Shown: one piece after another, positions 1-61,312 of the stretch
How the letters are laid out: each line of letters starts with the position of its first letter
Numbering within the stretch: the stretch's first letter is position 1
Assembly: GCA_944323345.1 (NCBI GenBank)
Contig: CALUSC010000010.1
Span: forward strand, 1 to 61,312
Length of the DNA stretch: 61,312 bases
Reading direction: 5' to 3'
Source: an uncultured Bacteroidales bacterium
GTDB taxonomy: Bacteria > Bacteroidota > Bacteroidia > Bacteroidales > UBA932
Program-made: the position numbers and the translations under genes
The notes under the pieces: generated by a model
What the model saw: the letters and a program-made list of their open reading frames with translations, nothing else
What the model was told of the DNA's origin: nothing
The model's database searches: none

Positions 1-576
1 TTCAATTTCCCGTTCGGATTCAAGGAACTGGAGGGTATTCATTCCAGGACAGACTTCGACCTCGGAAACCATCAGAAGTTCTCAGGAAAGAAGATCCAGT
101 ATTTCGATCCGGAGAGCGGAGAAAGCTATACTCCATACGTGATAGAAACATCCATAGGAGTGGACAGAATGGTACTGGCCGTACTGTCTCACTCTCTGAA
201 GGAAGAAACTCTGGAAAACGGCGAAAAAAGGGTGGTCATGAGCATTCCTGCTCCGCTGGCTCCGGTGAAGGTGGCGGTATTGCCTCTTCTGAAGAAAGAC
301 GGGCTGCCTGAACTCGCCCAGACGATTATGGACGAGTTGAAGTTTGATTTCAACTGCCAGTATGACGAGAAGGACAGTATCGGAAAGAGATACCGCCGTC
401 AGGATGCCATAGGTACTCCTTTCTGCGTGACAGTAGACCACGATTCGCTGAACGACCACTGTGTGACCATACGTCATCGCGACACCATGGCTCAGGAGAG
501 GGTGAAAATCGAAGACCTGCACAAGATCATAAACGATCAGGTCAGCATGACTTCTCTTCTGAAGAAACTGAAGTAA
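1..576 (+). CDS. glyS: Glycyl-tRNA synthetase, 3' part (partial)
   Basis: The frame is open from base 1, so the 5' end lies outside the window and 191 residues are visible. It is the C-terminal part of a class II glycyl-tRNA synthetase of the eukaryotic/archaeal-like type used by Bacteroidetes. The stretch GIHSRTDFDLGNH followed by ETSIGVDRM is the end of the catalytic core (motif 3 region). PLAPVKVAVLPLLKKDG begins the anticodon-binding domain, and DEKDSIGKRYRRQDAIGTPF is the typical C-terminal signature. The enzyme charges tRNA-Gly with glycine in the cytoplasm. An ATG/GTG-initiated shorter ORF (GTG at 139) is only an internal codon of this frame. The stop abuts the stop of the convergent gene with no spacer. 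Confidence 0.95.
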   Translation, partial: FNFPFGFKELEGIHSRTDFDLGNHQKFSGKKIQYFDPESGESYTPYVIETSIGVDRMVLAVLSHSLKEETLENGEKRVVMSIPAPLAPVKVAVLPLLKKDGLPELAQTIMDELKFDFNCQYDEKDSIGKRYRRQDAIGTPFCVTVDHDSLNDHCVTIRHRDTMAQERVKIEDLHKIINDQVSMTSLLKKLK

Positions 577-1584
577 TCATAACCAGCTCTGGGCGGTAAT
601 GGGGAGTTCCACGCCTTCAGGAGTGACAAGGGAAGCTCCCACTTCCGGTTTGGCGAGATGGCCGATGATGTCGAATGTCTGGAAATCATGCCTGAAACGG
701 TCGTGTTTGCCGATAGGGATGGTAAACAGCAGACGACAGTCATCGCCTCCGTTGAACGCGGCTGATATAGGGTCTATGTTGAACTGCTTGCCCAGTTCGA
801 AAGTACCGCTGGCGAACGGGATACGTTCTACATAGATTTTGGCGCCGAGCCCGCTGTCCTGTACGAGCCGCTTGACAGCATCGGACAGGCCCCGGTTTAC
901 GAAATACCCGTATGACGGTATGATTTCGGCATCTTCCAGCTGGGACACGTATGACGGATTGATTTCAGGTTTCAGGTATTCCCCTACGATTAGTTTATGG
1001 TCCGAGAGGTCAGGCTGCGACCTGTCCGTCTTCCTTTTCAGGAACTTCTGCTTTTCCCTCTCCAGAATCTGCATTCCCATGAATGCGGCGCCAAGATTTC
1101 CGGAAACGCAGATCAGGTCCATGCTTTTGGCAGGCATCCTGCGCGCTTCGGTCAGACGCAGTCGTTCCCCTGTGGCGGAAATGGCGATATTAAGGCCATT
1201 GACCGACGGAAGGAGGTCGAGTGACAGTTCAGTATATCCGTGTTTTTTTGAGGCTGCTACGATGCCTTCCCACAGTTCCCGTATTTTTGCGAAATCTATT
1301 TTAGAGGATATTCCGAGCCTGACGGCCAATGTGCGCGGTTTCGACATGGCTGCGTAGAGTTCGCCTGTAGCCTCGATGACAGCCTTGTATCCCAGGTGTT
1401 TCAGCGGAAAATAGGTCAGATCGAAATCTATCCCTTCAGTCATCATTACCGAAGAATTCGTCACGCTGCCGGTGTCTTTCGCCACATGCAGCGTGCAATG
1501 GGTGTTCTGACTGTATCCTGTCCCTTCAAAAAGCTGTCTGACGGCTTCTATCTTGCCAATCTGTGAAAAAGTCTCTTCTGCCAT
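577..1584 (-). CDS. ThiL-like / AIR synthase-related protein with degenerate N-terminus
   Basis: 335 residues. The fold family is that of PurM/ThiL ATP-binding enzymes. EGIDFDLTYFPLKHLGYKA matches the thiamine-monophosphate kinase core, and NGGDDCRLLFTIP near the C-terminus matches the GGEDYELLFT-type motif. The N-terminal GDDAA Mg-ATP motif of true ThiL is absent: the equivalent segment reads HVAKDTGSVTNSSVM. I therefore read it as a ThiL paralogue that may have lost kinase activity or changed substrate. No thiamine genes are nearby. A TATGTTTG element lies about 55 bases upstream. Family membership is solid; the function is not known. Confidence 0.75.
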   Translation of the reverse strand: MAEETFSQIGKIEAVRQLFEGTGYSQNTHCTLHVAKDTGSVTNSSVMMTEGIDFDLTYFPLKHLGYKAVIEATGELYAAMSKPRTLAVRLGISSKIDFAKIRELWEGIVAASKKHGYTELSLDLLPSVNGLNIAISATGERLRLTEARRMPAKSMDLICVSGNLGAAFMGMQILEREKQKFLKRKTDRSQPDLSDHKLIVGEYLKPEINPSYVSQLEDAEIIPSYGYFVNRGLSDAVKRLVQDSGLGAKIYVERIPFASGTFELGKQFNIDPISAAFNGGDDCRLLFTIPIGKHDRFRHDFQTFDIIGHLAKPEVGASLVTPEGVELPITAQSWL

Positions 1585-1639
1585 AATATTCCGGTTTAAT
1601 TTTCTGGCTGCGTCGGAATTTCCCGGCGTTCCATTAATG

Positions 1640-1647
1640 CAAACATA
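1640..1647 (-). promoter_or_regulatory. Bacteroidetes -7 promoter element for the ThiL-like gene
   Basis: Reads TATGTTTG on the minus strand, matching TAnnTTTG, about 55 bases before the start codon. Confidence 0.5.
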
Positions 1648-1751
1648 CTGAAATTCTGCGGAAAAATCTGTAATAAACTTACATGGATATCAAATGAATG
1701 TTCCCGTTATCTCGGAAAAATTAGTTAAATTCGGGCGTTAAAAACTCTGTT

Positions 1752-2588
1752 ATGCGACTCAAATTCTTTCTGATCACAGTCCTCATCTTGCCGGTGATGT
1801 TCTGCGATGCAAAACCGGCCCAGCTGCCCAAAATTACAGTGATGTCATACAATATCCGTATGGGAAGCGCCGATGACGGGACCAACTCGTGGCAGTTCCG
1901 TTATCCCGCCACTGCCATGATGATAGAAGACAGGATGCCTGACGTGCTTGGTATTCAGGAAGCTATGTCATATCAGATCAGGTTTGTAGAGGAAAATCTG
2001 AGGAATTACAAGTTCATCGGAGTCGGACGTGAGGACGGGAAGAGCAAAGGTGAGCATATCGGTATTTTCTACAACAAGAAAACCGTTTCTCTCGTAAAAT
2101 GGGGTACTTTCTGGTTTTCCGAGACTCCGGACAAGCCGTCCAAAGGATGGGATGCCGCATGTCCGCGCTCGTCGACATGGGCTGTCTTGAAGAGCAAGGT
2201 TTCAGGAAAGAAATTCCTGTTCATAAGTACGCATCTGGACCATGCGGGGGCGGTGGCCAGGCAGAAAAGCGCGGCTCTGATGATGTCCAGGATACAGGAG
2301 CTGAATCCTGACGGTCTGCCAGTCGTGCTCGTCGGCGACTTCAATGCAGAGTATACTCATCCGGCACTGTCTCCAGTCACTGATTCCATGAAGAATGCCA
2401 GAAAGATAGCTGCCGAGACAGATTCAGCCGGCACATATCATGGATGGGGAAAGGACTCGCAGGTCATCGACCATATTTTCTATACGGGGTTCCGCTCATG
2501 TCTGGAATTCGAGACGGTCGTAAAACCGTACGCTGACCGCAAATTCATTTCCGACCATTATCCCGTAGAAGCTGTCCTTGTCTTCTGA
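1752..2588 (+). CDS. Secreted endonuclease/exonuclease/phosphatase family protein
   Basis: 278 residues with an N-terminal hydrophobic export signal (residues 1 to about 20). The EEP/DNase I-like catalytic set is complete: SYNIRMG (Asn), GIQEAM (metal Glu), STHLDH (His), VGDFNAEY (Asp/Asn), IDHIFYTG (Asp) and SDHYPV (catalytic Asp-His). Such exported Bacteroidetes proteins are metal-dependent phosphodiesterases or phosphatases; the substrate (nucleic acid, sphingomyelin or a sugar/inositol phosphate) cannot be told from sequence. A near-consensus TAAATTCG element at 1726-1733 is a plausible promoter. It is monocistronic and convergent with dnaE, with only 12 bases between the stops. Confidence 0.85.
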   Translation: MRLKFFLITVLILPVMFCDAKPAQLPKITVMSYNIRMGSADDGTNSWQFRYPATAMMIEDRMPDVLGIQEAMSYQIRFVEENLRNYKFIGVGREDGKSKGEHIGIFYNKKTVSLVKWGTFWFSETPDKPSKGWDAACPRSSTWAVLKSKVSGKKFLFISTHLDHAGAVARQKSAALMMSRIQELNPDGLPVVLVGDFNAEYTHPALSPVTDSMKNARKIAAETDSAGTYHGWGKDSQVIDHIFYTGFRSCLEFETVVKPYADRKFISDHYPVEAVLVF

Positions 2589-2600
2589 GCAGCCGTCAGA

Positions 2601-5600
2601 TCATTTCCAGATGGCCGAACACTCGACATTCAGGTCGCGGAGGTCATTGATGAACGGATTGCTGACAGCCACACGGTATTTTCTGGATGTAAATTCTATG
2701 TTATACCTGGTCTGCGGGTCATAAAGATACATGGACAGGGGGATGGTTCCCTTGTTTTTCTTTACGACATCTATCAGTTTTTCCCGGAAACCTGTATTGA
2801 GCATCGTCGTGTCGATTTTTATGGCAAAGCCCTTCAACAGGGTCGAAGCTGTATTTCCAAGAAGGGAAATCTTTTTGATTTTAAATGCGTATGGAGGGTC
2901 TCCCTTGATTTTCCGTTCTTCAGGCTTCACAAAATACCTTTCTTCTATCACTCCTTCTATGTAGACAGGGGTGAACAGTTGCAGATAAGGCATGAAAGTT
3001 TCATGGTTTTTCGAGAACAGGGCGAACTCATAGCTGCCGCTGAAATCCTCGATCGTGGTTTTCGACCACGGTGACCCGCTCTTTGTCGTCAGAAGCTGTA
3101 CATTGGTGATATAACCGGCAACATTGACCTTTGTTTTCTTTTTTTCATGGTCGCATTTTGCTATCAGGTCAGGAAGTCCGGCTAAATCGCAGTTCGTGAA
3201 ACTTTCTATCTCGTATGCATATTTATCCAGAGGATGGGCTGAAAGGTACATTCCTACCAGTTCTTTTTCCTTTTTCAGCATTTCCATCACTCCGTCATCA
3301 TCCGCACCGTTGTCCGCAGGCATATCCGGACGTTTAGGTTTCGTTTCTTCCATCTCTCCGAACAGGGATACCGCTGCATTTGCCTTGTCTTTTCCGTACA
3401 GGTCGGCATATTTTACCAGAGCATCCAGGAATATATCCCCGGATTCCACAGGAAGAGAATACTGGCGTCTCGAATAGCCGAAACTGTCGAATGCACCTGA
3501 ATACAGGAGAGATTCGTATGCTTTCTTGTTCACGATTCCTGCAAGTCTTTCGGCGAAATCCCAGATGTCGCTGAACGGTCCGTATTCGTTCCTGTTGTCC
3601 AGGACAGCCTTGACGATATTGTCTCCGAACCCTTTTATTCCTCCGAGCCCGAAACGGATATCCCCGTTCTTGTTTACGGTGAATCTGGCTTCACTTTCGT
3701 TTATGTCAGGGTTGAGGACCTTGATACGTGACTTCTTGCAGTCATCCATGATTTTCTTGATCTCATCCATGTTGGAGAGATTCTTACTGAGGTTCGCAGC
3801 CTGGAATTCAGCCGGATAATGGGCTTTGAGATATCCTGTCTGGTAGCTTACCCATGCATAGCATGTAGCGTGCGACTTGTTGAAAGCGTATTGGGCGAAT
3901 TTTCTCCAGTCTTTCCAAATCTTGTTCAGAACCTTTTCAGGATGTCCGTTGGCCTTTCCCCCTTCGATGAACTTGTCATGCAGGGATTCCAGCACGTCGA
4001 GCTGCTTTTTTCCCATGGCCTTGCGCAGCTTGTCAGCCTGCCCCTTGGTGAATCCGGCGAGTTTCTGCGACAGAAGCATGACCTGCTCCTGGTATACAGT
4101 GACCCCGTAAGTGTCCTGCAGGTATTCTTCCATCTCAGGAAGGTCGTACTCTATCTTTTCCGTGCCCTGCTTCCTGGCGACGAATGAAGGAATGTAGTCG
4201 AGAGGCCCCGGACGGTAGAGGGCATTCATGGCGATAAGGTCTTCGAATCTGGTAGGCTGAAGTTTCTGAAGCCATTCTTTCATGCCGTCAGACTCGAACT
4301 GGAACACGCTCTTGGTATCGCCGCGCCCGTACAGCTTGTAAGTGTCTTCATCGTTGATAGGGATTTTTTCTATGTCTATGTCTATCCCATGAGTCTTTTT
4401 CACGTTTTCCAGACACTCCTTTATGATAGACAGCGTTTTCAGTCCCAGGAAGTCCATTTTCAGCATCCCTACTTCTTCTATGAAGCTGCCTTCATACTGG
4501 GAGACCCACACATCCAGTCCTGTAGCCTTGTCAGCAGCCACTGTGATGGGAATATAGTCGGTCAGATCCCCGCGTCCGATGATCATGGCGCAGGCATGGA
4601 CACCTGTCTGGCGGATACTTCCTTCGAGCTTCAGGGCATATCCGAGAACTGCCCTGGTCAGTTCCGGTCCGTTCTCATACTCGTTCTTCAGCTCATCGAC
4701 ATATTTCAGACAGTTCTGGAGGGTCACCTTGTAATCCTTGTCGACAGGGCCCTTCTTGAACTTCTTCATCACTTTCATCATCTGTCCCTCATGCTCGGGA
4801 TCAGGTATCTCCACTTCCTTTTCCACCAGCGTAAACCCTTTTCCAAGCTCCTCGTCGGCTTCCATCGGCACTTCCTGTATCTCGCTCACCCTTATAGGCT
4901 TGTCCGGAATCATCTTGGTAAGCCTGTTGGACTCGTCGATACTCATCTTGCTGATACGGGCGACATCCTTGATAGCCATTTTCGCCGCCATCGTTCCGAA
5001 TGTGACCACATGGGATACATGATCCTTGCCGTAGGTATCCTCGACATATTTGAATACCCTGTAACGTCCGTCGTCATCGAAATCGATATCGATATCAGGC
5101 ATGGATATACGGTCCGGATTCAGGAAACGCTCGAACAGCAGCTGGTATTTTATCGGGTCGATATTGGTAATGCCGAGGCAATAAGCTACCGCAGAACCTG
5201 CCGCAGACCCTCTTCCCGGACCCACGGAAATCCCCTGCCGGCGTGCCGCCGCAATGAAGTCCTGCACTATAAGGAAATAGTCAGGGAATCCCATCCTGCA
5301 GATGGTCTTCAACTCGAAATCTATCCTTTCGGCATGTTCTTCATCCAGTTCTCCGTAACGTTTTTCTGCGCCTTTATAGCACAATTCGCACAGGTAAGCG
5401 ACGGAATACGTGAATTCCGGTCCTCGGTCGCTTCCGTCCTTGTTCGTGCGTCCTACGTCGATTACATCCTTGTATTTTTCCAGGTATTTTTCTTTCTCCG
5501 CCAGGAAGCTTTCTTCTATCTTGAAGACAGGGAGCACATGTCCCCTGTCGATAGTATAGCGCTCCACTTTATCGAATATTTCCATGGTATTGGAAAGGAC

Positions 5601-6404
5601 TTCCGGATGGTCCGGAAAGAGAGCCGCCATTTCTTCTTCGCTCTTGAGATATTCCTGCTGTGTATAACGGAGTCTTTTAGGGTCGTCTACGTTGGCGTTT
5701 GTCGTCAGACATATCAGTCTGTCATGGACCGGACCGTCTTCCTTCTCCACGAAATGCACGTCGTTTGTCGCCACTACCTTTACACCGGTCTTTTCGGCGA
5801 GTTCGAATATTCCCTCATTCGAAACTGTCTGCCGTTCATAAACTTCCAGAGACAGTCCGGGAACTTCGGTCTTGTGAAGCTGCACTTCGAGATAATAATC
5901 CTCCCCGAATACTTTCTTATGCCATTCAATGGCTTTTTCAGCGCCGGCCATGTCGCCGGCAATGATGTTTTTCGGAATCTCTCCGGCAATGCACGCCGAG
6001 CAGCAAATAAGGTCCCCGGCATATTTTTCCACGATTTCGTGCGATACGCGCGGCTTTCCGTAGTACATTCCCTCGATGTGTCCGGTAGAGACTATCTTCA
6101 TCAGGTTTTTGTACCCGTTGTAGTTCTTCGCCAGCAATATAAGGTGATAATATTCCCTGTGCTCCTTGTCCTTTATGGTATGGTCGTATCTGGATACGTA
6201 TATTTCGCATCCTATGATGGGTTTGACCTCAGGATACTTTGCCGCATACTTGAAGAACTCCTTCACGCCGAACATGTTGCCGTGATCTGTAATGGCCAGG
6301 CCGGGCATCCCGAGTTCTTTGGCACGCCGGAACAGCTTTTCTATGGAAGAAAGACCGTCTAGAATCGAATATTGGGTATGTACGTGAAGGTGGACAAATG
6401 ACAT
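2601..6404 (-). CDS. dnaE: DNA polymerase III subunit alpha
   Basis: 1267 residues, the usual length for Bacteroidetes DnaE. It is the replicative polymerase catalytic subunit. The N-terminal PHP domain begins FVHLHVHTQYSILDG. The palm holds MPDIDIDFDDDGR at about residues 435-447, whose aspartates (437, 439, 441) include the metal-binding catalytic residues. GPGRGSAAGS precedes it. The C-terminal third has the helix-hairpin-helix segment and the OB-fold (KVNVAGYITNVQ). There is no fused 3'-5' exonuclease domain. The start is supported by a TACCTTTG element 24 bases upstream. The gene is separated from upstream secDF by a strong terminator, so it has its own promoter. Confidence 0.98.
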   Translation of the reverse strand: MSFVHLHVHTQYSILDGLSSIEKLFRRAKELGMPGLAITDHGNMFGVKEFFKYAAKYPEVKPIIGCEIYVSRYDHTIKDKEHREYYHLILLAKNYNGYKNLMKIVSTGHIEGMYYGKPRVSHEIVEKYAGDLICCSACIAGEIPKNIIAGDMAGAEKAIEWHKKVFGEDYYLEVQLHKTEVPGLSLEVYERQTVSNEGIFELAEKTGVKVVATNDVHFVEKEDGPVHDRLICLTTNANVDDPKRLRYTQQEYLKSEEEMAALFPDHPEVLSNTMEIFDKVERYTIDRGHVLPVFKIEESFLAEKEKYLEKYKDVIDVGRTNKDGSDRGPEFTYSVAYLCELCYKGAEKRYGELDEEHAERIDFELKTICRMGFPDYFLIVQDFIAAARRQGISVGPGRGSAAGSAVAYCLGITNIDPIKYQLLFERFLNPDRISMPDIDIDFDDDGRYRVFKYVEDTYGKDHVSHVVTFGTMAAKMAIKDVARISKMSIDESNRLTKMIPDKPIRVSEIQEVPMEADEELGKGFTLVEKEVEIPDPEHEGQMMKVMKKFKKGPVDKDYKVTLQNCLKYVDELKNEYENGPELTRAVLGYALKLEGSIRQTGVHACAMIIGRGDLTDYIPITVAADKATGLDVWVSQYEGSFIEEVGMLKMDFLGLKTLSIIKECLENVKKTHGIDIDIEKIPINDEDTYKLYGRGDTKSVFQFESDGMKEWLQKLQPTRFEDLIAMNALYRPGPLDYIPSFVARKQGTEKIEYDLPEMEEYLQDTYGVTVYQEQVMLLSQKLAGFTKGQADKLRKAMGKKQLDVLESLHDKFIEGGKANGHPEKVLNKIWKDWRKFAQYAFNKSHATCYAWVSYQTGYLKAHYPAEFQAANLSKNLSNMDEIKKIMDDCKKSRIKVLNPDINESEARFTVNKNGDIRFGLGGIKGFGDNIVKAVLDNRNEYGPFSDIWDFAERLAGIVNKKAYESLLYSGAFDSFGYSRRQYSLPVESGDIFLDALVKYADLYGKDKANAAVSLFGEMEETKPKRPDMPADNGADDDGVMEMLKKEKELVGMYLSAHPLDKYAYEIESFTNCDLAGLPDLIAKCDHEKKKTKVNVAGYITNVQLLTTKSGSPWSKTTIEDFSGSYEFALFSKNHETFMPYLQLFTPVYIEGVIEERYFVKPEERKIKGDPPYAFKIKKISLLGNTASTLLKGFAIKIDTTMLNTGFREKLIDVVKKNKGTIPLSMYLYDPQTRYNIEFTSRKYRVAVSNPFINDLRDLNVECSAIWK

Positions 6405-6427
6405 GTTTCTGCTTTTTTGAGGGAGAG

Positions 6428-6435
6428 CAAAGGTA
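6428..6435 (-). promoter_or_regulatory. -7 promoter element for dnaE
   Basis: Reads TACCTTTG on the minus strand (TAnnTTTG), 24 bases before the dnaE start. It lies immediately downstream of the T-run of the secDF terminator, so termination and re-initiation are packed into about 45 bases. Confidence 0.6.
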
Positions 6436-6470
6436 CAAAAAAATTACGGGGGATATCAAATCCCCCGTAA
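6436..6470 (-). terminator. Rho-independent terminator of secDF
   Basis: An 11-bp perfect stem, TTACGGGGGAT with ATCCCCCGTAA, has a 5-base loop at 6444-6470 and is followed on the minus strand by a run of seven T. Confidence 0.85.
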
Positions 6471-6488
6471 CAATTATTTCCGTTGGAA

Positions 6489-6507
6489 TCCCGGGAATAT
6501 CCCGGGA
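6489..6507. repeat. 8-bp palindrome pair at the secDF 3' end
   Basis: TCCCGGGA occurs twice, separated by ATA. The unit is itself a palindrome, so the segment can fold as a hairpin just beyond the secDF stop and before the main terminator. It may protect the 3' end of the mRNA. Confidence 0.5.
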
Positions 6508-6516
6508 CGGACAATG

Positions 6517-9500
6517 CTATTTTCTCTTTTCTTCGAGCTTCTTCGCATTCCTTTTTTCTACGGCCATGGTGACATCGTACATGATAGGAGTAGCGATGAA
6601 GATGGAAGCGTATGTACCGACGGCAATACCCACGCAGAGGGCTACTGCCATACCTCTGATCACTTCACCTCCGAAGATGGCGATGGCGATCATCACTATC
6701 AGAGTCGTGAGGCTGGTGTTCATGGTACGTGACAGGGTACTGTTAAGAGCCTGGTTCGCATTTATATCGAGAGGCATCTTAGGATGCAGTGTCTTGTACT
6801 CACGGATTCGGTCGAAAATCACCACTGTATCGTTGATGGCATAACCGATGATGGTAAGTACCGCAGCGATGAATGTCTGGTCGACATCCAGGCTGAACGG
6901 CAGTATTCCGGAGAACAGCGAGAAGAATCCGACCACGATGATGGCAGTGTGTGCCAGACCGAGCGTACCTCCGAGACCCCAGGTCCATTTCTTGAACCTT
7001 ATGGCGATATAAATGAAGATGACGAGCAGTGCGATGACGACGGCTATTATGGCATCCCTCTTCATATCGTCTGCGATGGAAGCGTCCACCTTGTCCGAAC
7101 TGATGATACCGTTAGGGTTTACTGCAGTGGATGTAAACAGATCGAGGTTCATTTCTCCGGCATAGAAACCTTTTACTGCGTTGAAGAGTTTCTCTTCTAC
7201 GGCAGCGTCTGCTTCCGTGGACTTGTCTTCGATAAGATACTGGGTAGTGATCTTCATCTGGCTTTCACCTCCGAACTGCTTGGCCTCGACACCGCCGTTG
7301 AATTCCTTGACCAGGGATGCCCTGACATCTTCTACGGATACCGGCTGGTCGAACCTTACCACGAATGTACGTCCTCCGGCGAAATCTACACCGTATGTGA
7401 AGCCTTTGGTACACATGGAAACGATGCAGACGATGATGACAACAGAAGAAATCACGTATGTGAATTTCCTCTTACTGAGGAAGTTGATGGTAGTGTTCTG
7501 CAGGAAGTTCCTGGTAAGCTTGTTGTCGAATGTGATATTCTTGCCTTTCGCCAGCCTGTCATCGATGATGATACGTGAGATAAAAATCGATGTGAATACA
7601 GACGTTATGATACCGATGATCAATGTGGTGGCGAAGCCCTGTACCGGACCTGAACCGAATATGAACAGGACGATACCTGTCAGAATCGTAGTGATCTGTC
7701 CGTCGATGATGGCCGAATATGCGTTCGAGTAACCGTCTGTTACGGCTTTTCCGAGTCCTTTGCCTGAACGGAGTTCCTCCTTGATTCGTTCATATATGAT
7801 GACGTTCGCGTCCACTGCCATACCCAAAGTCAGGACGAGACCTGCGATACCAGGCAATGTCAGTACTGCGGAGAACGAAACGAGCGTACCGAAAAGCAGG
7901 AGCACGTTGCACAGAAGAGCGGCATCCGCGATGAGGCCCGCGCCATGATAGAAGAATACCATGTAGCAGAGCACCAGCAGGAAGGCTATGATGAACGAGA
8001 TGAAACCGGCGTTGATGGATTCGGCACCGAGTGACGGACCTACGACCTGTTCCTGGACGATCTTTGCAGGGGCAGGAAGAGTACCGGATTTCAGTACGTT
8101 CACGAGGTCTTCAGCCTCTTCGAGAGTGAAGTTTCCGCTGATCTGGGAGTTACCTCCGGTAATTTCGGTATTTACGACAGGATGTGAATAAACCATGTTG
8201 TCGAGGACGATGGCTATCTGCCTGTTGATATTGTCCTTTGTCAGGCGGGCCCATACTTTTGCGGCCTCGGCGCTCATGGACATGGAGACTTCAGGGCTTG
8301 CGCCATTGTACTGTACGCGTGCGTCAGTTATGAATTTCTGGCCTCTTTCCCCGTCGAGGGCAGCCTCCCCGTCGAGGGATGCCTTTATGGCCACGAGTTC
8401 GTACTGGTTGTTTGCGAACGGTTTCACGGACCACATCGGTATGAGGTCATCAGGGAAGAGAGCCTTGACTTCAGGCATGTTCAGGATTTTGTTCACCTTC
8501 GCGGTGTCGCTGAAGTGTGCATAACCCATGGTAGCACCTCTCATCACGCTTCCGGCCTGGTCTACAGGCGGCATGAGTACCGCGAACAGCGGATTCTCTT
8601 TCTCATAGTCGGCGAAGTCTGCGGATTCGGCTGACTGGGCTTCTATTTCTTCAGCAAGGATATCTTTCTCAGCATCGGATGCCGCAGGAGTCTCTTCCAC
8701 TGCTTCAGTTTCTGCATTTTCGTTCTGAAGCTGTGCCACGAGGCTGTTCGCCTCCGTCATGTACTGGAATATCTCGGAAGTCTCGTATGTCGTCCAGAAT
8801 TCGAGGGACGCAGTACCCTGAAGAAGTTTTCTGACACGTTCAGGTTCCTTCACGCCAGGAAGTTCCACGAGGATTCTGCCGGTGTTTCCGACTTTCTGGA
8901 TATTAGGCTGAGTGACACCGAAACGGTCGACCCTGTTTCTGAGCACTTCGAATGAGTTTGCGATGGCACTTTCGGCCTCCTGACGTATGAGAGCTATGAT
9001 TTCGTCGTCAGTAGACTCCAGTTTCTTGTTCTCGGTCTTGTTCTTTCTGTCCAGACCGATGAATACGTTGGAAAGCCTCTGTCCGCCAGCATTCTCTTTC
9101 CAGGCCTCTTCGAAGAGGGTGATGAAGTCCGTACCGGAAGTCTTGCTGCGTTCCAGGGCGATATTGAATGCTTTCTGGTATTCGGGAGACATGCTGTTTT
9201 CGGCAAGAGCCTGCACGACATCTTCGAGCTGTACCTGAAGCATTACGTTCATACCTCCCTTGAGGTCAAGTCCGAGGTTGATTTCCTTTTCCCTTACATC
9301 ATCGAACGTATATCCGAAATATACTTTCTGTGATGAAATGGAATCCAGATACCATCTGTTCTGGTCTTTTCTGATGGAGTCAAGGACATAGGCCTTGTCG
9401 ACATCCGGAATCTTTTCGTAGGCAGCACTTGCCTTGAAATTCTCTACTGCGGTCTCTGCATATTTTACAGCCTTGTTCTCGTAGATCTTGGTTACTACAG

Positions 9501-9573
9501 TGAACATCAGCTGCCAAATGCAGGCAAGAGCAAGAAGTATTGCCACGAATCTGATAGCACCTTTACTTTGCAT
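6517..9573 (-). CDS. secDF: SecD-SecF fusion, protein translocase subunit
   Basis: 1018 residues, a single-chain SecDF as is usual in Bacteroidetes. It uses the proton motive force to help pull secreted proteins through SecYEG from the periplasmic side. The SecD half carries an N-terminal membrane anchor, DLKGGMNVMLQV, RVDRFGVTQPNIQ and GMAVDANVIIYERIKEEL in its membrane part. The SecF half follows with TYGVDFAGGRTFVVRF and AINDTVVIFDRIREY. About 12 membrane segments are expected. An acidic, low-complexity insertion (around residues 290-330) lies in the first periplasmic domain. A TAAATTTG promoter element lies 73 bases upstream. Confidence 0.97.
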   Translation of the reverse strand: MQSKGAIRFVAILLALACIWQLMFTVVTKIYENKAVKYAETAVENFKASAAYEKIPDVDKAYVLDSIRKDQNRWYLDSISSQKVYFGYTFDDVREKEINLGLDLKGGMNVMLQVQLEDVVQALAENSMSPEYQKAFNIALERSKTSGTDFITLFEEAWKENAGGQRLSNVFIGLDRKNKTENKKLESTDDEIIALIRQEAESAIANSFEVLRNRVDRFGVTQPNIQKVGNTGRILVELPGVKEPERVRKLLQGTASLEFWTTYETSEIFQYMTEANSLVAQLQNENAETEAVEETPAASDAEKDILAEEIEAQSAESADFADYEKENPLFAVLMPPVDQAGSVMRGATMGYAHFSDTAKVNKILNMPEVKALFPDDLIPMWSVKPFANNQYELVAIKASLDGEAALDGERGQKFITDARVQYNGASPEVSMSMSAEAAKVWARLTKDNINRQIAIVLDNMVYSHPVVNTEITGGNSQISGNFTLEEAEDLVNVLKSGTLPAPAKIVQEQVVGPSLGAESINAGFISFIIAFLLVLCYMVFFYHGAGLIADAALLCNVLLLFGTLVSFSAVLTLPGIAGLVLTLGMAVDANVIIYERIKEELRSGKGLGKAVTDGYSNAYSAIIDGQITTILTGIVLFIFGSGPVQGFATTLIIGIITSVFTSIFISRIIIDDRLAKGKNITFDNKLTRNFLQNTTINFLSKRKFTYVISSVVIIVCIVSMCTKGFTYGVDFAGGRTFVVRFDQPVSVEDVRASLVKEFNGGVEAKQFGGESQMKITTQYLIEDKSTEADAAVEEKLFNAVKGFYAGEMNLDLFTSTAVNPNGIISSDKVDASIADDMKRDAIIAVVIALLVIFIYIAIRFKKWTWGLGGTLGLAHTAIIVVGFFSLFSGILPFSLDVDQTFIAAVLTIIGYAINDTVVIFDRIREYKTLHPKMPLDINANQALNSTLSRTMNTSLTTLIVMIAIAIFGGEVIRGMAVALCVGIAVGTYASIFIATPIMYDVTMAVEKRNAKKLEEKRK

Positions 9574-9646
9574 AGTTTATCGTAAATTTTAAATTAATAT
9601 TTTCGATGTGAGGTGCGTCCTGAACGCAATTTCACAAAATAGGGCA

Positions 9647-9654
9647 CAAATTTA
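9647..9654 (-). promoter_or_regulatory. -7 promoter element for secDF
   Basis: Reads TAAATTTG on the minus strand, 73 bases before the start codon. Confidence 0.55.
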
Positions 9655-9795
9655 CTATTTTTTTATTAATATATAAGAGGCTGCCTTAAATTTTATTCGG
9701 CGGCAGTATCCTATATTCCGCCGGAAGGACACCTGCATTGCCGGAGGCAGTATAAAAAGAACACCGGAAAATGAAGATTTCTCTAAACAATTTTA

Positions 9796-9803
9796 TATTT
9801 TTG
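9796..9803 (+). promoter_or_regulatory. -7 promoter element for the PD40/SPOR operon
   Basis: TATTTTTG, 29 bases before the start codon; matches TAnnTTTG. Confidence 0.6.
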
Positions 9804-9832
9804 TAGATTCTAAAATCGCATCCGGAATATAA

Positions 9833-11719
9833 ATGGCAGCATATCTGAAAAAGACATCCGTATTACTCCCGCTGGTCATCATGCTTTTCGGGAACATTTC
9901 CCTTTCCATGGCAAATGATGTGGACAGTCTTTTGCTCAAGGCGGATTCACTCAGGAAGGCGTATCTGTTCGGGAAGTCGCTGCGCCTGTACGACCAGGCT
10001 CTGTCCGCAACATCGGATTCGGCGGCCATAATCAGTATCCAGGACAGAAAAATGCTCTCGGAAAACGGTCTCGGCATGACAGATTTCGTCCTGCAGCCGA
10101 CGGTTGTGGCCAGACACAGATTTTCCGTGGATGATTTTTACCTTTATTATCCTCTGGAAGACGGCAGCTGGAGGCCCGTGCCTAATGTGCTGGATACTCT
10201 CGGAACACATCCGCTGTATAAAGCCATATATTTCCCGGAAGGCCTGAATACGCTGTATTATTCCGCTCCGGATGCTGAGGGGACGATGAATATCTACAGA
10301 ACGGAAAAGAAGGATTCCGTCTGGAGCGTTCCCGGTCTGCTTAACGAATATATGGTATCGTCCGAGGATGAAATATATCCCATGCTGTCTCCTGACGGCA
10401 AACATCTGTACTTCGCCTCAGCCGGACTTTACGGAATGGGAGGATTCGACCTGTATGTCTCCACATGGAACGAAGACCAGCAGGAATGGGGCCCGCCTTC
10501 GAATATGGGCATGCCATATTCTTCGCCGTTCAATGATTTCCTTTTCATGAATACCCCCGACGGGAAATATACGATTTTCGCTTCCGACAGGGATTGTCCG
10601 GCGGACAGTGTGGATGTCTATGTCCTGGAACAGGAATCCATGCCGGTGCGCAAGAGCGTAGACGATGTCGGACAGCTGCGGAGGATAATGTCTCTCGATC
10701 CTGTCGAGGACTTCACGGCGTTCGACAACAGTACCGTGATGTCCAGAATAGTCCCGCAGGATGTAGATACGGGGCAGTACACGGACAAGGTTTCCGAAGT
10801 GCGCTCTCTCAGGGATTCCATATATTATTATAATATTGAGATAGACGGGATGCGTGCCAGATTCATGGAAAGCGCCGACATTGCCGAAAAGGACAGACTG
10901 ACGCTGGCCATACTGGGGAATGCCACCAGGATTTCCGTGCTGCAGGATTCTCTGGAGAATGCATCGGTGGAGCTTCAGAAAATAGAGATGGAATTTCTGT
11001 TCAAGGGTATTGTCCTGGATCCTGATGAACTCATGAGCGAGGCCGACAGGGAAGTGGAAGGCGTATCGTCGAATTATGTATTTGCCAGAATGAATCCCGG
11101 TGAAGCTCCGGACATGGTCATCGAGAAACCGGCGGTGAAATTTGACTATACCTTCATGATTCTCCCGGTAGGCCGCTTCGCTGAAGACAATACATTGCCT
11201 GACGGAATAGTGTATCAGATACAGATATTCAGCCTTTCTTCCAGGACGGATGTCTCTGAACTGAGAGGTCTGAGCCCTGTTTTCGAAGAAATCACGCCGT
11301 CCGGACGATATGTCTACAGGGCAGGTGTGTTCAGGACATATAACGGTGTGCTGTCGAATTTGAACAAGGTCAAGAGATTGGGTTTCCGGACAGCGTTCAT
11401 AGCCGCTTTCAACGACGGTGAGCCGATACCGGTTTCCCAGGCGAGAGCTCTCGAAAAACAAGCAAGGTCCGAGACCATGTATCAGGTCCGTATCGTCCCG
11501 TATGACGGGCAATTGCCGGATCTTACGATACCGGCTATCGAGCAGCTGGCCGGAAAGAAAGACGTGGCCAGGTCCGTGGAGAACGGCAGGGTGACTTACA
11601 TAGTGGGGCCTTTCAGCAGCAAACAGCTGGTCGACAAGGTAGTGGTGGCGGTAAAGGCCACGAATGTAGCTGATGTACGTGCGGTGAAAATCAGCACAGG
11701 TGAAACAGACCGTAAATAA
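9833..11719 (+). CDS. Exported PD40 beta-propeller protein with C-terminal SPOR repeats
   Basis: 628 residues. A signal peptide covers about residues 1-28, ending near SLSMA. A short helical segment (LLLKADSLRKAYLFGKSLR) resembles a TPR. It is followed by PD40/WD40-like propeller blades, with YPMLSPDGKHLYFASAGLYGMGG and a second FASDRD blade. Two SPOR-like modules occupy the C-terminus: one starts at YQIQIFSL (about residue 461) and the other at YQVRIVPYDG. SPOR domains bind denuded peptidoglycan, so a periplasmic or outer-membrane cell-wall-associated role is likely. It is the first gene of a tight three-gene operon with nfeD and floA, 9 bases before the next start. The exact role is unknown. 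Confidence 0.75.
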   Translation: MAAYLKKTSVLLPLVIMLFGNISLSMANDVDSLLLKADSLRKAYLFGKSLRLYDQALSATSDSAAIISIQDRKMLSENGLGMTDFVLQPTVVARHRFSVDDFYLYYPLEDGSWRPVPNVLDTLGTHPLYKAIYFPEGLNTLYYSAPDAEGTMNIYRTEKKDSVWSVPGLLNEYMVSSEDEIYPMLSPDGKHLYFASAGLYGMGGFDLYVSTWNEDQQEWGPPSNMGMPYSSPFNDFLFMNTPDGKYTIFASDRDCPADSVDVYVLEQESMPVRKSVDDVGQLRRIMSLDPVEDFTAFDNSTVMSRIVPQDVDTGQYTDKVSEVRSLRDSIYYYNIEIDGMRARFMESADIAEKDRLTLAILGNATRISVLQDSLENASVELQKIEMEFLFKGIVLDPDELMSEADREVEGVSSNYVFARMNPGEAPDMVIEKPAVKFDYTFMILPVGRFAEDNTLPDGIVYQIQIFSLSSRTDVSELRGLSPVFEEITPSGRYVYRAGVFRTYNGVLSNLNKVKRLGFRTAFIAAFNDGEPIPVSQARALEKQARSETMYQVRIVPYDGQLPDLTIPAIEQLAGKKDVARSVENGRVTYIVGPFSSKQLVDKVVVAVKATNVADVRAVKISTGETDRK

Positions 11720-11728
11720 ATTCCATAT

Positions 11729-12199
11729 ATGGCTTTCATCATTATTTTAATGCTGGTGGGCATATTGCTCATTCTTACGGAAATTCTGCTGATTCCCGGT
11801 GTCGGTGTGGCGGGGATACTCGGTGTCATTTCCCTGGGAGGTTCGTGCTTTTATGCTTTCAATGAGTTCGGATCGGCGGCCGGTACGGCCGTGACAGTAG
11901 TGAATGTCGTTCTGATAGTGCTTCTTACCGTATATGTCCTGAGGGCGAAGACTTGGAAAAAACTGGCGCTGGATACCAATATAGATTCCAGGGTGAGCCT
12001 GTTTGATGAAAACGCCATTGCCGTAGGCGACAAGGGGAAGACATTGACCCGTCTCGCTCCGATGGGTATGGCAATGATTTCCGATGAACGGTGCGAGGTG
12101 ACTTCACTGGAAGGCGTAATAGCTCCTGGAACGGAGGTGGAAGTCGTCCTTATCGAAGACAATAAGATATATGTTAAACCGGTAGTAGAAGATTTCTGA
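11729..12199 (+). CDS. NfeD family membrane protein
   Basis: 156 residues. The first half is hydrophobic and glycine-rich with about three membrane segments (residues 1-70). The second half is a soluble OB-fold ([20 protein letters not shown], then [19 protein letters not shown]). This is the short NfeD form that accompanies flotillin-like proteins and is thought to act with them in membrane-domain organisation. Its stop is 1 base before the floA start. Confidence 0.85.
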
Positions 12200-12200
12200 C

Positions 12201-13151
12201 ATGAACATGATTATTTTCTGGGTGGCGGTCGCGATAGTCGCCCTGTGGGTTTTCCTGTGGTTTTTTCCTGTGACCCTGTGGTTTCAGGCTTTGATTTCCG
12301 GCGTCCGCATTTCGCTGGTGCAGCTGGTGCTGATGCGCTGGAGGAAAGTTCCTCCGGGAACCATAGTGATGGCTATGGTGACAGGGACCAAGGCCGGACT
12401 GAAACTGGATGCCAATGAGCTGGAGGCCCATTATCTGGCACATGGGAATGTCCCTAACGTGGTAAATGCCCTGATTTCGGCCGACAAGGCCAATATCATG
12501 CTGGATTTCAAGATGGCTGCGGCGATAGATCTGGCAGGAAGGGATGTATTCGAGGCTGTGCAGATGTCTGTGAATCCGAAGGTCATCAATACTCCTCCAG
12601 TGACGGCAGTGGCGAAAGACGGAATCCAGCTTATAGCGAAGGCGAGGGTTACCGTACGCGCCAATATCAAGCAGCTGGTCGGCGGTGCCGGAGAGGAAAC
12701 GGTCCTGGCGAGGGTCGGAGAAGGTATAGTATCGAGTATCGGTGCATCTGAAAGCCACAAGCAGGTCCTGGAACATCCGGATTCTATTTCCAAGGTGGTG
12801 CTGCGTAAAGGGCTTGATGCAGGTACTGCATTCGAGATATTGTCTATCGATATTGCGGATATCGACATAGGAAAGAATATCGGGGCCGTGCTGCAGATGG
12901 ATCAGGCGGAGGCGGACAAGAATATTGCCCAGGCCAGGGCAGAGGAACGGCGTGCAATGGCAGTGGCTTTGGAGCAGGAGATGAAAGCCAAGGCGCAGGA
13001 AGCGCGTGCCAAAGTCATTGAGGCGGAGACGCAGATACCGTTGGCCATGGCTGAGGCGTTCCGTACCGGCAATCTCGGTATAATGGATTATTATCGTATC
13101 AAGAATATCCAGGCGGATACCGATATGAGAGAAAATATTGCAAAACAATAA
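12201..13151 (+). CDS. floA: Flotillin-like protein FloA
   Basis: 316 residues, close to the usual 330. The order is an N-terminal membrane hairpin (residues about 2-25), then a PHB/SPFH domain. NKAD- and VMDYY-type motifs are present ([38 protein letters not shown] at the C-terminus). An Ala/Glu-rich coiled coil ([20 protein letters not shown]) lies between. FloA proteins form membrane microdomain scaffolds. It is translationally adjacent to the NfeD gene, the standard pairing. Confidence 0.93.
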
Positions 13152-13159
13152 ATTTGTTG

Positions 13160-13167
13160 TATATTTG
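13160..13167 (+). promoter_or_regulatory. -7 promoter element for tRNA-Ser
   Basis: TATATTTG, with a TTG at 13138-13140 about 19 bases upstream as the -33 element. It starts 9 bases after the floA stop, so the tRNA has its own promoter. Confidence 0.6.
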
Positions 13168-13252
13168 CAGTCCTGTTCTTGAGGGCGTTATCGTTAGACT
13201 TTTCGGAATTGGTCTATGTGTGTCGTGTCTATGCCCTGTGGAATGGGATTTC

Positions 13253-13344
13253 GGTGAGATGGGTGAGTGGCTGAAACCAGCAGTTTGCTAAACTGCCGTA
13301 CGGATTTACCCGTACCGGGGGTTCGAATCCCCCTCTCACCGCCA
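13253..13344 (+). tRNA. tRNA-Ser(GCT)
   Basis: The acceptor stem GGTGAGA/TCTCACC is perfect, with discriminator G at 13341 and an encoded CCA at 13342-13344. The anticodon stem GCAGT/ACTGC encloses loop TTGCTAA with anticodon GCT. The long variable arm (CGGTACGGG-type stem) and the GGGGGTTCGAATCCCCC T-arm fit a class II serine tRNA. Confidence 0.95.
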
Positions 13345-13365
13345 AAAGATTTGGCAAATGAACAC

Positions 13366-13400
13366 AAATCCTTGAAGTCCAACCACTTCAAGGATTTTTT
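13366..13400 (+). terminator. Terminator after tRNA-Ser
   Basis: A 13-bp perfect stem, AAATCCTTGAAGT with ACTTCAAGGATTT, has a short CCAACC loop and runs into six T. Confidence 0.85.
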
Positions 13401-13640
13401 CGTATATGCCGGTATGGCAAAATTCGACCTGTCGCGAAATCGCCGCAAAACGTTACCGGTCGCACGCTGCGGGAATGAGAGTGAACGTGATTTCAAATCA
13501 GCCGAATGAAATCTAACACCATATAATAGAAAAAAACCGGCTGAATCGGAACATAATAAACGTGAGTTCGATGAAAAGAACGCAGTGAATTTCAGAGAAC
13601 TACCTCTTTTATAGGATTCGGGAAACGAATCCGTAGGTAA

Positions 13641-13680
13641 GTCCTCCCATACGAAGGGGAGGATTTAGGAGGGGTGGCAC
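13641..13680. repeat. Extragenic GGGGAGG...AGGAGGGGTGGC repeat-like element
   Basis: A hairpin (CCTCCC ... GGGAGG) is followed by GATTTAGGAGGGGTGGCACG. Sequences of this shape recur between genes in many Bacteroidetes. Only one copy lies in this window, so repeat status is an inference. Confidence 0.4.
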
Positions 13681-13710
13681 GTAAAAGGAAAGAGATTTCG
13701 AAGAAATCGT

Positions 13711-13767
13711 AACGTCAGTTCGACGAAGTCTCTGGTCCTGAGTATAATAGTTCGTCGAACTGACGTT
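13711..13767. repeat. Perfect 17-bp inverted repeat
   Basis: AACGTCAGTTCGACGAA at 13711-13727 and its exact reverse complement at 13751-13767, with a 23-base spacer. No T-run follows, so it is not a typical terminator. Confidence 0.8.
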
Positions 13768-14002
13768 AATAAAGTAATATTTTGTAAATTCGTACGTTTT
13801 AGGTTTATTTTCGAAGCCTGAAGATTCTAAAAAACAAATCGAAAGCTAAAATACCGGAATACGGAATAATTTTAAGCAGAAATAGATATTTGCTTATAAT
13901 TTGCATGATGTCTTAAGTAAAAATTTACAATAATAGACGTAACTCGTTGATTCTTATTGGTAAATTTTATTTAAGATTTGAACTTTATATTGAAATAATT
14001 TC

Positions 14003-14010
14003 TATCTTTG
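14003..14010 (+). promoter_or_regulatory. -7 promoter element of the SusC/SusD operon
   Basis: TATCTTTG, 23 bases before the susC start, with TTTG at 13977-13980 as a possible -33 element. This is the only clear promoter found for the ten-gene operon. Confidence 0.65.
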
Positions 14011-14033
14011 CGCCCCGAAATTAAGTAAAGTCT

Positions 14034-16982
14034 ATGAAAACAACATTGTTGATTCTTCTTGAACTGTTAATCTGTGCCATGCCGACAGTGGCCAATGTAC
14101 AGGTCGAGGACAATGAAGATGTCACAGTCAGCGGTGTCGTGACTTCTGCGGAAGACGGCATGCCGTTGATTGGTGTCGTTGTAATGTCATCAGCAGGGGG
14201 GGGCGTCAGCGCTTCCGATGACGGAAGCTACTCGCTTACGGTCCCTGCCGGCACAGTCCTCTCATTCCATGCCATCAGTTATGAAACTGTGGAATACATC
14301 GTTCCGTCGGGCTCATCATCTGTCAGATATGATGTATCCCTCGTATCCGATTCCCAGCTTCTCGAAGAGACGGTCGTCGTGGCCTACGGTGTGAGGAAAA
14401 AAGGCACCATCACGGGTTCCGTATCAAGCGTCAAGTCGGAAAAGATAGAAGCTACACCTACTGCGGCATTCGATCAGGCCCTCCAGGGACAGGTTCCGGG
14501 ACTGACAGTATTGTCGTCTACCGGTGAACCGAGTTCTTCAGCCACGATGCTCATACGTGGTTCGAACTCCATAAACTCCGGAACGTCTCCGCTTTACATT
14601 CTGGACGGAGCAGTCATCGCGGCTTCTGAATTCAATTCCATCAATCCGTCCGACATCGAAAGCATCTCAGTCCTGAAGGACGCCTCATCCACATCTATAT
14701 ACGGAGCGCGTGCATCGAACGGTGTTATCGTGATAACTACCAAACGCGGACGTATGGCTGACAAGCCGACCATAACATTCCGCACGCAGCTCGGTATTTC
14801 CGATATTGCCCACGGGCAATGGGATCTCATGGATACCAATGAGCGTATCGCTTACGAGAAGGAAATAGGTCTCGATGCCGGAAAAGACTATGCTGAACTG
14901 TCAAAAATAAACGTGGACTGGCAGGATGTGGTATATAATGATGCCGCACTTCTCCAGAACTACGAACTTTCCGTTTCAGGAGCTACAGAGCATACCAATT
15001 ACTACGTATCAGGTTCATACTATGATCAGGAAGGTATCGCCCTCGGATCTAACTTCAACCGTTACTCCCTTAGGGTCAATCTCGAACAGCGTGCGGCCAA
15101 GTGGCTTACAGTCGGAACCAACACCATGCTCAACTATCAGGGCATAGAGCAGGCCGACGAGGGAGCCCCTTCCGTAGTGACTCCTATTTCGGCTGCGCAG
15201 TTCATGCTTCCGTACTGGAATCCGTATAATTCAGACGGTTCCATCGCCAAGACCGGCGAGACTTGGAACGGAGACGGTGTGAACCCTATCGAGTGGCTTG
15301 ACAACAATCCTCTTTCATTCAAGAGATATAAGGTATTTTCATCCATATTCGCGGAAGCCAAGCCTATCAAAGGCCTTTCTATCAGGTCACAGTTCACTGT
15401 AGACTATACCCACACTACCGGTTACGGCAAGTCATATCCGGACTTCGCACCTAACCAGGAGCAGGGACAGGCCATGAGAAGCTCTACAGACGGCATGACG
15501 CTGTCCGTTACCAATACCGTAGGCTATCAGTTCGATATCAACCATGACCATTCATTCAATTTCATGGTCGGCCAGGAGGGTATCAACTATCACTATGAAG
15601 CGTTCAACGTATTGTCCGAAGGACAGAATAACCATTATCTGACCAATCTTTCTACCGGTTCGAGGGTTTCTTCATGGGGAGACACGACCGATGACGACTA
15701 TGGTTTCCTGTCGTTTTTCGCCAGGGCGGAATATAACTACGCGAACAAATATTATCTGGAACTTTCAGGACGTGCCGATGCTTCTTCGAGATTCGGTAGA
15801 GGCAACAGGTGGGCCGGATTCGGTTCTGTGGGTCTGATGTGGAACATGCTGAACGAAGATTTCATGGCATCGTCACGCAGCTGGCTGACTTTCGCACAGA
15901 TATCACTCAGCAGCGGAACAGCCGGAAACTCGGAGATTCCTAACTACGAGCATCTGGCTCTGATAGGAAATGCCGGAGATTATGTAGGATCTCCTGGTCT
16001 TGCTCCGATTTCACAGGGCAACGAAGACCTGAGCTGGGAGTCTACATGGACGACGAACCTCGGTTTCCATTTCGCTTTCTGGAACAGGCTGAACGTAGAC
16101 CTCGAGCTCTATAACAAGTATACGTACAATATGCTGATGCTTGTCCCTAAGTCCTATTCGGACAATGGATTCGGATCCAACTGGGACAATGTCGGAGCTA
16201 TGGTGAACCGCGGTGCGGAACTCAATCTCACCGGCACGGCGCTGCATATAGGCGACTTCATCTGGACACTCAACGCCAATGTATCCTACAACAAAAATAA
16301 AATCACCGAGCTTTACGGCGGGGTGGACGAGTATGAAGTATCCACCAGCAGCCTGAAACTCGTCGTGGGACACGATTCAGGAGAATTCTTTATCAACCGT
16401 TTTGCCGGAGTGAACCCGGCCAACGGAGACGCTCTCTGGTATACGAAAGACGGCGAGATAACGAACGAGCTCCGTGATGAAGACAGGGTCATGATAGGCA
16501 AGAGCTACAATGCACCGTGGGCCGGAGGTTTCGGTACTACCTTTGCCTGGAAGGGCCTCTCTCTTTCTGCGCAGTTCAGCTGGGTGGCCGACAGGTGGAT
16601 GATCAACAACGACAGATACTATCAGGAGTCCAACGGACGTTTCCAGACTTACAACCAGTCTGTAAAACTGCTCGACAGGTGGAAAGAGCCTGGCGACATT
16701 TCAGAGACTCCGCGTCATGGCGTATATATGGAATTCGATGACCGTCTTCTCGAAGATGCATCATTCCTCAGACTCAAGAACGTCATGCTGTCTTACCAGA
16801 TTCCGGCTCCTGTCATCAGGAAATCCGGCTTCATAGATGGTCTCAGAGTCTATTTCCAGGCTCAGAACCTTCTCACATTCACTAATTTCTCTGGTCTGGA
16901 CCCTGAAGGTGTCTCCAACATCTATATCGCCCAGTACCCGATGTCCCGTCAGTTCACTCTCGGTATTGACCTGACATTCTAA
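14034..16982 (+). CDS. SusC/RagA-family TonB-dependent outer-membrane transporter
   Basis: 982 residues. The order is a signal peptide (about 1-21), a CarboxypepD_reg-like domain (about 29-110: VSGVVTSAEDGMPLIGVVV), a plug domain (EETVVVAYGVRKKGTITGSV, LIRGSNSINSGTSPLYILDG, SIYGARASNGVIVITTKRG), and a 22-strand barrel ending in YPMSRQFTLGIDLTF with the C-terminal aromatic used for outer-membrane assembly. There is no N-terminal STN signalling domain, so it is not coupled to an anti-sigma/ECF pair. It works with the adjacent SusD lid to import an oligomer; the context suggests peptides. A run of eight G at 14196-14203 (codons 55-57) could cause slippage. Confidence 0.96.
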   Translation: MKTTLLILLELLICAMPTVANVQVEDNEDVTVSGVVTSAEDGMPLIGVVVMSSAGGGVSASDDGSYSLTVPAGTVLSFHAISYETVEYIVPSGSSSVRYDVSLVSDSQLLEETVVVAYGVRKKGTITGSVSSVKSEKIEATPTAAFDQALQGQVPGLTVLSSTGEPSSSATMLIRGSNSINSGTSPLYILDGAVIAASEFNSINPSDIESISVLKDASSTSIYGARASNGVIVITTKRGRMADKPTITFRTQLGISDIAHGQWDLMDTNERIAYEKEIGLDAGKDYAELSKINVDWQDVVYNDAALLQNYELSVSGATEHTNYYVSGSYYDQEGIALGSNFNRYSLRVNLEQRAAKWLTVGTNTMLNYQGIEQADEGAPSVVTPISAAQFMLPYWNPYNSDGSIAKTGETWNGDGVNPIEWLDNNPLSFKRYKVFSSIFAEAKPIKGLSIRSQFTVDYTHTTGYGKSYPDFAPNQEQGQAMRSSTDGMTLSVTNTVGYQFDINHDHSFNFMVGQEGINYHYEAFNVLSEGQNNHYLTNLSTGSRVSSWGDTTDDDYGFLSFFARAEYNYANKYYLELSGRADASSRFGRGNRWAGFGSVGLMWNMLNEDFMASSRSWLTFAQISLSSGTAGNSEIPNYEHLALIGNAGDYVGSPGLAPISQGNEDLSWESTWTTNLGFHFAFWNRLNVDLELYNKYTYNMLMLVPKSYSDNGFGSNWDNVGAMVNRGAELNLTGTALHIGDFIWTLNANVSYNKNKITELYGGVDEYEVSTSSLKLVVGHDSGEFFINRFAGVNPANGDALWYTKDGEITNELRDEDRVMIGKSYNAPWAGGFGTTFAWKGLSLSAQFSWVADRWMINNDRYYQESNGRFQTYNQSVKLLDRWKEPGDISETPRHGVYMEFDDRLLEDASFLRLKNVMLSYQIPAPVIRKSGFIDGLRVYFQAQNLLTFTNFSGLDPEGVSNIYIAQYPMSRQFTLGIDLTF
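14196..14203 (+). repeat. G8 homopolymer inside susC
   Basis: Eight consecutive G in codons 55-57 of the SusC reading frame (S-A-G-G-G-V). Gain or loss of one base would frameshift the receptor just after its signal peptide. Confidence 0.9.
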
Positions 16983-16993
16983 GAGGAGGAACT

Positions 16994-18568
16994 ATGATGA
17001 AAAAGATATTGAATATTATAAAAATTGCGGCAGTATCCGCATTCATTGCAGGAACTGCGACATCCTGCCTCGAAAAATATCCGGGGTCGTATATACCGGA
17101 AGATGATGCGATGAAGACATTCGCAGATGCCGAGCAGCATATCATCGGTATATATTCCAGCCTGAAGAGCGGCAGCCTTTACAGCGGAAACCTGACTCTT
17201 CTGCCTGATATCCAGTCGGATCTGGTGATGGCTTCGCTGACGAACTCGAATCCTTACGACGGCATCTGGGACTGGGATATCCGTCCGACAGACTCGAGTA
17301 TCGAAGCCGTGTACGGCTCTCTTTATGCCGTAATCGGAAACTGTAACTTCTATCTCGAAAAAGTGGAGGAAGTCCGTGCTTCACTCACGGATGAAGACCA
17401 GATAGATCTTCTGGATACTTATACCGGAGAAGCATACGCCATACGTGCGCTCTGCTATTCGGAACTGATAAAATGCTTCTGCGAGGCATATCCGGGAGAG
17501 AACGGACGCGATGACAAGACTGCCAAGACCATGAAGGGAGTAGTACTCCGTACGTTGTACACCGAGCCGGAACCTGTCCGCAGGGCGAGTCTTTATGATT
17601 CTTACCAGCAGGTTCTCAAAGATCTCGATAAGGCGGAAGAATATCTCGAAGACGGCGATGACGACCCGACCGTAAACGAAAGCGATGTATATGACAACTA
17701 TTATATTTCGCTCGGAGCAGTCTATGCCATCCGTGCCCGCGTCGCCCTTTACATGCGCGACTGGGACAATGCCGTCAAGTACTCTACTTACGTGATAGAC
17801 AATGATGCTTTCGCCCTGAGCGGTACGGGAGTGAACTCTACGCTCGGCACCTATGCTTTTGACGGGCTGTGGTATTATGACTCCGGTACTGAAATCATCT
17901 GGAGAATCGGATTCACCCCTACTTCATACGGAGGAGCCCTCGGTACCGTATTCCTGAATTATACCAGGGACCTTACCTATTTCTATCCGGACTATGTGCC
18001 GGCAGAATGGGTCATTAACCTTTATAACCCTAACAGCGACATCCGCTACCAGGCGTATTTCGCCGATGAAAGCATTACCGGAATACCTAACGGATATTCT
18101 TACGAAATACCGGTTCCTTTGGTAGTCAAATACTACGGCAACCGCAATTTCACGAGCACCTACCAGCTCTATCATGTCAGCATGCCGAAGCCTCTCAGGC
18201 TCGCCGAGCAATATCTGATCAGGGCGGAAGCCTACTACTGGAAAGGCGATACGGGTCTTGCAAGCCAGGATCTTACGACTCTCAGCCAGAGCAGGGGCGC
18301 CGGTTCTGTTTCCGTAGGCAGCGGAGAAACCGGTCTCCAGACCATATCTGACGAAAGAGTAAAGGAACTTTATATGGAAGGTTTCCGTCTGAACGACCTC
18401 AAGAGATGGGGCTGGGGATTCGAAAGGACTCCTAACAGCTATTCGCAGGAGGAAGGAAACGACATGAAGGTTTCAGCAGACGATCCGCTTTTCGTATGGC
18501 CTATCCCTCAGCATGAAATTGAAGCCCCTGGCTCTGAAATCGAGGGGAACGAGAGCAACAACAGGTAA
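16994..18568 (+). CDS. SusD/RagB-family surface lipoprotein
   Basis: 524 residues. The lipoprotein signal ends TATSC, with Cys as residue 25 or so. The N-terminal SusD-like helices (FADAEQHIIGIYSSLKSGSL) and the TPR-like core with AIRALCYSELIKCFCEAYP are typical. So is the C-terminal RagB segment with RLAEQYLIRAEAYYWKGD and ERVKELYMEGFRLNDLKRWG. SusD proteins cap the SusC barrel and bind the substrate at the cell surface. It starts 11 bases after susC. Two adjacent ATG codons (16994, 16997) are possible starts. Confidence 0.96.
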   Translation: MMKKILNIIKIAAVSAFIAGTATSCLEKYPGSYIPEDDAMKTFADAEQHIIGIYSSLKSGSLYSGNLTLLPDIQSDLVMASLTNSNPYDGIWDWDIRPTDSSIEAVYGSLYAVIGNCNFYLEKVEEVRASLTDEDQIDLLDTYTGEAYAIRALCYSELIKCFCEAYPGENGRDDKTAKTMKGVVLRTLYTEPEPVRRASLYDSYQQVLKDLDKAEEYLEDGDDDPTVNESDVYDNYYISLGAVYAIRARVALYMRDWDNAVKYSTYVIDNDAFALSGTGVNSTLGTYAFDGLWYYDSGTEIIWRIGFTPTSYGGALGTVFLNYTRDLTYFYPDYVPAEWVINLYNPNSDIRYQAYFADESITGIPNGYSYEIPVPLVVKYYGNRNFTSTYQLYHVSMPKPLRLAEQYLIRAEAYYWKGDTGLASQDLTTLSQSRGAGSVSVGSGETGLQTISDERVKELYMEGFRLNDLKRWGWGFERTPNSYSQEEGNDMKVSADDPLFVWPIPQHEIEAPGSEIEGNESNNR

Positions 18569-18580
18569 AAATCAGAGGCT

Positions 18581-19501
18581 ATGAGAAGAACCATTATACT
18601 TTCAGCAATCCTTCTCGGAGCGGCATTGACCGCTTGCCAGAAGGGCAATATCAAGACATTCGACACCGAGTTCATCATGTTCCAGGATACTTTGTCGGTT
18701 CATGGTGTCCAGCAGGGCAAGGAGGATGAGGAATATTTTTTCACAGTGCCGGTGACATCCACCGTGGCATGCGACTATGACAGGACCATCGCCGTGGAAA
18801 TCATTGACGAAGGCGGAAATGCTGTCGAAGGCCGTGACTATAAACTGGCTTCCAACACCATCACCATTCCTGCCGGGGAGTACAGGACCGATGTGCTCGT
18901 ATATCCTGAGTATGACATGTTCAATGATGAGGATACCCTTTCATTCAACCTCAAGCTCGTGATGCCGGAACAGTTGAAATGGGATGTTTACGGAGACCAG
19001 ACGAAAGTGTCCATGTACAAGGTCTGCCCGTTCGACATCAACGCTTTCACCGGATGGTGCGTAGTCACTTCCATTTTCCTCTATAACTATCCTGGAGTGG
19101 ATGGTACTGGCGATTATCAGAGACTTATCAAGACAACCCTTGATGATGCCGAGGAAAATACCGTCATTCTTCATGACTGGCTGTTCGACGGCTATGATGT
19201 GAAAATCAAACTCGATCCGTCGGATCCGGAAGAACCGCTGGTTACTATGGAAGAAGACCAGCTTATCAGCGATGAGGAATCTGTCTTCGGCCAGATCAAC
19301 GGAGACAACAGGATTCTCGGTATGGGCAGTCCTGCCTACGTTTCATATTTCAATACATGCCAGTCTTTCGTATCCCTTTGGATGAGAGCGTATGTCTATG
19401 ACATCAAGACCCTTGTGGGTTATGTAGGAGACTTCTACAATGTCATGGAATGGGTTTCCGACGAGGAAGCCGAACGTCTCCAGAGAGAAAACGGGTGGTA
19501 G
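18581..19501 (+). CDS. DUF4843 domain lipoprotein
   Basis: 306 residues. The lipobox is ALTAC (Cys at about residue 19). The body matches the DUF4843 family that commonly follows SusD: a Calx-beta/Ig-like N-terminal half (VPVTSTVACDYDRTIAVEII, GRDYKLASNTITIPAGEY) and a second half with YPGVDGTGDYQRL. These are presumed surface ligand-binding proteins. The start is 12 bases after the susD stop. The ligand is unknown. Confidence 0.8.
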   Translation: MRRTIILSAILLGAALTACQKGNIKTFDTEFIMFQDTLSVHGVQQGKEDEEYFFTVPVTSTVACDYDRTIAVEIIDEGGNAVEGRDYKLASNTITIPAGEYRTDVLVYPEYDMFNDEDTLSFNLKLVMPEQLKWDVYGDQTKVSMYKVCPFDINAFTGWCVVTSIFLYNYPGVDGTGDYQRLIKTTLDDAEENTVILHDWLFDGYDVKIKLDPSDPEEPLVTMEEDQLISDEESVFGQINGDNRILGMGSPAYVSYFNTCQSFVSLWMRAYVYDIKTLVGYVGDFYNVMEWVSDEEAERLQRENGW

Positions 19502-19522
19502 GATGTCGAATTTTAAGGAATC

Positions 19523-22048
19523 ATGGTTATGAAAACTGTATTTACCAGATTATTTTCCATATTGATGTTTTCCGTAGCGGTCTTTACTGCATGCGAGGAA
19601 ATGGAAGAAAATCCGCAGAAGGCAGAGCCTGCTTTTCCTGCGGAGACATTCTCGGAATTCCTTTATCCGGAGACTGAGGCAAACGCTTCTGCCGAGGATG
19701 AAATCGAATTCGAATATGAAATAGTGTTCACACCGAACTATAACTGGACACTCAGTATTCCTACTCAGGAAGCAGCATCGTATTTCAGACTCCGCAGCGG
19801 CGCGCAGGATGTATTTACGGTCAGGGGCAATGCTTCTGAAGAACCGGTGAGCATTACAATATATTGCCGTGCAGGCGAACGTGATTTCGAAGACCATTCG
19901 GTCGATGTCACATTGACCATGAACGGTCAGGACAAGGTCATCGGTACAGTCACACTCCCTTCCCTGAAAAGGAAATTCGACGTATATCAGGCCAAGACTG
20001 ATGAAAACGGTTTCGTGGCAGCCACGGACGGAGGCGTGTTCAGCTATCAGTACGAGACAGAGGCATTGACTTCTGATAAGCCGGTAAGCCTTATCTGGAA
20101 TGACTTGGAAGCCGTCTATGAAGGCTATGTTATAGTGGATGCCAACTCCGACTGGACTCTGAACCTCGAAAAATCCGACAGCGAAATCACTGTCAGTGAA
20201 ATAAGCGGCCATGTTTCAGGCACGCGGAAAGAAGTGAGGATTACCAGCAGTCTGGTGGCTCAGGAAGACAATACGTTCCAGTTTGTGCTGGAACTCACAG
20301 ACGAGAATGTTTCCGAGGAAGAAAAGACTCATACATACAGTGTGCTTGTGCCGGCTTTCAGTACAGCATTCAATGTTTATCCGGTGGAAGTCGACGGTAA
20401 CGGGGATTATGTAGTCAGCGACGACGAGGCATTCACCATGTCATACGCTTCGGAGCCTGTAGCTGAAGGATCCGACATAAATCTCGAATATGTGACAGAG
20501 AGCGGGCAGTATATTTCTTATATCCTAGTGGATGCGAACTTCGAATACACAGATATCGCAGCTACCATCGATGATGAAGGAAACAAGCCAGACTATCTTG
20601 ACGGTATAGTGCCTGAGTGGCTCGATGTCAAGGAAGTAGGTGCATCCGGCACCAAGAGAGAGTTCCGTATCACCGTATCTGCGGAGAACTATGCCCTCGA
20701 AGGGGATTCCGCTCCGTTGGTATTCTACCTCAGCGAAAATATTCAGTACAGCTACAATATCATACTTCCTGCATCGCAGAATCTGTTCGAAGTAGCGCTT
20801 TCTCATTCAGGTACATCGGAGTTCAATTCCGAAGGCCAGGCGTATAATTCACAGATGGGGCAGTATGTGGAGGACGGTGCCGCCATAGGTGTCACCAGTG
20901 CAGACGGGCTTGTGATATACGAGCTTTCCATGAATGAAACCGGCTTTTATGTCATGGACAAGAACGAGAATTTCGATAATCCTGAAATGGCCCTCACAGA
21001 CTGGATCCATACCGAATGGTCATGGAATGCGGCTGATCTCGGTCTTGTGCAGACCAATAATATAACAGTCACAGTAGACCCTAATACCGGCGAGGCCCGC
21101 CGTGGCATGGTCATCGCCCTGCCGGCAGAAATCAATGCCGAGGCCGTAGCGGCTGCCGCCGGTCAGGGCGGGGATATGAGTCTGGTTCTCTCCCTGGACG
21201 GCAAGACCGTAGCGCCTGAGTACGAGAATTACGTGGTGACGATTATCGAGCAGGCTGCCGACCCTTCTGCGGCAGGTATTGTTATCGATACCGAATACGA
21301 AGCGAACTGGGAGGCTCTTTCCGGCACTATGGAAGCATTGTCCTCTTCGGATCAGTTCTATGGAAAGGCTGATTACGGTTATCAGATTACTTACAGGTGG
21401 AATGAGTGGGCATCTTTCGAAGGTACCACATCATTCGGAGGTGAACTTCTTTTCAACATAAATCTGACATACACCGATTATGATGTTTATTCGGTAGATG
21501 CATCCGGAAATCCGGATATGGTAACTGATAAGGACAATTACTGGATCCGGCTTGTGAAGAGCGAAGGCAAGGCGCATTATATATTGATCGCACCGGAGGA
21601 CATGAATAATATTGTCGGCGGCCAGGCTTATTTCGCCTTGAAGAATGCCGACGGCGAATATGTCGCGATCATCAAGTTCTCTTATGAGATCGATTCGGCC
21701 CTTTCGCTCTCCCTTGTACAGGGGCAGGGCTGTACCCTGACAGAAGTTCCGGAAGCCGACAGGCCGGAGAACGCAGGCTCATCTGCCTGCTGGCTGCTTG
21801 AATATACGGGAAACGCCGAAGGTGCATTGGCCGTGATTTCAGGCCTTCCTTCTGACGTCAGTTATGTTCAGCCTTCTGCCGGATGGCTGTCTGCAGAGTC
21901 CATGGGCGGAGGATCATACAGTGTCGATATCCAGCCCTCACTTGCGGAAGAAGGCGATACGGAAGGATATATCCAGTTCGGAGCAGGTACAGACTCATCC
22001 ATGAGATATGTACTTTACCTGATAGTCAGGATGAATATTACAGAATAG
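19523..22048 (+). CDS. Large Ig-like-repeat surface lipoprotein, unknown
   Basis: 841 residues. ATG at 19523 or 19529 could start it; the lipobox is VFTAC, followed by an acidic stretch (EEMEENP) that fits a Bacteroidetes lipoprotein export signal. Three related modules are visible, each opening with an F-x-V-Y/A strand: FDVYQAKTDENG (about residue 151), FNVYPVEVDGNG (about 282) and FEVALSHSGTSE (about 420). Repeats 1 and 2 share the phrase ILVDAN/VIVDAN and a GTKREFRIT/GTRKEVRIT strand. This gives a rod of tandem Ig-like domains. It probably extends a binding site from the cell surface. I do not recognise the family. Confidence 0.8.
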   Translation: MVMKTVFTRLFSILMFSVAVFTACEEMEENPQKAEPAFPAETFSEFLYPETEANASAEDEIEFEYEIVFTPNYNWTLSIPTQEAASYFRLRSGAQDVFTVRGNASEEPVSITIYCRAGERDFEDHSVDVTLTMNGQDKVIGTVTLPSLKRKFDVYQAKTDENGFVAATDGGVFSYQYETEALTSDKPVSLIWNDLEAVYEGYVIVDANSDWTLNLEKSDSEITVSEISGHVSGTRKEVRITSSLVAQEDNTFQFVLELTDENVSEEEKTHTYSVLVPAFSTAFNVYPVEVDGNGDYVVSDDEAFTMSYASEPVAEGSDINLEYVTESGQYISYILVDANFEYTDIAATIDDEGNKPDYLDGIVPEWLDVKEVGASGTKREFRITVSAENYALEGDSAPLVFYLSENIQYSYNIILPASQNLFEVALSHSGTSEFNSEGQAYNSQMGQYVEDGAAIGVTSADGLVIYELSMNETGFYVMDKNENFDNPEMALTDWIHTEWSWNAADLGLVQTNNITVTVDPNTGEARRGMVIALPAEINAEAVAAAAGQGGDMSLVLSLDGKTVAPEYENYVVTIIEQAADPSAAGIVIDTEYEANWEALSGTMEALSSSDQFYGKADYGYQITYRWNEWASFEGTTSFGGELLFNINLTYTDYDVYSVDASGNPDMVTDKDNYWIRLVKSEGKAHYILIAPEDMNNIVGGQAYFALKNADGEYVAIIKFSYEIDSALSLSLVQGQGCTLTEVPEADRPENAGSSACWLLEYTGNAEGALAVISGLPSDVSYVQPSAGWLSAESMGGGSYSVDIQPSLAEEGDTEGYIQFGAGTDSSMRYVLYLIVRMNITE

Positions 22049-22055
22049 GAAAAGA

Positions 22056-24776
22056 ATGAAGTTATATATGAAACATTTCAATTTACCAGTTTTGACAGGC
22101 GTATTGGCCGCGATAGCGGTCCTGATATCCGGCTGCGTCCGCGAGGAACTGCCAGACAACAGGGATACCGCATACGGCTACGCACAGTTCAAGCTGTACA
22201 AGGCAGCATCGTATGAAAATGCCACGAAGGCCATCGTCGATGAACTGGAACTGCTGTCCGATGCCAGCAAGATCAGGGTCGAACTTCTGTCCGGCGACCA
22301 GTCCATCGTTCAGACGCTGACACTTTCGTCTTCCGATCTCGAATCTGCAGAATTCGGACTGAGAAGCAGCAAGCTCAGGCTGCTGGCCGGCGACTATCAG
22401 GTCGTCTCATATACTCTTTATGACGCTTTCGACAAGGAGCTTTATATCGGGGCGTCTTCAGGCACGCTTACCATTGTTCCCGGAGGTCTTACCATGTTCG
22501 ATCTTACTGCTAACGTAGCGGAACGGGGAAGTGTCAGATTCAGGCTCATCAAAGAGAACATAGATGAAATCAATGCAGGTGCCACCAAGGCCGGTACGCG
22601 TCAGTATACGTTTGACGAGATTACTACCGTATGGCTCACCCTGAGGAATCTCAATAATCCTACGGAGCCGATAGAGCTGGACAGCCTTACCGTGGAATTC
22701 ATCGAGGATTTCTCCGACGAACAGCAGTATGAGGGAGAAGACGGTGTGAAAGGATGGCAGACATCGTACAGCGAGTGCGACAGCCTCATCTATCTGCCTG
22801 CCGGCACGTATAAGGTAATCGAGTACGAAGTCCATGATGTTGACGACAATCTTCTTGAAATCAGGACTCTTTCCGCAGACGAGATAAACGCCGCACCGTC
22901 CTTTGTCATAGAAGACAATAAGACTACAGAAGCTGATGTTCCTGTAACTCTTTATGAATCAGACGAGTATATAAAGGAATATTATTCTCTGAGAGAACTC
23001 TGGTATGCCCTAGACGGTCCTAATTGGTCGTATGAAGGCGAAACCTGGCCGATAGGCACCAACTGGGACTTCGACAAGGACGTGGACCTCTGGTGCGACC
23101 AGCCGGGTGTGCAGGTGCATCCTAACGGACGTATCGCCAGCATCGATTTCAGCGGTTTCGGCATCAGCGGCCGCTGCCCTGAGGAAATTGGGGACTTCAC
23201 TCAGCTCGTACAACTTTATTTCGGAAACCATAACGAGACTAACCAGTACAGGCCGGGCAGCAGCGCCGGTACCGAGACTCTTGCTTATCCGATTTACGGA
23301 TCTGCCGATGAGAAAGCCGAGTGGCGCCAGAAGATGCAGGAACAGTATTCCGCCCAGCTCCACCCGGGCATGCAGATGTCTCCAGTCTGCGCACTTGCCC
23401 TGAGGGAGCACGGAATATCCTCCGCAGCCACTGCCATGTATGACGGAATGACTTCCGACGAGATTTCACGTATGGCTGCAGGCGGTATGGTGCCGTCGGA
23501 TTTCGAACTGCACCGCTATGACATGAACCACGGGAAACTCACCAACGGGCTTACCGGTATCGATGACGCCATAGGGAATCTGACCAGACTTGAGTCTCTC
23601 AGCATAGCCAATTCCCCTATTACGGCAGAAGGCTTCCCGAGTGCGGCTGCCATGGGCAGGCTTGTTTCCGTCACTGACTTCGAAATCTATAACTGTCCTA
23701 ATCTTGAAAGTCTTCCGGAAGGCGCAGCCGCCATGCCGGCATTGATCACCGTGAACATATCCAACAATGAATTCAAGGCAGACGCTGCAAATGCGGCATT
23801 GCTGGCATTGGCTGAAGGCAACTCACGGAATACTATCCAGATATTGTATTTCCTGCAGAACGGATTGACCAAGCTGCCGCAGGAAGTCGGAAATATGGCG
23901 AATGTCGGCATGCTCGACGTTTCCCAGAACAACATTACCGGCGCCCTGCCTGTACTCGGAGATGACTTCACTCCGGAAGAACTGAATTTCGACTACAACA
24001 AGATCACTTCAGTCCCTGACGGATTCTGCTCTCTCGATGCCCTGGACAGTTTCTCCATAAATTACAACGAACTGGAGGAATTCCCTAACATATTTTCTTC
24101 GGATATAGACATCATCATGTCTACGATAAGTGCTGCGCACAACAACATAAAGAAACTTCCGGACGAGGGCGTTTTCAATGGTCTGCGTGCAGTCACTCTG
24201 ACACTTTCAGGAAACCCGATAGAGAAATTCCCAGGAGAACTCGCGGCTACAGATTCATACGTGGAGCAGCTTGTCATGCAGCAGTGCGGCATGAAAGAAT
24301 TCCCGAAGGGATGTCTGGACGGCAAATATACGAGCAACATCACTACTCTCGACCTGCAGTTCAACAACCTGACAGATCTTCCGGAAGATTTCAACGCCAA
24401 AGCGATGCCGTATCTTTATGGTATCGACCTGTCGAGCAATGCTTTCGTAGATTTCCCTCTTGAACCGCTGAACATATTGAGACTGACGGCTTTTGCCATC
24501 AGGGGACAGCGCAACGCCGCAGGCGAAAGGTCGATGAGGGATTGGCCGGAAGGCCTCTACACCCATACCGGTCTGAGAGGGTTCTATATCGGCTCGAACG
24601 ACCTTAGGGTGATCAACGACGATATATCGAGCATGATTTTCTATCTGGATATAAGCGACAATCCGAATATAATATTCGATGCCTCGGATATTTGCGCATA
24701 CTGGGAAGCAGGAGCGTATATCCTCTACTATGACAAGACGCAGAACATTGTGAACTGTGATTCTATGCTGGAATAG
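22056..24776 (+). CDS. Leucine-rich-repeat surface lipoprotein (DUF4458-like N-terminus)
   Basis: 906 residues. The lipobox LISGC is followed by REELPDN. The N-terminal part (about 30-300) is a pair of beta-sandwich modules, including the phrases GDYQVVSYTLYDAFDKELY and AGTYKVIEYEVHDVDDN. It resembles the DUF4458-type domains found before LRRs in Bacteroidetes, an assignment from memory. From about residue 310 the LRR cap YSLRELWYALDGPNW begins, then about 18 irregular LRRs (LESLSIANSPIT, NVGMLDVSQNNITG, TLDLQFNNLTDLPE). LRR arrays form protein-binding surfaces. It starts 7 bases after the previous gene. Confidence 0.8.
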   Translation: MKLYMKHFNLPVLTGVLAAIAVLISGCVREELPDNRDTAYGYAQFKLYKAASYENATKAIVDELELLSDASKIRVELLSGDQSIVQTLTLSSSDLESAEFGLRSSKLRLLAGDYQVVSYTLYDAFDKELYIGASSGTLTIVPGGLTMFDLTANVAERGSVRFRLIKENIDEINAGATKAGTRQYTFDEITTVWLTLRNLNNPTEPIELDSLTVEFIEDFSDEQQYEGEDGVKGWQTSYSECDSLIYLPAGTYKVIEYEVHDVDDNLLEIRTLSADEINAAPSFVIEDNKTTEADVPVTLYESDEYIKEYYSLRELWYALDGPNWSYEGETWPIGTNWDFDKDVDLWCDQPGVQVHPNGRIASIDFSGFGISGRCPEEIGDFTQLVQLYFGNHNETNQYRPGSSAGTETLAYPIYGSADEKAEWRQKMQEQYSAQLHPGMQMSPVCALALREHGISSAATAMYDGMTSDEISRMAAGGMVPSDFELHRYDMNHGKLTNGLTGIDDAIGNLTRLESLSIANSPITAEGFPSAAAMGRLVSVTDFEIYNCPNLESLPEGAAAMPALITVNISNNEFKADAANAALLALAEGNSRNTIQILYFLQNGLTKLPQEVGNMANVGMLDVSQNNITGALPVLGDDFTPEELNFDYNKITSVPDGFCSLDALDSFSINYNELEEFPNIFSSDIDIIMSTISAAHNNIKKLPDEGVFNGLRAVTLTLSGNPIEKFPGELAATDSYVEQLVMQQCGMKEFPKGCLDGKYTSNITTLDLQFNNLTDLPEDFNAKAMPYLYGIDLSSNAFVDFPLEPLNILRLTAFAIRGQRNAAGERSMRDWPEGLYTHTGLRGFYIGSNDLRVINDDISSMIFYLDISDNPNIIFDASDICAYWEAGAYILYYDKTQNIVNCDSMLE

Positions 24777-24807
24777 TTGAACATAGGAAACGACAAAATA
24801 CTGAATT

Positions 24808-26619
24808 ATGAACATATACACCAAAATAGCAGTTTTAGGCGCCGCAGCGGCCGCAGTCATTGCCTGCCAGCCGAAAGAGCAGATAGAATTTGCCCTGGAC
24901 AGCGACAGCATCACGATGGGTGCGGAAGGCGGTACGCAGATGATAAACGTTTCTGCTTCGGGAGCATGGGTGGCCAGTGCGGATGTTCCGTGGATTACCA
25001 TTTCCCCTGCCAACGGAAACGGCTCGCAGGAATGCCGGATCATAGTGGATTCGACTGTCTATTACATAGCGGACCAGGCTTCACGTCAGGGTACGGTGAC
25101 TATTTCCGAGACCGGCTCCGAGAATTATGACAGCCGTGACATTACAGTGACTCAGAGCGGTTACGGATATTCCATAACACTCGACGATGCTGATGTCAGC
25201 ATTCCGGAATACGAGGTCCTGTCAGACCGCTGGTTCGACGTGACAGTGAAATCGAACGTCAGGTTCAACCTGAATTTCAAGGATGACCAGAACCAGACTA
25301 TAGACTGGATAGAACCATATGAGGACAATCCGGAGCTGGACCTGAACAAAGGTGCGCGTCCGCGCAATGTTACCCTGCGTTTCGACTGGAAAATCAACCA
25401 GCAGGACAGCGACAGAATCGCCAAGATCGAGTTTGTGCCTGTAGATGAGAACGGCAGCCCTATCACTTATGTAGCTTCCAATTTCTCACGCATAGACACG
25501 GTGAAGGTGACACAGACTTCTGCTGAGCCGATAGTGGAAAACACCCGTCAGGGAGACTCCACTTCACTGGTAGCGATATCCAGGGCCCTGAACCTCTGGT
25601 CAGGCGGATGGGACACTTCACAGCAGATGGAAAGATGGAGCAGCGTGGTTCTGTGGGAGAATACCGGGGATCCGAACAAGGACGGCCGTGTACGCTATGT
25701 CCGCTTCTTCATGTTCAACACAGAGGACGGTCTTCCGTACCAGGTTCGATACCTTACTGCCGCAGAAGAGATTGTGTTCTTCTCGAATGAGAACAATACC
25801 ATGAGGAAAGGAATTGTACTCGGAGAGGATATCTGCCAGCTGCACCAGCTCAAGAGGCTGACCATATCAGCTTACGGTCTCGACGACGATTCCATATCCG
25901 AAAGTTTCTACACGAGCTTCCCTGATCTGGAGTACCTGAATCTGTCGAGCAACAACTTCACATCGATTCCGGAAGGAATAAACGTCACTAATTTCCCTAA
26001 GCTGAGAGTTTTCCTGATGAACAACAACCAGAGGTCTCTGGTATATGACACGCAGAATGCCACAGCATCTGATGACGATCAGTTCGCTGACAAGTATGCC
26101 GGACTGTTCCGTGAAAACTTCAATGCCGACAATGCCGCTGCAGGAGGCGGTTTCCCGCTCAGGTTCCTCAGATGGGAGAATCTGGATACTCTGCAGCTGT
26201 CACTGAATTATTTGCAGGGCAGTCTCCCTTCAGATGAATATCTGCTGGCTAACGGATTCGACAAGTGGACCGCGACTGATGTAGTCACAGATGCAGAAGG
26301 GGAAGTGGTCCTGAATATGGCCGACTCTCTGAAAAACGGGAATCCGACATATTTCGAGACTCATGATATCCCGAAAGTGTTGCCGAGAATCCACAGACTG
26401 ACCATCAACCTGAACCGCTTTACCGGATCGCTGCCGAACTGGCTCCTTTATCATCCGAATCTGGACAGGTGGGATCCGTACACCCTGGTATTTCCCCAGG
26501 AGGGAAGGGACAGGAAAGGCAATACGGCAGGTTTCCAGGGTGTTCCTTCGAATCTGAACTACTATTATGACATATATGCCAACAAGGAATACAATCCTGA
26601 GAACAGTCCATCAGAATAG
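24808..26619 (+). CDS. BACON-domain and leucine-rich-repeat surface lipoprotein
   Basis: 603 residues. The lipobox AVIAC is followed by QPKEQ. A BACON domain occupies about residues 30-118 (GGTQMINVSASGAWVASADV, VPWITISPANGNGS, RQGTVTISETGSE ... VTQSG), a module usually seen in surface-exposed binding proteins. A second beta domain lies at about 125-235. LRRs follow from about 340 (LKRLTISAYGLDDDS, LEYLNLSSNNFTSIPEG, LDTLQLSLNYLQGSLP, HRLTINLNRFTGSLPNW). It is the second LRR lipoprotein in a row, which points to a proteinaceous ligand for the locus. Confidence 0.82.
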   Translation: MNIYTKIAVLGAAAAAVIACQPKEQIEFALDSDSITMGAEGGTQMINVSASGAWVASADVPWITISPANGNGSQECRIIVDSTVYYIADQASRQGTVTISETGSENYDSRDITVTQSGYGYSITLDDADVSIPEYEVLSDRWFDVTVKSNVRFNLNFKDDQNQTIDWIEPYEDNPELDLNKGARPRNVTLRFDWKINQQDSDRIAKIEFVPVDENGSPITYVASNFSRIDTVKVTQTSAEPIVENTRQGDSTSLVAISRALNLWSGGWDTSQQMERWSSVVLWENTGDPNKDGRVRYVRFFMFNTEDGLPYQVRYLTAAEEIVFFSNENNTMRKGIVLGEDICQLHQLKRLTISAYGLDDDSISESFYTSFPDLEYLNLSSNNFTSIPEGINVTNFPKLRVFLMNNNQRSLVYDTQNATASDDDQFADKYAGLFRENFNADNAAAGGGFPLRFLRWENLDTLQLSLNYLQGSLPSDEYLLANGFDKWTATDVVTDAEGEVVLNMADSLKNGNPTYFETHDIPKVLPRIHRLTINLNRFTGSLPNWLLYHPNLDRWDPYTLVFPQEGRDRKGNTAGFQGVPSNLNYYYDIYANKEYNPENSPSE

Positions 26620-26631
26620 GAGACAATAGAG

Positions 26632-28731
26632 ATGAAAATGAAATATATAAAGATACTTTTTGCCGCTGCCGCAGTGCTGGCGCTCGCTTCCTGTGCAAAG
26701 GAAGTCCTGTCTGACAGTCCGGTTACCGTTCCTCAGGAAGAAAAGACCAGACTGGACGGGGAAGTCGTGCTCAAGTTCGACGATTCGCTGTCCGATCTTC
26801 TGGACAAGATAAATCTGGACGGGACGCCTTCCACACGTTCAGGGGTGACGACCGTAGATGAGATTCTCGATATTATCGGAGGATACAAGCTGGAAAGGGT
26901 CTTTCCTGTGAATCCGGCCACTGAAGATATGTCCAGGAAATCCGGTCTCCATCTTTGGTATGTAGTGTATTTCGATGAAAGCCAGGACGTGGACGAAGTC
27001 GTGAAAAAGCTTTCAGCTCTGGGCGAAGTCCAGACGGCTTCTCCAGTAAGGACTATCAAGAAGGCCTATGACGGAAACGTAATCCCTTATCATCCGTCAG
27101 CCAAAGCCATGACGAAGGCTGAAGGCGATGCTCTGTTCAATGACCCTGAACTGTCAAAGCAGTGGGGTCTCGTGAACGAGGGTGCATCGGAACATAAAGT
27201 GAATCCTGTCTTTGCCGGTTCTCATCCGGACTATCCGGATTATCCTTACGACAAGGAGGCTTCGGCAAAGTTCGTTGCGGGCGATGATATAAACTGCCGT
27301 GAGGCGTGGACCATGAGCAAGGGCGACCCTTCCATCATCGTGGCTGTGCTCGATGAGGGTATTTTCCTCGAACATCCTGACCTGGCGGCAAACATCTGGA
27401 CCAATGAAGACGAGATTTACGGCTCTCTCGAAGACAACGACGGGAACGGCTATCCCGGCGACAAGCACGGATACGACTTCATGAATAACAGAGGCGTCAT
27501 TACATGGGATTCTTATGGAGATACCGGTCACGGATCACATGTATCCGGTGTCATAGCGGCCGTGAACAACAACGGCGTCGGCATTTCATCCATTGCCGGA
27601 GGCGATGTCGCATTGAATATGCCTGGAGTGAAGCTTATGTCATGTCAGGTATTCTCCGGAAATCAGGCTTCCAACACTGTCAGTCTTGCACGTGCCATTA
27701 AATATGCAGCAGACAACGGTGCAGTCGTTCTTCAGTGCAGCTTCGGCTATACTTCCGGCGCGGCGAACCCTTATGTTTACGGCTCGTCAGGCGGATACAA
27801 GACTGAAGAGGAATGGGAGACATACTGCCCTCTCGAAAAATCGGCTCTGGACTATTTCATTCATAACGCCGGCTCTGACAACGGCCCTATCAAGGGCGGT
27901 ATTCCTGTCTTTGCCTCCGGCAATGAATATGCTCCTCAGGCCGGTTTCCCGGGAGCTGCTGAAGGCTGTGTTTCAGTAGCTGCGGTAGCTGCAGACTTCA
28001 CTCCGTCGACGTTTACCAACTATGGAGAAGGCATAAGCGTGGCCGCTCCGGGCGGTGACCAGGACTATTATTTCGACTTTCTGGAAGACAACGGAGACAG
28101 GGGAGCGGCCGGCTGCATCCTGTCCACACTTCCGTATCATGTGAGCGACAATACGGGCTACGGATACATGGAAGGGACTTCCATGGCCTGCCCTCATGTG
28201 TCAGGTGTCGTGGCTCTCGGACTTTCGTATGCCGCACAGATGCACAGGCATTTCACTGCGGAAGAATTCAGGGAACTCCTGTTCGATACCAGCAAGAATA
28301 TCGACGAGAGCATGTACGGAAACAAATTCTACTACCAGTGGCAGAGTGATGCTTCCGGACTTATTCATCCGGACCGCCTCAATCTGGGTTCATACCGTGG
28401 CAAGATGGGTGCGGGTGTCATAGATGCCGGAGCTCTTCTTTCTGCCATAGCCGGTGGAGCCGGAGTACCGATGGAGTTTCCTAACATTTACGTGAAAGAA
28501 GGTTCTTCCGTAACTGTGAATCCGTCTGCATATCTCGACGGAGAATCATTTACGATAGCAATAGACGATACATCCGTGGCAAGCGTGGCTGCGGGAACTG
28601 CTGCCGGAACATATACCATCTCAGGTCTCAAGAGCGGTTCTACTACGGCTACGATTACTCCTGCCGGCGGTGCTGCGCAGACTTTTGTCATCACTGTTCG
28701 TACGAGCGGGAACGGCTCAGGCTGGCTTTAA
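26632..28731 (+). CDS. Surface-anchored subtilisin-like serine protease (S8 family)
   Basis: 699 residues. The lipobox LALASC anchors it to the outer membrane. An N-terminal propeptide-like segment (about 40-150) includes YVVYFDESQDVDEVVKKL, an I9-inhibitor-like strand-helix. The catalytic domain has all residues: Asp241 (AVLDEGI), His300 (GHGSHVSGV), oxyanion Asn431 (FASGNE) and Ser517 (EGTSMACPHVSG). The C-terminal 90 residues form a Big_2-like Ig domain (FTIAIDDTSVASVAAGTA). As the only enzyme in the operon, it likely cleaves surface-captured proteins for import by SusCD. The gene's stop overlaps the next start (TAATG), so the two are translationally coupled. Confidence 0.93.
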   Translation: MKMKYIKILFAAAAVLALASCAKEVLSDSPVTVPQEEKTRLDGEVVLKFDDSLSDLLDKINLDGTPSTRSGVTTVDEILDIIGGYKLERVFPVNPATEDMSRKSGLHLWYVVYFDESQDVDEVVKKLSALGEVQTASPVRTIKKAYDGNVIPYHPSAKAMTKAEGDALFNDPELSKQWGLVNEGASEHKVNPVFAGSHPDYPDYPYDKEASAKFVAGDDINCREAWTMSKGDPSIIVAVLDEGIFLEHPDLAANIWTNEDEIYGSLEDNDGNGYPGDKHGYDFMNNRGVITWDSYGDTGHGSHVSGVIAAVNNNGVGISSIAGGDVALNMPGVKLMSCQVFSGNQASNTVSLARAIKYAADNGAVVLQCSFGYTSGAANPYVYGSSGGYKTEEEWETYCPLEKSALDYFIHNAGSDNGPIKGGIPVFASGNEYAPQAGFPGAAEGCVSVAAVAADFTPSTFTNYGEGISVAAPGGDQDYYFDFLEDNGDRGAAGCILSTLPYHVSDNTGYGYMEGTSMACPHVSGVVALGLSYAAQMHRHFTAEEFRELLFDTSKNIDESMYGNKFYYQWQSDASGLIHPDRLNLGSYRGKMGAGVIDAGALLSAIAGGAGVPMEFPNIYVKEGSSVTVNPSAYLDGESFTIAIDDTSVASVAAGTAAGTYTISGLKSGSTTATITPAGGAAQTFVITVRTSGNGSGWL

Positions 28732-29507
28732 TGTTCTGCCGTTCCGCCATATATGCCGTGCTGTCGCTGGTTTCAGCGGTGTCCCTTTCCGCCCAGTCGG
28801 AAAGGGAACGTCTGATAGACAGCCTGTCCCGTCCGGAAATTTCCGCGACAGGCGCCATGCTGAAATTCGATGTCACGGTCATGGATGCGGGGACGTTGGA
28901 CGAGGAAAGTTCTCCTGAAGAATACGAGTTCCGCTGGACGAATGTCGGGGAGACCCCTGTAACGGTGACCAATGTTACCACGACATGCGGATGTGCGGTC
29001 CCTTCTTTCGAAAAAGGACCGGTACAGCCGGGGGAAAAGAGTTCTTTGAAAATAACGTATCACCCGAAAGGGCATCCCGGTAAATTCGACAGATGTATAT
29101 TCGTCTATACCGATATTTCCGGGAGCTTGCCTGCAGCCGTGCTGCGGCTTGCCGGAAACGTGATTCCTTCATCAAGGCCGGTATGGGCCTTCCCTTATCA
29201 GATGGGAAATCTGTATCTGAAGCAGAAAGAAGTGAAATTTTCAGGAGAAGCCAGGGCTGTGGAACGGATATTCTGCCTGAATGCAGGTGAAAAACCTTTG
29301 AAAATAGGGGCCGAGACAGCTCTCCTGCCTCCATATCTGAAGTTCAGATGCGAACCGGAGACTATTCAGCCGGGAGAATATGCGGATCTGGTGATTTCAT
29401 TCGATCCTGATGCATCTGCCATGAGACTGCTGAAAGCGGTCCCGGTGATATTGACGGGAATCGACCTTCCTCCGTCCCGGCGGACTGTAACTGTGGTATT
29501 TGAATGA
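28731..29507 (+). CDS. Exported DUF1573 protein
   Basis: 258 residues. A signal peptide of about 22 residues ends SLSAQ and has no lipobox cysteine, so the protein is periplasmic or released. Two ASH/DUF1573-type beta domains are seen: FRWTNVGETPVTVTNVTTTCGC with VQPGEKSSLKITYHPKGHPG (about 62-130), and a second one from about residue 165 (FCLNAGEKPLKIG). DUF1573 proteins are abundant in Bacteroidetes but have no settled function. The start ATG shares its A with the protease stop codon. Confidence 0.85.
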   Translation: MFCRSAIYAVLSLVSAVSLSAQSERERLIDSLSRPEISATGAMLKFDVTVMDAGTLDEESSPEEYEFRWTNVGETPVTVTNVTTTCGCAVPSFEKGPVQPGEKSSLKITYHPKGHPGKFDRCIFVYTDISGSLPAAVLRLAGNVIPSSRPVWAFPYQMGNLYLKQKEVKFSGEARAVERIFCLNAGEKPLKIGAETALLPPYLKFRCEPETIQPGEYADLVISFDPDASAMRLLKAVPVILTGIDLPPSRRTVTVVFE

Positions 29508-29532
29508 CGAGAAAATTGAAAATAATGATATA

Positions 29533-29979
29533 ATGAAAAATTTATTGAAAATAGCATTTGTCGCTGCCGTATTGGCGGCAGCCTCCTCATGTGAAAAGGC
29601 AGGGGAGGAGGGAGAGGCTTATCTTCCTGTGACACCGTATAATATCGAAGGAATATGGGAGCTGTCGGAGTGGAACGGGGCGGCTCTTGCCGATGGGACT
29701 TTCGCCTATATCGAAATTGTCCGTCAGGACAGGAAATTCACCACTTATGATAATCTGGACAGTTTCCTGACATCAGTCAAGACAGGCGAATACGATGTCG
29801 ACGAGGTGGATGGAAGTATCGGCGGCATTTACGACTATTCCAGCATGACTCCGTGGTCCCACAGCTATGTCATTTCAGAACTGACGCATGACAGGATGGT
29901 GTGGACTGCCGAAGACGATGAATCGGAAGTGCGCGTATATGTCCGCGTAGATGCTCTCCCCGACGGTATCGCACAGTAG
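29533..29979 (+). CDS. Small lipoprotein, lipocalin-like
   Basis: 148 residues from the ATG at 29533, chosen because it places the lipoprotein signal MKNLLKIAFVAAVLA...SSC correctly; an upstream ATG at 29500 would add 11 charged residues before the signal and overlap the DUF1573 gene. After the Cys comes the acidic run EKAGEEGE, then YNIEGIWELSEWNG, the opening of lipocalin-like 8-strand barrel proteins of Bacteroidetes. The body ends with HDRMVWTAEDDESEVRVYVRV. The ligand is unknown. Confidence 0.8.
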   Translation: MKNLLKIAFVAAVLAAASSCEKAGEEGEAYLPVTPYNIEGIWELSEWNGAALADGTFAYIEIVRQDRKFTTYDNLDSFLTSVKTGEYDVDEVDGSIGGIYDYSSMTPWSHSYVISELTHDRMVWTAEDDESEVRVYVRVDALPDGIAQ

Positions 29980-30033
29980 CCGTCTTCTCCTGACCAGAGA
30001 ATAATAACACCTATTTTAATAACAAATACTAAA

Positions 30034-32352
30034 ATGAACAGAACAAATTCATTCCGCAGCCTGACTGCAGCAGCCATGGCTACGTTGGCGGCCGGAGCGC
30101 TATCGTTCACGTCCTGCGAGACATTCGACGACAGCGACATCCTGTCTTCTCTTGATGACCTCAATTCGAGGGTCGAGGCTTTGGAAACTGCACTGAACTC
30201 TCTTCAGGGAGATGTCGATGCCATTTCCGGACTTCTTGCCGAAGGCAAAGTGATCAAAAGTGTCACTTCGAACGCTGACGGCACTCAGTATACTATAACA
30301 TATGTAGGAGAAGATGTCAAATCGGATGTGATTACCGTGGGTACGGGAGACCCTGTCATCACTATCCTCAATGAGGGTGGCGTATACTATTGGGCGAAGA
30401 TAAATGCTGACGGAAAGGCTGAACATATCCTCGGCCCAGACAACAAGATTTCTGTACTTCCTGAAAAAGTGGAGATTCCTGAGCAGGTAGCTCCGACCCT
30501 TGACATTACCGAGGACGGGAAACTTCAGGTGTCTATCGACAATGGCTCTAAATGGACAGACACAGGTGTGCAGATTTCCGACATTTATGTGCCTACTTTC
30601 TCTTCAGTCGTTCCAGGCAACGGTTCTGTGGTTTTCACTCTCCAGGACGGAACTTCTTTCGAGGTGCCGATGACTGTCGAGCTTGTCTGCGAGTTTATCA
30701 GCGGAAAGACATATTTCGACTATGGCGAGACTCTCAAGCTGGCTGTCAATGCAAGCGGATATGAGAAATATGAACTGGTAGCGCCTAACGGATGGGAGGC
30801 TGCATTCGACGGGTCTGTCGTCACTGTTACTGCACCATATGAGGTTTCTGCCGGTGTCGCTGCATCCGGAGACATCGTTCTGAGGGTTTATGCTGACGGT
30901 GACGTATATATCGACAAGGTTTCCGTAGCTGTCGGTGAAGAGGCCGGTATCAGCATCTCTGTCGAAGAAACAGAGGATGCTGTGAATGTGAAAGTGACAG
31001 TGGGCGGAACGAGTGTTTACTGTGGCGTGATGAAGGCATCCGAGTTTACTGCCGAGGCTGCCGCCGCTTTGGCTGCATCTGAAATGGATCTTCCTGATTA
31101 TGACGATTACGGAAATCCTGTGGAAGGAGATTATAAATTCAATATTCCTATGGATTCCATGGATTGGAGTACAGGTAAAGGTATTCTTACCAAACCGTTA
31201 TCTGACTTTGTCGAGGCTCCTTCGGCTGGTGAGCAGTATGTAATATGGGCTGTAGATACATGGCAGGAGGATGAAGCCATCACGGCAGAAGATGTCTATA
31301 CTTATGTCTATGCTTATGCGTCTGCTGTAGAAACGAAGGTAGAGAATGTAACTTTCTGCGACGCTGACATCACTATCACTCCAGCCGGCCAGACTGAGTA
31401 TTATTATGGAATAGTAGAGAAAGACTATTACTATCCTGATGACATACTTTATAATTTGGGACCGGATTCATGGCAGCCGTATGAGTCTCATAGCGGCGAA
31501 TTGAAGATGAAATTATCGGAAATTGCAGCAAATCCTGACACTTATGTAAGTATTGACGCTGGCAGGACTTATCTGTTCTGGACTGTGGTGAAGAACTCGG
31601 ATATCAACGATACCGAATATACTGTAAAGGATATCAAGACTGAGGAATTCACTCTGAACGAACTGACATACGACGGTACTGCGCAGGTAACCTTCGGAGA
31701 AGTAGAAGCTACGCATAATTCTGTATCTGTCACTGTGACGGCACCTGAAAATGCGCATGCCGTATATGGCATGTATGCCGGAGCTGATATGGTGGCAGGT
31801 ATGACTGACGAACAGATTAGAAATGATCTCATGTACAGCGAGCTTGATCCTGACGATCTCACGATAAAAGGCACATATCTCAATGCAGAAACAAAGGGAT
31901 GGATCTTTGCCGTAGTGGTGGACAATGATGGCAAGGTGGGCCCTCTGACAAAAGTAGAGGCAAATACTACGGCTGTCGTAAGAAATGAAACTATCACCAT
32001 CGAGGCAGGTCAGCATTCATTCAGCAAGGATGGCCTGACACTGACTGTTCCGCTTACTATTACAGGCGAAGGGGCTGAAACAGTCGTATATTATAATAAG
32101 ACAGCTGATTCAGATTGGTATTTCTATGGAGAGTTTGAAGCTATTGACGCCGCTGTAGCAAGCGACCCGTCGCATTCTTCATTCTCAAGGGTACCGGTTT
32201 CGGAGCTGGTAGACGGAGCGCTTGAAATACCGTTCTATTCATATACTGCAGCTGGAGAATATAATTTCTACGCTTATGTTATGGATGCAGACGGCCATGT
32301 AACATCTGATTACGCTCACATTACCTACACGTTTACTCCACCGACTAGGTAA
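30034..32352 (+). CDS. DUF4988-type lipoprotein with coiled coil and Ig-like domains
   Basis: 772 residues. The signal ends LSFTSC, followed by ETFDDSD. A short coiled coil (LDDLNSRVEALETALNSLQG, about 40-60) leads into the DUF4988-like segment (VDAISGLLAEGKVIKSV, ITILNEGGVYYWAKINADGK). The rest is a series of Ig/fibronectin-like beta domains, with aromatic-rich stretches such as YYYGIVEKDYYYPDD. Related DUF4988 proteins end many SusCD operons and are thought to be surface binding proteins. A strong terminator follows. The 54-base gap before it is the largest in the operon, but I see no internal promoter. Confidence 0.8.
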   Translation: MNRTNSFRSLTAAAMATLAAGALSFTSCETFDDSDILSSLDDLNSRVEALETALNSLQGDVDAISGLLAEGKVIKSVTSNADGTQYTITYVGEDVKSDVITVGTGDPVITILNEGGVYYWAKINADGKAEHILGPDNKISVLPEKVEIPEQVAPTLDITEDGKLQVSIDNGSKWTDTGVQISDIYVPTFSSVVPGNGSVVFTLQDGTSFEVPMTVELVCEFISGKTYFDYGETLKLAVNASGYEKYELVAPNGWEAAFDGSVVTVTAPYEVSAGVAASGDIVLRVYADGDVYIDKVSVAVGEEAGISISVEETEDAVNVKVTVGGTSVYCGVMKASEFTAEAAAALAASEMDLPDYDDYGNPVEGDYKFNIPMDSMDWSTGKGILTKPLSDFVEAPSAGEQYVIWAVDTWQEDEAITAEDVYTYVYAYASAVETKVENVTFCDADITITPAGQTEYYYGIVEKDYYYPDDILYNLGPDSWQPYESHSGELKMKLSEIAANPDTYVSIDAGRTYLFWTVVKNSDINDTEYTVKDIKTEEFTLNELTYDGTAQVTFGEVEATHNSVSVTVTAPENAHAVYGMYAGADMVAGMTDEQIRNDLMYSELDPDDLTIKGTYLNAETKGWIFAVVVDNDGKVGPLTKVEANTTAVVRNETITIEAGQHSFSKDGLTLTVPLTITGEGAETVVYYNKTADSDWYFYGEFEAIDAAVASDPSHSSFSRVPVSELVDGALEIPFYSYTAAGEYNFYAYVMDADGHVTSDYAHITYTFTPPTR

Positions 32353-32378
32353 CTGTCTGCTACAGATTTATTTCAATT

Positions 32379-32412
32379 AGAGGCTGCACCATCCGGTGCG
32401 GCCTCTTTTTTT
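32379..32412 (+). terminator. Terminator of the SusC/SusD operon
   Basis: An 11- to 12-bp stem (AGAGGCTGCACC with GGTGCGGCCTCT, one T-G pair) with a 4-base loop, followed by eight T, 26 bases after the last stop. Confidence 0.92.
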
Positions 32413-32650
32413 GCCGGCCAGTCCCGGCCGATTTAAAAAAACAGAGGGTGGCCCAAACCAATTTCGGGTCATCCTCAAATGTCTTTCTTCGAAACCATTG
32501 ACGAACCGAGAGTAATCGTGCTTGTACGAATTACCGAGGTGAAGATAATGGAAAAACGCAGTTTAAGACTGAACCTTTCTTAACCCCCCCCCGCAGGCTA
32601 ACGTCTATCTGCTCACTCTTGAATATCCACAGGATATTCTCGTGAACCGT

Positions 32651-32830
32651 TCACGACCTATTAGGGGTGTTTTGCGACTTCCGTCGCATGCCCTTTGGGC
32701 ATCCGTCGTATGCTTTGAACAGCCGCTCGAAAGCCTCTGTCCTCAACTCGTCGGGAAGCTTGTCCAGGGTGTTGATGTGCGTCAGCGAGAAACACCACTT
32801 GTCCAGCAGGGTCTCGCACTCTTCCCGGCA
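32651..32830 (-). pseudogene. Fragment of an Rpn-type (PDDEXK_2) nuclease/transposase gene
   Basis: A 59-codon open stretch is bounded upstream by an in-frame TAG that falls in the first 52-bp repeat. Its core, LLDKWCFSLTHINTLDKLPD followed by ELRTEAFERLFKAYD, matches the helical region that follows the nuclease core in Bacteroidetes PD-(D/E)XK transposase-family proteins of the Rpn type. The N-terminal nuclease domain and the usual C-terminus are missing, and the last 17 residues look unrelated. I call it a relic; the family match is from memory of the pattern. Confidence 0.5.
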
Positions 32831-33130
32831 CTATCTGCAGCATTTCTGAGCGAAAATGACGCAGATGATGCTCTCCCCGGCGCTATCTGCAGCATTTCTG
32901 AGCGAAAATGACGCAGATGATACTCTCTCTGGCGCTATCTGCAGCATTTCTGAGCGAAAATGACGCAGATGATACTCTCTCTGGCGCTATCTGCAGCGCT
33001 TCTGAGCGAAAATGACGCAGATGATACTCTCCCCGGCGCTATCTGCAGCATTTCTGAGCAATAGTGACGCAGATGATGCTCTTCCCGGCACTATCTGCAG
33101 CGCTTCTGAGCGAAAATGACGCAGATAAGG
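32829..33130. repeat. Tandem 52-bp repeat array A (five full units plus a partial)
   Basis: Units start at 32829, 32881, 32933, 32985, 33037 and 33089; the last is about 41 bases long. Each contains ATCTGC ... GCAGAT arms 16 bases inside of each other plus inner CATTT/AAATG arms, giving a 34-base hairpin with a 2x2 internal loop (first copy 32833-32866). Units 4 and 6 replace CATTT by CGCTT and can form an alternative CGCT/AGCG inner stem. The period is not a multiple of three, so it is not coding. The units are contiguous with no unique spacers, so it is not CRISPR. Confidence 0.92.
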
Positions 33131-33166
33131 CCAGGCGGTGGCGGGAACTCGCCGGACTTGTCTGAC

Positions 33167-33308
33167 GGACTAAAGCCGCTGGGACGTAAAAACGTGGTTA
33201 GTCCTGCAGAAAAGTACCGGACTAAAGCCGCAAAGGCGAAAAAACGGTGTTAGTCGCGCATGGAAGTGACGGACTAAATCCGCTGGGACGTAAAAACGGT
33301 GTTAGTCC
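33167..33308. repeat. Tandem 52-bp repeat array B (three units)
   Basis: Three units begin with GGACTAA at 33167, 33219 and 33271, exactly 52 bases apart. Each ends its hairpin with TTAGTCC or TTAGTCG (33198-33204, 33250-33256, 33302-33308), giving 38-base hairpins with inner sequence AGCCGCTGGGACGTAAAAACG or variants. The sequence is unrelated to array A but has the same period. Confidence 0.88.
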
Positions 33309-33501
33309 CGCATGGAAAAAGTATCGGCAGACTGCAAAGCTACCGGAACAGAAGTCTGAAAGTTTTTCTTTTTCTGCATTAAATTTTTCTTTTTCGATGC
33401 CGCGCTTTCAGAGAATTTCATATTCTTTGTATTCCATGTTCCTGAACGTTATACGTAGCATCCTGACTTGTGATAAAGTTTGTATAATGATTTTTAATAT
33501 G

Positions 33502-33509
33502 TATTTTTG
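33502..33509 (+). promoter_or_regulatory. -7 promoter element before the small membrane-protein cluster
   Basis: TATTTTTG ends only two bases before the ATG at 33512. If it is functional the transcript starts at or within the start codon, implying a leaderless mRNA. Confidence 0.45.
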
Positions 33510-33511
33510 CG

Positions 33512-33700
33512 ATGAGGACGGAGTTGGGTAAGTGGCTGATGGACATCGCCAAATATATGGTGACAGTATTGCTGTTGTCATCGGTATTCGGAGATATGAC
33601 GAATCTGTGGGCTGTGACATCAGCCATACTGGCGTCATTGTTAACATTGCTGATGGGGCTTTGGCTGGTAAGGAACAGGAATAAACGGGAAAACAAATAG
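33512..33700 (+). CDS. Small membrane protein, DUF6722-like
   Basis: 62 residues. It begins MRTELGKWLMDIAKYMVTVL, then has two predicted membrane helices (about 13-30 and 35-53) and a basic tail (RNRNKRENK). The pattern MxxELGKWxxDIAKY with VLLSSVFGD is that of the short DUF6722 family of Bacteroidales. Function is unknown. It heads a run of three tiny ORFs; the next start is one base after its stop. Confidence 0.75.
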   Translation: MRTELGKWLMDIAKYMVTVLLLSSVFGDMTNLWAVTSAILASLLTLLMGLWLVRNRNKRENK

Positions 33701-33701
33701 T

Positions 33702-33803
33702 ATGGTAACAATCGTAGTATCGGTTTTTGTGGTCCTCATCGGGGCTGTAGGCGTGATTTACTTCAACTATCAAGATAAGAAAGAAGCACGCAGAATGAAA
33801 TGA
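33702..33803 (+). CDS. 33-residue single-span membrane peptide
   Basis: MVTIVVSVFVVLIGAVGVIY is followed by FNYQDKKEARRMK: one membrane helix and a basic cytoplasmic tail. It starts two bases after the DUF6722-like stop. Its own stop overlaps the ATG of the next small ORF (ATGA). The tight spacing and clean topology support a real gene, although it is very short. Confidence 0.55.
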   Translation: MVTIVVSVFVVLIGAVGVIYFNYQDKKEARRMK

Positions 33804-33931
33804 ACACAAAGGAGGAGTGATTATGGGCCGTATGTGCCTTTGTATTGCCGGTGAGCATTGTCTCAGGTATTTATTTGGGGAAAGAAGACAGAAAAACGCT
33901 TGAGGGGCTCCGCGAGATGTTGTCGGACTGA
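33800..33931 (+). pseudogene. Small membrane protein ORF with an in-frame TGA
   Basis: Read from the ATG at 33800, the frame gives MNTKEE, a TGA at 33818-33820, then LWAVCAFVLPVSIVSGIYLG, and a charged tail (KEDRKTLEGLREMLSD) to a second TGA at 33929. The part after the first TGA is a clear membrane helix plus soluble tail with no other start codon in a sensible place. TGA for TGG is a one-base change, so a nonsense mutation or sequencing error is the simplest view. A competing 26-codon ORF in another frame (33823-33903) has a GGAGG sequence well placed but a non-protein-like composition. Confidence 0.5.
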
Positions 33932-33980
33932 GCATCAGGCATCTTCGATGCAATATTGCATGATTTCTTCGTGAATTTAT

Positions 33981-33988
33981 TAAATTTG
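33981..33988 (+). promoter_or_regulatory. -7 promoter element for the sdaA-suf operon
   Basis: TAAATTTG, 59 bases before the GTG at 34047 and 26 before the ATG at 34014. Confidence 0.55.
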
Positions 33989-34046
33989 CCGAAATTTCGC
34001 GGAATGTGCGGTCATGCCTGCATTCTGCGGCAACAGGCAGAATAAA

Positions 34047-35267
34047 GTGAAATCTCTTAAGGAATTATATAAAATAGGACGCGGGCCGTCCAGCAGTCAT
34101 ACCATGGGGCCGTCAAAGGCTGCGACCATGTTTTCCCACAGGCATCCGGAGGCAGATTCTTTCGAAGTTACCCTGTACGGCAGCCTCGCGGCCACAGGAA
34201 AAGGCCATTTGACGGACGTTGCCATTATTGACGCGCTTTCCGACGGCGGAAGGAAACGCGTCGACATTGTCTGGGAACCGGACATATTCCTTCCTTATCA
34301 TCCGAACGGGATGAAGTTTACAGCGAAAGACAGCGAAGGGAATACAGGTGCCGAATGGACAGTCTACAGCATCGGCGGGGGAACCATTTCCGAAGGTCCG
34401 GGCTCTGCGATAGGAGAAGGCCCGGATATTTATGATCTGAATACTATCGCCGATATAGTGAAATGGTGTCAGGAAAACGGCCGGAATTACTGGGAATATG
34501 TCCAGCAGTGCGAGGATGAGGATATATGGGACTATCTGAAGACAGTGTGGGAAGCCATGAAATCATCCATACAGAGAGGCCTGGACAGCGAAGGCGCCCT
34601 GCCGGGTCCTTTGAAACTTTCCCGCAAGGCCGCGACTTATCATATCAAGGCTTCCGGATACAAGGCCAATCTCCAGACCCGCGGCATGGTATTTTCCTAC
34701 GCTTTGGCGGTCAGCGAAGAAAACGCTTCCGGCGGTGTGGTCGTGACTGCTCCGACCTGCGGCTCCAGCGGAGTGCTCCCGGCAGTGCTCTATCATATTT
34801 CCAAAGGCCATGATTTCAATGAAAAGCGTATACTTCATGCTTTAGCTACCGGAGGCATTTTCGGAAACGTGGTCAAGCACAATGCATCTATCTCAGGGGC
34901 GGAAGTGGGCTGTCAGGGAGAAGTGGGCGTGGCTTGCGCCATGGCTTCTGCCGCCACATGCCAGCTTTTCGGAGGTACCCCTACCCAGGTGGAGTATGCC
35001 GCTGAAATGGGCCTGGAACATCACCTCGGCATGACCTGCGACCCGGTATGCGGCCTGGTGCAGATCCCGTGCATAGAAAGGAATGCTTTCGCAGCGGCAC
35101 GCGCCCTCGATTCGAATATATACGCTTCTTTTTCAGACGGTTTCCACAGGGTGCCCTTCGATGAAGTGGTCCAGGTCATGAAAGAGACCGGTCATGACAT
35201 CCCGTCGCTTTACAAGGAGACTGGGGAGGGCGGCCTGGCAAAGGGAAAGAAACACCTGAAGAAATAG
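34047..35267 (+). CDS. sdaA: L-serine ammonia-lyase (iron-sulfur type)
   Basis: 406 residues from the GTG at 34047, chosen because family members begin at KSLKELYKIGRGPSSSHTMG; an ATG at 34014 would add 11 residues. It is the one-chain form, with the beta domain (GPSSSHTMGPSKAA, SIGGGTISEG) followed by the alpha domain. Cysteines for the 4Fe-4S cluster sit in APTCGSSGVLPAVL and CDPVCGLVQIPCIERN. It deaminates serine to pyruvate and ammonia. It lies 19 bases before sufB; supply of Fe-S clusters by the following suf genes would suit this oxygen-sensitive enzyme. Confidence 0.93.
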   Translation: MKSLKELYKIGRGPSSSHTMGPSKAATMFSHRHPEADSFEVTLYGSLAATGKGHLTDVAIIDALSDGGRKRVDIVWEPDIFLPYHPNGMKFTAKDSEGNTGAEWTVYSIGGGTISEGPGSAIGEGPDIYDLNTIADIVKWCQENGRNYWEYVQQCEDEDIWDYLKTVWEAMKSSIQRGLDSEGALPGPLKLSRKAATYHIKASGYKANLQTRGMVFSYALAVSEENASGGVVVTAPTCGSSGVLPAVLYHISKGHDFNEKRILHALATGGIFGNVVKHNASISGAEVGCQGEVGVACAMASAATCQLFGGTPTQVEYAAEMGLEHHLGMTCDPVCGLVQIPCIERNAFAAARALDSNIYASFSDGFHRVPFDEVVQVMKETGHDIPSLYKETGEGGLAKGKKHLKK

Positions 35268-35286
35268 AAGCTGCAGATAAGAAACT

Positions 35287-36720
35287 ATGGCAGAAGATAG
35301 AGACATATTGAAGGAAATCACATCCCAGGAGTACGAACACGGATTCGTCACCGATGTGGAGCAGGAATTCATCCCGAAAGGCCTGAACGAAGACATCATC
35401 AGGCTTATTTCGGCGAAAAAGGAAGAGCCGCAGTGGCTGTTGGATTTCCGGCTGGACGCTTTCCGCAAATGGCAGAAGATGAAAATGCCGGAATGGGCTC
35501 ATCTGGACATACCTGAAATAGATTTTCAGGATATAATTTATTTCGCGGCCCCGAAAAAGGAACGTCCGGACCATATCGACCCCGAGCTGGAGGCCACTTT
35601 CGAGAAACTCGGCATTCCGCTGCATGAGCGCGAGGCATTGGCAGGCGTAGCCGTCGATGCTGTATTCGATTCAGTATCAGTAAAAACCACCTTCCGCAAG
35701 ACACTCGCAGAGAAAGGCATCATCTTCTGCCCGTTTTCCGAGGCCGTAAAGGAATATCCGGACCTGGTCAGGAAATATCTGGCTTCTGTCGTCCCTGTCG
35801 GGGACAATTTTTACGCTGCGCTCAATTCCGCCGTTTTCAGCGACGGCTCATTCTGCTATATTCCTAAAGGAGTCCGCTGCCCTATGGAGCTGTCCAGCTA
35901 TTTCAGGATAAATGCCAGCGGCACCGGACAGTTCGAGAGGACTCTGATAGTCGCAGACGAAGGCTCGTATGTCAGCTATCTCGAAGGCTGCACCGCCCCG
36001 ATGAGGGACGAGAACCAGCTCCACGCCGCCGTCGTGGAAATAGTCGTGGAAAAAGATGCGGACGTAAAATATTCCACCGTCCAGAACTGGTATCCGGGTG
36101 ATGCTCAGGGCCGTGGGGGAATATTCAATTTCGTGACCAAGCGGGGAATCTGCAAGGGTGAGGGCAGCCATCTGTCCTGGACCCAGGTGGAGACAGGCTC
36201 AGCCATCACATGGAAATATCCGAGCACCATCCTGAAAGGCGACAATTCTTCATCGGAGTTCTATTCTGTAGCCGTCACGAACAACATGCAGCAGGCGGAT
36301 ACCGGCACGAAGATGATTCATATAGGCAAGAATACCAGAAGCCGCATCATAAGCAAGGGAATTTCCGCCGGACACAGCCAGAACAGCTACCGCGGACTCG
36401 TGAGAATAGAACCTAAAGCCGTGAATTCCAGGAATTATTCCCAGTGCGACAGCCTTCTTATAGGTGACAAATGCGGGGCCCACACATTCCCGCATATTGT
36501 CAATGCGAATACCTCCTCCATTGTGGAACACGAAGCCACGACCTCCAAAATCAGTGAAGAACAGCTTTTTTACTGCAACCAGCGCGGTATAGGTCCGGAG
36601 GATGCCGTCGGCCTCATAGTGAACGGTTATGCGCAGGAAGTGCTGGCGAAGCTTCCGATGGAATTCGCCGTCGAAGCCAGAAAACTGCTGCAGGTATCGC
36701 TGGAAGGGTCGGTCGGATAA
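35287..36720 (+). CDS. sufB: Fe-S cluster assembly protein SufB
   Basis: 477 residues, a normal length. SufB is the scaffold of the SufBCD complex. Diagnostic stretches are [20 protein letters not shown] at the N-terminus, [60 protein letters not shown] and the C-terminal [18 protein letters not shown] with [17 protein letters not shown]. It is followed by pnuC rather than directly by sufC, an unusual interruption. Confidence 0.97.
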
Positions 36721-36754
36721 TGCCATGTAATTGTCAGTCAGTTAAAATCAGAAT

Positions 36755-37414
36755 ATGCACGATATCATAAACTATACATTATTTACCATCGGGAACGATA
36801 CTCCTGTCCTTCTTATAGACCTGATAACATCGCTCTTCGGCCTGACGTGTGTCGTTCTGGCCGGGCGAAACAGCAAGTACAATTTCTGGGTAGGATACGT
36901 TTATACCGCGCTTCTGTTCCTGATGTTCTGGAACAAGCACCTGTACGCCAGTCTTATCCTCCAGCCGATATCCTTGGGGATAAACATCCTCGGACATTAC
37001 AGATGGACGCACCCCAAAAAAGACGAGGAAAGTTCTCAGGACCATAACTCTCTGAAAGTATCCATGCTGACATGGCCCCAGAGGGTGTTTGCCATCGTAT
37101 CGGTATTCGTGCTGGCGCTGTTTTGGGGATGGCTGCTGAGCCTGCTCGGAAACCGCTGGTTCGTCGGCGTTTTTCCTGCAGACCCTGTACCGTATCTCGA
37201 CTCATGCGTTACAGTACTGATACTTGTGGCGCAGTTCCTTTCGGCCCTGAAGAAGTGGGACTGCTGGATAGCATGGCTATTGGTGAATATTACCCAGCTC
37301 TGGCTGCACATTTCCGTAGGCCACGTATTCATGCCTGTCGTCTGCAGCCTGTATCTTGTAAACGGTGTCATTTCCCTGTACAGCTGGTACCGGCTTTATT
37401 CCAGAAAGGCATGA
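36755..37414 (+). CDS. pnuC: PnuC-type nicotinamide riboside transporter
   Basis: 219 residues with about seven membrane helices. The PnuC signature is clear: LAGRNSKYNFWVGYVYT, WNKHLYASLILQPI, YLDSCVTVLILVAQFLSALK, WDCWIAWLLVNITQLWLHIS. PnuC proteins take up nicotinamide riboside or related vitamins by facilitated diffusion. Here it sits between sufB and sufC with 34- and 35-base spacers. No kinase (NadR) or riboswitch is seen next to it, so the exact vitamin (nicotinamide riboside versus thiamine in the PnuT subgroup) is uncertain. Confidence 0.85.
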   Translation: MHDIINYTLFTIGNDTPVLLIDLITSLFGLTCVVLAGRNSKYNFWVGYVYTALLFLMFWNKHLYASLILQPISLGINILGHYRWTHPKKDEESSQDHNSLKVSMLTWPQRVFAIVSVFVLALFWGWLLSLLGNRWFVGVFPADPVPYLDSCVTVLILVAQFLSALKKWDCWIAWLLVNITQLWLHISVGHVFMPVVCSLYLVNGVISLYSWYRLYSRKA

Positions 37415-37449
37415 CACACCTTATGTATGAATGAAAGAACCTGATTGTT

Positions 37450-38202
37450 ATGGAGAACGATATAATATTGAAAATCGAGGGCCTGAAAGCCCGTGTAGAG
37501 GACAAGGAGATTCTCAAGGGAGTGGATCTGACAGTCCGCAAGGGAGAAACGCATGTAGTCATGGGACCGAACGGTGCCGGCAAGAGTACCCTTTCATCTG
37601 TCCTGGCAGGCAAGCCCCAATACACCGTTACGGCAGGAAAAGTCACTTTCATGGGAAAAGACCTCCTGAAAATGAGTCCGGAGGAACGTTCCTGGGCAGG
37701 AATATTCCTTTCATTCCAGTATCCTGTGGAAATACCGGGTGTTTCTATCACCAATTTCATGAAAACAGCCGTGAACTCGCGCAGGAAAGCTCTGGGCGAA
37801 GACCCTCTGACAGCCGCGGCTTTTCTGAAACTCATGAAGGAAAAGATGGCTCTGGTCCGGATGAAGCCGGAATTTTCCAAAAGGGAAGTGAATGTCGGTT
37901 TTTCCGGCGGTGAAAAAAAACGGAATGAAATATTTCAGATGGCCATGCTCGATCCGGTACTTTCGATTCTGGACGAGACCGACAGTGGACTGGACGTGGA
38001 TGCACTCAGGATAGTCGCCGAAGGCGTGAATACCCTCAAGACTCCTGAAAAGGCGACTATTGTCATTACCCATTACCAGAGACTTCTCGACTATATCGTT
38101 CCTGATATCGTACACGTCCTGAAAGACGGCCGTATCGTTAAAACCGCAGGAAAAGAACTGGTCGCCCTTATCGAAGAACACGGGTACGACAGCATAAACT
38201 GA
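37450..38202 (+). CDS. sufC: Fe-S cluster assembly ATPase SufC
   Basis: 250 residues, a stand-alone ABC ATPase. Walker A is GPNGAGKST, the signature is SGGEKKR, and the Walker B region is ILDETDSGLD, where the DETDSGLD wording is characteristic of SufC. It powers conformational changes of SufB/SufD during cluster assembly. An A8 run at 37913-37920 encodes EKK within the signature. The sufD start is 10 bases downstream. Confidence 0.97.
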   Translation: MENDIILKIEGLKARVEDKEILKGVDLTVRKGETHVVMGPNGAGKSTLSSVLAGKPQYTVTAGKVTFMGKDLLKMSPEERSWAGIFLSFQYPVEIPGVSITNFMKTAVNSRRKALGEDPLTAAAFLKLMKEKMALVRMKPEFSKREVNVGFSGGEKKRNEIFQMAMLDPVLSILDETDSGLDVDALRIVAEGVNTLKTPEKATIVITHYQRLLDYIVPDIVHVLKDGRIVKTAGKELVALIEEHGYDSIN

Positions 38203-38212
38203 TTCATACAGA

Positions 38213-38932
38213 ATGACGATGCCAGAAAATAATACCATGACTATAAAATCCGGAGAGCAATCGAAAACATTGCTCGTGGTCACGAGCAATGACATTTCCG
38301 GTCTCGAGGGAGGCTTGTCGGGATTCTATGTGACTGCAGGAGAAAATTTCAGCCGGCATCTGGTGTTGCAGACCGGAGCTTCGGCCGATATCCTGGTCCT
38401 GATATTGCCCGGAAAGGACTCTTCCTTGGATTTCAGGATAGAAATGACAGGTCAGGACGCGCAGTGCAGGCTGTTCGGACTGTTTCTGTGCCCTTCGGAT
38501 GAAAAAGTGAAAATCAATGTGGAGATGCTCCATAATGCAGGCCGCTGCTCTTCTCACCAGTTGTTCAGGGGCATCGTTTCCGGAACGTCCAGAGCGGATT
38601 TCTATGGCAGGATAGTGGTGGCTCCGGATGCGCAGGTTACTGAGGCTTATCAGGAAAACCATAACCTGCTGCTTTCCGATACCGCCAGAATCGATACGCA
38701 GCCCCAGCTGGAAATCTATGCGGACGACGTCAAGTGTTCGCATGGGGCGGCAGTGGGCAAACTGAATGAAGACGAGCAGTTTTATATGAGATCCAGGGGA
38801 ATACCTGAGGATGAGGCCAAGATCCTGCAGATGCTTTCGTTTGCCGCTCCTGTCCTGGACATGCTGCCTGAAGGGGACGCGAAAGACAGGTTCGCCTCCT
38901 ATGTGGAACAGTCCGTCAGATCCGCTTTCTGA
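38213..38932 (+). CDS. sufD: Short SufD-like Fe-S assembly protein
   Basis: 239 residues, just over half the usual SufD length (about 420-450). The C-terminal SufB/D core is complete: SGTSRADFYGRIVVAPDAQ, ENHNLLLSDTARIDTQPQLEI, DDVKCSHGAAVGKLNEDEQFYMRSRGI. The N-terminal domain that normally precedes the beta-helix is absent. There is no frameshift trace upstream, because sufC ends 10 bases before the start, so it looks like a genuine compact form. No sufS or sufE follows; ispE starts two bases after the stop. Confidence 0.88.
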   Translation: MTMPENNTMTIKSGEQSKTLLVVTSNDISGLEGGLSGFYVTAGENFSRHLVLQTGASADILVLILPGKDSSLDFRIEMTGQDAQCRLFGLFLCPSDEKVKINVEMLHNAGRCSSHQLFRGIVSGTSRADFYGRIVVAPDAQVTEAYQENHNLLLSDTARIDTQPQLEIYADDVKCSHGAAVGKLNEDEQFYMRSRGIPEDEAKILQMLSFAAPVLDMLPEGDAKDRFASYVEQSVRSAF

Positions 38933-38934
38933 AT

Positions 38935-39792
38935 ATGATAACTTATCCTTATGTCAAGATAAATCTCGGTCTGGATGTCCTGCGCAGGCGGGAAGACGGC
39001 TATCACGATCTGGAGACCCTGTTCGTGCCGTACCATGATATTCACGACACGCTTGAAATCATAAAGGCGGACGAGTACGGCGATCTCCTGGCCGATATCA
39101 GGGCAAAATACGATGCCGCAGCAGGACAGGTGGTGCAGGCAGTGTCGGATGACGCCAGAGTGATGATAACTATCGCCAGAAGGGAAGGCGTGGACTGGAA
39201 TCCGCTGGATGACCTGACGGTGAAGGCATATCGTCTGCTCGACGCGGATTTCGCTCTCGGTCCCGTGAAGATTGTTCTGGAGAAAACATCTCCAGTCGGG
39301 GCAGGGCTGGGAGGCGGTTCTGCCGACGCTTCTTTTGCCTTGAAGATGCTGTCTGACATTTTCTGCCTGAATCTGGACCGGCAGGCGTTGTCCCGGTATG
39401 CTTCCGCTCTGGGAAGCGACTGTACCTTTTTTCTGTATGACCGTCCGATGTTCGGCAGCGGCCGAGGTGAGATTCTGGAAGAATGCAGTCTTCCGGAGGA
39501 TTTTCATCTCCGTTATGAAATAAAGGTCGTGGTTCCGGAAGGAATAGCTGTTTCTACCGCCGATGCCTACCGCGGCATAGTCCCGTCAGTCCCGTCGGTC
39601 CCGCTTCGGGAAAGGCTTTCCTACCCGGTGGAAAACTGGAAAGATTCCCTGTCCAATGCATTCGAGGAGACGGTTTTCAAAAAATATCCCGTACTGGCTG
39701 AAGTGAAAAGGTCGTTGTACGATACCGGAGCCGTTTATGCCTCCATGTCAGGAAGCGGCTCTGCCTTTTTTGCAATATACCCCAGGTTTTAG
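38935..39792 (+). CDS. ispE: 4-diphosphocytidyl-2-C-methyl-D-erythritol kinase
   Basis: 285 residues, a GHMP kinase of the MEP isoprenoid pathway that phosphorylates CDP-ME. The N-terminus YPYVKINLGLDVLRRREDGY, the ATP-binding glycine loop SPVGAGLGGGSADASFA and the C-terminal YASMSGSGSAFFAI are typical. It is the last gene of the sdaA-suf run, two bases after sufD. Two steps of the same pathway depend on Fe-S enzymes, which offers a loose link. Confidence 0.95.
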   Translation: MITYPYVKINLGLDVLRRREDGYHDLETLFVPYHDIHDTLEIIKADEYGDLLADIRAKYDAAAGQVVQAVSDDARVMITIARREGVDWNPLDDLTVKAYRLLDADFALGPVKIVLEKTSPVGAGLGGGSADASFALKMLSDIFCLNLDRQALSRYASALGSDCTFFLYDRPMFGSGRGEILEECSLPEDFHLRYEIKVVVPEGIAVSTADAYRGIVPSVPSVPLRERLSYPVENWKDSLSNAFEETVFKKYPVLAEVKRSLYDTGAVYASMSGSGSAFFAIYPRF

Positions 39793-39911
39793 TCAGCTTC
39801 CGGAAAAAGAAAAAAACAGCTGGAAAAAGAAAATTGTGGCGTAATGCCGTCATCGGGGGCGGATGATTTTTACGGATTTCCCCGAATGCTTTCCTTTGCC
39901 GTAAAAAAATC

Positions 39912-41180
39912 ATGAAGTATTTATCTTATCTGGCAGCGGCATGCATGACGGCGGCTGTCTGTATCTCGTGCGGAACGGAATCGTGGGAAAGCGGCAGGAA
40001 CATCATTGCAGGACAGGGGTCTGCGTCAGGCGAAGACTCCGTGCCTGAACAAGGCGTAGGGGATACCGGAGAGAATCCGGCTCCGCAGAAGGCGGTCAGT
40101 TTCTATATGGTGCTGGCGGAGTATCCCGACGGATACGATTGGCTCAGAGATCCTCAGTACGGGAGCGTGGACTGTGATTTGAAGCTGTTCCGCGACACTT
40201 CCGAGATCCTGTGTTTCAAGGCAGGACATGCATACGAAGTCTCTACCGACATGGATATGGTCAGATGTTCCGGCAGTCATGTATTCACGGATTATTCCAC
40301 ATCATCGGAAACAGTCATCAGGAAGGACGGGGAGGAACTTTTCCGCTATTCCGGCAGGGAGATGATCGCCGGTTTCCTCCCGGATGGAGAGTCTGTCCTC
40401 ACTCTCGGCATTCCGCGCAAGGGAAGCGGTTGGACTTACCGCAGGGACGGGGCAGTCCTGGAGGATTCGCAGGCCGGGATTCCTGTTTCGGGACTTTATT
40501 CCGACGAGGGCGTGACGGTATTCGAGTATAAGGAGACAGTGGAAGAGGATTACGAGAGAGTGACGAAATACTACATCGTCATGGACGGTGTCCGGTATGA
40601 TGTCCCCGATACCAATCCGAAAGAAGAAATAATGGATTTCATGATGTGGAACGGAACGCTTTATATGCTTTCAGTGAGGAAGGACGGAAAGGAGGCGTAT
40701 TTCGGCATCAATTACCAGAATTATATCATGGACATGTCTACGGCCTTATCCTGCGAAATGGAATGCCTGCTGGCTGACAGCACGGCTGTCTACGCTCTTG
40801 GAAAGCTGAATTTCGGAGGCGGGGATGTCCGCAGTGCGATATGGAAAGATACCTCGCTGCTGGAGATTTTCGACAGGTCCTTCAATATCGTCGCATGCTA
40901 TCCCGACGGCGCGAATCTCGGTGTAGTGGGCTATTTCGGTGATGCCGGGCAGACCCAGACACTGTATCTGAACGGAAAGTACACACCTCTGCCAGCTGGG
41001 TATATCCTGCCGATGGCATCATCCGGGTGTTTTGTCGAGGGACATTATTGCCTTTGTCTGCTTCCTTCCGAGTCTTCCATGCCTCCGATGTGCATAATAG
41101 ACGGGAAAGAACATGTCATGGATGCAAACGGCTGTTTCGTAGGCCTCGGCCATACTGTCACCGTCAGTCAGTCCATGTGA
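39912..41180 (+). CDS. Lipoprotein of unknown function
   Basis: 422 residues. The lipobox VCISC lies at about residue 20 and the following 30 residues are low-complexity and acidic. The rest is beta-rich with repeated tryptophan/tyrosine-glycine strands (EILCFKAGHAYEVST, WNGTLYMLSVRKDGKEAYFG), compatible with a propeller. I do not recognise the family. The 3' end overlaps the convergent tsaE gene by 17 bases. The promoter is not clear. Confidence 0.7.
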   Translation: MKYLSYLAAACMTAAVCISCGTESWESGRNIIAGQGSASGEDSVPEQGVGDTGENPAPQKAVSFYMVLAEYPDGYDWLRDPQYGSVDCDLKLFRDTSEILCFKAGHAYEVSTDMDMVRCSGSHVFTDYSTSSETVIRKDGEELFRYSGREMIAGFLPDGESVLTLGIPRKGSGWTYRRDGAVLEDSQAGIPVSGLYSDEGVTVFEYKETVEEDYERVTKYYIVMDGVRYDVPDTNPKEEIMDFMMWNGTLYMLSVRKDGKEAYFGINYQNYIMDMSTALSCEMECLLADSTAVYALGKLNFGGGDVRSAIWKDTSLLEIFDRSFNIVACYPDGANLGVVGYFGDAGQTQTLYLNGKYTPLPAGYILPMASSGCFVEGHYCLCLLPSESSMPPMCIIDGKEHVMDANGCFVGLGHTVTVSQSM

Positions 41181-41598
41181 CAGTCCTGGACTGGTCCGGA
41201 TTTACGGTAATCCGGACTTCCAGAGTTTCTTCCGGCAGCAGCTCATCGATATTTTCCGGCCATTCGATGAGACAGAGATGTCCGCTGTCCATGTAGTCGT
41301 AGAATCCGATGTCCAGGGCTTCTGCCGGCTTGTTTATCCTGTAGAAATCGAAATGATATACCGGCTCTCCTTCTGAAGTGATGTATTCGTTTACAATCGT
41401 GAATGTAGGCGAACATACGGCATCTTCTACACCTAACCTGCGGCACAATGCCGTCGTGAATGTGGTTTTCCCTGCACCCATCGGTGCGAAGAATGCTATT
41501 ATCCTGCGGTCTCCGATCCGGTGCAGAAACTCGCCGGCTGCCCTGTCTATGTCTTCCAGACTGCTTATGATGATCTTATGCTCCATTATCTCCTGCAT
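41164..41598 (-). CDS. tsaE: tRNA t6A threonylcarbamoyladenosine biosynthesis ATPase TsaE
   Basis: 144 residues. Walker A is APMGAGKTTF. CSPTFTIVNEY and VYHFDFYRI with the later LIEWPENI are the family hallmarks. TsaE acts with TsaB and TsaD in forming N6-threonylcarbamoyladenosine on tRNAs that decode ANN codons. It lies 33 bases downstream of comM on the same strand, so the two are probably co-transcribed. An alternative start is the Met at residue 5. Confidence 0.95.
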   Translation of the reverse strand: MQEIMEHKIIISSLEDIDRAAGEFLHRIGDRRIIAFFAPMGAGKTTFTTALCRRLGVEDAVCSPTFTIVNEYITSEGEPVYHFDFYRINKPAEALDIGFYDYMDSGHLCLIEWPENIDELLPEETLEVRITVNPDQSRTVTWTD

Positions 41599-41631
41599 TT
41601 TCGCGTAAAATTAGGGATAATCGGAGAACTT

Positions 41632-43185
41632 TCAAATCATCAGCTCCTTTTTGTCGAGCAGTCTGTATCCGGTAGCTTCCGCAATATGTTCCAGCCTGAT
41701 ATTTTCAGCCCCGTCCAGATCGGCGACAGTCCTTGAGACTTTCAATATCCTGGTGTAGGCTCTCGCCGAAAGCCGTTCATCCGATATGAGTTTTTCCAGA
41801 AATGCGGAACATTCCCTGTCGGTCCGGCAATATTTTTCCATCATCCGGCCTGTCATGCCGGCATTCGTGTGAACGGTTTCACCTCTGAACCGGTATTCCT
41901 GGATTTTCCTGGCTTCCAGAACTCTTGCTGCCACTTCGGATGAAGACTCCTCTTTCTTCCCGCGGACCAGGCGTGATGCATCTACCGGATTGAGCCACAG
42001 ATGGATATCGATTCTGTCCATGACAGGACCTGAAAGTTTGGAAAGATAGGCTATCCGTTTCCCCGGAGTGCAGGTACACCTGTCTCCGTCTCCGAAGTAT
42101 CCGCAGGGACACGGATTCGTCGCTGCGACCAGCATGAAGGAAGCCGGGTATTCCACTTTGTTTTTCAGTCTGGATATGACGACTTTCCTGTCCTCCATCG
42201 GGCCCCGGAGAGCCTCTATGATTCTTTTCGGCGCTTCGCAGAATTCGTCGATGAACAGAATGCCGTTGTGCGCCAGCGATATTTCTCCCGGCATGATGTT
42301 TTCCGAACCGCCGCCTATGATGGCATTAAGGGAGGAACTGTAGTGAGGGGCCCTGAACGGCCGTGTCCGGATGAGACCGCGACGCAGGTTCCCTTTTCCT
42401 GCCACCGAGTAAATCTTGCTGGTTTCTATCGCCTCTTCATTGGTCATCGGCGGCAATATCGCGGCCGTGGCATGCGCCAGAGAGCTTTTGCCAGAACCGG
42501 GAGGCCCTATCAGAAGTACATTATGACCGCCGGCAGCGGCTATTTCCAGACCGCGTTTAGCCCCGTTCTGCCCGAAAATCTCGGAAAAGTCCATTATGTT
42601 GTCTGTGCTTCTGCCGGTAAATTCCGTTTCTTTCCGCCGGTTCGCCGCCAGTAGCTCCCGGCAATCTTCCTTTCCGGACAGTATCCTTATCACGTCTTCC
42701 AGCGTTTCCACCCCGAAAATCTCGCCTCCGCCGGATTCTGCGGCTTCCATTGCCGAGCCGGCAGGCAGAATGCACCCCCTGTTTTCTTTTCCTGCCAGTT
42801 CCGCTATGGGCAGAGCTCCGGGAATGTCGCGTACCGATGCGTCGAGTCCGAGTTCTCCCATTATGATATATCTGTCCATCTCCGGCATTTCCGCCTGTCC
42901 GGAAGCCGCCATTATTCCCAAGGCTATGGGCAGGTCGTACCCGCTGCCTTTCTTATGCATGTCTGCCGGAGCCAGATTTATGACGATTTTCTTTCCAGGA
43001 ATACGGAATCCCATCGACTGCAGGGCGGTTATCGTCCTCAGAAGGCTTTCCTTCACGGCAGCGTCTGCCAGTCCCACCAGGTGGATTCCGATACCTGAGG
43101 ATATGTTTACTTCGACATTGACCGGTACGGCATTGATGCCTATGCACTTTGCGCTGGAAACTGTCTTTAGCATTTTTTTCGTCAA
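41632..43185 (-). CDS. comM: ComM/YifB-family AAA+ ATPase (Mg-chelatase-like)
   Basis: 517 residues. It has an N-terminal Lon-protease-like fold domain (KCIGINAVPVNVEVNISSGI), the AAA+ core with Walker A LIGPPGSGKSSLAHA and Walker B GILFIDEFCEAP, a Mg-chelatase C-terminal domain (RAYTRILKVSRTVADLDG), and a four-cysteine insertion NPCPCGYFGDGDRCTCTPG. ComM helicases promote branch migration during integration of transforming DNA. No other competence genes are nearby. Confidence 0.93.
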   Translation of the reverse strand: MTKKMLKTVSSAKCIGINAVPVNVEVNISSGIGIHLVGLADAAVKESLLRTITALQSMGFRIPGKKIVINLAPADMHKKGSGYDLPIALGIMAASGQAEMPEMDRYIIMGELGLDASVRDIPGALPIAELAGKENRGCILPAGSAMEAAESGGGEIFGVETLEDVIRILSGKEDCRELLAANRRKETEFTGRSTDNIMDFSEIFGQNGAKRGLEIAAAGGHNVLLIGPPGSGKSSLAHATAAILPPMTNEEAIETSKIYSVAGKGNLRRGLIRTRPFRAPHYSSSLNAIIGGGSENIMPGEISLAHNGILFIDEFCEAPKRIIEALRGPMEDRKVVISRLKNKVEYPASFMLVAATNPCPCGYFGDGDRCTCTPGKRIAYLSKLSGPVMDRIDIHLWLNPVDASRLVRGKKEESSSEVAARVLEARKIQEYRFRGETVHTNAGMTGRMMEKYCRTDRECSAFLEKLISDERLSARAYTRILKVSRTVADLDGAENIRLEHIAEATGYRLLDKKELMI

Positions 43186-43252
43186 ATGTCGCGCATTGTC
43201 CTGAAAACGGATGCAATAAAAAGAAAAAGAACTTCCGGAAACAGAAAAATCT

Positions 43253-43260
43253 TAACTTTG
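43253..43260 (+). promoter_or_regulatory. -7 promoter element for the MlaE/MlaF pair
   Basis: TAACTTTG, 17 bases before the ATG at 43278. It rules out the longer in-frame ORF that begins at 43149 inside comM. Confidence 0.6.
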
Positions 43261-43277
43261 CAGAAACCTGGAAAACA

Positions 43278-44024
43278 ATGTTACGCGATTTTTTCATACA
43301 GACCGGGAAATATTTTCTTTTTCTGAAGATAGTTTTCAAGAAACCGGAGAAATGGAAGATATTCTGGAGACAGTTCATCCAGGAAGCGGACAAACTGATA
43401 ATATCATCCGTTGTCCTCGTCTCTGTCATTTCCATATTTATCGGCGGTGTCCTGGTCATCCAGACAGCTTCGAACATGAACAATCCGTTTCTGGACAGGA
43501 TGCTGGTCGGTTATATGGTCAGGGAAAGCCTTATTCTGGAATTCTGCTCTACCATGGTGGCCCTGATTCTGGCAGGAAAGATAGGGTCGAACATAGCCTC
43601 CGAACTCGGCAGCATGCGCATAACCGAGCAGGTGGACGCCATAGAGATGATGGGTGTGAATTCCGCCTCGTTCCTGGTGCTCCCCAAGATCCTGGCAGTG
43701 ACGCTTCTGTGTCCTCTGCTGGTGCTTCTGAGCTTTTGTCTCGGACTTCTCGGCGGCTGGGTGGTGGTGTCCATGACATCGATAATACCGCTGGCGAAAT
43801 ATGCTGCCGGGCTCAAGTATTGCTTCAATGATTTTTATGTATTCTACAGTTGCGTCAAAATGTCGATATTCTGTTTCGTCATAGCGTCAGTCTCGGCGTT
43901 CAACGGATATTATGCGAAAGGAGGCGCATTGGGCGTGGGCAGATCCAGCACCAAATCCATCGTCGTTTCCTGCATACTCATACTTATGCTCGACCTTGTG
44001 ATTACGCAGCTGATGCTGTATTAA
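43278..44024 (+). CDS. MlaE-family lipid ABC transporter permease
   Basis: 248 residues from the ATG at 43278, chosen because a promoter element lies 17 bases upstream and family members begin at this point. The membrane core has the MlaE phrases FIGGVLVIQTASNM, VALILAGKIGSNIASELGSM, TEQVDAIEMMGVN and KGGALGVGRSSTKSIVVSC. With the downstream ATPase it forms the inner-membrane part of an MCE-type phospholipid transporter linking inner and outer membranes. The MCE (MlaD) partner gene is not next to it. Confidence 0.92.
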   Translation: MLRDFFIQTGKYFLFLKIVFKKPEKWKIFWRQFIQEADKLIISSVVLVSVISIFIGGVLVIQTASNMNNPFLDRMLVGYMVRESLILEFCSTMVALILAGKIGSNIASELGSMRITEQVDAIEMMGVNSASFLVLPKILAVTLLCPLLVLLSFCLGLLGGWVVVSMTSIIPLAKYAAGLKYCFNDFYVFYSCVKMSIFCFVIASVSAFNGYYAKGGALGVGRSSTKSIVVSCILILMLDLVITQLMLY

Positions 44025-44034
44025 TGCCGGCGAT

Positions 44035-44799
44035 ATGATCAGGATAGAACATCTTTACAAGAGTTTCGGCGATGTCCATGTGCTGAAAGACATCTCGATA
44101 GAATATAAGCAGGGTCTGTGCAACATGATCATCGGCGCGAGCGGTTCGGGCAAGACCGTCCTGCTCAAGACCATTATCGGCCTGATGACTCCGGACAGCG
44201 GCACTGTCACGTTCAACGGCGAGGATATTTCCCTGCTGCCATACGAGGAAAAGAAACGGTTCCGCCAGAATATAGGGGTGCTTTTCCAGAACAGCGCCCT
44301 TTTCGACTTCGCTACCGTACTGGAAAATGTCATGTTTCCGATGGATTTCTTTACGGACTGGTCTGCCGCGCAGAAACGTGAGAGGGCGCAATATTGTCTG
44401 GAACGCGTGAATGTGCAGGGAAATGACGGGAAATATCCCGGAGAACTGAGCGGAGGCATGCAGAAACGTGTGGGAATAGCGAGAGCCATAGCCCTGAATC
44501 CGGCATATCTGATATGCGACGAACCTAATTCCGGCCTGGATCCCGAAACAGCCATTCTGATAGACCAGCTGATTCACGGTCTGACCAGAGAGTTCGGGAT
44601 GACGACTGTCATCAACACGCATGACATGAATTCCATCCTTGAGATAGGGGACAATATCGGTTTCCTTCATCAGGGGAGAATGCTCTGGCAGGGTGACAGG
44701 CATACTATCTTCGATACGGACTGTCAGGAACTCCGCAAATTCGTATGCGCCAATTCACTCGCGCGCAATATAATGGAGGGGCACGATTCTATAGCCTGA
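44035..44799 (+). CDS. MlaF-family lipid ABC transporter ATPase
   Basis: 254 residues. Walker A is GASGSGKTV, the signature LSGGMQKRVGIARA, and Walker B LICDEPNSGLDP. MRDDR-type features of MlaF (QNSALFDFATVLENVMFP) are clear. It starts 10 bases after the permease. Its last 11 bases overlap the 3' end of the convergent anti-sigma/barrel gene. Confidence 0.93.
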   Translation: MIRIEHLYKSFGDVHVLKDISIEYKQGLCNMIIGASGSGKTVLLKTIIGLMTPDSGTVTFNGEDISLLPYEEKKRFRQNIGVLFQNSALFDFATVLENVMFPMDFFTDWSAAQKRERAQYCLERVNVQGNDGKYPGELSGGMQKRVGIARAIALNPAYLICDEPNSGLDPETAILIDQLIHGLTREFGMTTVINTHDMNSILEIGDNIGFLHQGRMLWQGDRHTIFDTDCQELRKFVCANSLARNIMEGHDSIA

Positions 44800-46033
44800 A
44801 ACGGAATCCCAGTTCGAGTCCGAACATGAGAGGCTGTACTGTCCTTATGCTTCTCGGCTGGTCCGCATCCGGAAAATAATATCTCAGGCTCGGATCTATA
44901 TAGATGCCGAAAGTATCGGCAATGATGAATTCCATGCCCAGGCCCGCATTTGCCGAGAACTGCATTCCCCTGACGCTCTCCCTGTGGTGGATGTCGTATC
45001 CGTCGGCTGTCATGAGGTATTTGTCGGACAGGCATTTCTCGGCCGTACCTCCCGCGTATGCGTAGAAATCTATGAAATCGCTCTTGAGAATGCTGAAATA
45101 AACATTGACCGGTATGCCGATGTAGTCCTGGCTGTTGAGGATATCGGAGTAGTAATTTTCCGTAAAACTGTCTCCTTCCACGTCATAGAACCATCCTGCG
45201 AAATTCCTTCTCAAGTGCGTGTAGTTCACTCCTGCCCCCAAAGCCCATCTTTCGGTGAAGTCGATCTTCACTCCGACACCGAATGATACCGGTACGGAGA
45301 AAGAGGATTCGCTCGATTCGCTTATCATGTCTTTGGTAAGGGTGTTTTTCCCGGGACTGAAAGATACCGGGGCACCAGCATTTCTGGATACGGATGCGTT
45401 GGTGTTGCTTATCGCATTGCCCGACAGGGTTATGGAAGTCCGGATTCTGTTCCTTGCCGGTTCTTCTGCCATAAGCAGTTCCTCCCACCGGGCGGTATCT
45501 TCCTCGCTGAAAGTTACATCCCCGCTTTCCTTATTGCCCGTATTTTCCTGTGTTTCCGTATTCCCGGCGCTTTCAGGTGCCGGTACGGGGGCGTTATCCT
45601 GTACCGCCTCAGGGGCATCTGTATCCTGCGTATCTGCAGGCAGTGCAGTCCGCGTTTCTCCGATGGCCCGGACCGTCATGTCGGGCAGGTTTTCCGCTAC
45701 CCTTGCCCAAGGCTCTTCACGTATACTCAGAATCCGGCTGCCGGAAGCGTCCGCCAGACTGTCATATTGCCTTTCGGCAATGGAATCGTCGAATATGCCG
45801 GAAATGAAAAGACCTGCAGCGACGGCAGCCGCAGCTGCGGCTCCTGAAGAAATCCTGAACCAGACAGGGACAGTATGGACTTTCCGCTTTCCGGAAGCGG
45901 CTTCATCATGCGCCGCCTTTTCCGAAAGGCGTCCCTCAATGCCGGCCCACACGCCGTCCGGGACATCTTCCCGTGCATTTTCCAGAATGGCGCGGATCTG
46001 CAAATCGAATTTATGTTCGTCCTTGTCTGTCAT
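44789..46033 (-). CDS. Anti-sigma-like N-terminus fused to an outer-membrane beta-barrel
   Basis: 414 residues. The first 75 or so are soluble and charged (DKDEHKFDLQIRAILENARE, DVPDGVWAGIEGRLSEKA), as in anti-sigma proteins of Bacteroidetes. One membrane helix follows (SGAAAAAAVAAGLFISGIF, about 78-96). A long low-complexity linker of Asp, Glu, Ala and Pro runs to about residue 215. The last 170 residues are an OmpA/PorT-like beta-barrel (VSFGVGVKIDFTERWALGAG, FSANAGLGMEFIIADTFGIY, GLELGFRFRL). The ATG overlaps the sigma-factor stop (ATGA), so co-expression is tight. It probably holds the sigma factor and senses an outer-membrane signal. Confidence 0.8.
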   Translation of the reverse strand: MTDKDEHKFDLQIRAILENAREDVPDGVWAGIEGRLSEKAAHDEAASGKRKVHTVPVWFRISSGAAAAAAVAAGLFISGIFDDSIAERQYDSLADASGSRILSIREEPWARVAENLPDMTVRAIGETRTALPADTQDTDAPEAVQDNAPVPAPESAGNTETQENTGNKESGDVTFSEEDTARWEELLMAEEPARNRIRTSITLSGNAISNTNASVSRNAGAPVSFSPGKNTLTKDMISESSESSFSVPVSFGVGVKIDFTERWALGAGVNYTHLRRNFAGWFYDVEGDSFTENYYSDILNSQDYIGIPVNVYFSILKSDFIDFYAYAGGTAEKCLSDKYLMTADGYDIHHRESVRGMQFSANAGLGMEFIIADTFGIYIDPSLRYYFPDADQPRSIRTVQPLMFGLELGFRFRL

Positions 46034-46569
46034 CTGCCTTTAGCCTTAATCCTGTTCTGGAGCCATATCCTGGCCCTGCTGAGCTGGGTCCTCGAAGTGG
46101 TTTCCGTTATGCCGAGTATTTCGGCGATTTCCCTGTGCGAGTAGCCTTCGATCACGTACATGTTGAATACTGTCCTGAAGCCCGGAGGCAGGGAAGTGAC
46201 CAGTTTCATCAGTTCCTTGTACCCGATATTGTCCATCTGGTCGGCGATATCCGAACTCAGGTGTCTCGCATTTTCGAGTTCGTCGCTCATTTTCAGAGCA
46301 TCCTTTTTCCTCAGGTACATCAGCGCCGTATTTATGAATATGCGCCGCGCCCAGCCGTCGAACGATCCCTCGCCCTTGAAGGAATCAAGCCTGGAGAACA
46401 ATGTGACGAACCCGTCCTGCAGAATGTCCTGAGCTACCTCCCTGTCACCGACATACCGGATGCATACCGGATACATCCGCGGTGCCAGCAGGTCGAATAA
46501 GGCTTTCTGTGCAGTCCGGTCCCCCTTTTTGCATAGCTCTATCGTTTTCAGCTCCGAGGTCTCGTCCAC
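46030..46569 (-). CDS. ECF-type RNA polymerase sigma factor
   Basis: 179 residues from a GTG start. Region 2 reads DREVAQDILQDGFVTLFSRL with FDGWARRIFINTALMYLRKK. Region 4 is YSHREIAEILGITETTSRTQLSRAR, a helix-turn-helix for -35 recognition. It overlaps the next gene by 4 bases, which encodes its likely anti-sigma partner. I see no obvious autoregulated promoter. Confidence 0.93.
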   Translation of the reverse strand: MDETSELKTIELCKKGDRTAQKALFDLLAPRMYPVCIRYVGDREVAQDILQDGFVTLFSRLDSFKGEGSFDGWARRIFINTALMYLRKKDALKMSDELENARHLSSDIADQMDNIGYKELMKLVTSLPPGFRTVFNMYVIEGYSHREIAEILGITETTSRTQLSRARIWLQNRIKAKGR

Positions 46570-46709
46570 AATGTCGTCTCCAGATGCGAAGCGGTGTCAG
46601 TCCGCTTCTTGATAAACATTTTTCGTTCAACCTGCGCGTAAAAGATGCTCCATCCAGAATGAATGTTGCATCATTGTCGCAATTTTTTCAAAGATAATTG
46701 TTTTTATGC

Positions 46710-46717
46710 TATTTTTG
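46710..46717 (+). promoter_or_regulatory. -7 promoter element for the TPR-EnvC operon
   Basis: TATTTTTG, 25 bases before the ATG at 46743; an AGGAGG sequence lies at 46730-46735. Confidence 0.55.
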
Positions 46718-46742
46718 TAAAGTTTTGCCAGGAGGATTTGAA

Positions 46743-48467
46743 ATGAGAAAATATTTTTCGGCTGCAGCTGTCCTGATAACTTGCATGCTGAGTTTCTGCG
46801 GAACAGTATCTGCGCAGGATACTGTCGAAACATTCTCTGAAAACCAGATAATTACCGCTGTTACATATTATAATGAAAGACAGTTCCCGAAAGCTGCGGA
46901 AATCCTGAGAGGCGTCATCGGCGAGAATCCTGACGAAGATGCGGCCCACTATTACCTCGGACTTACGGAATTCTGTCTGGGAAACACTGACAAGGCTGAA
47001 TCCGAACTGAAAGAGGCCGTAAGGCTGGATTCCGCCAATTTCTGGTACAGATACAGGCTGGCTATGGTGTATTCATCGGCAGGAAAGCAGGAGCTTACGC
47101 TGGCCATGCTCGAAAACCTGATAAAGGATTTTCCGGACAAATACGATCTGTATTATACCCTGGTGGAACTGTACCAGGGGCTGGGACAGCCGGAAAAGGC
47201 CCTCGAAACGCTGTCGCAGATAGAGGCGGTCTTCGGTGTCAGCGACATGATAGCCATAGCGAAATTCGACCTGCTCAGAAGGCTTGGCAGAGAGGATGAA
47301 GGATATGATTATCTGGAAGATTTCAACAAGGAATATTCTTCGGTCCAGGTATTGTCCATATTGGGAGACAGGCAGCTTTCCATGTACAACGATTCTTCCG
47401 CCGTGGCTTTGTATGATGAGGCCCTGGATCTGGATTCGTCATTTACGCCGGCATTGCTCGGCAAGGCCGAAGCATACAGGATAACGAGGAAATACGACAA
47501 GTATTTTTCCGTCCTGTATGATTTTGCATCGAGGGATGATGTCCCGCTGGAGAATAAATGCAGCTATCTGAATGCCCTGGTGAGGTCCGTGGACCAGATG
47601 TTCCTGAAAAGTTTCGGTCCGCAGATGGATTCTTTGGTGAATATCTGCAACGGCAAGTACCCCGGGGATTCTTCCGTAACATTCCTGTCCGGGATTTACT
47701 ACTACGCGAAAGGCGATACGCCTAAGGCCAAGGCATGTTTCAGGGCCAATGCCGAGAAATGGCCTGAAAGTCTTTCCGCCGCAGCCACTTATGTGGAAAT
47801 GCTCATGTATATGAAGGATTGGGATGAATTGGTGGCCGAAGCTGAAAAGGCTGCCGCGAGATTCCCTTCGGAGCCGGCTTTCTGGGAATATGCCGGAATG
47901 GGGGAGTATAACCGGGGGAATTACGGAAAAGTCATAGACATCTGCGGCAAGGTCCTTTCGATAGCTCCTTCCGACAGTGCCACCATACTGAACGCATACA
48001 CTACGATGGGTGATATGTACTATCATACCGGAGACAAGAAAAAGGCATACAAATCCTATGACAAGGCTTTGGAAATCAATCCGGACTATCTCCCGGTACT
48101 GAACAATTACGCGTATTTCCTCAGCATGGACGGGAAGAAGCTGAAGAAAGCGTACGAAATGAGCAGGAAGACCGTCGAGCTGGACCCGGACAATTCCACG
48201 TATCTCGATACGTTCGGATGGATATTGTTCCTTCAGGGAAAGGCTTTGGAGGCCAAGCCGTTTTTCAAGAATGCCGTAATGCTGTACGGAGGAAAGGAAA
48301 GTCCGGTGGTCCTGGACCATTATGCGGAGGTGCTTTTCGCTCTGAAGGAATATGACCTGGCATTCCTTTACTGGAATCAGGCGAAAGCCATAAACAACGG
48401 GCAGATAGAGGATCTGGACAGCAGGATCAGCGAACGGAAAAGCCAGATGAAAAAAGAAGGCAAATGA
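46743..48467 (+). CDS. Exported tetratricopeptide-repeat protein
   Basis: 574 residues from the ATG at 46743, which follows an AGGAGG and gives a clean signal peptide (RKYFSAAAVLITCMLSFCG ... SAQ); an ATG at 46698 would add 15 residues and sit inside the promoter. About 12 TPR units follow, among them AAHYYLGLTEFCLGNTDKAE, AVALYDEALDLDSSFTPALL and KAYKSYDKALEINPDYLPVL. It is a periplasmic or outer-membrane scaffold. The next gene overlaps by 4 bases. Confidence 0.88.
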   Translation: MRKYFSAAAVLITCMLSFCGTVSAQDTVETFSENQIITAVTYYNERQFPKAAEILRGVIGENPDEDAAHYYLGLTEFCLGNTDKAESELKEAVRLDSANFWYRYRLAMVYSSAGKQELTLAMLENLIKDFPDKYDLYYTLVELYQGLGQPEKALETLSQIEAVFGVSDMIAIAKFDLLRRLGREDEGYDYLEDFNKEYSSVQVLSILGDRQLSMYNDSSAVALYDEALDLDSSFTPALLGKAEAYRITRKYDKYFSVLYDFASRDDVPLENKCSYLNALVRSVDQMFLKSFGPQMDSLVNICNGKYPGDSSVTFLSGIYYYAKGDTPKAKACFRANAEKWPESLSAAATYVEMLMYMKDWDELVAEAEKAAARFPSEPAFWEYAGMGEYNRGNYGKVIDICGKVLSIAPSDSATILNAYTTMGDMYYHTGDKKKAYKSYDKALEINPDYLPVLNNYAYFLSMDGKKLKKAYEMSRKTVELDPDNSTYLDTFGWILFLQGKALEAKPFFKNAVMLYGGKESPVVLDHYAEVLFALKEYDLAFLYWNQAKAINNGQIEDLDSRISERKSQMKKEGK

Positions 48468-49648
48468 AAAGGATATGTACCATACTGGCAGTTTTTGCCC
48501 TGGCGCTTTGCCAGGGTGTCGTCTCGTCCGCACAGGATACGAGAGAGTACGAGAAGAAGAAGGCCAGGCTGGAAGCGGATATCGCCATGCTCGACAGACA
48601 GCTGTCTGAGAATGCATCCAAAAGCAGGAGCGAACTTTCGCGTCTGACCCTGGTCCGGGCGAAAATCTCCGGACGAAAGGACATGATCAGGGCCAGCGAC
48701 AGGCAGATAAGAAAATATTCCGATAATATTTATCTGACCCAAAAGCAGATAAACAGGCTTGACGCCAGACTGGACACCTTGTCGGATTATTATGGCAAAC
48801 TGATTCGGAACGCCTATAAGAACAGGGACGGCAGGGTCTGGTACATGTATATTCTGGCCAGCGATGATCTCGGCCAGGCTTTCAGGAGGTACAGCTATTT
48901 CAAGAATCTTTCAGCCCAGACGAAAGTCCAGGCGGACAAGATACGTGCGACCAGGGAAGAGCTGGAAGACAGGAAAGACACTCTGCGCCGGCTTAAAGCG
49001 GAGGCTGAAGAAGTCAGGGATGCCAGGGAAAAGGAACTCGAATCTCTGAGACAGGAAGAGGAAGCGGCGGAAGTCATCATCGCGCAGCTCCGCAAGAACA
49101 AGTCAAAATACGAAAAGGAGCTGGCTGCCAAAAAGAAACAGGTCCAGGCTCTGGAAAAGGAGATAAAGAGAATCATCGACGAGGCTATGGCGGCGGAAAA
49201 GTCGAAGGGCGGCAAGGCGGTTATCGACTATACTCTGGCGGCCGAATTCTCCAAAAACAAGGGAAAACTGCCGTGGCCTGTGGAAGGCGTCGTAGTGGAC
49301 AGGTTCGGACAGCATTATCATCCGGTTTTCACTCATGTCAAGCTGCCGTTCAACAACGGGGTGACCATCGCGACCGCACAGGGAGCTGAGGTCAGGGCCG
49401 TATTCGACGGAGTAGTCAAGCAGATAGTCGTCATGCCGGGATATAACCAGTGCGTGCTGGTACAGCACGGAAATTATTTTACATTTTACTGCAAGCTGAA
49501 GAGTACGTCAGTCAAGTCGGGCGACAAGGTCAGGACCGGTCAGAAAATAGGGACAGTCGATACCATCAGCGGCGAGACACAGCTTCATTTCCAGGTATGG
49601 CAGGGCAGCAAGCCGCAGAATCCACAGACATGGCTGCGTCCGCGGTAG
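48464..49648 (+). CDS. EnvC-like murein hydrolase activator (degenerate M23)
   Basis: 394 residues. A signal peptide ends SSAQD. A long coiled coil spans about 25-255, with basic and acidic heptads (REELEDRKDTLRRLKAEAEE). The C-terminal LytM/M23 domain has LPWPVEGVVVDRFGQHYHP, but the zinc ligands are gone: the HxxxD position reads NNGVTI and the HxH position reads YCKLKS, with only LHFQVW kept. That is the pattern of EnvC-type activators of cell-wall amidases rather than active endopeptidases. ATGA overlap with the TPR gene suggests the two work together in septal wall cleavage. Confidence 0.88.
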   Translation: MKRICTILAVFALALCQGVVSSAQDTREYEKKKARLEADIAMLDRQLSENASKSRSELSRLTLVRAKISGRKDMIRASDRQIRKYSDNIYLTQKQINRLDARLDTLSDYYGKLIRNAYKNRDGRVWYMYILASDDLGQAFRRYSYFKNLSAQTKVQADKIRATREELEDRKDTLRRLKAEAEEVRDAREKELESLRQEEEAAEVIIAQLRKNKSKYEKELAAKKKQVQALEKEIKRIIDEAMAAEKSKGGKAVIDYTLAAEFSKNKGKLPWPVEGVVVDRFGQHYHPVFTHVKLPFNNGVTIATAQGAEVRAVFDGVVKQIVVMPGYNQCVLVQHGNYFTFYCKLKSTSVKSGDKVRTGQKIGTVDTISGETQLHFQVWQGSKPQNPQTWLRPR

Positions 49649-49661
49649 ACATATTCATATT

Positions 49662-51161
49662 ATGAAAAAGACAATTTTCCTTACAGGAGCTACCGGCAAT
49701 ATGGGATGGGCCGGATTTCAGGAATTGCTGAAGAAAAAGGACAGGTTCAATATAAGAATCATTGCCAGGCCGAGCAGCAGGAACAGGAAAAAGCTGGCAC
49801 GGTATGCCGGTGACCCGGATGTCTCGGTCGTATGGGGCGATCTGATGGATTATCAGGCTGTTCTGGCAGGTGTTACCGGAGCTGACTATGTCCTGCATGT
49901 CGGCGGAATGGTTTCTCCTGCCGCAGATTATTTCCCGGAAAAGACATTGAAGACAAATGTCACGGCTGCCGAAAATATTGTCAGGGCAGTGCTCGCACAG
50001 CCTGACAATGACAGGGTGAAGGTCGTGTATATCGGCTCGGTGGCCCAGTGCGGCGACAGAATGCCTCCTCTTCATTGGGGTGAGGCCGGAGAACCGGTAT
50101 ATGCCAGCATGTATGACAAATATTCGGTATCGAAGTGCATCGCGGAGAAAATTTTCGCGGATTCCGGACTCAGATGGTGGGTGTCTCTCAGGCAGACAGG
50201 TATTCTGTATCCTGGAATTTTCAGGCAGATAAATCCTACGGCTTTTCATGTGCCTATCCAGGGGGTATTGGAGTGGGCTACCGTGGAGGATTCAGGCAGA
50301 CTTCTGGCGAATGTGGTGGAAGACTGGGTGCCTGACGAATTCTGGAACAGGTTCTATAACATAAGCAGCGGTGAAGACTACCGTCTGGTGAATTACGATT
50401 TCGAAAACAGGCTTCTGAGGCCACTCGGTATCGGCAGTGTGGAAAAAGTTTTCGAGCCGCAGTGGTTCGCCACGCAGAATTTCCACGGCATGTGGTACAA
50501 GGATGCCGATGTTCTGGAGAATTATCTCCATTTCCGGGCTAATGTTCCCGTAGACGAGTATTTCAGGAGCCTGGCGAAGCGTCTTCCATGGTATTATTCC
50601 CTGGCCCGGATAGTGCCGGCCTGCCTTATAAAGGCGTTCATGAGACCTCTGGCGTATGAAAAGGGGCTGGGTACCCAGTCCTGGGCAAAGGATGACGAAG
50701 AGAAACTGAAGGCATATTACGGCTCTCGCGAGAATTTCGAAAGTATAGTCAGCTGGGAGCAGATGCGGCCTCCTTATCTGGAAAAGAATCTGGAAAAAGC
50801 CAGGAAGTCCGGCCAGGTGACGAATCTTCCGAAAGGATGGGATGACAGGAAGTCCATATATGAACTGACGGATGACGAGATCCGGGCAGCGGCTGCATTC
50901 AGGGGCGGCAAGTTCATCGGCCCTGTGGAAGAAGTGCCTGCAGATAAGTCAGAACCGGCGACGGACGGCACCGTACACCGCAGGAAATGTATGCTGTACG
51001 AATGGGAATGCGAGAACGGACACAGATTCACATCTTCCCTGGAATATGTCCTGCTGGGCGGCGGCTGGTGTCCGGAATGCGGCTACGACCGTGTCTATAC
51101 CGAATCGACAGCCGGAAACAAGTTTATCTCAGCGGTATTGTCTTCACGGTACCGGGGATGA
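49662..51161 (+). CDS. NAD-dependent epimerase/dehydratase with C-terminal zinc-ribbon-like tail
   Basis: 499 residues. The extended SDR core starts IFLTGATGNMGWAGF (glycine-rich NAD(P) loop). The active site is YDKYSVSKCIAEKIF, giving a YxxxK (Tyr and Lys 4 apart) after the Ser of IGSVAQCG. A long extra region at 300-440 contains WYKDADVLENYLHFRANVPVD and conserved aromatic stretches I do not recognise. The tail has Cys443, Cys450, His454, Cys470 and Cys473 (WECENGH ... GGGWCPEC), a zinc-ribbon arrangement. It lies 13 bases after envC. The 3' end overlaps convergent nrdG by 38 bases. Confidence 0.78.
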   Translation: MKKTIFLTGATGNMGWAGFQELLKKKDRFNIRIIARPSSRNRKKLARYAGDPDVSVVWGDLMDYQAVLAGVTGADYVLHVGGMVSPAADYFPEKTLKTNVTAAENIVRAVLAQPDNDRVKVVYIGSVAQCGDRMPPLHWGEAGEPVYASMYDKYSVSKCIAEKIFADSGLRWWVSLRQTGILYPGIFRQINPTAFHVPIQGVLEWATVEDSGRLLANVVEDWVPDEFWNRFYNISSGEDYRLVNYDFENRLLRPLGIGSVEKVFEPQWFATQNFHGMWYKDADVLENYLHFRANVPVDEYFRSLAKRLPWYYSLARIVPACLIKAFMRPLAYEKGLGTQSWAKDDEEKLKAYYGSRENFESIVSWEQMRPPYLEKNLEKARKSGQVTNLPKGWDDRKSIYELTDDEIRAAAAFRGGKFIGPVEEVPADKSEPATDGTVHRRKCMLYEWECENGHRFTSSLEYVLLGGGWCPECGYDRVYTESTAGNKFISAVLSSRYRG

Positions 51162-51630
51162 TTTCTTCTTCCGGATTTCCGTGCAAATGAATGATTCTCT
51201 GGTTCGAACTGCCTCTGAAAAGCAGTTCTGTATCTCTTTTCTCCATAATGAACGGGCCGTCTACCAGGACATCGATGTACGGTAGTATCTGCGCCAGTTC
51301 CGGATCTTTCAGGATTTCCTCGTATGTAAATCCGGTATAGCACCAGATGGTTTTCCCTGTCTCTTCCTTTATGCGTCTGGCCAGTTCGGTAAATGCCTCC
51401 GCCTGGTAAAGAGGGTCTCCTCCGGTGAACGTCACATTGCTGAATTCATCTGACCGGACTATGTCCAGAAGTTCGTCCACTGTAGCTTCATGTCCGCCGC
51501 CGAAATCCCATGACTGCGGATTATGACATCCCGGACAGTGGTGCGCGCATCCGGCGCAATATATGGAAGTACGGAGACCAGGGCCGTCGGCCATGGTCTC
51601 CTCCAATATATCCAGTATCCTGATAGTCAT
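51124..51630 (-). CDS. nrdG: Anaerobic ribonucleoside-triphosphate reductase activating protein
   Basis: 168 residues. A radical SAM enzyme: after DGPGLRTSIYCAGC the cysteines follow the C-x3-C-x2-C spacing (GCAHHCPGC). FTGGDPLYQAEA binds SAM, and TGFTYEE is typical of NrdG. It generates the glycyl radical on NrdD. It is 9 bases downstream of nrdD. Confidence 0.95.
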   Translation of the reverse strand: MTIRILDILEETMADGPGLRTSIYCAGCAHHCPGCHNPQSWDFGGGHEATVDELLDIVRSDEFSNVTFTGGDPLYQAEAFTELARRIKEETGKTIWCYTGFTYEEILKDPELAQILPYIDVLVDGPFIMEKRDTELLFRGSSNQRIIHLHGNPEEEIIPGTVKTIPLR

Positions 51631-51639
51631 TTTTGCTCG

Positions 51640-53847
51640 TTATTTGTGGACGACACGGTCTTTAAGCTCGGCCAGCTTCGCACTGTTCCATCTCTCCGTG
51701 GTTCCTACCAGATAGCCTGTGATGCGCTGGAGTTTGTCTATGTGCTTGCTGTGGCACTTAGGACATTCTTCGAGCTCCTCGTCGGCATTCTCGAATCCGC
51801 AGTCCATGCAGCGGTTCCTGTTATGGTTTACGGAACCGTACCCCATATTGTACTTGTCCATCAGATCAACTATTGTCATGATGGCCTCAGGATTATGTGT
51901 GGCGTCCCCGTCTATTTCCACATAGAAGATATGTCCGCCGCCTGTCAGCGCATGGTATGGGGCCTCCACTTCGGCCTTGTGCTTAGGCATGCAGTGATAA
52001 TATACCGGAACATGGTTCGAGTTCGTATAGTATTCCTTGTCAGTCACGCCTGGAATGATGCCGAACTTTTTCTTGTCCATCTTGGTGAAACGTCCTGCAA
52101 GTCCCTCTGCCGGAGTGGCAAGTACGCTGAAGTTGTGCTGGAATCTTTCAGAGAACTCGTTTACCTTGTCTCTCATGTATGAAACTATCCTGAGTCCGAG
52201 AGCCTGCGCCTCTTCAGATTCTCCATGATGTTTGCCGATAAGGGCTATGAGAGCTTCCGCCAGCCCGATGAAGCCTATTCCGAGAGTTCCCTGGTTTATG
52301 ACGGATTCGATAGTGTCGTCCTCCTTGAGATTCTCGCTGCCGAGCCAGAGGGCTCCCATCAGGAGAGGGAACTGCTTTTTCAGGGCCGTCTTCTGGAAAT
52401 TGTACCTCTCGCAGAGCTGTTTGGCCGTAACGTTGAGTGCCCAGTCCAGTTTTTCGAAGAACATCTGTATCCTCTTGTTCTGGTCTGGCTCATTCATGCA
52501 TTCTATGGCCAGACGCACGATGTTTATCGTGGTGAAGGACAGGTTTCCTCTGCCGATTGAGGTCTTCGGCCCGAAACGGTTTTCGAATACCCTCGTACGG
52601 CAGCCCATCGTAGCTACTTCATAGTTGTATCTTTCAGGGTCGTCCGCTCTCCAGAGCTCGTGCCTGTTGAACGTGGCGTCCAGGTTCAGGAAGTTCGGGA
52701 AGAACCTTCTTGCAGATACCTTGCAGGCGAATTTGTACAGGTCATAGTTCCTGTCTTCAGGAAGATAGCTGACCCCTCTCTTCTTTTTCCATATCTGGAT
52801 AGGGAAAATGGCTGTAGAGCCGTTTCCTACGCCCTCGTATGTAGTGTTGAGGATTTCCCTGATGACGCACCGGCCCTCGGCAGAAGTGTCTGTACCGTAA
52901 TTTATCGAACTGAACACTACCTGGTTCCCGCCCCTGGAGTGAATGGAGTTCATGTTATGCACGAATGCCTCCATAGACTGGTGTACGCGGCTCACTGTCA
53001 TATTGATGGCGTGCTGCAGGACCCTTTCCTCGCCTTGTATTCCGAGCAGATCCCTCTTGATATAGTCATCGATGGCTATGTCTTTCAGGTGGCTGTAGTC
53101 GGTGCCCTGCATGTCGCTGATCTTGTCTATCTCCTCATGGAATGTCTTTCTGACGAAAGGAGCCATGTAGAAGTCGAAAGCAGGTATGGCCTGTCCTCCG
53201 TGCATTTCGTTCTGTACGGTTTCCATCGAGATGCATCCCAGGATGCTTGCAGTCTCTATCCTTTTGGCCGGCCTCGACTCTCCGTGCCCTGCGAAAAACC
53301 CGTTCTTCAGTATCTTGTCGAGCGGATGCTGGACACAGGTAAGGCTTTTCGTAGGATAATAATCCTTGTCGTGGATATGTATGTATCCGTTTCTGACAGC
53401 CTCTTTCACATCTTCGGACAGCAGGCATTCGTCCACGAAAGACTTTGTGGACTCCGAAGCGAATTTCATCATCATGCCGGCAGGCGTGTCGGCATTCATG
53501 TTGGCATTCTCCCTGGTGACGTCGGTGGCCTGAGCCTCTATGATTTCCTTGAATATTTCGCGGGACTTGGCCTTTCTCGCCAGATTCCTCTGGTTTCTGT
53601 ATGCTATGTATTTTTTGGCCACTTCTTTACGCGGGCTGTTCATCAGTTCCATTTCCACATGGTCCTGGATGTCTTCCACGCTCATGCTTTCCACATCGAT
53701 TTTGGCGATGGCGGCAGCTATTTCCGCAGCGAGTACGATGTCCTCTCCCTGTTCGGTGACATCCATTGCCTTGAGGACAGCATCCACTATTTTCCTTTTG
53801 TCGAATTCGACAATACGCCCGTCTCGTTTAATTACAAATTTTACCAT
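51640..53847 (-). CDS. nrdD: Anaerobic ribonucleoside-triphosphate reductase
   Basis: 735 residues. Makes dNTPs without oxygen. An N-terminal ATP-cone (VIKRDGRIVEFDKRKIVDAV, about 4-95) senses ATP/dATP. The catalytic barrel follows, with SIHSRGGNQVVFSSINYGTD. The C-terminus has a four-cysteine zinc site (CMDCGFENADEELEECPKC) and the glycyl radical loop RITGYLVGTTERWN, the radical being Gly711. The start is preceded by a TATATTTG element and a complex palindromic region. Confidence 0.97.
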   Translation of the reverse strand: MVKFVIKRDGRIVEFDKRKIVDAVLKAMDVTEQGEDIVLAAEIAAAIAKIDVESMSVEDIQDHVEMELMNSPRKEVAKKYIAYRNQRNLARKAKSREIFKEIIEAQATDVTRENANMNADTPAGMMMKFASESTKSFVDECLLSEDVKEAVRNGYIHIHDKDYYPTKSLTCVQHPLDKILKNGFFAGHGESRPAKRIETASILGCISMETVQNEMHGGQAIPAFDFYMAPFVRKTFHEEIDKISDMQGTDYSHLKDIAIDDYIKRDLLGIQGEERVLQHAINMTVSRVHQSMEAFVHNMNSIHSRGGNQVVFSSINYGTDTSAEGRCVIREILNTTYEGVGNGSTAIFPIQIWKKKRGVSYLPEDRNYDLYKFACKVSARRFFPNFLNLDATFNRHELWRADDPERYNYEVATMGCRTRVFENRFGPKTSIGRGNLSFTTINIVRLAIECMNEPDQNKRIQMFFEKLDWALNVTAKQLCERYNFQKTALKKQFPLLMGALWLGSENLKEDDTIESVINQGTLGIGFIGLAEALIALIGKHHGESEEAQALGLRIVSYMRDKVNEFSERFQHNFSVLATPAEGLAGRFTKMDKKKFGIIPGVTDKEYYTNSNHVPVYYHCMPKHKAEVEAPYHALTGGGHIFYVEIDGDATHNPEAIMTIVDLMDKYNMGYGSVNHNRNRCMDCGFENADEELEECPKCHSKHIDKLQRITGYLVGTTERWNSAKLAELKDRVVHK

Positions 53848-53918
53848 AACCGGAGACTGTTTAACAAAAATCAGAGATAAAAAAAGAGGCCGACTCTGGT
53901 GTCATCCTCAACCGAGAG

Positions 53919-53926
53919 CAAATATA
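53919..53926 (-). promoter_or_regulatory. -7 promoter element for nrdDG
   Basis: TATATTTG on the minus strand, 72 bases before the nrdD start. The -33 region falls in one of three copies of ATATTGTAAT. Confidence 0.6.
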
Positions 53927-53936
53927 GTCCAATTAT

Positions 53937-54024
53937 CATTACAATATCGGAAAACGCCGGTAAAAAGTTTTCCACAATATTGTAATCACCTGTTAAGTTA
54001 CTCATTAACAGGTGATTACAATAT
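53937..54024. promoter_or_regulatory. Candidate operator region upstream of nrdD: 20-bp palindrome and a third half-site
   Basis: A perfect 20-bp inverted repeat (53977-53996 and 54005-54024, arms ATATTGTAATCACCTGTTAA and complement) has an 8-base loop. The decamer ATTACAATAT recurs a third time at 53938-53947, overlapping the -33 region of the nrdD promoter. No T-run follows either arm, so a regulatory role is more likely than termination, although the segment also lies just past the PPTase gene. Confidence 0.6.
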
Positions 54025-54072
54025 GATTAAATTTGAAATATTCAAAATTGGTTAACAAGTATGTTACGTGGC

Positions 54073-54708
54073 CTAACCTACGACCCAGACGAGTACATGC
54101 CTGTCGAAGAATATGTATCCGAGCTCGAATTCTTCCTCGTGACCGTCCTTGTGGGTGAATGTGGCTTCGAGTTCTCCCTTGCCTTTCAGGGTGAATTTTT
54201 CTACCTCTATCTGCTCGGCGAAGTCCACCCTGTTCTGGGACATCCTTTTGTAGATGGCTTCCTTCGCGCACCAGTATATGGCGAGCTGTTCGTTTTTCTG
54301 ATCATCGTCCAGGTCGTCGATTTCTTCTTCGGACAATGCTTTCTGCTCGACGGCGGAAAAGTCCCTGTCGAGGGTTTCGATGTCTATGCCGAGATCGTCT
54401 TCCTGGTGCGTGATGATGGCTACATATTTCTCGCAGTGGGTTATGCTTATGTTGGTGATGCAGTTTTCCAGAAACGGCTTGCCGTTATCGTGGTGCCCGA
54501 GATATACTTTCTCTTCGAAAACTTCGTTCAGCAATGCCCTGACCGCCAGCTTCTGCTTGCGGAGGCTTGCGTTCCGTATCAGCGAGATTTCCTCCATCTC
54601 GTCGGTAGGTACGGAGCTCATGTCTATGAGTTCCTGTTCTGTTTCGGTTATCTGCCAGACTGCAATCTCTGCTTTGTTTTCAAGGGTTTTCCTTAAATAT
54701 AGTCCCAT
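54073..54708 (-). CDS. 4'-phosphopantetheinyl transferase
   Basis: 211 residues, the Sfp/EntD-like superfamily. The two metal/CoA motifs are LGIDIE (Asp and Glu) and WCAKEAIYK, and the N-terminal half has SITHCEKYVAII. It moves phosphopantetheine from CoA onto acyl- or peptidyl-carrier proteins. No carrier-protein synthase lies nearby, so the target (fatty acid ACP or a biosynthetic cluster elsewhere) is unknown. Confidence 0.9.
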   Translation of the reverse strand: MGLYLRKTLENKAEIAVWQITETEQELIDMSSVPTDEMEEISLIRNASLRKQKLAVRALLNEVFEEKVYLGHHDNGKPFLENCITNISITHCEKYVAIITHQEDDLGIDIETLDRDFSAVEQKALSEEEIDDLDDDQKNEQLAIYWCAKEAIYKRMSQNRVDFAEQIEVEKFTLKGKGELEATFTHKDGHEEEFELGYIFFDRHVLVWVVG

Positions 54709-54737
54709 ATTGTTATGCTATGTAGTTCAATCCCCGG

Positions 54738-54887
54738 TCATGAAACCGTGCTGCCCGTGGTCCCGATATATGAAAGCCCCGTCTGTGCATTATATGCGCA
54801 GACGACATGACACCCGGTCCCGTCTCCGGAATCGGATGAATTTCCAAGTATCATGAAAATGCAGTTCGACAGCGGGTCGTCGGACAT
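54738..54887 (-). CDS. Possible small ORF, unknown
   Basis: 49 residues from the ATG at 54887. The frame stays open upstream to a TTG at 55004 that falls inside a promoter-like element, so that longer start is unlikely. The composition (NSSDSGDGTGCHVVCAYNAQ) is not obviously protein-like or membrane-like. It ends 29 bases before the PPTase start, which allows co-transcription. Confidence 0.25.
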   Translation of the reverse strand: MSDDPLSNCIFMILGNSSDSGDGTGCHVVCAYNAQTGLSYIGTTGSTVS

Positions 54888-55001
54888 TGTACCCGCTTCG
54901 ATATCAGAAGGCTTTAATATTGGACTGGGAGGTTCCACTTGATTATTTCCGTTTAATCGGACTGCGGCCTGTTTTCTGCCGGCAGATCCAGTTAATCGGT
55001 G

Positions 55002-55009
55002 CAAATATA
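55002..55009 (-). promoter_or_regulatory. -7 promoter element, leftward, upstream of the PPTase
   Basis: TATATTTG on the minus strand. It would give the PPTase a leader of almost 300 bases unless the small ORF at 54738-54887 is real. Confidence 0.45.
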
Positions 55010-55147
55010 GCGAATTTTTAGAACCGCTCTTATATTTTGTGAAAAATTGTATCGGGAGGCAGGTCCAGGAGGGAGCTTTCCGCGTTAGTCTGCTGCGGAT
55101 GACAAACCATTATTGAAATAAAATGGATGCGGAGTTAAAGAAATTAT

Positions 55148-55155
55148 TATATTTG
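55148..55155 (+). promoter_or_regulatory. -7 promoter element for mdh
   Basis: TATATTTG, 49 bases before the start codon. Confidence 0.6.
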
Positions 55156-55204
55156 TAGAATTGATTCGGAAAATATTTGAATTGACATTAAATAAATATG
55201 TATT

Positions 55205-56200
55205 ATGGATTTTCTGACTAATGAAAAATTGACCATCATCGGCGCGGCCGGCATGATCGGGTCCAATATGGCTCAGACGGCCATGATGATGAAACTTACT
55301 CCGCATCTCTGTCTTTACGACCCGTTTGCCCAGGGGCTCAAGGGTGTTGCCGAGGAAATGTACCACTGTGCTTTCGACGGCGCGGAGATCACTTATACGG
55401 ATAATATCAAGGAGGCTTTGACAGGAGCCAAATATGTAGTGTCTTCCGGCGGCGCCCCGCGCAAGCAGGGTATGACCAGGGAAGACCTGCTGAAAGGAAA
55501 CTGCGAAATCGCCGAGCAGCTGGGAAAAGACATCAAGGCTTACTGCCCTGATGTAAAGCATGTAGTCATCATTTTCAATCCGGCCGACCTTACAGGTCTT
55601 GTTACACTTCTTCATTCCGGACTGAAGCCTTCGCAGCTGACTACGCTTGCAGCTCTGGATTCCACCAGGCTGCAGAGTGCGCTGGCACAGGAGTTCGGCG
55701 TACAGCAGAGCAAGGTGACAGGATGCCATACTTATGGCGGACACGGCGAGCAGATGGCGGTATTCGCTTCCGAGGCCAAGGTGGACGGAGTTCCGTTTGC
55801 AGAACTTCTCGGCAGCAAGCTCCCTCTCGTAAGATGGGACGAAATCAAGGGTGATGTCATCCAGGGCGGAAAGAAAATCATTGAACTCAGAGGCCGTTCT
55901 TCATTCCAGAGCCCGGCATACGTATCCATAGAGATGATTGCTGCCGCAATGGGCGGAAAGAAGTTCGAATGGCCTGCAGGCTGCTACGTGAATACTCCTA
56001 AGTATCACAATGTGATGATGGCCATGCCGACAGTTATCGACGGTACAGGCGTCCATTACTCGGAAGTAAAGGGTACGGCTGACGAAATGGCGGCACTCGA
56101 TGCTTCATACGAGCATCTCTGCAAGATGAGGGATGAGATCATCGATCTCGGAATCATCCCTGCAGTGGCAGACTGGAAGACTGTGAATCCGAATCTGTAA
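55205..56200 (+). CDS. mdh: Malate dehydrogenase (Bacteroidales type)
   Basis: 331 residues. The N-terminal NAD loop reads TIIGAAGMIGSNMAQT. VVSSGGAPRKQGMTREDLLK has the mobile-loop arginines that bind malate. IIFNPADLTGLVT and CHTYGGHGEQMAV (active-site His) complete the LDH/MDH fold. It closely resembles the malate dehydrogenase-like form seen in Alistipes, Parabacteroides and Bacteroides. It is monocistronic, with its own promoter and terminator. Confidence 0.9.
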   Translation: MDFLTNEKLTIIGAAGMIGSNMAQTAMMMKLTPHLCLYDPFAQGLKGVAEEMYHCAFDGAEITYTDNIKEALTGAKYVVSSGGAPRKQGMTREDLLKGNCEIAEQLGKDIKAYCPDVKHVVIIFNPADLTGLVTLLHSGLKPSQLTTLAALDSTRLQSALAQEFGVQQSKVTGCHTYGGHGEQMAVFASEAKVDGVPFAELLGSKLPLVRWDEIKGDVIQGGKKIIELRGRSSFQSPAYVSIEMIAAAMGGKKFEWPAGCYVNTPKYHNVMMAMPTVIDGTGVHYSEVKGTADEMAALDASYEHLCKMRDEIIDLGIIPAVADWKTVNPNL

Positions 56201-56224
56201 AACGATCCGTCAGGATATTTCAAG

Positions 56225-56259
56225 GGTGGCCGGAGACATTTTCCCGGCCGCCTTTTTTT
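56225..56259 (+). terminator. Terminator of mdh
   Basis: A 9-bp stem GGTGGCCGG/CCGGCCGCC (one T-G pair), a 10-base loop, and seven T, 24 bases after the stop. Confidence 0.9.
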
Positions 56260-56402
56260 GTCTCCAGACTCCGGAGGCAGCTGGAGGGCTTTGCGGTTCC
56301 TGTTGGAAATTTTGCAAATGTTATATAATATTATACTCAGTTTTGGGATCGGCTTTGTCTCATTATCCGTAAAATCGCACGATATCTGGAATTTGTTATT
56401 CT

Positions 56403-56540
56403 ATGATAAGTGACGCTGTAATCAAAGACATAGCCCAGAATGTTTTTATGAAACTGTGGCTGGCGCGGCATGCATTGTCCGAAGAGCAATCTTTGGACAG
56501 TTATATCTTTACACTACTGTCCATTTTTAGTGGACAGTAG
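56403..56540 (+). pseudogene. Fragment of an ECF sigma-factor gene
   Basis: 45 codons. AVIKDIAQNVFMKLWLARHAL with SLDSYIFTLL is sigma region 2 of Bacteroidetes ECF factors (the DIxQxVFxKLW helix and the YLFT helix). Regions before and after are missing. The frame stops within a palindrome, CTACTGTCCA and TGGACAGTAG at 56514-56540, that replaces the expected next helix. I read it as a relic of a gene truncated by an element insertion or deletion. Confidence 0.65.
56514..56540. repeat. 10-bp perfect inverted repeat ending the sigma fragment
   Basis: CTACTGTCCA, 7-base loop TTTTTAG, TGGACAGTAG. It coincides with the breakpoint of the sigma fragment. Confidence 0.75.
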
Positions 56541-56583
56541 TGGGTATTCTTTAAAAAAAATTTAGACTTGACGCTAAAAACAT

Positions 56584-56591
56584 TAATTTTG
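56584..56591 (+). promoter_or_regulatory. -7 promoter element for tkt
   Basis: TAATTTTG, 38 bases before the start codon; the -33 element is not clear. Confidence 0.45.
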
Positions 56592-56629
56592 TCGGTTGAA
56601 AAAAGTTAAACCAATTCAGTATTGGAATC

Positions 56630-58639
56630 ATGAACGACAGAAGACTAATGGAAAGGGCGGCCGACAATATCAGGATATTGTCGGTGTCTATGGTTGAAAA
56701 GGCTAAATCAGGCCATCCGGGCGGAGCTATGGGTGGGGCGGATTTCATCAATGTGCTGTTTTCCGAATACCTGGTTTATGACCCTGAGAATCCGTACTGG
56801 GAAAGCCGTGACAGGTTTTTCCTGGATCCGGGACACATGTCGCCTATGCTGTATTCCGTACTTGCCCTGTCCGGCAAGTTTTCTCTCGAAGACCTGAAGC
56901 AGTTCAGGCAGTGGGGAAGTCCTACTCCCGGACATCCTGAAGTGAATGTCGCCAGAGGGATAGAAAATACTTCAGGCCCGCTCGGCCAGGGACATACTTA
57001 TGCTGTCGGGGCTGCCATAGCGGCGAAGTTCCTCAGGGCCCGTCTCGGTGATATCATGGACCAGACCATATACACTTATATTTCCGACGGCGGAATCCAG
57101 GAGGAGATAGCTCAGGGAGCGGGCCGTATCGCAGGTCATCTGGGTCTGGATAATCTGGTGATGTTCTTCGATTCGAACGATGTGCAGCTTTCTTCGATGA
57201 CGGATGAAGTCACTGTCGAGGATATAGAAATGAAATACCGGGCATGGGGATGGGATGTGATGCAGATAGACGGCAACGATGTGGATCAGATACGCAAGGC
57301 GCTCGACTGGGCCAAGGCCGTGGAAGGGAAGCCTGCGCTGATCATCGGGCATACGCTGATGGGCAAGGGTGCCCGCAGGGCGGACAATACCAGCTATGAG
57401 AACTGTATCGCCACGCACGGAGCCCCGCTCGGAGGAGATGCTTACGTGAATACTGTCAGGAATCTCGGAGGAGATCCTGAGAATCCGTTCGTCATTTTCC
57501 CTGAAGTCCAGGCTCTTTATGATGCCAGAAAGAAGGAGCTGACAGAGCTCATGAAAGCCAGGAAGGCTGCGAAGGCTGCATGGGCCGCGGCCAATCCGGG
57601 TCTGGCGGAGAAGATGGAAAACTGGTTCTCCGGAAAGATGCCTGACTTAGACTGGGATTCAGTGGTCCAGAAACCGGATGTGGCTACCAGAGTGGCTTCT
57701 TCTGCCGTTCTGGGCATGCTTGCCGACAAGGTGGAGAATATGATAGTCTCCTCTGCCGATCTTTCAAATTCCGACAAGACCGACGGATTCCTGAAGAAGA
57801 CGCATATTTTTAAGAAAGGCGATTTTTCCGGAGCCTTTCTGCAGGCGGGTGTGGCGGAACTGACCATGGCCTGCTGCTGTATCGGCATGATGCTCCATGG
57901 CGGGGTCATTGCGGCATGCGCGACATTCTTCGTTTTCTCGGATTATATGAAACCTGCCATAAGGATGGCGGCCCTGATGGAGGTTCCCGTAAAGTTCATC
58001 TGGACGCATGACGCTTTCAGGGTAGGGGAAGACGGCCCTACGCATCAGCCTGTGGAACAGGAAATGCAGCTGCGCCTGCTCGAAAGGATGAAGAACCATC
58101 ACGGGAAGAACTCTCTGACGGTATTGCGGCCTGCCGATGCAGAAGAAACGACACGTGCGTGGAAGCTGGCGATGGAAAACACGTCCACTCCTACTGCCAT
58201 GATCTTCTCACGTCAGAACGTACCTGACCTGCCTGCCGGCAATGATTATTCCGCTTTCAGTAAAGGTGCATATATCGTCGGTATTTCGGACGAGAACCCT
58301 GATGTGGTGCTTGTCGCGTCAGGTTCCGAAGTTTCGACGCTCGTGGCAGGTGCCGAGCTTCTGAAGGCAGACGGCATCCGCGTAAGGGTGGTTTCCGCGC
58401 CTTCTGAGGGCTTGTTCAGATGTCAGGATACTGAATACCGGGAAAGTGTCATTCCGTCTTCCGTGAAGAAATTCGGGCTTACAGCCGGTATCCCTTGTAC
58501 TTTGGAAAGCCTCGTGGGGGTCAACGGCAGGATATGGGGGCTCGGCGAGTTTGGTTATTCGGCTCCATATAAGGTTCTGGACGAGAAGTTCGGCTTTACT
58601 GCCCGTAATGTCTATGAACAGGTGAAAGCCATGCTCTGA
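56630..58639 (+). CDS. tkt: Transketolase
   Basis: 669 residues, full length. The non-oxidative pentose phosphate pathway enzyme transfers two-carbon units using thiamine diphosphate. KAKSGHPGGAMGGADF at the N-terminus, the cofactor loop YISDGGIQEEIAQGAGRIAG (the Bacteroidetes form of the GDG motif, ending with FFDSNDVQLSS), and the pyrimidine-domain motif WTHDAFRVGEDGPTHQPVEQ are all present. It is monocistronic, ending at a bidirectional terminator. Confidence 0.97.
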   Translation: MNDRRLMERAADNIRILSVSMVEKAKSGHPGGAMGGADFINVLFSEYLVYDPENPYWESRDRFFLDPGHMSPMLYSVLALSGKFSLEDLKQFRQWGSPTPGHPEVNVARGIENTSGPLGQGHTYAVGAAIAAKFLRARLGDIMDQTIYTYISDGGIQEEIAQGAGRIAGHLGLDNLVMFFDSNDVQLSSMTDEVTVEDIEMKYRAWGWDVMQIDGNDVDQIRKALDWAKAVEGKPALIIGHTLMGKGARRADNTSYENCIATHGAPLGGDAYVNTVRNLGGDPENPFVIFPEVQALYDARKKELTELMKARKAAKAAWAAANPGLAEKMENWFSGKMPDLDWDSVVQKPDVATRVASSAVLGMLADKVENMIVSSADLSNSDKTDGFLKKTHIFKKGDFSGAFLQAGVAELTMACCCIGMMLHGGVIAACATFFVFSDYMKPAIRMAALMEVPVKFIWTHDAFRVGEDGPTHQPVEQEMQLRLLERMKNHHGKNSLTVLRPADAEETTRAWKLAMENTSTPTAMIFSRQNVPDLPAGNDYSAFSKGAYIVGISDENPDVVLVASGSEVSTLVAGAELLKADGIRVRVVSAPSEGLFRCQDTEYRESVIPSSVKKFGLTAGIPCTLESLVGVNGRIWGLGEFGYSAPYKVLDEKFGFTARNVYEQVKAML

Positions 58640-58663
58640 GCATCCGGGCCGTGAATATATTGA

Positions 58664-58709
58664 AAAAGAAAAGCAACTATCTGAAAACCAGGTAGTTGCT
58701 TTTCTTTTG
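58664..58709. terminator. Bidirectional terminator between tkt and tRNA-Pro
   Basis: AAAAGCAACTA with TAGTTGCTTTT, plus an inner CTG/CAG pair, flanked by A-rich and T-rich ends so it can work on both strands. Confidence 0.85.
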
Positions 58710-58711
58710 TG

Positions 58712-58785
58712 TCGGGGTACTGTGACTCGAACACAGGACCCTCTGGTCCCAAACCAGATGCGCTAGCCAACTGCGCCACACCCCG
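58712..58785 (-). tRNA. tRNA-Pro(TGG)
   Basis: The minus strand gives acceptor CGGGGTG/TACCCCG (one G-T pair) with discriminator A. The anticodon loop is TTTGGGA with anticodon TGG. The T-arm is CTGTGTTCGAGTCACAG. CCA is not encoded. Confidence 0.95.
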
Positions 58786-58812
58786 AATGTCCTCTTCTTT
58801 CGAATTGGACTG

Positions 58813-58820
58813 CAAATATA
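58813..58820 (-). promoter_or_regulatory. -7 promoter element for tRNA-Pro
   Basis: TATATTTG on the minus strand, 27 bases before the tRNA 5' end. Confidence 0.6.
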
Positions 58821-58880
58821 CTGCTATTTTTTAAATTATCAAATTATTTTGTAAAAATTCACAAGGAATAACGTTGCTCC

Positions 58881-58916
58881 ATAATAAAATTGCGGGGGAT
58901 CTCAGATCCCCCGCAA
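58881..58916 (-). terminator. Terminator after rpsC
   Basis: A 13-bp perfect arm pair, TTGCGGGGGATCT and AGATCCCCCGCAA, with a TTTTATTAT tail on the minus strand, 25 bases after the rpsC stop. Confidence 0.85.
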
Positions 58917-58940
58917 CATTTATCGTATCCGTATTCCGGA

Positions 58941-59687
58941 TTATTTGCTTTCCTTACGGTCGCCACCGCGGTTCCTTCCTCCGCGACGACGGTCTCCGCG
59001 TCCCTGACGTGAAGAATTCTGCTGTGCCTGGGCTGCAATGCCGGCATTAGGGGAAAGGTCTTTCTTGCCGTAAACCTCACCGTTGCATATCCATACCTTG
59101 ATACCGAGAACACCTACTTTTGTATGTGCTTCAGCCAATGCATAATCGATGTCTGCACGGAATGTATGGAGAGGAGTACGTCCTTCCTTGAACATTTCGC
59201 TTCTTGCCATTTCAGCTCCGCCGAGACGTCCGCTGATCTGGATCTTGATACCTTCCGCACCTACCCTCATGGTAGTGGCGATAGCCATCTTGATAGCCCT
59301 TCTGTATGAAACACGGCCCTCGATCTGGCGGGCGATGTTGTCAGCTACGAAATGAGCGTCTGTCTCAGGTTTCTTGACCTCGAAGATGTTGATCTGTACA
59401 TCCTTGTTGGTCACTTTCTTCAGCTCTTCCTTCAGCATGTCCACTTCTGCGCCGCCTTTTCCGATGATGACACCCGGTCTGGCTGCATGTATGGTTACTG
59501 TAATGAGCTTCAGAGTCCTTTCAATGACTATTTTCGAAAGTCCGGCCTTTGCAAGGCGGTTTACAAGATATTTGCGGATTTCATAGTCTTCCGCAATCTT
59601 TGCGGCATAGTCACCACCACACCAGTTAGAGTCCCAACCACGGGTGATACCGATTCTGTTGCTGATAGGATTTGTCTTCTGTCCCAT
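58941..59687 (-). CDS. rpsC: 30S ribosomal protein S3
   Basis: 248 residues. The start [19 protein letters not shown], the KH domain with [20 protein letters not shown], and [17 protein letters not shown] are typical. A basic Arg/Gly tail ([20 protein letters not shown]) extends the C-terminus as in other Bacteroidetes. Here it is the last gene before a terminator, whereas rplP normally follows. Confidence 0.98.
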
Positions 59688-59690
59688 AAT

Positions 59691-60113
59691 TTATTCCTCC
59701 ACTGTTGTTGCTGGTTTCTTTACATCGAGGATGACGGTGATGTGGTTGGAACGCTTGCGGATTCTTCCGGCCCTTCCCTGAGGACAAGGACGGATTCTCT
59801 TGAGAGTCCTTCCTTCACCGACCATAAGGGTCTTGATGTATACATTACCGTTATCAAGTTCGCTTGCCTTGTCCTGGTTCTTTGCCTCCCAGTTTGCAAT
59901 GGCGCTGCGGACTACCTTCTCAAGGCTCACAGAAGCATGCTTCTTGGAGTATTTGAGAATATCGAGTGCCTTGTTCACCTCTACGCCTCTTACGATATCG
60001 GCTACAAGACGCATTTTGCGAGGTGAGGTAGGAACATTGTTCAGTTTAGCTATAGCTGTCTGTTTCTTTTCAGCTTTCAGCCTCTCGGCCATCAATCTTT
60101 TACGAGCTCCCAT
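59691..60113 (-). CDS. rplV: 50S ribosomal protein L22
   Basis: 140 residues. LNNVPTSPRKMRLVADIVRG and RIRPCPQGRAGRIRKRSNHI are characteristic; the latter includes the loop that lines the exit tunnel. It ends 3 bases before rpsC. Confidence 0.98.
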   Translation of the reverse strand: MGARKRLMAERLKAEKKQTAIAKLNNVPTSPRKMRLVADIVRGVEVNKALDILKYSKKHASVSLEKVVRSAIANWEAKNQDKASELDNGNVYIKTLMVGEGRTLKRIRPCPQGRAGRIRKRSNHITVILDVKKPATTVEE

Positions 60114-60131
60114 AACTTAACTTCTTTTTAA

Positions 60132-60401
60132 TTATTTACGATTGCCCGAATGGCCTCTGAATGTTCTTGTTGGCGCAAATTCACCGAGTTTGTGGCCTAC
60201 CATGTTCTCAGTAACGTAAACAGGAATAAACTTGTTTCCATTATGAACAGCGATGGTATGACCCACGAAGTCAGGTGAAATCATGCTTGCGCGTGACCAA
60301 GTCTTGACAACCTCTTTCTTCATGCTACCTTCATTCATAGCAAGAATTTTCTTTTCCAGACTTGCCTGGATATAAGGACCTTTTCTTAATGAACGACTCA
60401 T
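60132..60401 (-). CDS. rpsS: 30S ribosomal protein S19
   Basis: 89 residues, the normal length. [38 protein letters not shown] and [14 protein letters not shown] identify it. Confidence 0.98.
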
Positions 60402-60422
60402 AATCTCTAAAGTTTTATTCCG

Positions 60423-61247
60423 TTATTTTTTCCTTCTTTCAATAATAAACTTATTTGAAGCGCTCTTAGGATTACGTGTCTTGTAGCCCTTAGCTGGCAG
60501 ACCCTTGCGTGAACGTGGATGTCCTCCTGATGCACGTCCTTCACCACCACCCATAGGGTGATCGACAGGGTTCATCACGACGCCTCTGTTGCGAGGTCTG
60601 CGTCCGAGCCATCTGTTACGTCCGGCTTTGCCATGAGACTCCAAATTGTGATCTGGATTAGATACAGTGCCCACAGTTGCGCGGCAAGTCACAAGTATCA
60701 TCCTGGTCTCGCCTGAAGGGAGACGTACGATAGCGTGGTTGCCTTCACGAGCTGCCAGCTGGGCGAATGCGCCGGCACTGCGTGCCATGGCCGCACCCTG
60801 TCCAGGGCGGAGTTCGATGTTGTGGATCAGAGTACCGAGCGGAATTTCAGAGAGAGGAAGAGTGTTGCCCACTTCAGGTGCCACGCCTGGGCCTGAAGCG
60901 ATGACTTGCCCTACTTTCAGTCCGTTAGGAGCGATGATGTATTTCTTTACACCATCTTCATATTGTACCAGTGCGATACGTGCGCTGCGGTTCGGATCGT
61001 ATTCGATCGTCATGACAGTTGCCTTGCAATCGTCCTTGTCGCGGCGGAAATCGATGATACGGTACATTCTCTTGTGACCGCCACCGATGTAGCGCATAGT
61101 CATTTTACCCTGGTTGTTTCGTCCGCCTGACTTTTTCAGCGGAGCCAACAGTGATTTCGTAGGAACAGTGCAGGTAATGTCGTCAAAAGCACTAATTACC
61201 TTATTTCTCTGTCCCGGTGTTACCGGTTTGAATTTTCTTACTGCCAT
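60423..61247 (-). CDS. rplB: 50S ribosomal protein L2
   Basis: 274 residues, the normal length. [20 protein letters not shown] near the N-terminus, [20 protein letters not shown] centrally, and [18 protein letters not shown] near the C-terminus, which holds the peptidyl-transferase-associated His. Confidence 0.99.
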
Positions 61248-61258
61248 TGTACAATACC

Positions 61259-61312
61259 TTAAATGTTACTATAGAAATCTATCTTGTCATCACCGGCAAG
61301 AGTCACGTATGC
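61259..61312 (-). CDS. rplW: 50S ribosomal protein L23, C-terminal end (partial)
   Basis: Only the last 17 codons are inside the window ([17 protein letters not shown] and TAA). Identity follows from position directly before rplB in the S10 operon and from the VTL(A)xGDxIDFY-type L23 ending. Confidence 0.85.

What the first reader, a model, noticed from the sequence alone, without database searches (positions are those of the whole stretch)
14034..32352. Protease- and LRR-based SusC/SusD operon without carbohydrate enzymes
Ten co-directional genes behind one visible promoter and before one strong terminator encode SusC, SusD and seven surface lipoproteins plus a DUF1573 protein. The only enzyme is an S8 protease with an intact Asp241/His300/Asn431/Ser517 set. 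Two adjacent LRR lipoproteins, one with BACON, suit binding of a protein rather than a glycan. No glycan-degrading enzyme, HTCS, SusR or sigma/anti-sigma pair is present. RagAB-type SusCD pairs are known to import peptides, so I infer a surface system that captures, cuts and imports a proteinaceous or glycoprotein substrate.
Basis: partly seen in the sequence, partly recalled or inferred. Interest (0 to 1): 0.72.

Follow-up and report, generated by a model that had tools for sequence, protein, structure and literature searches.

The report
Protein-scavenging surface operon with tagged protease
This is a conserved set of gut-bacterial surface genes that pairs a RagAB-like importer with its own protease and a possible protease inhibitor, probably to cut and eat proteins, and the protease ends in an almost unchanging three-letter tail of unknown purpose.

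Summary
The ten-gene operon is real: Bacteroides-type promoter 13977-14010, terminator-like hairpin 32379-32406, intact S8 residues. Gene 3 is DUF4984, not DUF4843. The conserved unit is nine genes: SusC-SusD-DUF4984-LP4-LRR-BACON/LRR-S8-DUF1573-lipocalin. All nine stand in a row in 46 of 79 fetched loci (Alistipes, Cryptobacteroides, Tidjanibacter and unnamed kin); the other 33 are cut off, duplicated, or miss or split single genes; one (L102) has part of SusC inverted. The tenth gene (DUF4988) is optional. None of the neighbouring genes scanned is a carbohydrate enzyme. By published annotation B. thetaiotaomicron BT0207-BT0213 looks like the same operon, so it is testable in a laboratory strain. 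Among solved structures the window SusC is nearest to the peptide importer RagA. A RagAB-type protein-scavenging system is most likely (0.6); no substrate is shown. Two additions: (1) gene 9 models as an eight-stranded lipocalin-like lipoprotein, encoded just after S8 in two cassette types and absent from three cassettes without S8; a candidate S8 inhibitor (fold similarity to potempin E, among others). (2) 76 of 77 complete S8 genes end in [GD]W[LM] behind a variable linker; most bearers form one group on a tree, apart from relatives with type IX-like ends.

The parts
13977..14010 (+). Bacteroides-type promoter TTTG-N22-TATCTTTG
   Evidence: pattern search; sequence
14034..16982 (+). SusC/RagA TonB-dependent transporter, nearest solved relative RagA
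   Evidence: TIGR04056 747.6 bits; RagA 6SLI 539 bits
16994..18568 (+). SusD/RagB lid lipoprotein
   Evidence: PF07980/PF14322; 3KEZ 73.7 bits, RagB 62 bits
18581..19501 (+). DUF4984 lipoprotein with a DUF4843-like N-terminal part (below cut-off)
   Evidence: PF16372 160.9 bits
19523..22048 (+). LP4: large lipoprotein, weak BACON-like stretch (below cut-off), fastest-evolving of the seven cassette proteins measured
   Evidence: mean identity 28.3% in 58 proteins
22056..24776 (+). LRR5: DUF4458 + LRR_10 + leucine-rich repeats, lipoprotein
   Evidence: 4ECN 512 bits
24808..26619 (+). BLRR6: BACON + leucine-rich repeats (LRR below cut-off), lipoprotein
26632..28731 (+). S8 subtilase lipoprotein: Peptidase_S8_N prodomain, catalytic domain, C-terminal strand-rich domain
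28720..28728 (+). codons of the C-terminal Gly-Trp-Leu tail of S8 (residues 697-699)
28731..29507 (+). DUF1573 protein (Ig-like), signal peptide by eye, no lipobox
   Evidence: PF07610 98.5 bits
29536..29979 (+). LP9: lipocalin-like lipoprotein, candidate inhibitor or partner of S8
   Evidence: PF13648 21.7 bits, cut-off 22.4; AlphaFold2 model, pLDDT 90; Foldseek
30034..32352 (+). DUF4988 lipoprotein, accessory
   Evidence: PF16378; in 7 of 79 loci
32379..32406 (+). terminator-like hairpin with T run

Best explanation
A protein-scavenging system of the outer membrane. Shown by sequence: a RagA-type SusC, a SusD lid, several lipoproteins, one S8 subtilase with intact active-site residues and one lipocalin-like lipoprotein, in a conserved order. 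Inferred: the LRR, BACON-LRR and LP4 lipoproteins bind protein at the cell surface; the lipid-anchored subtilase, activated by removal of its prodomain, cuts it; SusCD takes the peptides in as RagAB does; LP9 holds the subtilase in check in the manner of potempins. The GWL tail on its short linker probably binds a partner, for example to keep the mature protease on the complex once its lipid-bearing prodomain is cut off.
For: All nine genes in a row and on one strand in 46 of 79 loci; the rest agree apart from cut ends, missing, split or duplicated genes and the partly inverted SusC of L102. No CAZyme among the ten genes or the 21 neighbours scanned. SusC nearest to RagA: 539 bits against 356, 300 and 97 for other SusC structures; a SusC of the sister cassette shows no such preference, 327/322/318. 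RagAB takes up gingipain-cut peptides (passage, PMC11817032). S8 residues intact. LP9 is recognised in 71 of the 74 loci that reach far enough and a lipocalin-like gene directly follows S8 in 21 of 24 members of the sister clade, against 0 of 25 other S8 genes whose next gene is visible; S8, DUF1573 and LP9 are missing together in L147-L149.
Against: No substrate, expression or complex data. The best solved match of SusD is a 'putative sugar binding protein' (3KEZ). The BACON region of BLRR6 matches that of a GH16 enzyme (8VA4, E 0.00085). The core exists without protease. A BT_0212 mutant still cleaved EspB (PMC6282197), so no activity of this S8 is known. Two tailed S8 genes of the sister kind (L174, L175 second copy) lack the usual GTS[MA] motif. 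LP9 resembles potempin E in fold only; uncharacterised lipocalin-like proteins score higher.
Confidence: 0.6

Rival explanations
1. Glycoprotein (mucin-like) processing: S8 cuts the protein core and SusCD imports glycopeptides or glycans released by enzymes encoded elsewhere.
For: BACON region matching that of a GH16 enzyme; SusD best match 3KEZ is named sugar-binding; 22 SusC over the cut-off in this genome.
Against: No CAZyme with the cassette among the neighbours scanned; RagA-like SusC.
Confidence: 0.17
2. Cofactor piracy: LRR lipoproteins capture carrier proteins, S8 opens them, and SusCD takes up a cofactor or metal complex.
For: Surface lipoproteins with TonB transporters serve vitamin B12 and iron uptake in Bacteroides (PMC10404256 and PMC13142918, listings and starts of abstracts).
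Against: In B. thetaiotaomicron the locus is listed as lower under iron depletion, not higher, and not significantly (P 0.084-0.57 and 0.152-0.241, PMC10434189, flattened table as I read it).
Confidence: 0.08
3. Surface protease for interaction with host or competitors (KLIKK-like), with import secondary.
For: Protease plus small lipoprotein pair as in Tannerella forsythia; LP4 evolves fast.
Against: Conserved nine-gene linkage to SusCD; the core without S8 still has SusCD and LRR proteins.
Confidence: 0.1
4. GWL tail as an autoinhibitory or product-like peptide in the S8 active site instead of a docking tag (concerns the tail only; not exclusive of the above).
For: A C-terminal Leu could sit as P1 in a subtilase (general knowledge).
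Against: The tail is disordered in the model (694-699, pLDDT under 50); a weak argument, since such tails are often modelled poorly.
Confidence: 0.15

Closest known systems
RagAB of Porphyromonas gingivalis
   Same: SusC/SusD pair, nearest solved SusC relative; imports peptides made by gingipains (PMC11817032, passage)
   Different: There the proteases are the gingipains; here a protease, LRR lipoproteins and a lipocalin-like lipoprotein are in the operon
BT0207-BT0213 of Bacteroides thetaiotaomicron (annotated only)
   Same: SusD BT0207, DUF4984 BT0208, BACON BT0211, S8 BT0212, DUF1573 BT0213 in the same order (PMC10434189, passages); 4ECN is a homologue of LRR5 (that it is BT_0210, and that BT0206 is the SusC, are recalled)
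   Different: Sequence not compared here; S8 tail and lipocalin gene of that strain not seen
B. [quoted passage not shown]
   Same: stable complex of SusCD with two lipoproteins from an uncharacterised locus (PMC7618045, passage; that this is BT2261-2264 is recalled)
   Different: BT_2264 only 97 bits from our SusC
KLIKK proteases and potempins of Tannerella forsythia
   Same: Protease gene next to a small lipoprotein gene reported as inhibitor; LP9 resembles potempin E in fold; S8 resembles mirolase, solved with potempin C (8EHE)
   Different: KLIKK proteases share a C-terminal domain ending KLIKK (abstract) and the lipoprotein gene comes first; here a lipobox, a GWL tail and the gene downstream; no significant sequence match of LP9 to any solved protein (best 2MHD, E 0.097)

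Membership tests
SusC/SusD (RagAB) transport systems | SusC/RagA family barrel with plug | tested here: met
   TIGR04056 747.6 bits, cut-off 368; PF07715, PF00593
SusC/SusD (RagAB) transport systems | SusD/RagB lid encoded next to it | tested here: met
   PF07980 and PF14322 over cut-off
Peptide-importing RagAB branch | closest to RagA among solved SusC | tested here: met
   539 bits against 356 for the next; SusD less clear (3KEZ before RagB)
Peptide-importing RagAB branch | peptides in the binding cavity | not testable with these tools
   needs purified complex
Polysaccharide utilisation locus | carbohydrate-active enzyme in the locus | tested here: not met
   Pfam and NCBIfam of ten genes; 21 neighbours of relatives
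Polysaccharide utilisation locus | own regulator (HTCS, SusR, sigma/anti-sigma) | tested here: not met
   none among the ten genes; the gene before tRNA-Ser is FloA; genes after 33 kb judged by eye, not scanned
Type IX secretion substrates (KLIKK) | C-terminal Por_Secre_tail domain | tested here: not met
   TIGR04183 absent in the window S8, present in the relatives L155 and L050
Potempin-type inhibitors | small lipoprotein gene adjoining a protease gene | tested here: met
   (in the nine-gene cassette with DUF1573 between; downstream, not upstream)
Potempin-type inhibitors | compact lipocalin-like barrel as in potempin E | tested here: inconclusive
   8EHC TMq 0.49, TMt 0.73, E 0.0021, rank 11; other lipocalin-like proteins score higher
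Potempin-type inhibitors | inhibits the neighbouring protease | not testable with these tools
   needs enzyme assay
S8 subtilases | Asp/His/Ser triad and oxyanion Asn | tested here: met

The most novel reading that the evidence does not exclude
A 'peptide utilisome': SusCD, LRR receptors, a lipid-anchored subtilase and its lipocalin-like inhibitor form one surface machine, and the invariant C-terminal Gly-Trp-Leu is a docking tag that holds the mature protease on that machine after its lipid-bearing prodomain is cut off, taking the place of the type IX sorting domain and PorV-family partner seen in related SusCD-linked subtilases.
Probability: 0.25. Interest if true: 0.72.

Novelty: new variant of a known kind. 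Interest (0 to 1): 0.5.

Why it matters
SusCD systems are mostly studied as glycan importers. An order-conserved SusCD locus with its own protease, present by annotation in B. thetaiotaomicron, makes protein foraging by gut Bacteroidales directly testable. The fixed C-terminal tripeptide and the protease-lipocalin pair are concrete features whose functions can be assayed.

Tried and rejected
DUF4843 for gene 3: rejected, DUF4984 scores far higher. Gene 10 as part of the unit: rejected. GWL as ligand of the neighbouring lipocalin only: weakened, because L041, L042, L174, L179 and the second copy in L175 keep the tail without a recognised lipocalin next to it. GWL packed in the protease: not supported by the model, tail disordered. 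GWL as a genome-wide tag: one degenerate DNA pattern found 9 places in the window's genome against 3 for the reversed control; by my ORF searches are ends of open frames: the second S8, its lipocalin-like neighbour (ending EGWL), and an unrelated frame of at least 504 residues that looks by eye like an aminotransferase. The pattern misses the window's own S8 (its Ser codon), so this is no census. Sister-clade lipocalins often end in an aromatic or aliphatic residue plus Leu (RFL and alike) but not always, so no claim is made. Iron response of the B. thetaiotaomicron locus: listed as lower but not significant. Literature: full-text searches (SusC or SusD with S8 or subtilase terms) returned no paper, and 56 only PMC10434189; 33, 49 and 52 (locus tags, family names) found PMC10434189 and PMC6282197 besides unrelated papers; 19 and 81 were broader and only their listings were read, apart from the papers cited. 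The tail itself was not searched for in the literature.

Full report
1. The observation. The window holds ten co-directional genes at 14034-32352. A Bacteroides-type promoter lies at 13977-14010 and a terminator-like hairpin at 32379-32406. Pfam gives SusC, SusD, DUF4984 (not DUF4843), LP4 with a weak BACON-like stretch, DUF4458+LRR_10+LRR, BACON with weak LRR, Peptidase_S8_N+Peptidase_S8, DUF1573, a lipocalin-like protein just under the Pfam cut-off (LP9), and DUF4988. None is a glycan enzyme; the NCBIfam match of gene 10 to a hyaluronate lyase family covers positions 10-294 of 840 and is far below the cut-off. The window lies in a 2.1-Mb, 88% complete assembly; by its nearest named relatives it is probably a Cryptobacteroides (inference).

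2. Conservation. All nine cassette genes stand in a row and on one strand in 46 of 79. The other 33 are cut by a contig or locus end, have single genes not recognised or split by my ORF calls, or carry a tandem copy (L086); one, L102, has a truncated SusD and a SusC fragment on the opposite strand. Gene counts: SusC 59, SusD 62, DUF4984 61, LP4 61, LRR5 76, BLRR6 78, S8 79, DUF1573 69, LP9 71, DUF4988 7. Of the 8 loci without LP9, 5 end in or just after S8; L075, L082 and L104 do not. Named sources include Alistipes muris DSM 112343 (L088), a MAG called Alistipes senegalensis (L091), Tidjanibacter and Candidatus Cryptobacteroides. In the genus, 10 of 41 genomes, the window's included, have an S8 match above 500 bits (many are incomplete). 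In an even sample of 295 genomes of the order, DUF4984 matches in 6; LRR_10 is over its cut-off in the same 6, with one more match under it. The cassette is sparse in the order at large.

3. Neighbours. Genes next to the cassette differ from locus to locus; of 84 loci with a visible next gene 49 have it on the opposite strand and 35 on the same strand (some of these frames are probably spurious). Pfam scans covered 12 of those 35, two of them DUF4988-like, and 9 upstream genes in the loci that reach that far: none matched a carbohydrate-active enzyme family; 4 of the 21 matched no family at the E-value limits used (L102 and L146 downstream; L034 and L035 upstream). Matches included a TonB receptor, an S41 peptidase, a metallophosphatase and housekeeping genes. 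Genes on the opposite strand and further away were not scanned. B. thetaiotaomicron BT0207-08 (SusD, DUF4984) and BT0211-13 (BACON, S8, DUF1573) are listed in PMC10434189 (passages only); the change under iron depletion is not significant as I read the flattened table. A BT_0212 mutant kept EspB cleavage (PMC6282197, passages).

4. Variants. In three loci of two other families (L147, L148, L149) the same SusC-SusD-DUF4984-LP4-LRR-BACON/LRR core lacks S8, DUF1573 and LP9 and ends instead in a third LRR lipoprotein with a sub-threshold DUF4458 match; one of these genomes has an S8 and LP9-like pair in another SusCD locus (L171). So the protease module seems to come and go as a unit. A sister kind (type B) has SusC, SusD, a large lipoprotein and an S8 about 35-40% identical. 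On the tree it is a clade of 24; in 21 of these a lipocalin-like gene directly follows S8 (not in L041, L042, L179). The window's genome carries one such locus on contig C2 (L040). Among the 25 other S8 genes listed with a visible next gene, none has it (leaving out L171, L185 and L187, which do, and the tailed L174 and L175 second copy, which do not). A third kind (type C) has larger S8 proteins; the two tested carry a T9SS sorting domain and a PorV-family neighbour (L155, L050).

5. The GWL tail. In the 79 loci 76 of 77 complete S8 genes end in [GD]W[LM]; the exception is the second copy in L086, 594 residues, probably damaged. The scan that found the loci used two internal peptides, not the tail. 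In 39 aligned proteins Trp698 is invariant and the last residue is Leu (37) or Met (2). Among unique complete nine-gene-cassette proteins 84 of 85 have the tail; 58 different linkers of 3-6 residues stand before it in the 83 that fit the pattern. Over these and 25 tailed relatives all six Leu codons and all three stop codons occur, so it is the protein that is conserved. In the type B clade 23 of 24 end in GW[LF] and the last, L190, in AWL; outside it L185 (incomplete at its start) ends GGGL. Of 134 unique S8 proteins with a GTS[MA] motif, 109 end [GD]W[LMF] and 25 do not; 3 of 141 hits were dropped by that filter, two with the tail (L174, L175) and one without (L154). On a tree of 84 of these (35 cassette proteins, the window's and 34 at random, plus all 49 others), built without the last 30 residues, the tail needs 3 changes against 22.0 for shuffled labels; 58 of its 59 bearers lie in one group of 60, support 93; the one outside (L187) has a very long branch (quick method). 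No other cassette protein measured has such a fixed end, though LRR5 often ends ML[EDN] and DUF4984 EGM. In the AlphaFold2 model the tail is disordered. Hence a real, selected C-terminal motif of unknown function; docking is my inference.

6. The lipocalin. LP9 models well (pLDDT 90.1) as an eight-stranded barrel. Foldseek finds lipocalin-like Bacteroides proteins first (4QRL, 5BYP, 2MHD) and T. forsythia potempin E at ranks 11 and 14; a profile search finds no significant sequence relative in the PDB (best 2MHD, E 0.097), but the lipoproteins before KLIKK proteases share no significant sequence similarity among themselves either (PMC4404884, passage). Potempins are small lipoproteins encoded next to a protease and reported to inhibit it (PMC7296668, passages; the authors cite unpublished data there). 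Mirolase, solved with potempin C, is among the structural matches of our S8 (8EHE); potempin E is named together with forsilysin in that paper. Inhibition of S8 by LP9 is a lead, not a result.

7. Transport. Window SusC: RagA 539 bits, 8AA4 356, 5T3R 300, BT_2264 97 (that 8AA4 and 5T3R belong to the dextran and levan loci is recalled). Type B SusC from L043: 327, 322, 318 and 148 for 8AA4, RagA, 5T3R and BT_2264. SusD: 3KEZ 73.7, RagB about 62. RagAB takes up gingipain-cut peptides (PMC11817032, passage). LP4 is the fastest-evolving of the seven proteins measured (mean identity to the window 28.3% against 42.8-56.3% for the other six; SusC and SusD not measured), as might be expected of a binding surface, which is inference.

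8. Verdict. The cassette is a RagAB-like SusCD system with its own protease and no CAZyme: a new variant of a known kind, with no functional study found in the searches named under Tried and rejected. Protein scavenging is the best reading at 0.6. The unusual points are the fixed C-terminal tripeptide and the S8-lipocalin pair.

Noticed in passing
window 13559-13769: A dispersed non-coding element of about 210 bp with imperfect terminal inverted repeats and a 51-bp hairpin at one end: 11 full copies in this genome, ten of them 100% identical over about 210 bases to the window copy; in 40 other genomes of the genus only two short partial matches. It looks like a recently active MITE. One copy lies upstream of each of the two S8-locus SusC genes, in the same orientation (window and L040), but others lie beside unrelated genes.
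   Followed up: partly
L102 1-2337: SusC fragment (87% identical to the window's) on the opposite strand beside a truncated SusD at the locus start: an inversion at SusC/SusD or a misassembly.
   Followed up: no
L172 (G349 contig C8): Tandem array of six large S8-like genes (864-957 aa) in one genome of another family.
   Followed up: no
L155, L050 and similar loci (L049, L152, L154-L165): SusCD-linked S8 proteases of another kind; in the two tested (L155, L050) S8 has a type IX sorting domain and a PorV-family gene follows, while PorU was over its cut-off in 0 of 41 genomes of the window's genus (the model may be too strict).
   Followed up: partly
L086: Tandem duplication of the LRR-BACON/LRR-S8 part; the second S8 ends early without the GWL tail.
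   Followed up: no
S8 tree: Cassette proteases of Alistipes and Cryptobacteroides are interleaved, which may mean transfer between families; not tested.
   Followed up: no
L040 5178-7247 and 4696-5187: In the window genome's second S8 locus both the protease and its lipocalin-like neighbour end in GWL.
   Followed up: partly
L175 10302-12311 and L174 4743-6638: S8-like genes that keep the GGWL tail but lack the usual GTS[MA] active-site motif; possibly inactive relatives.
   Followed up: no
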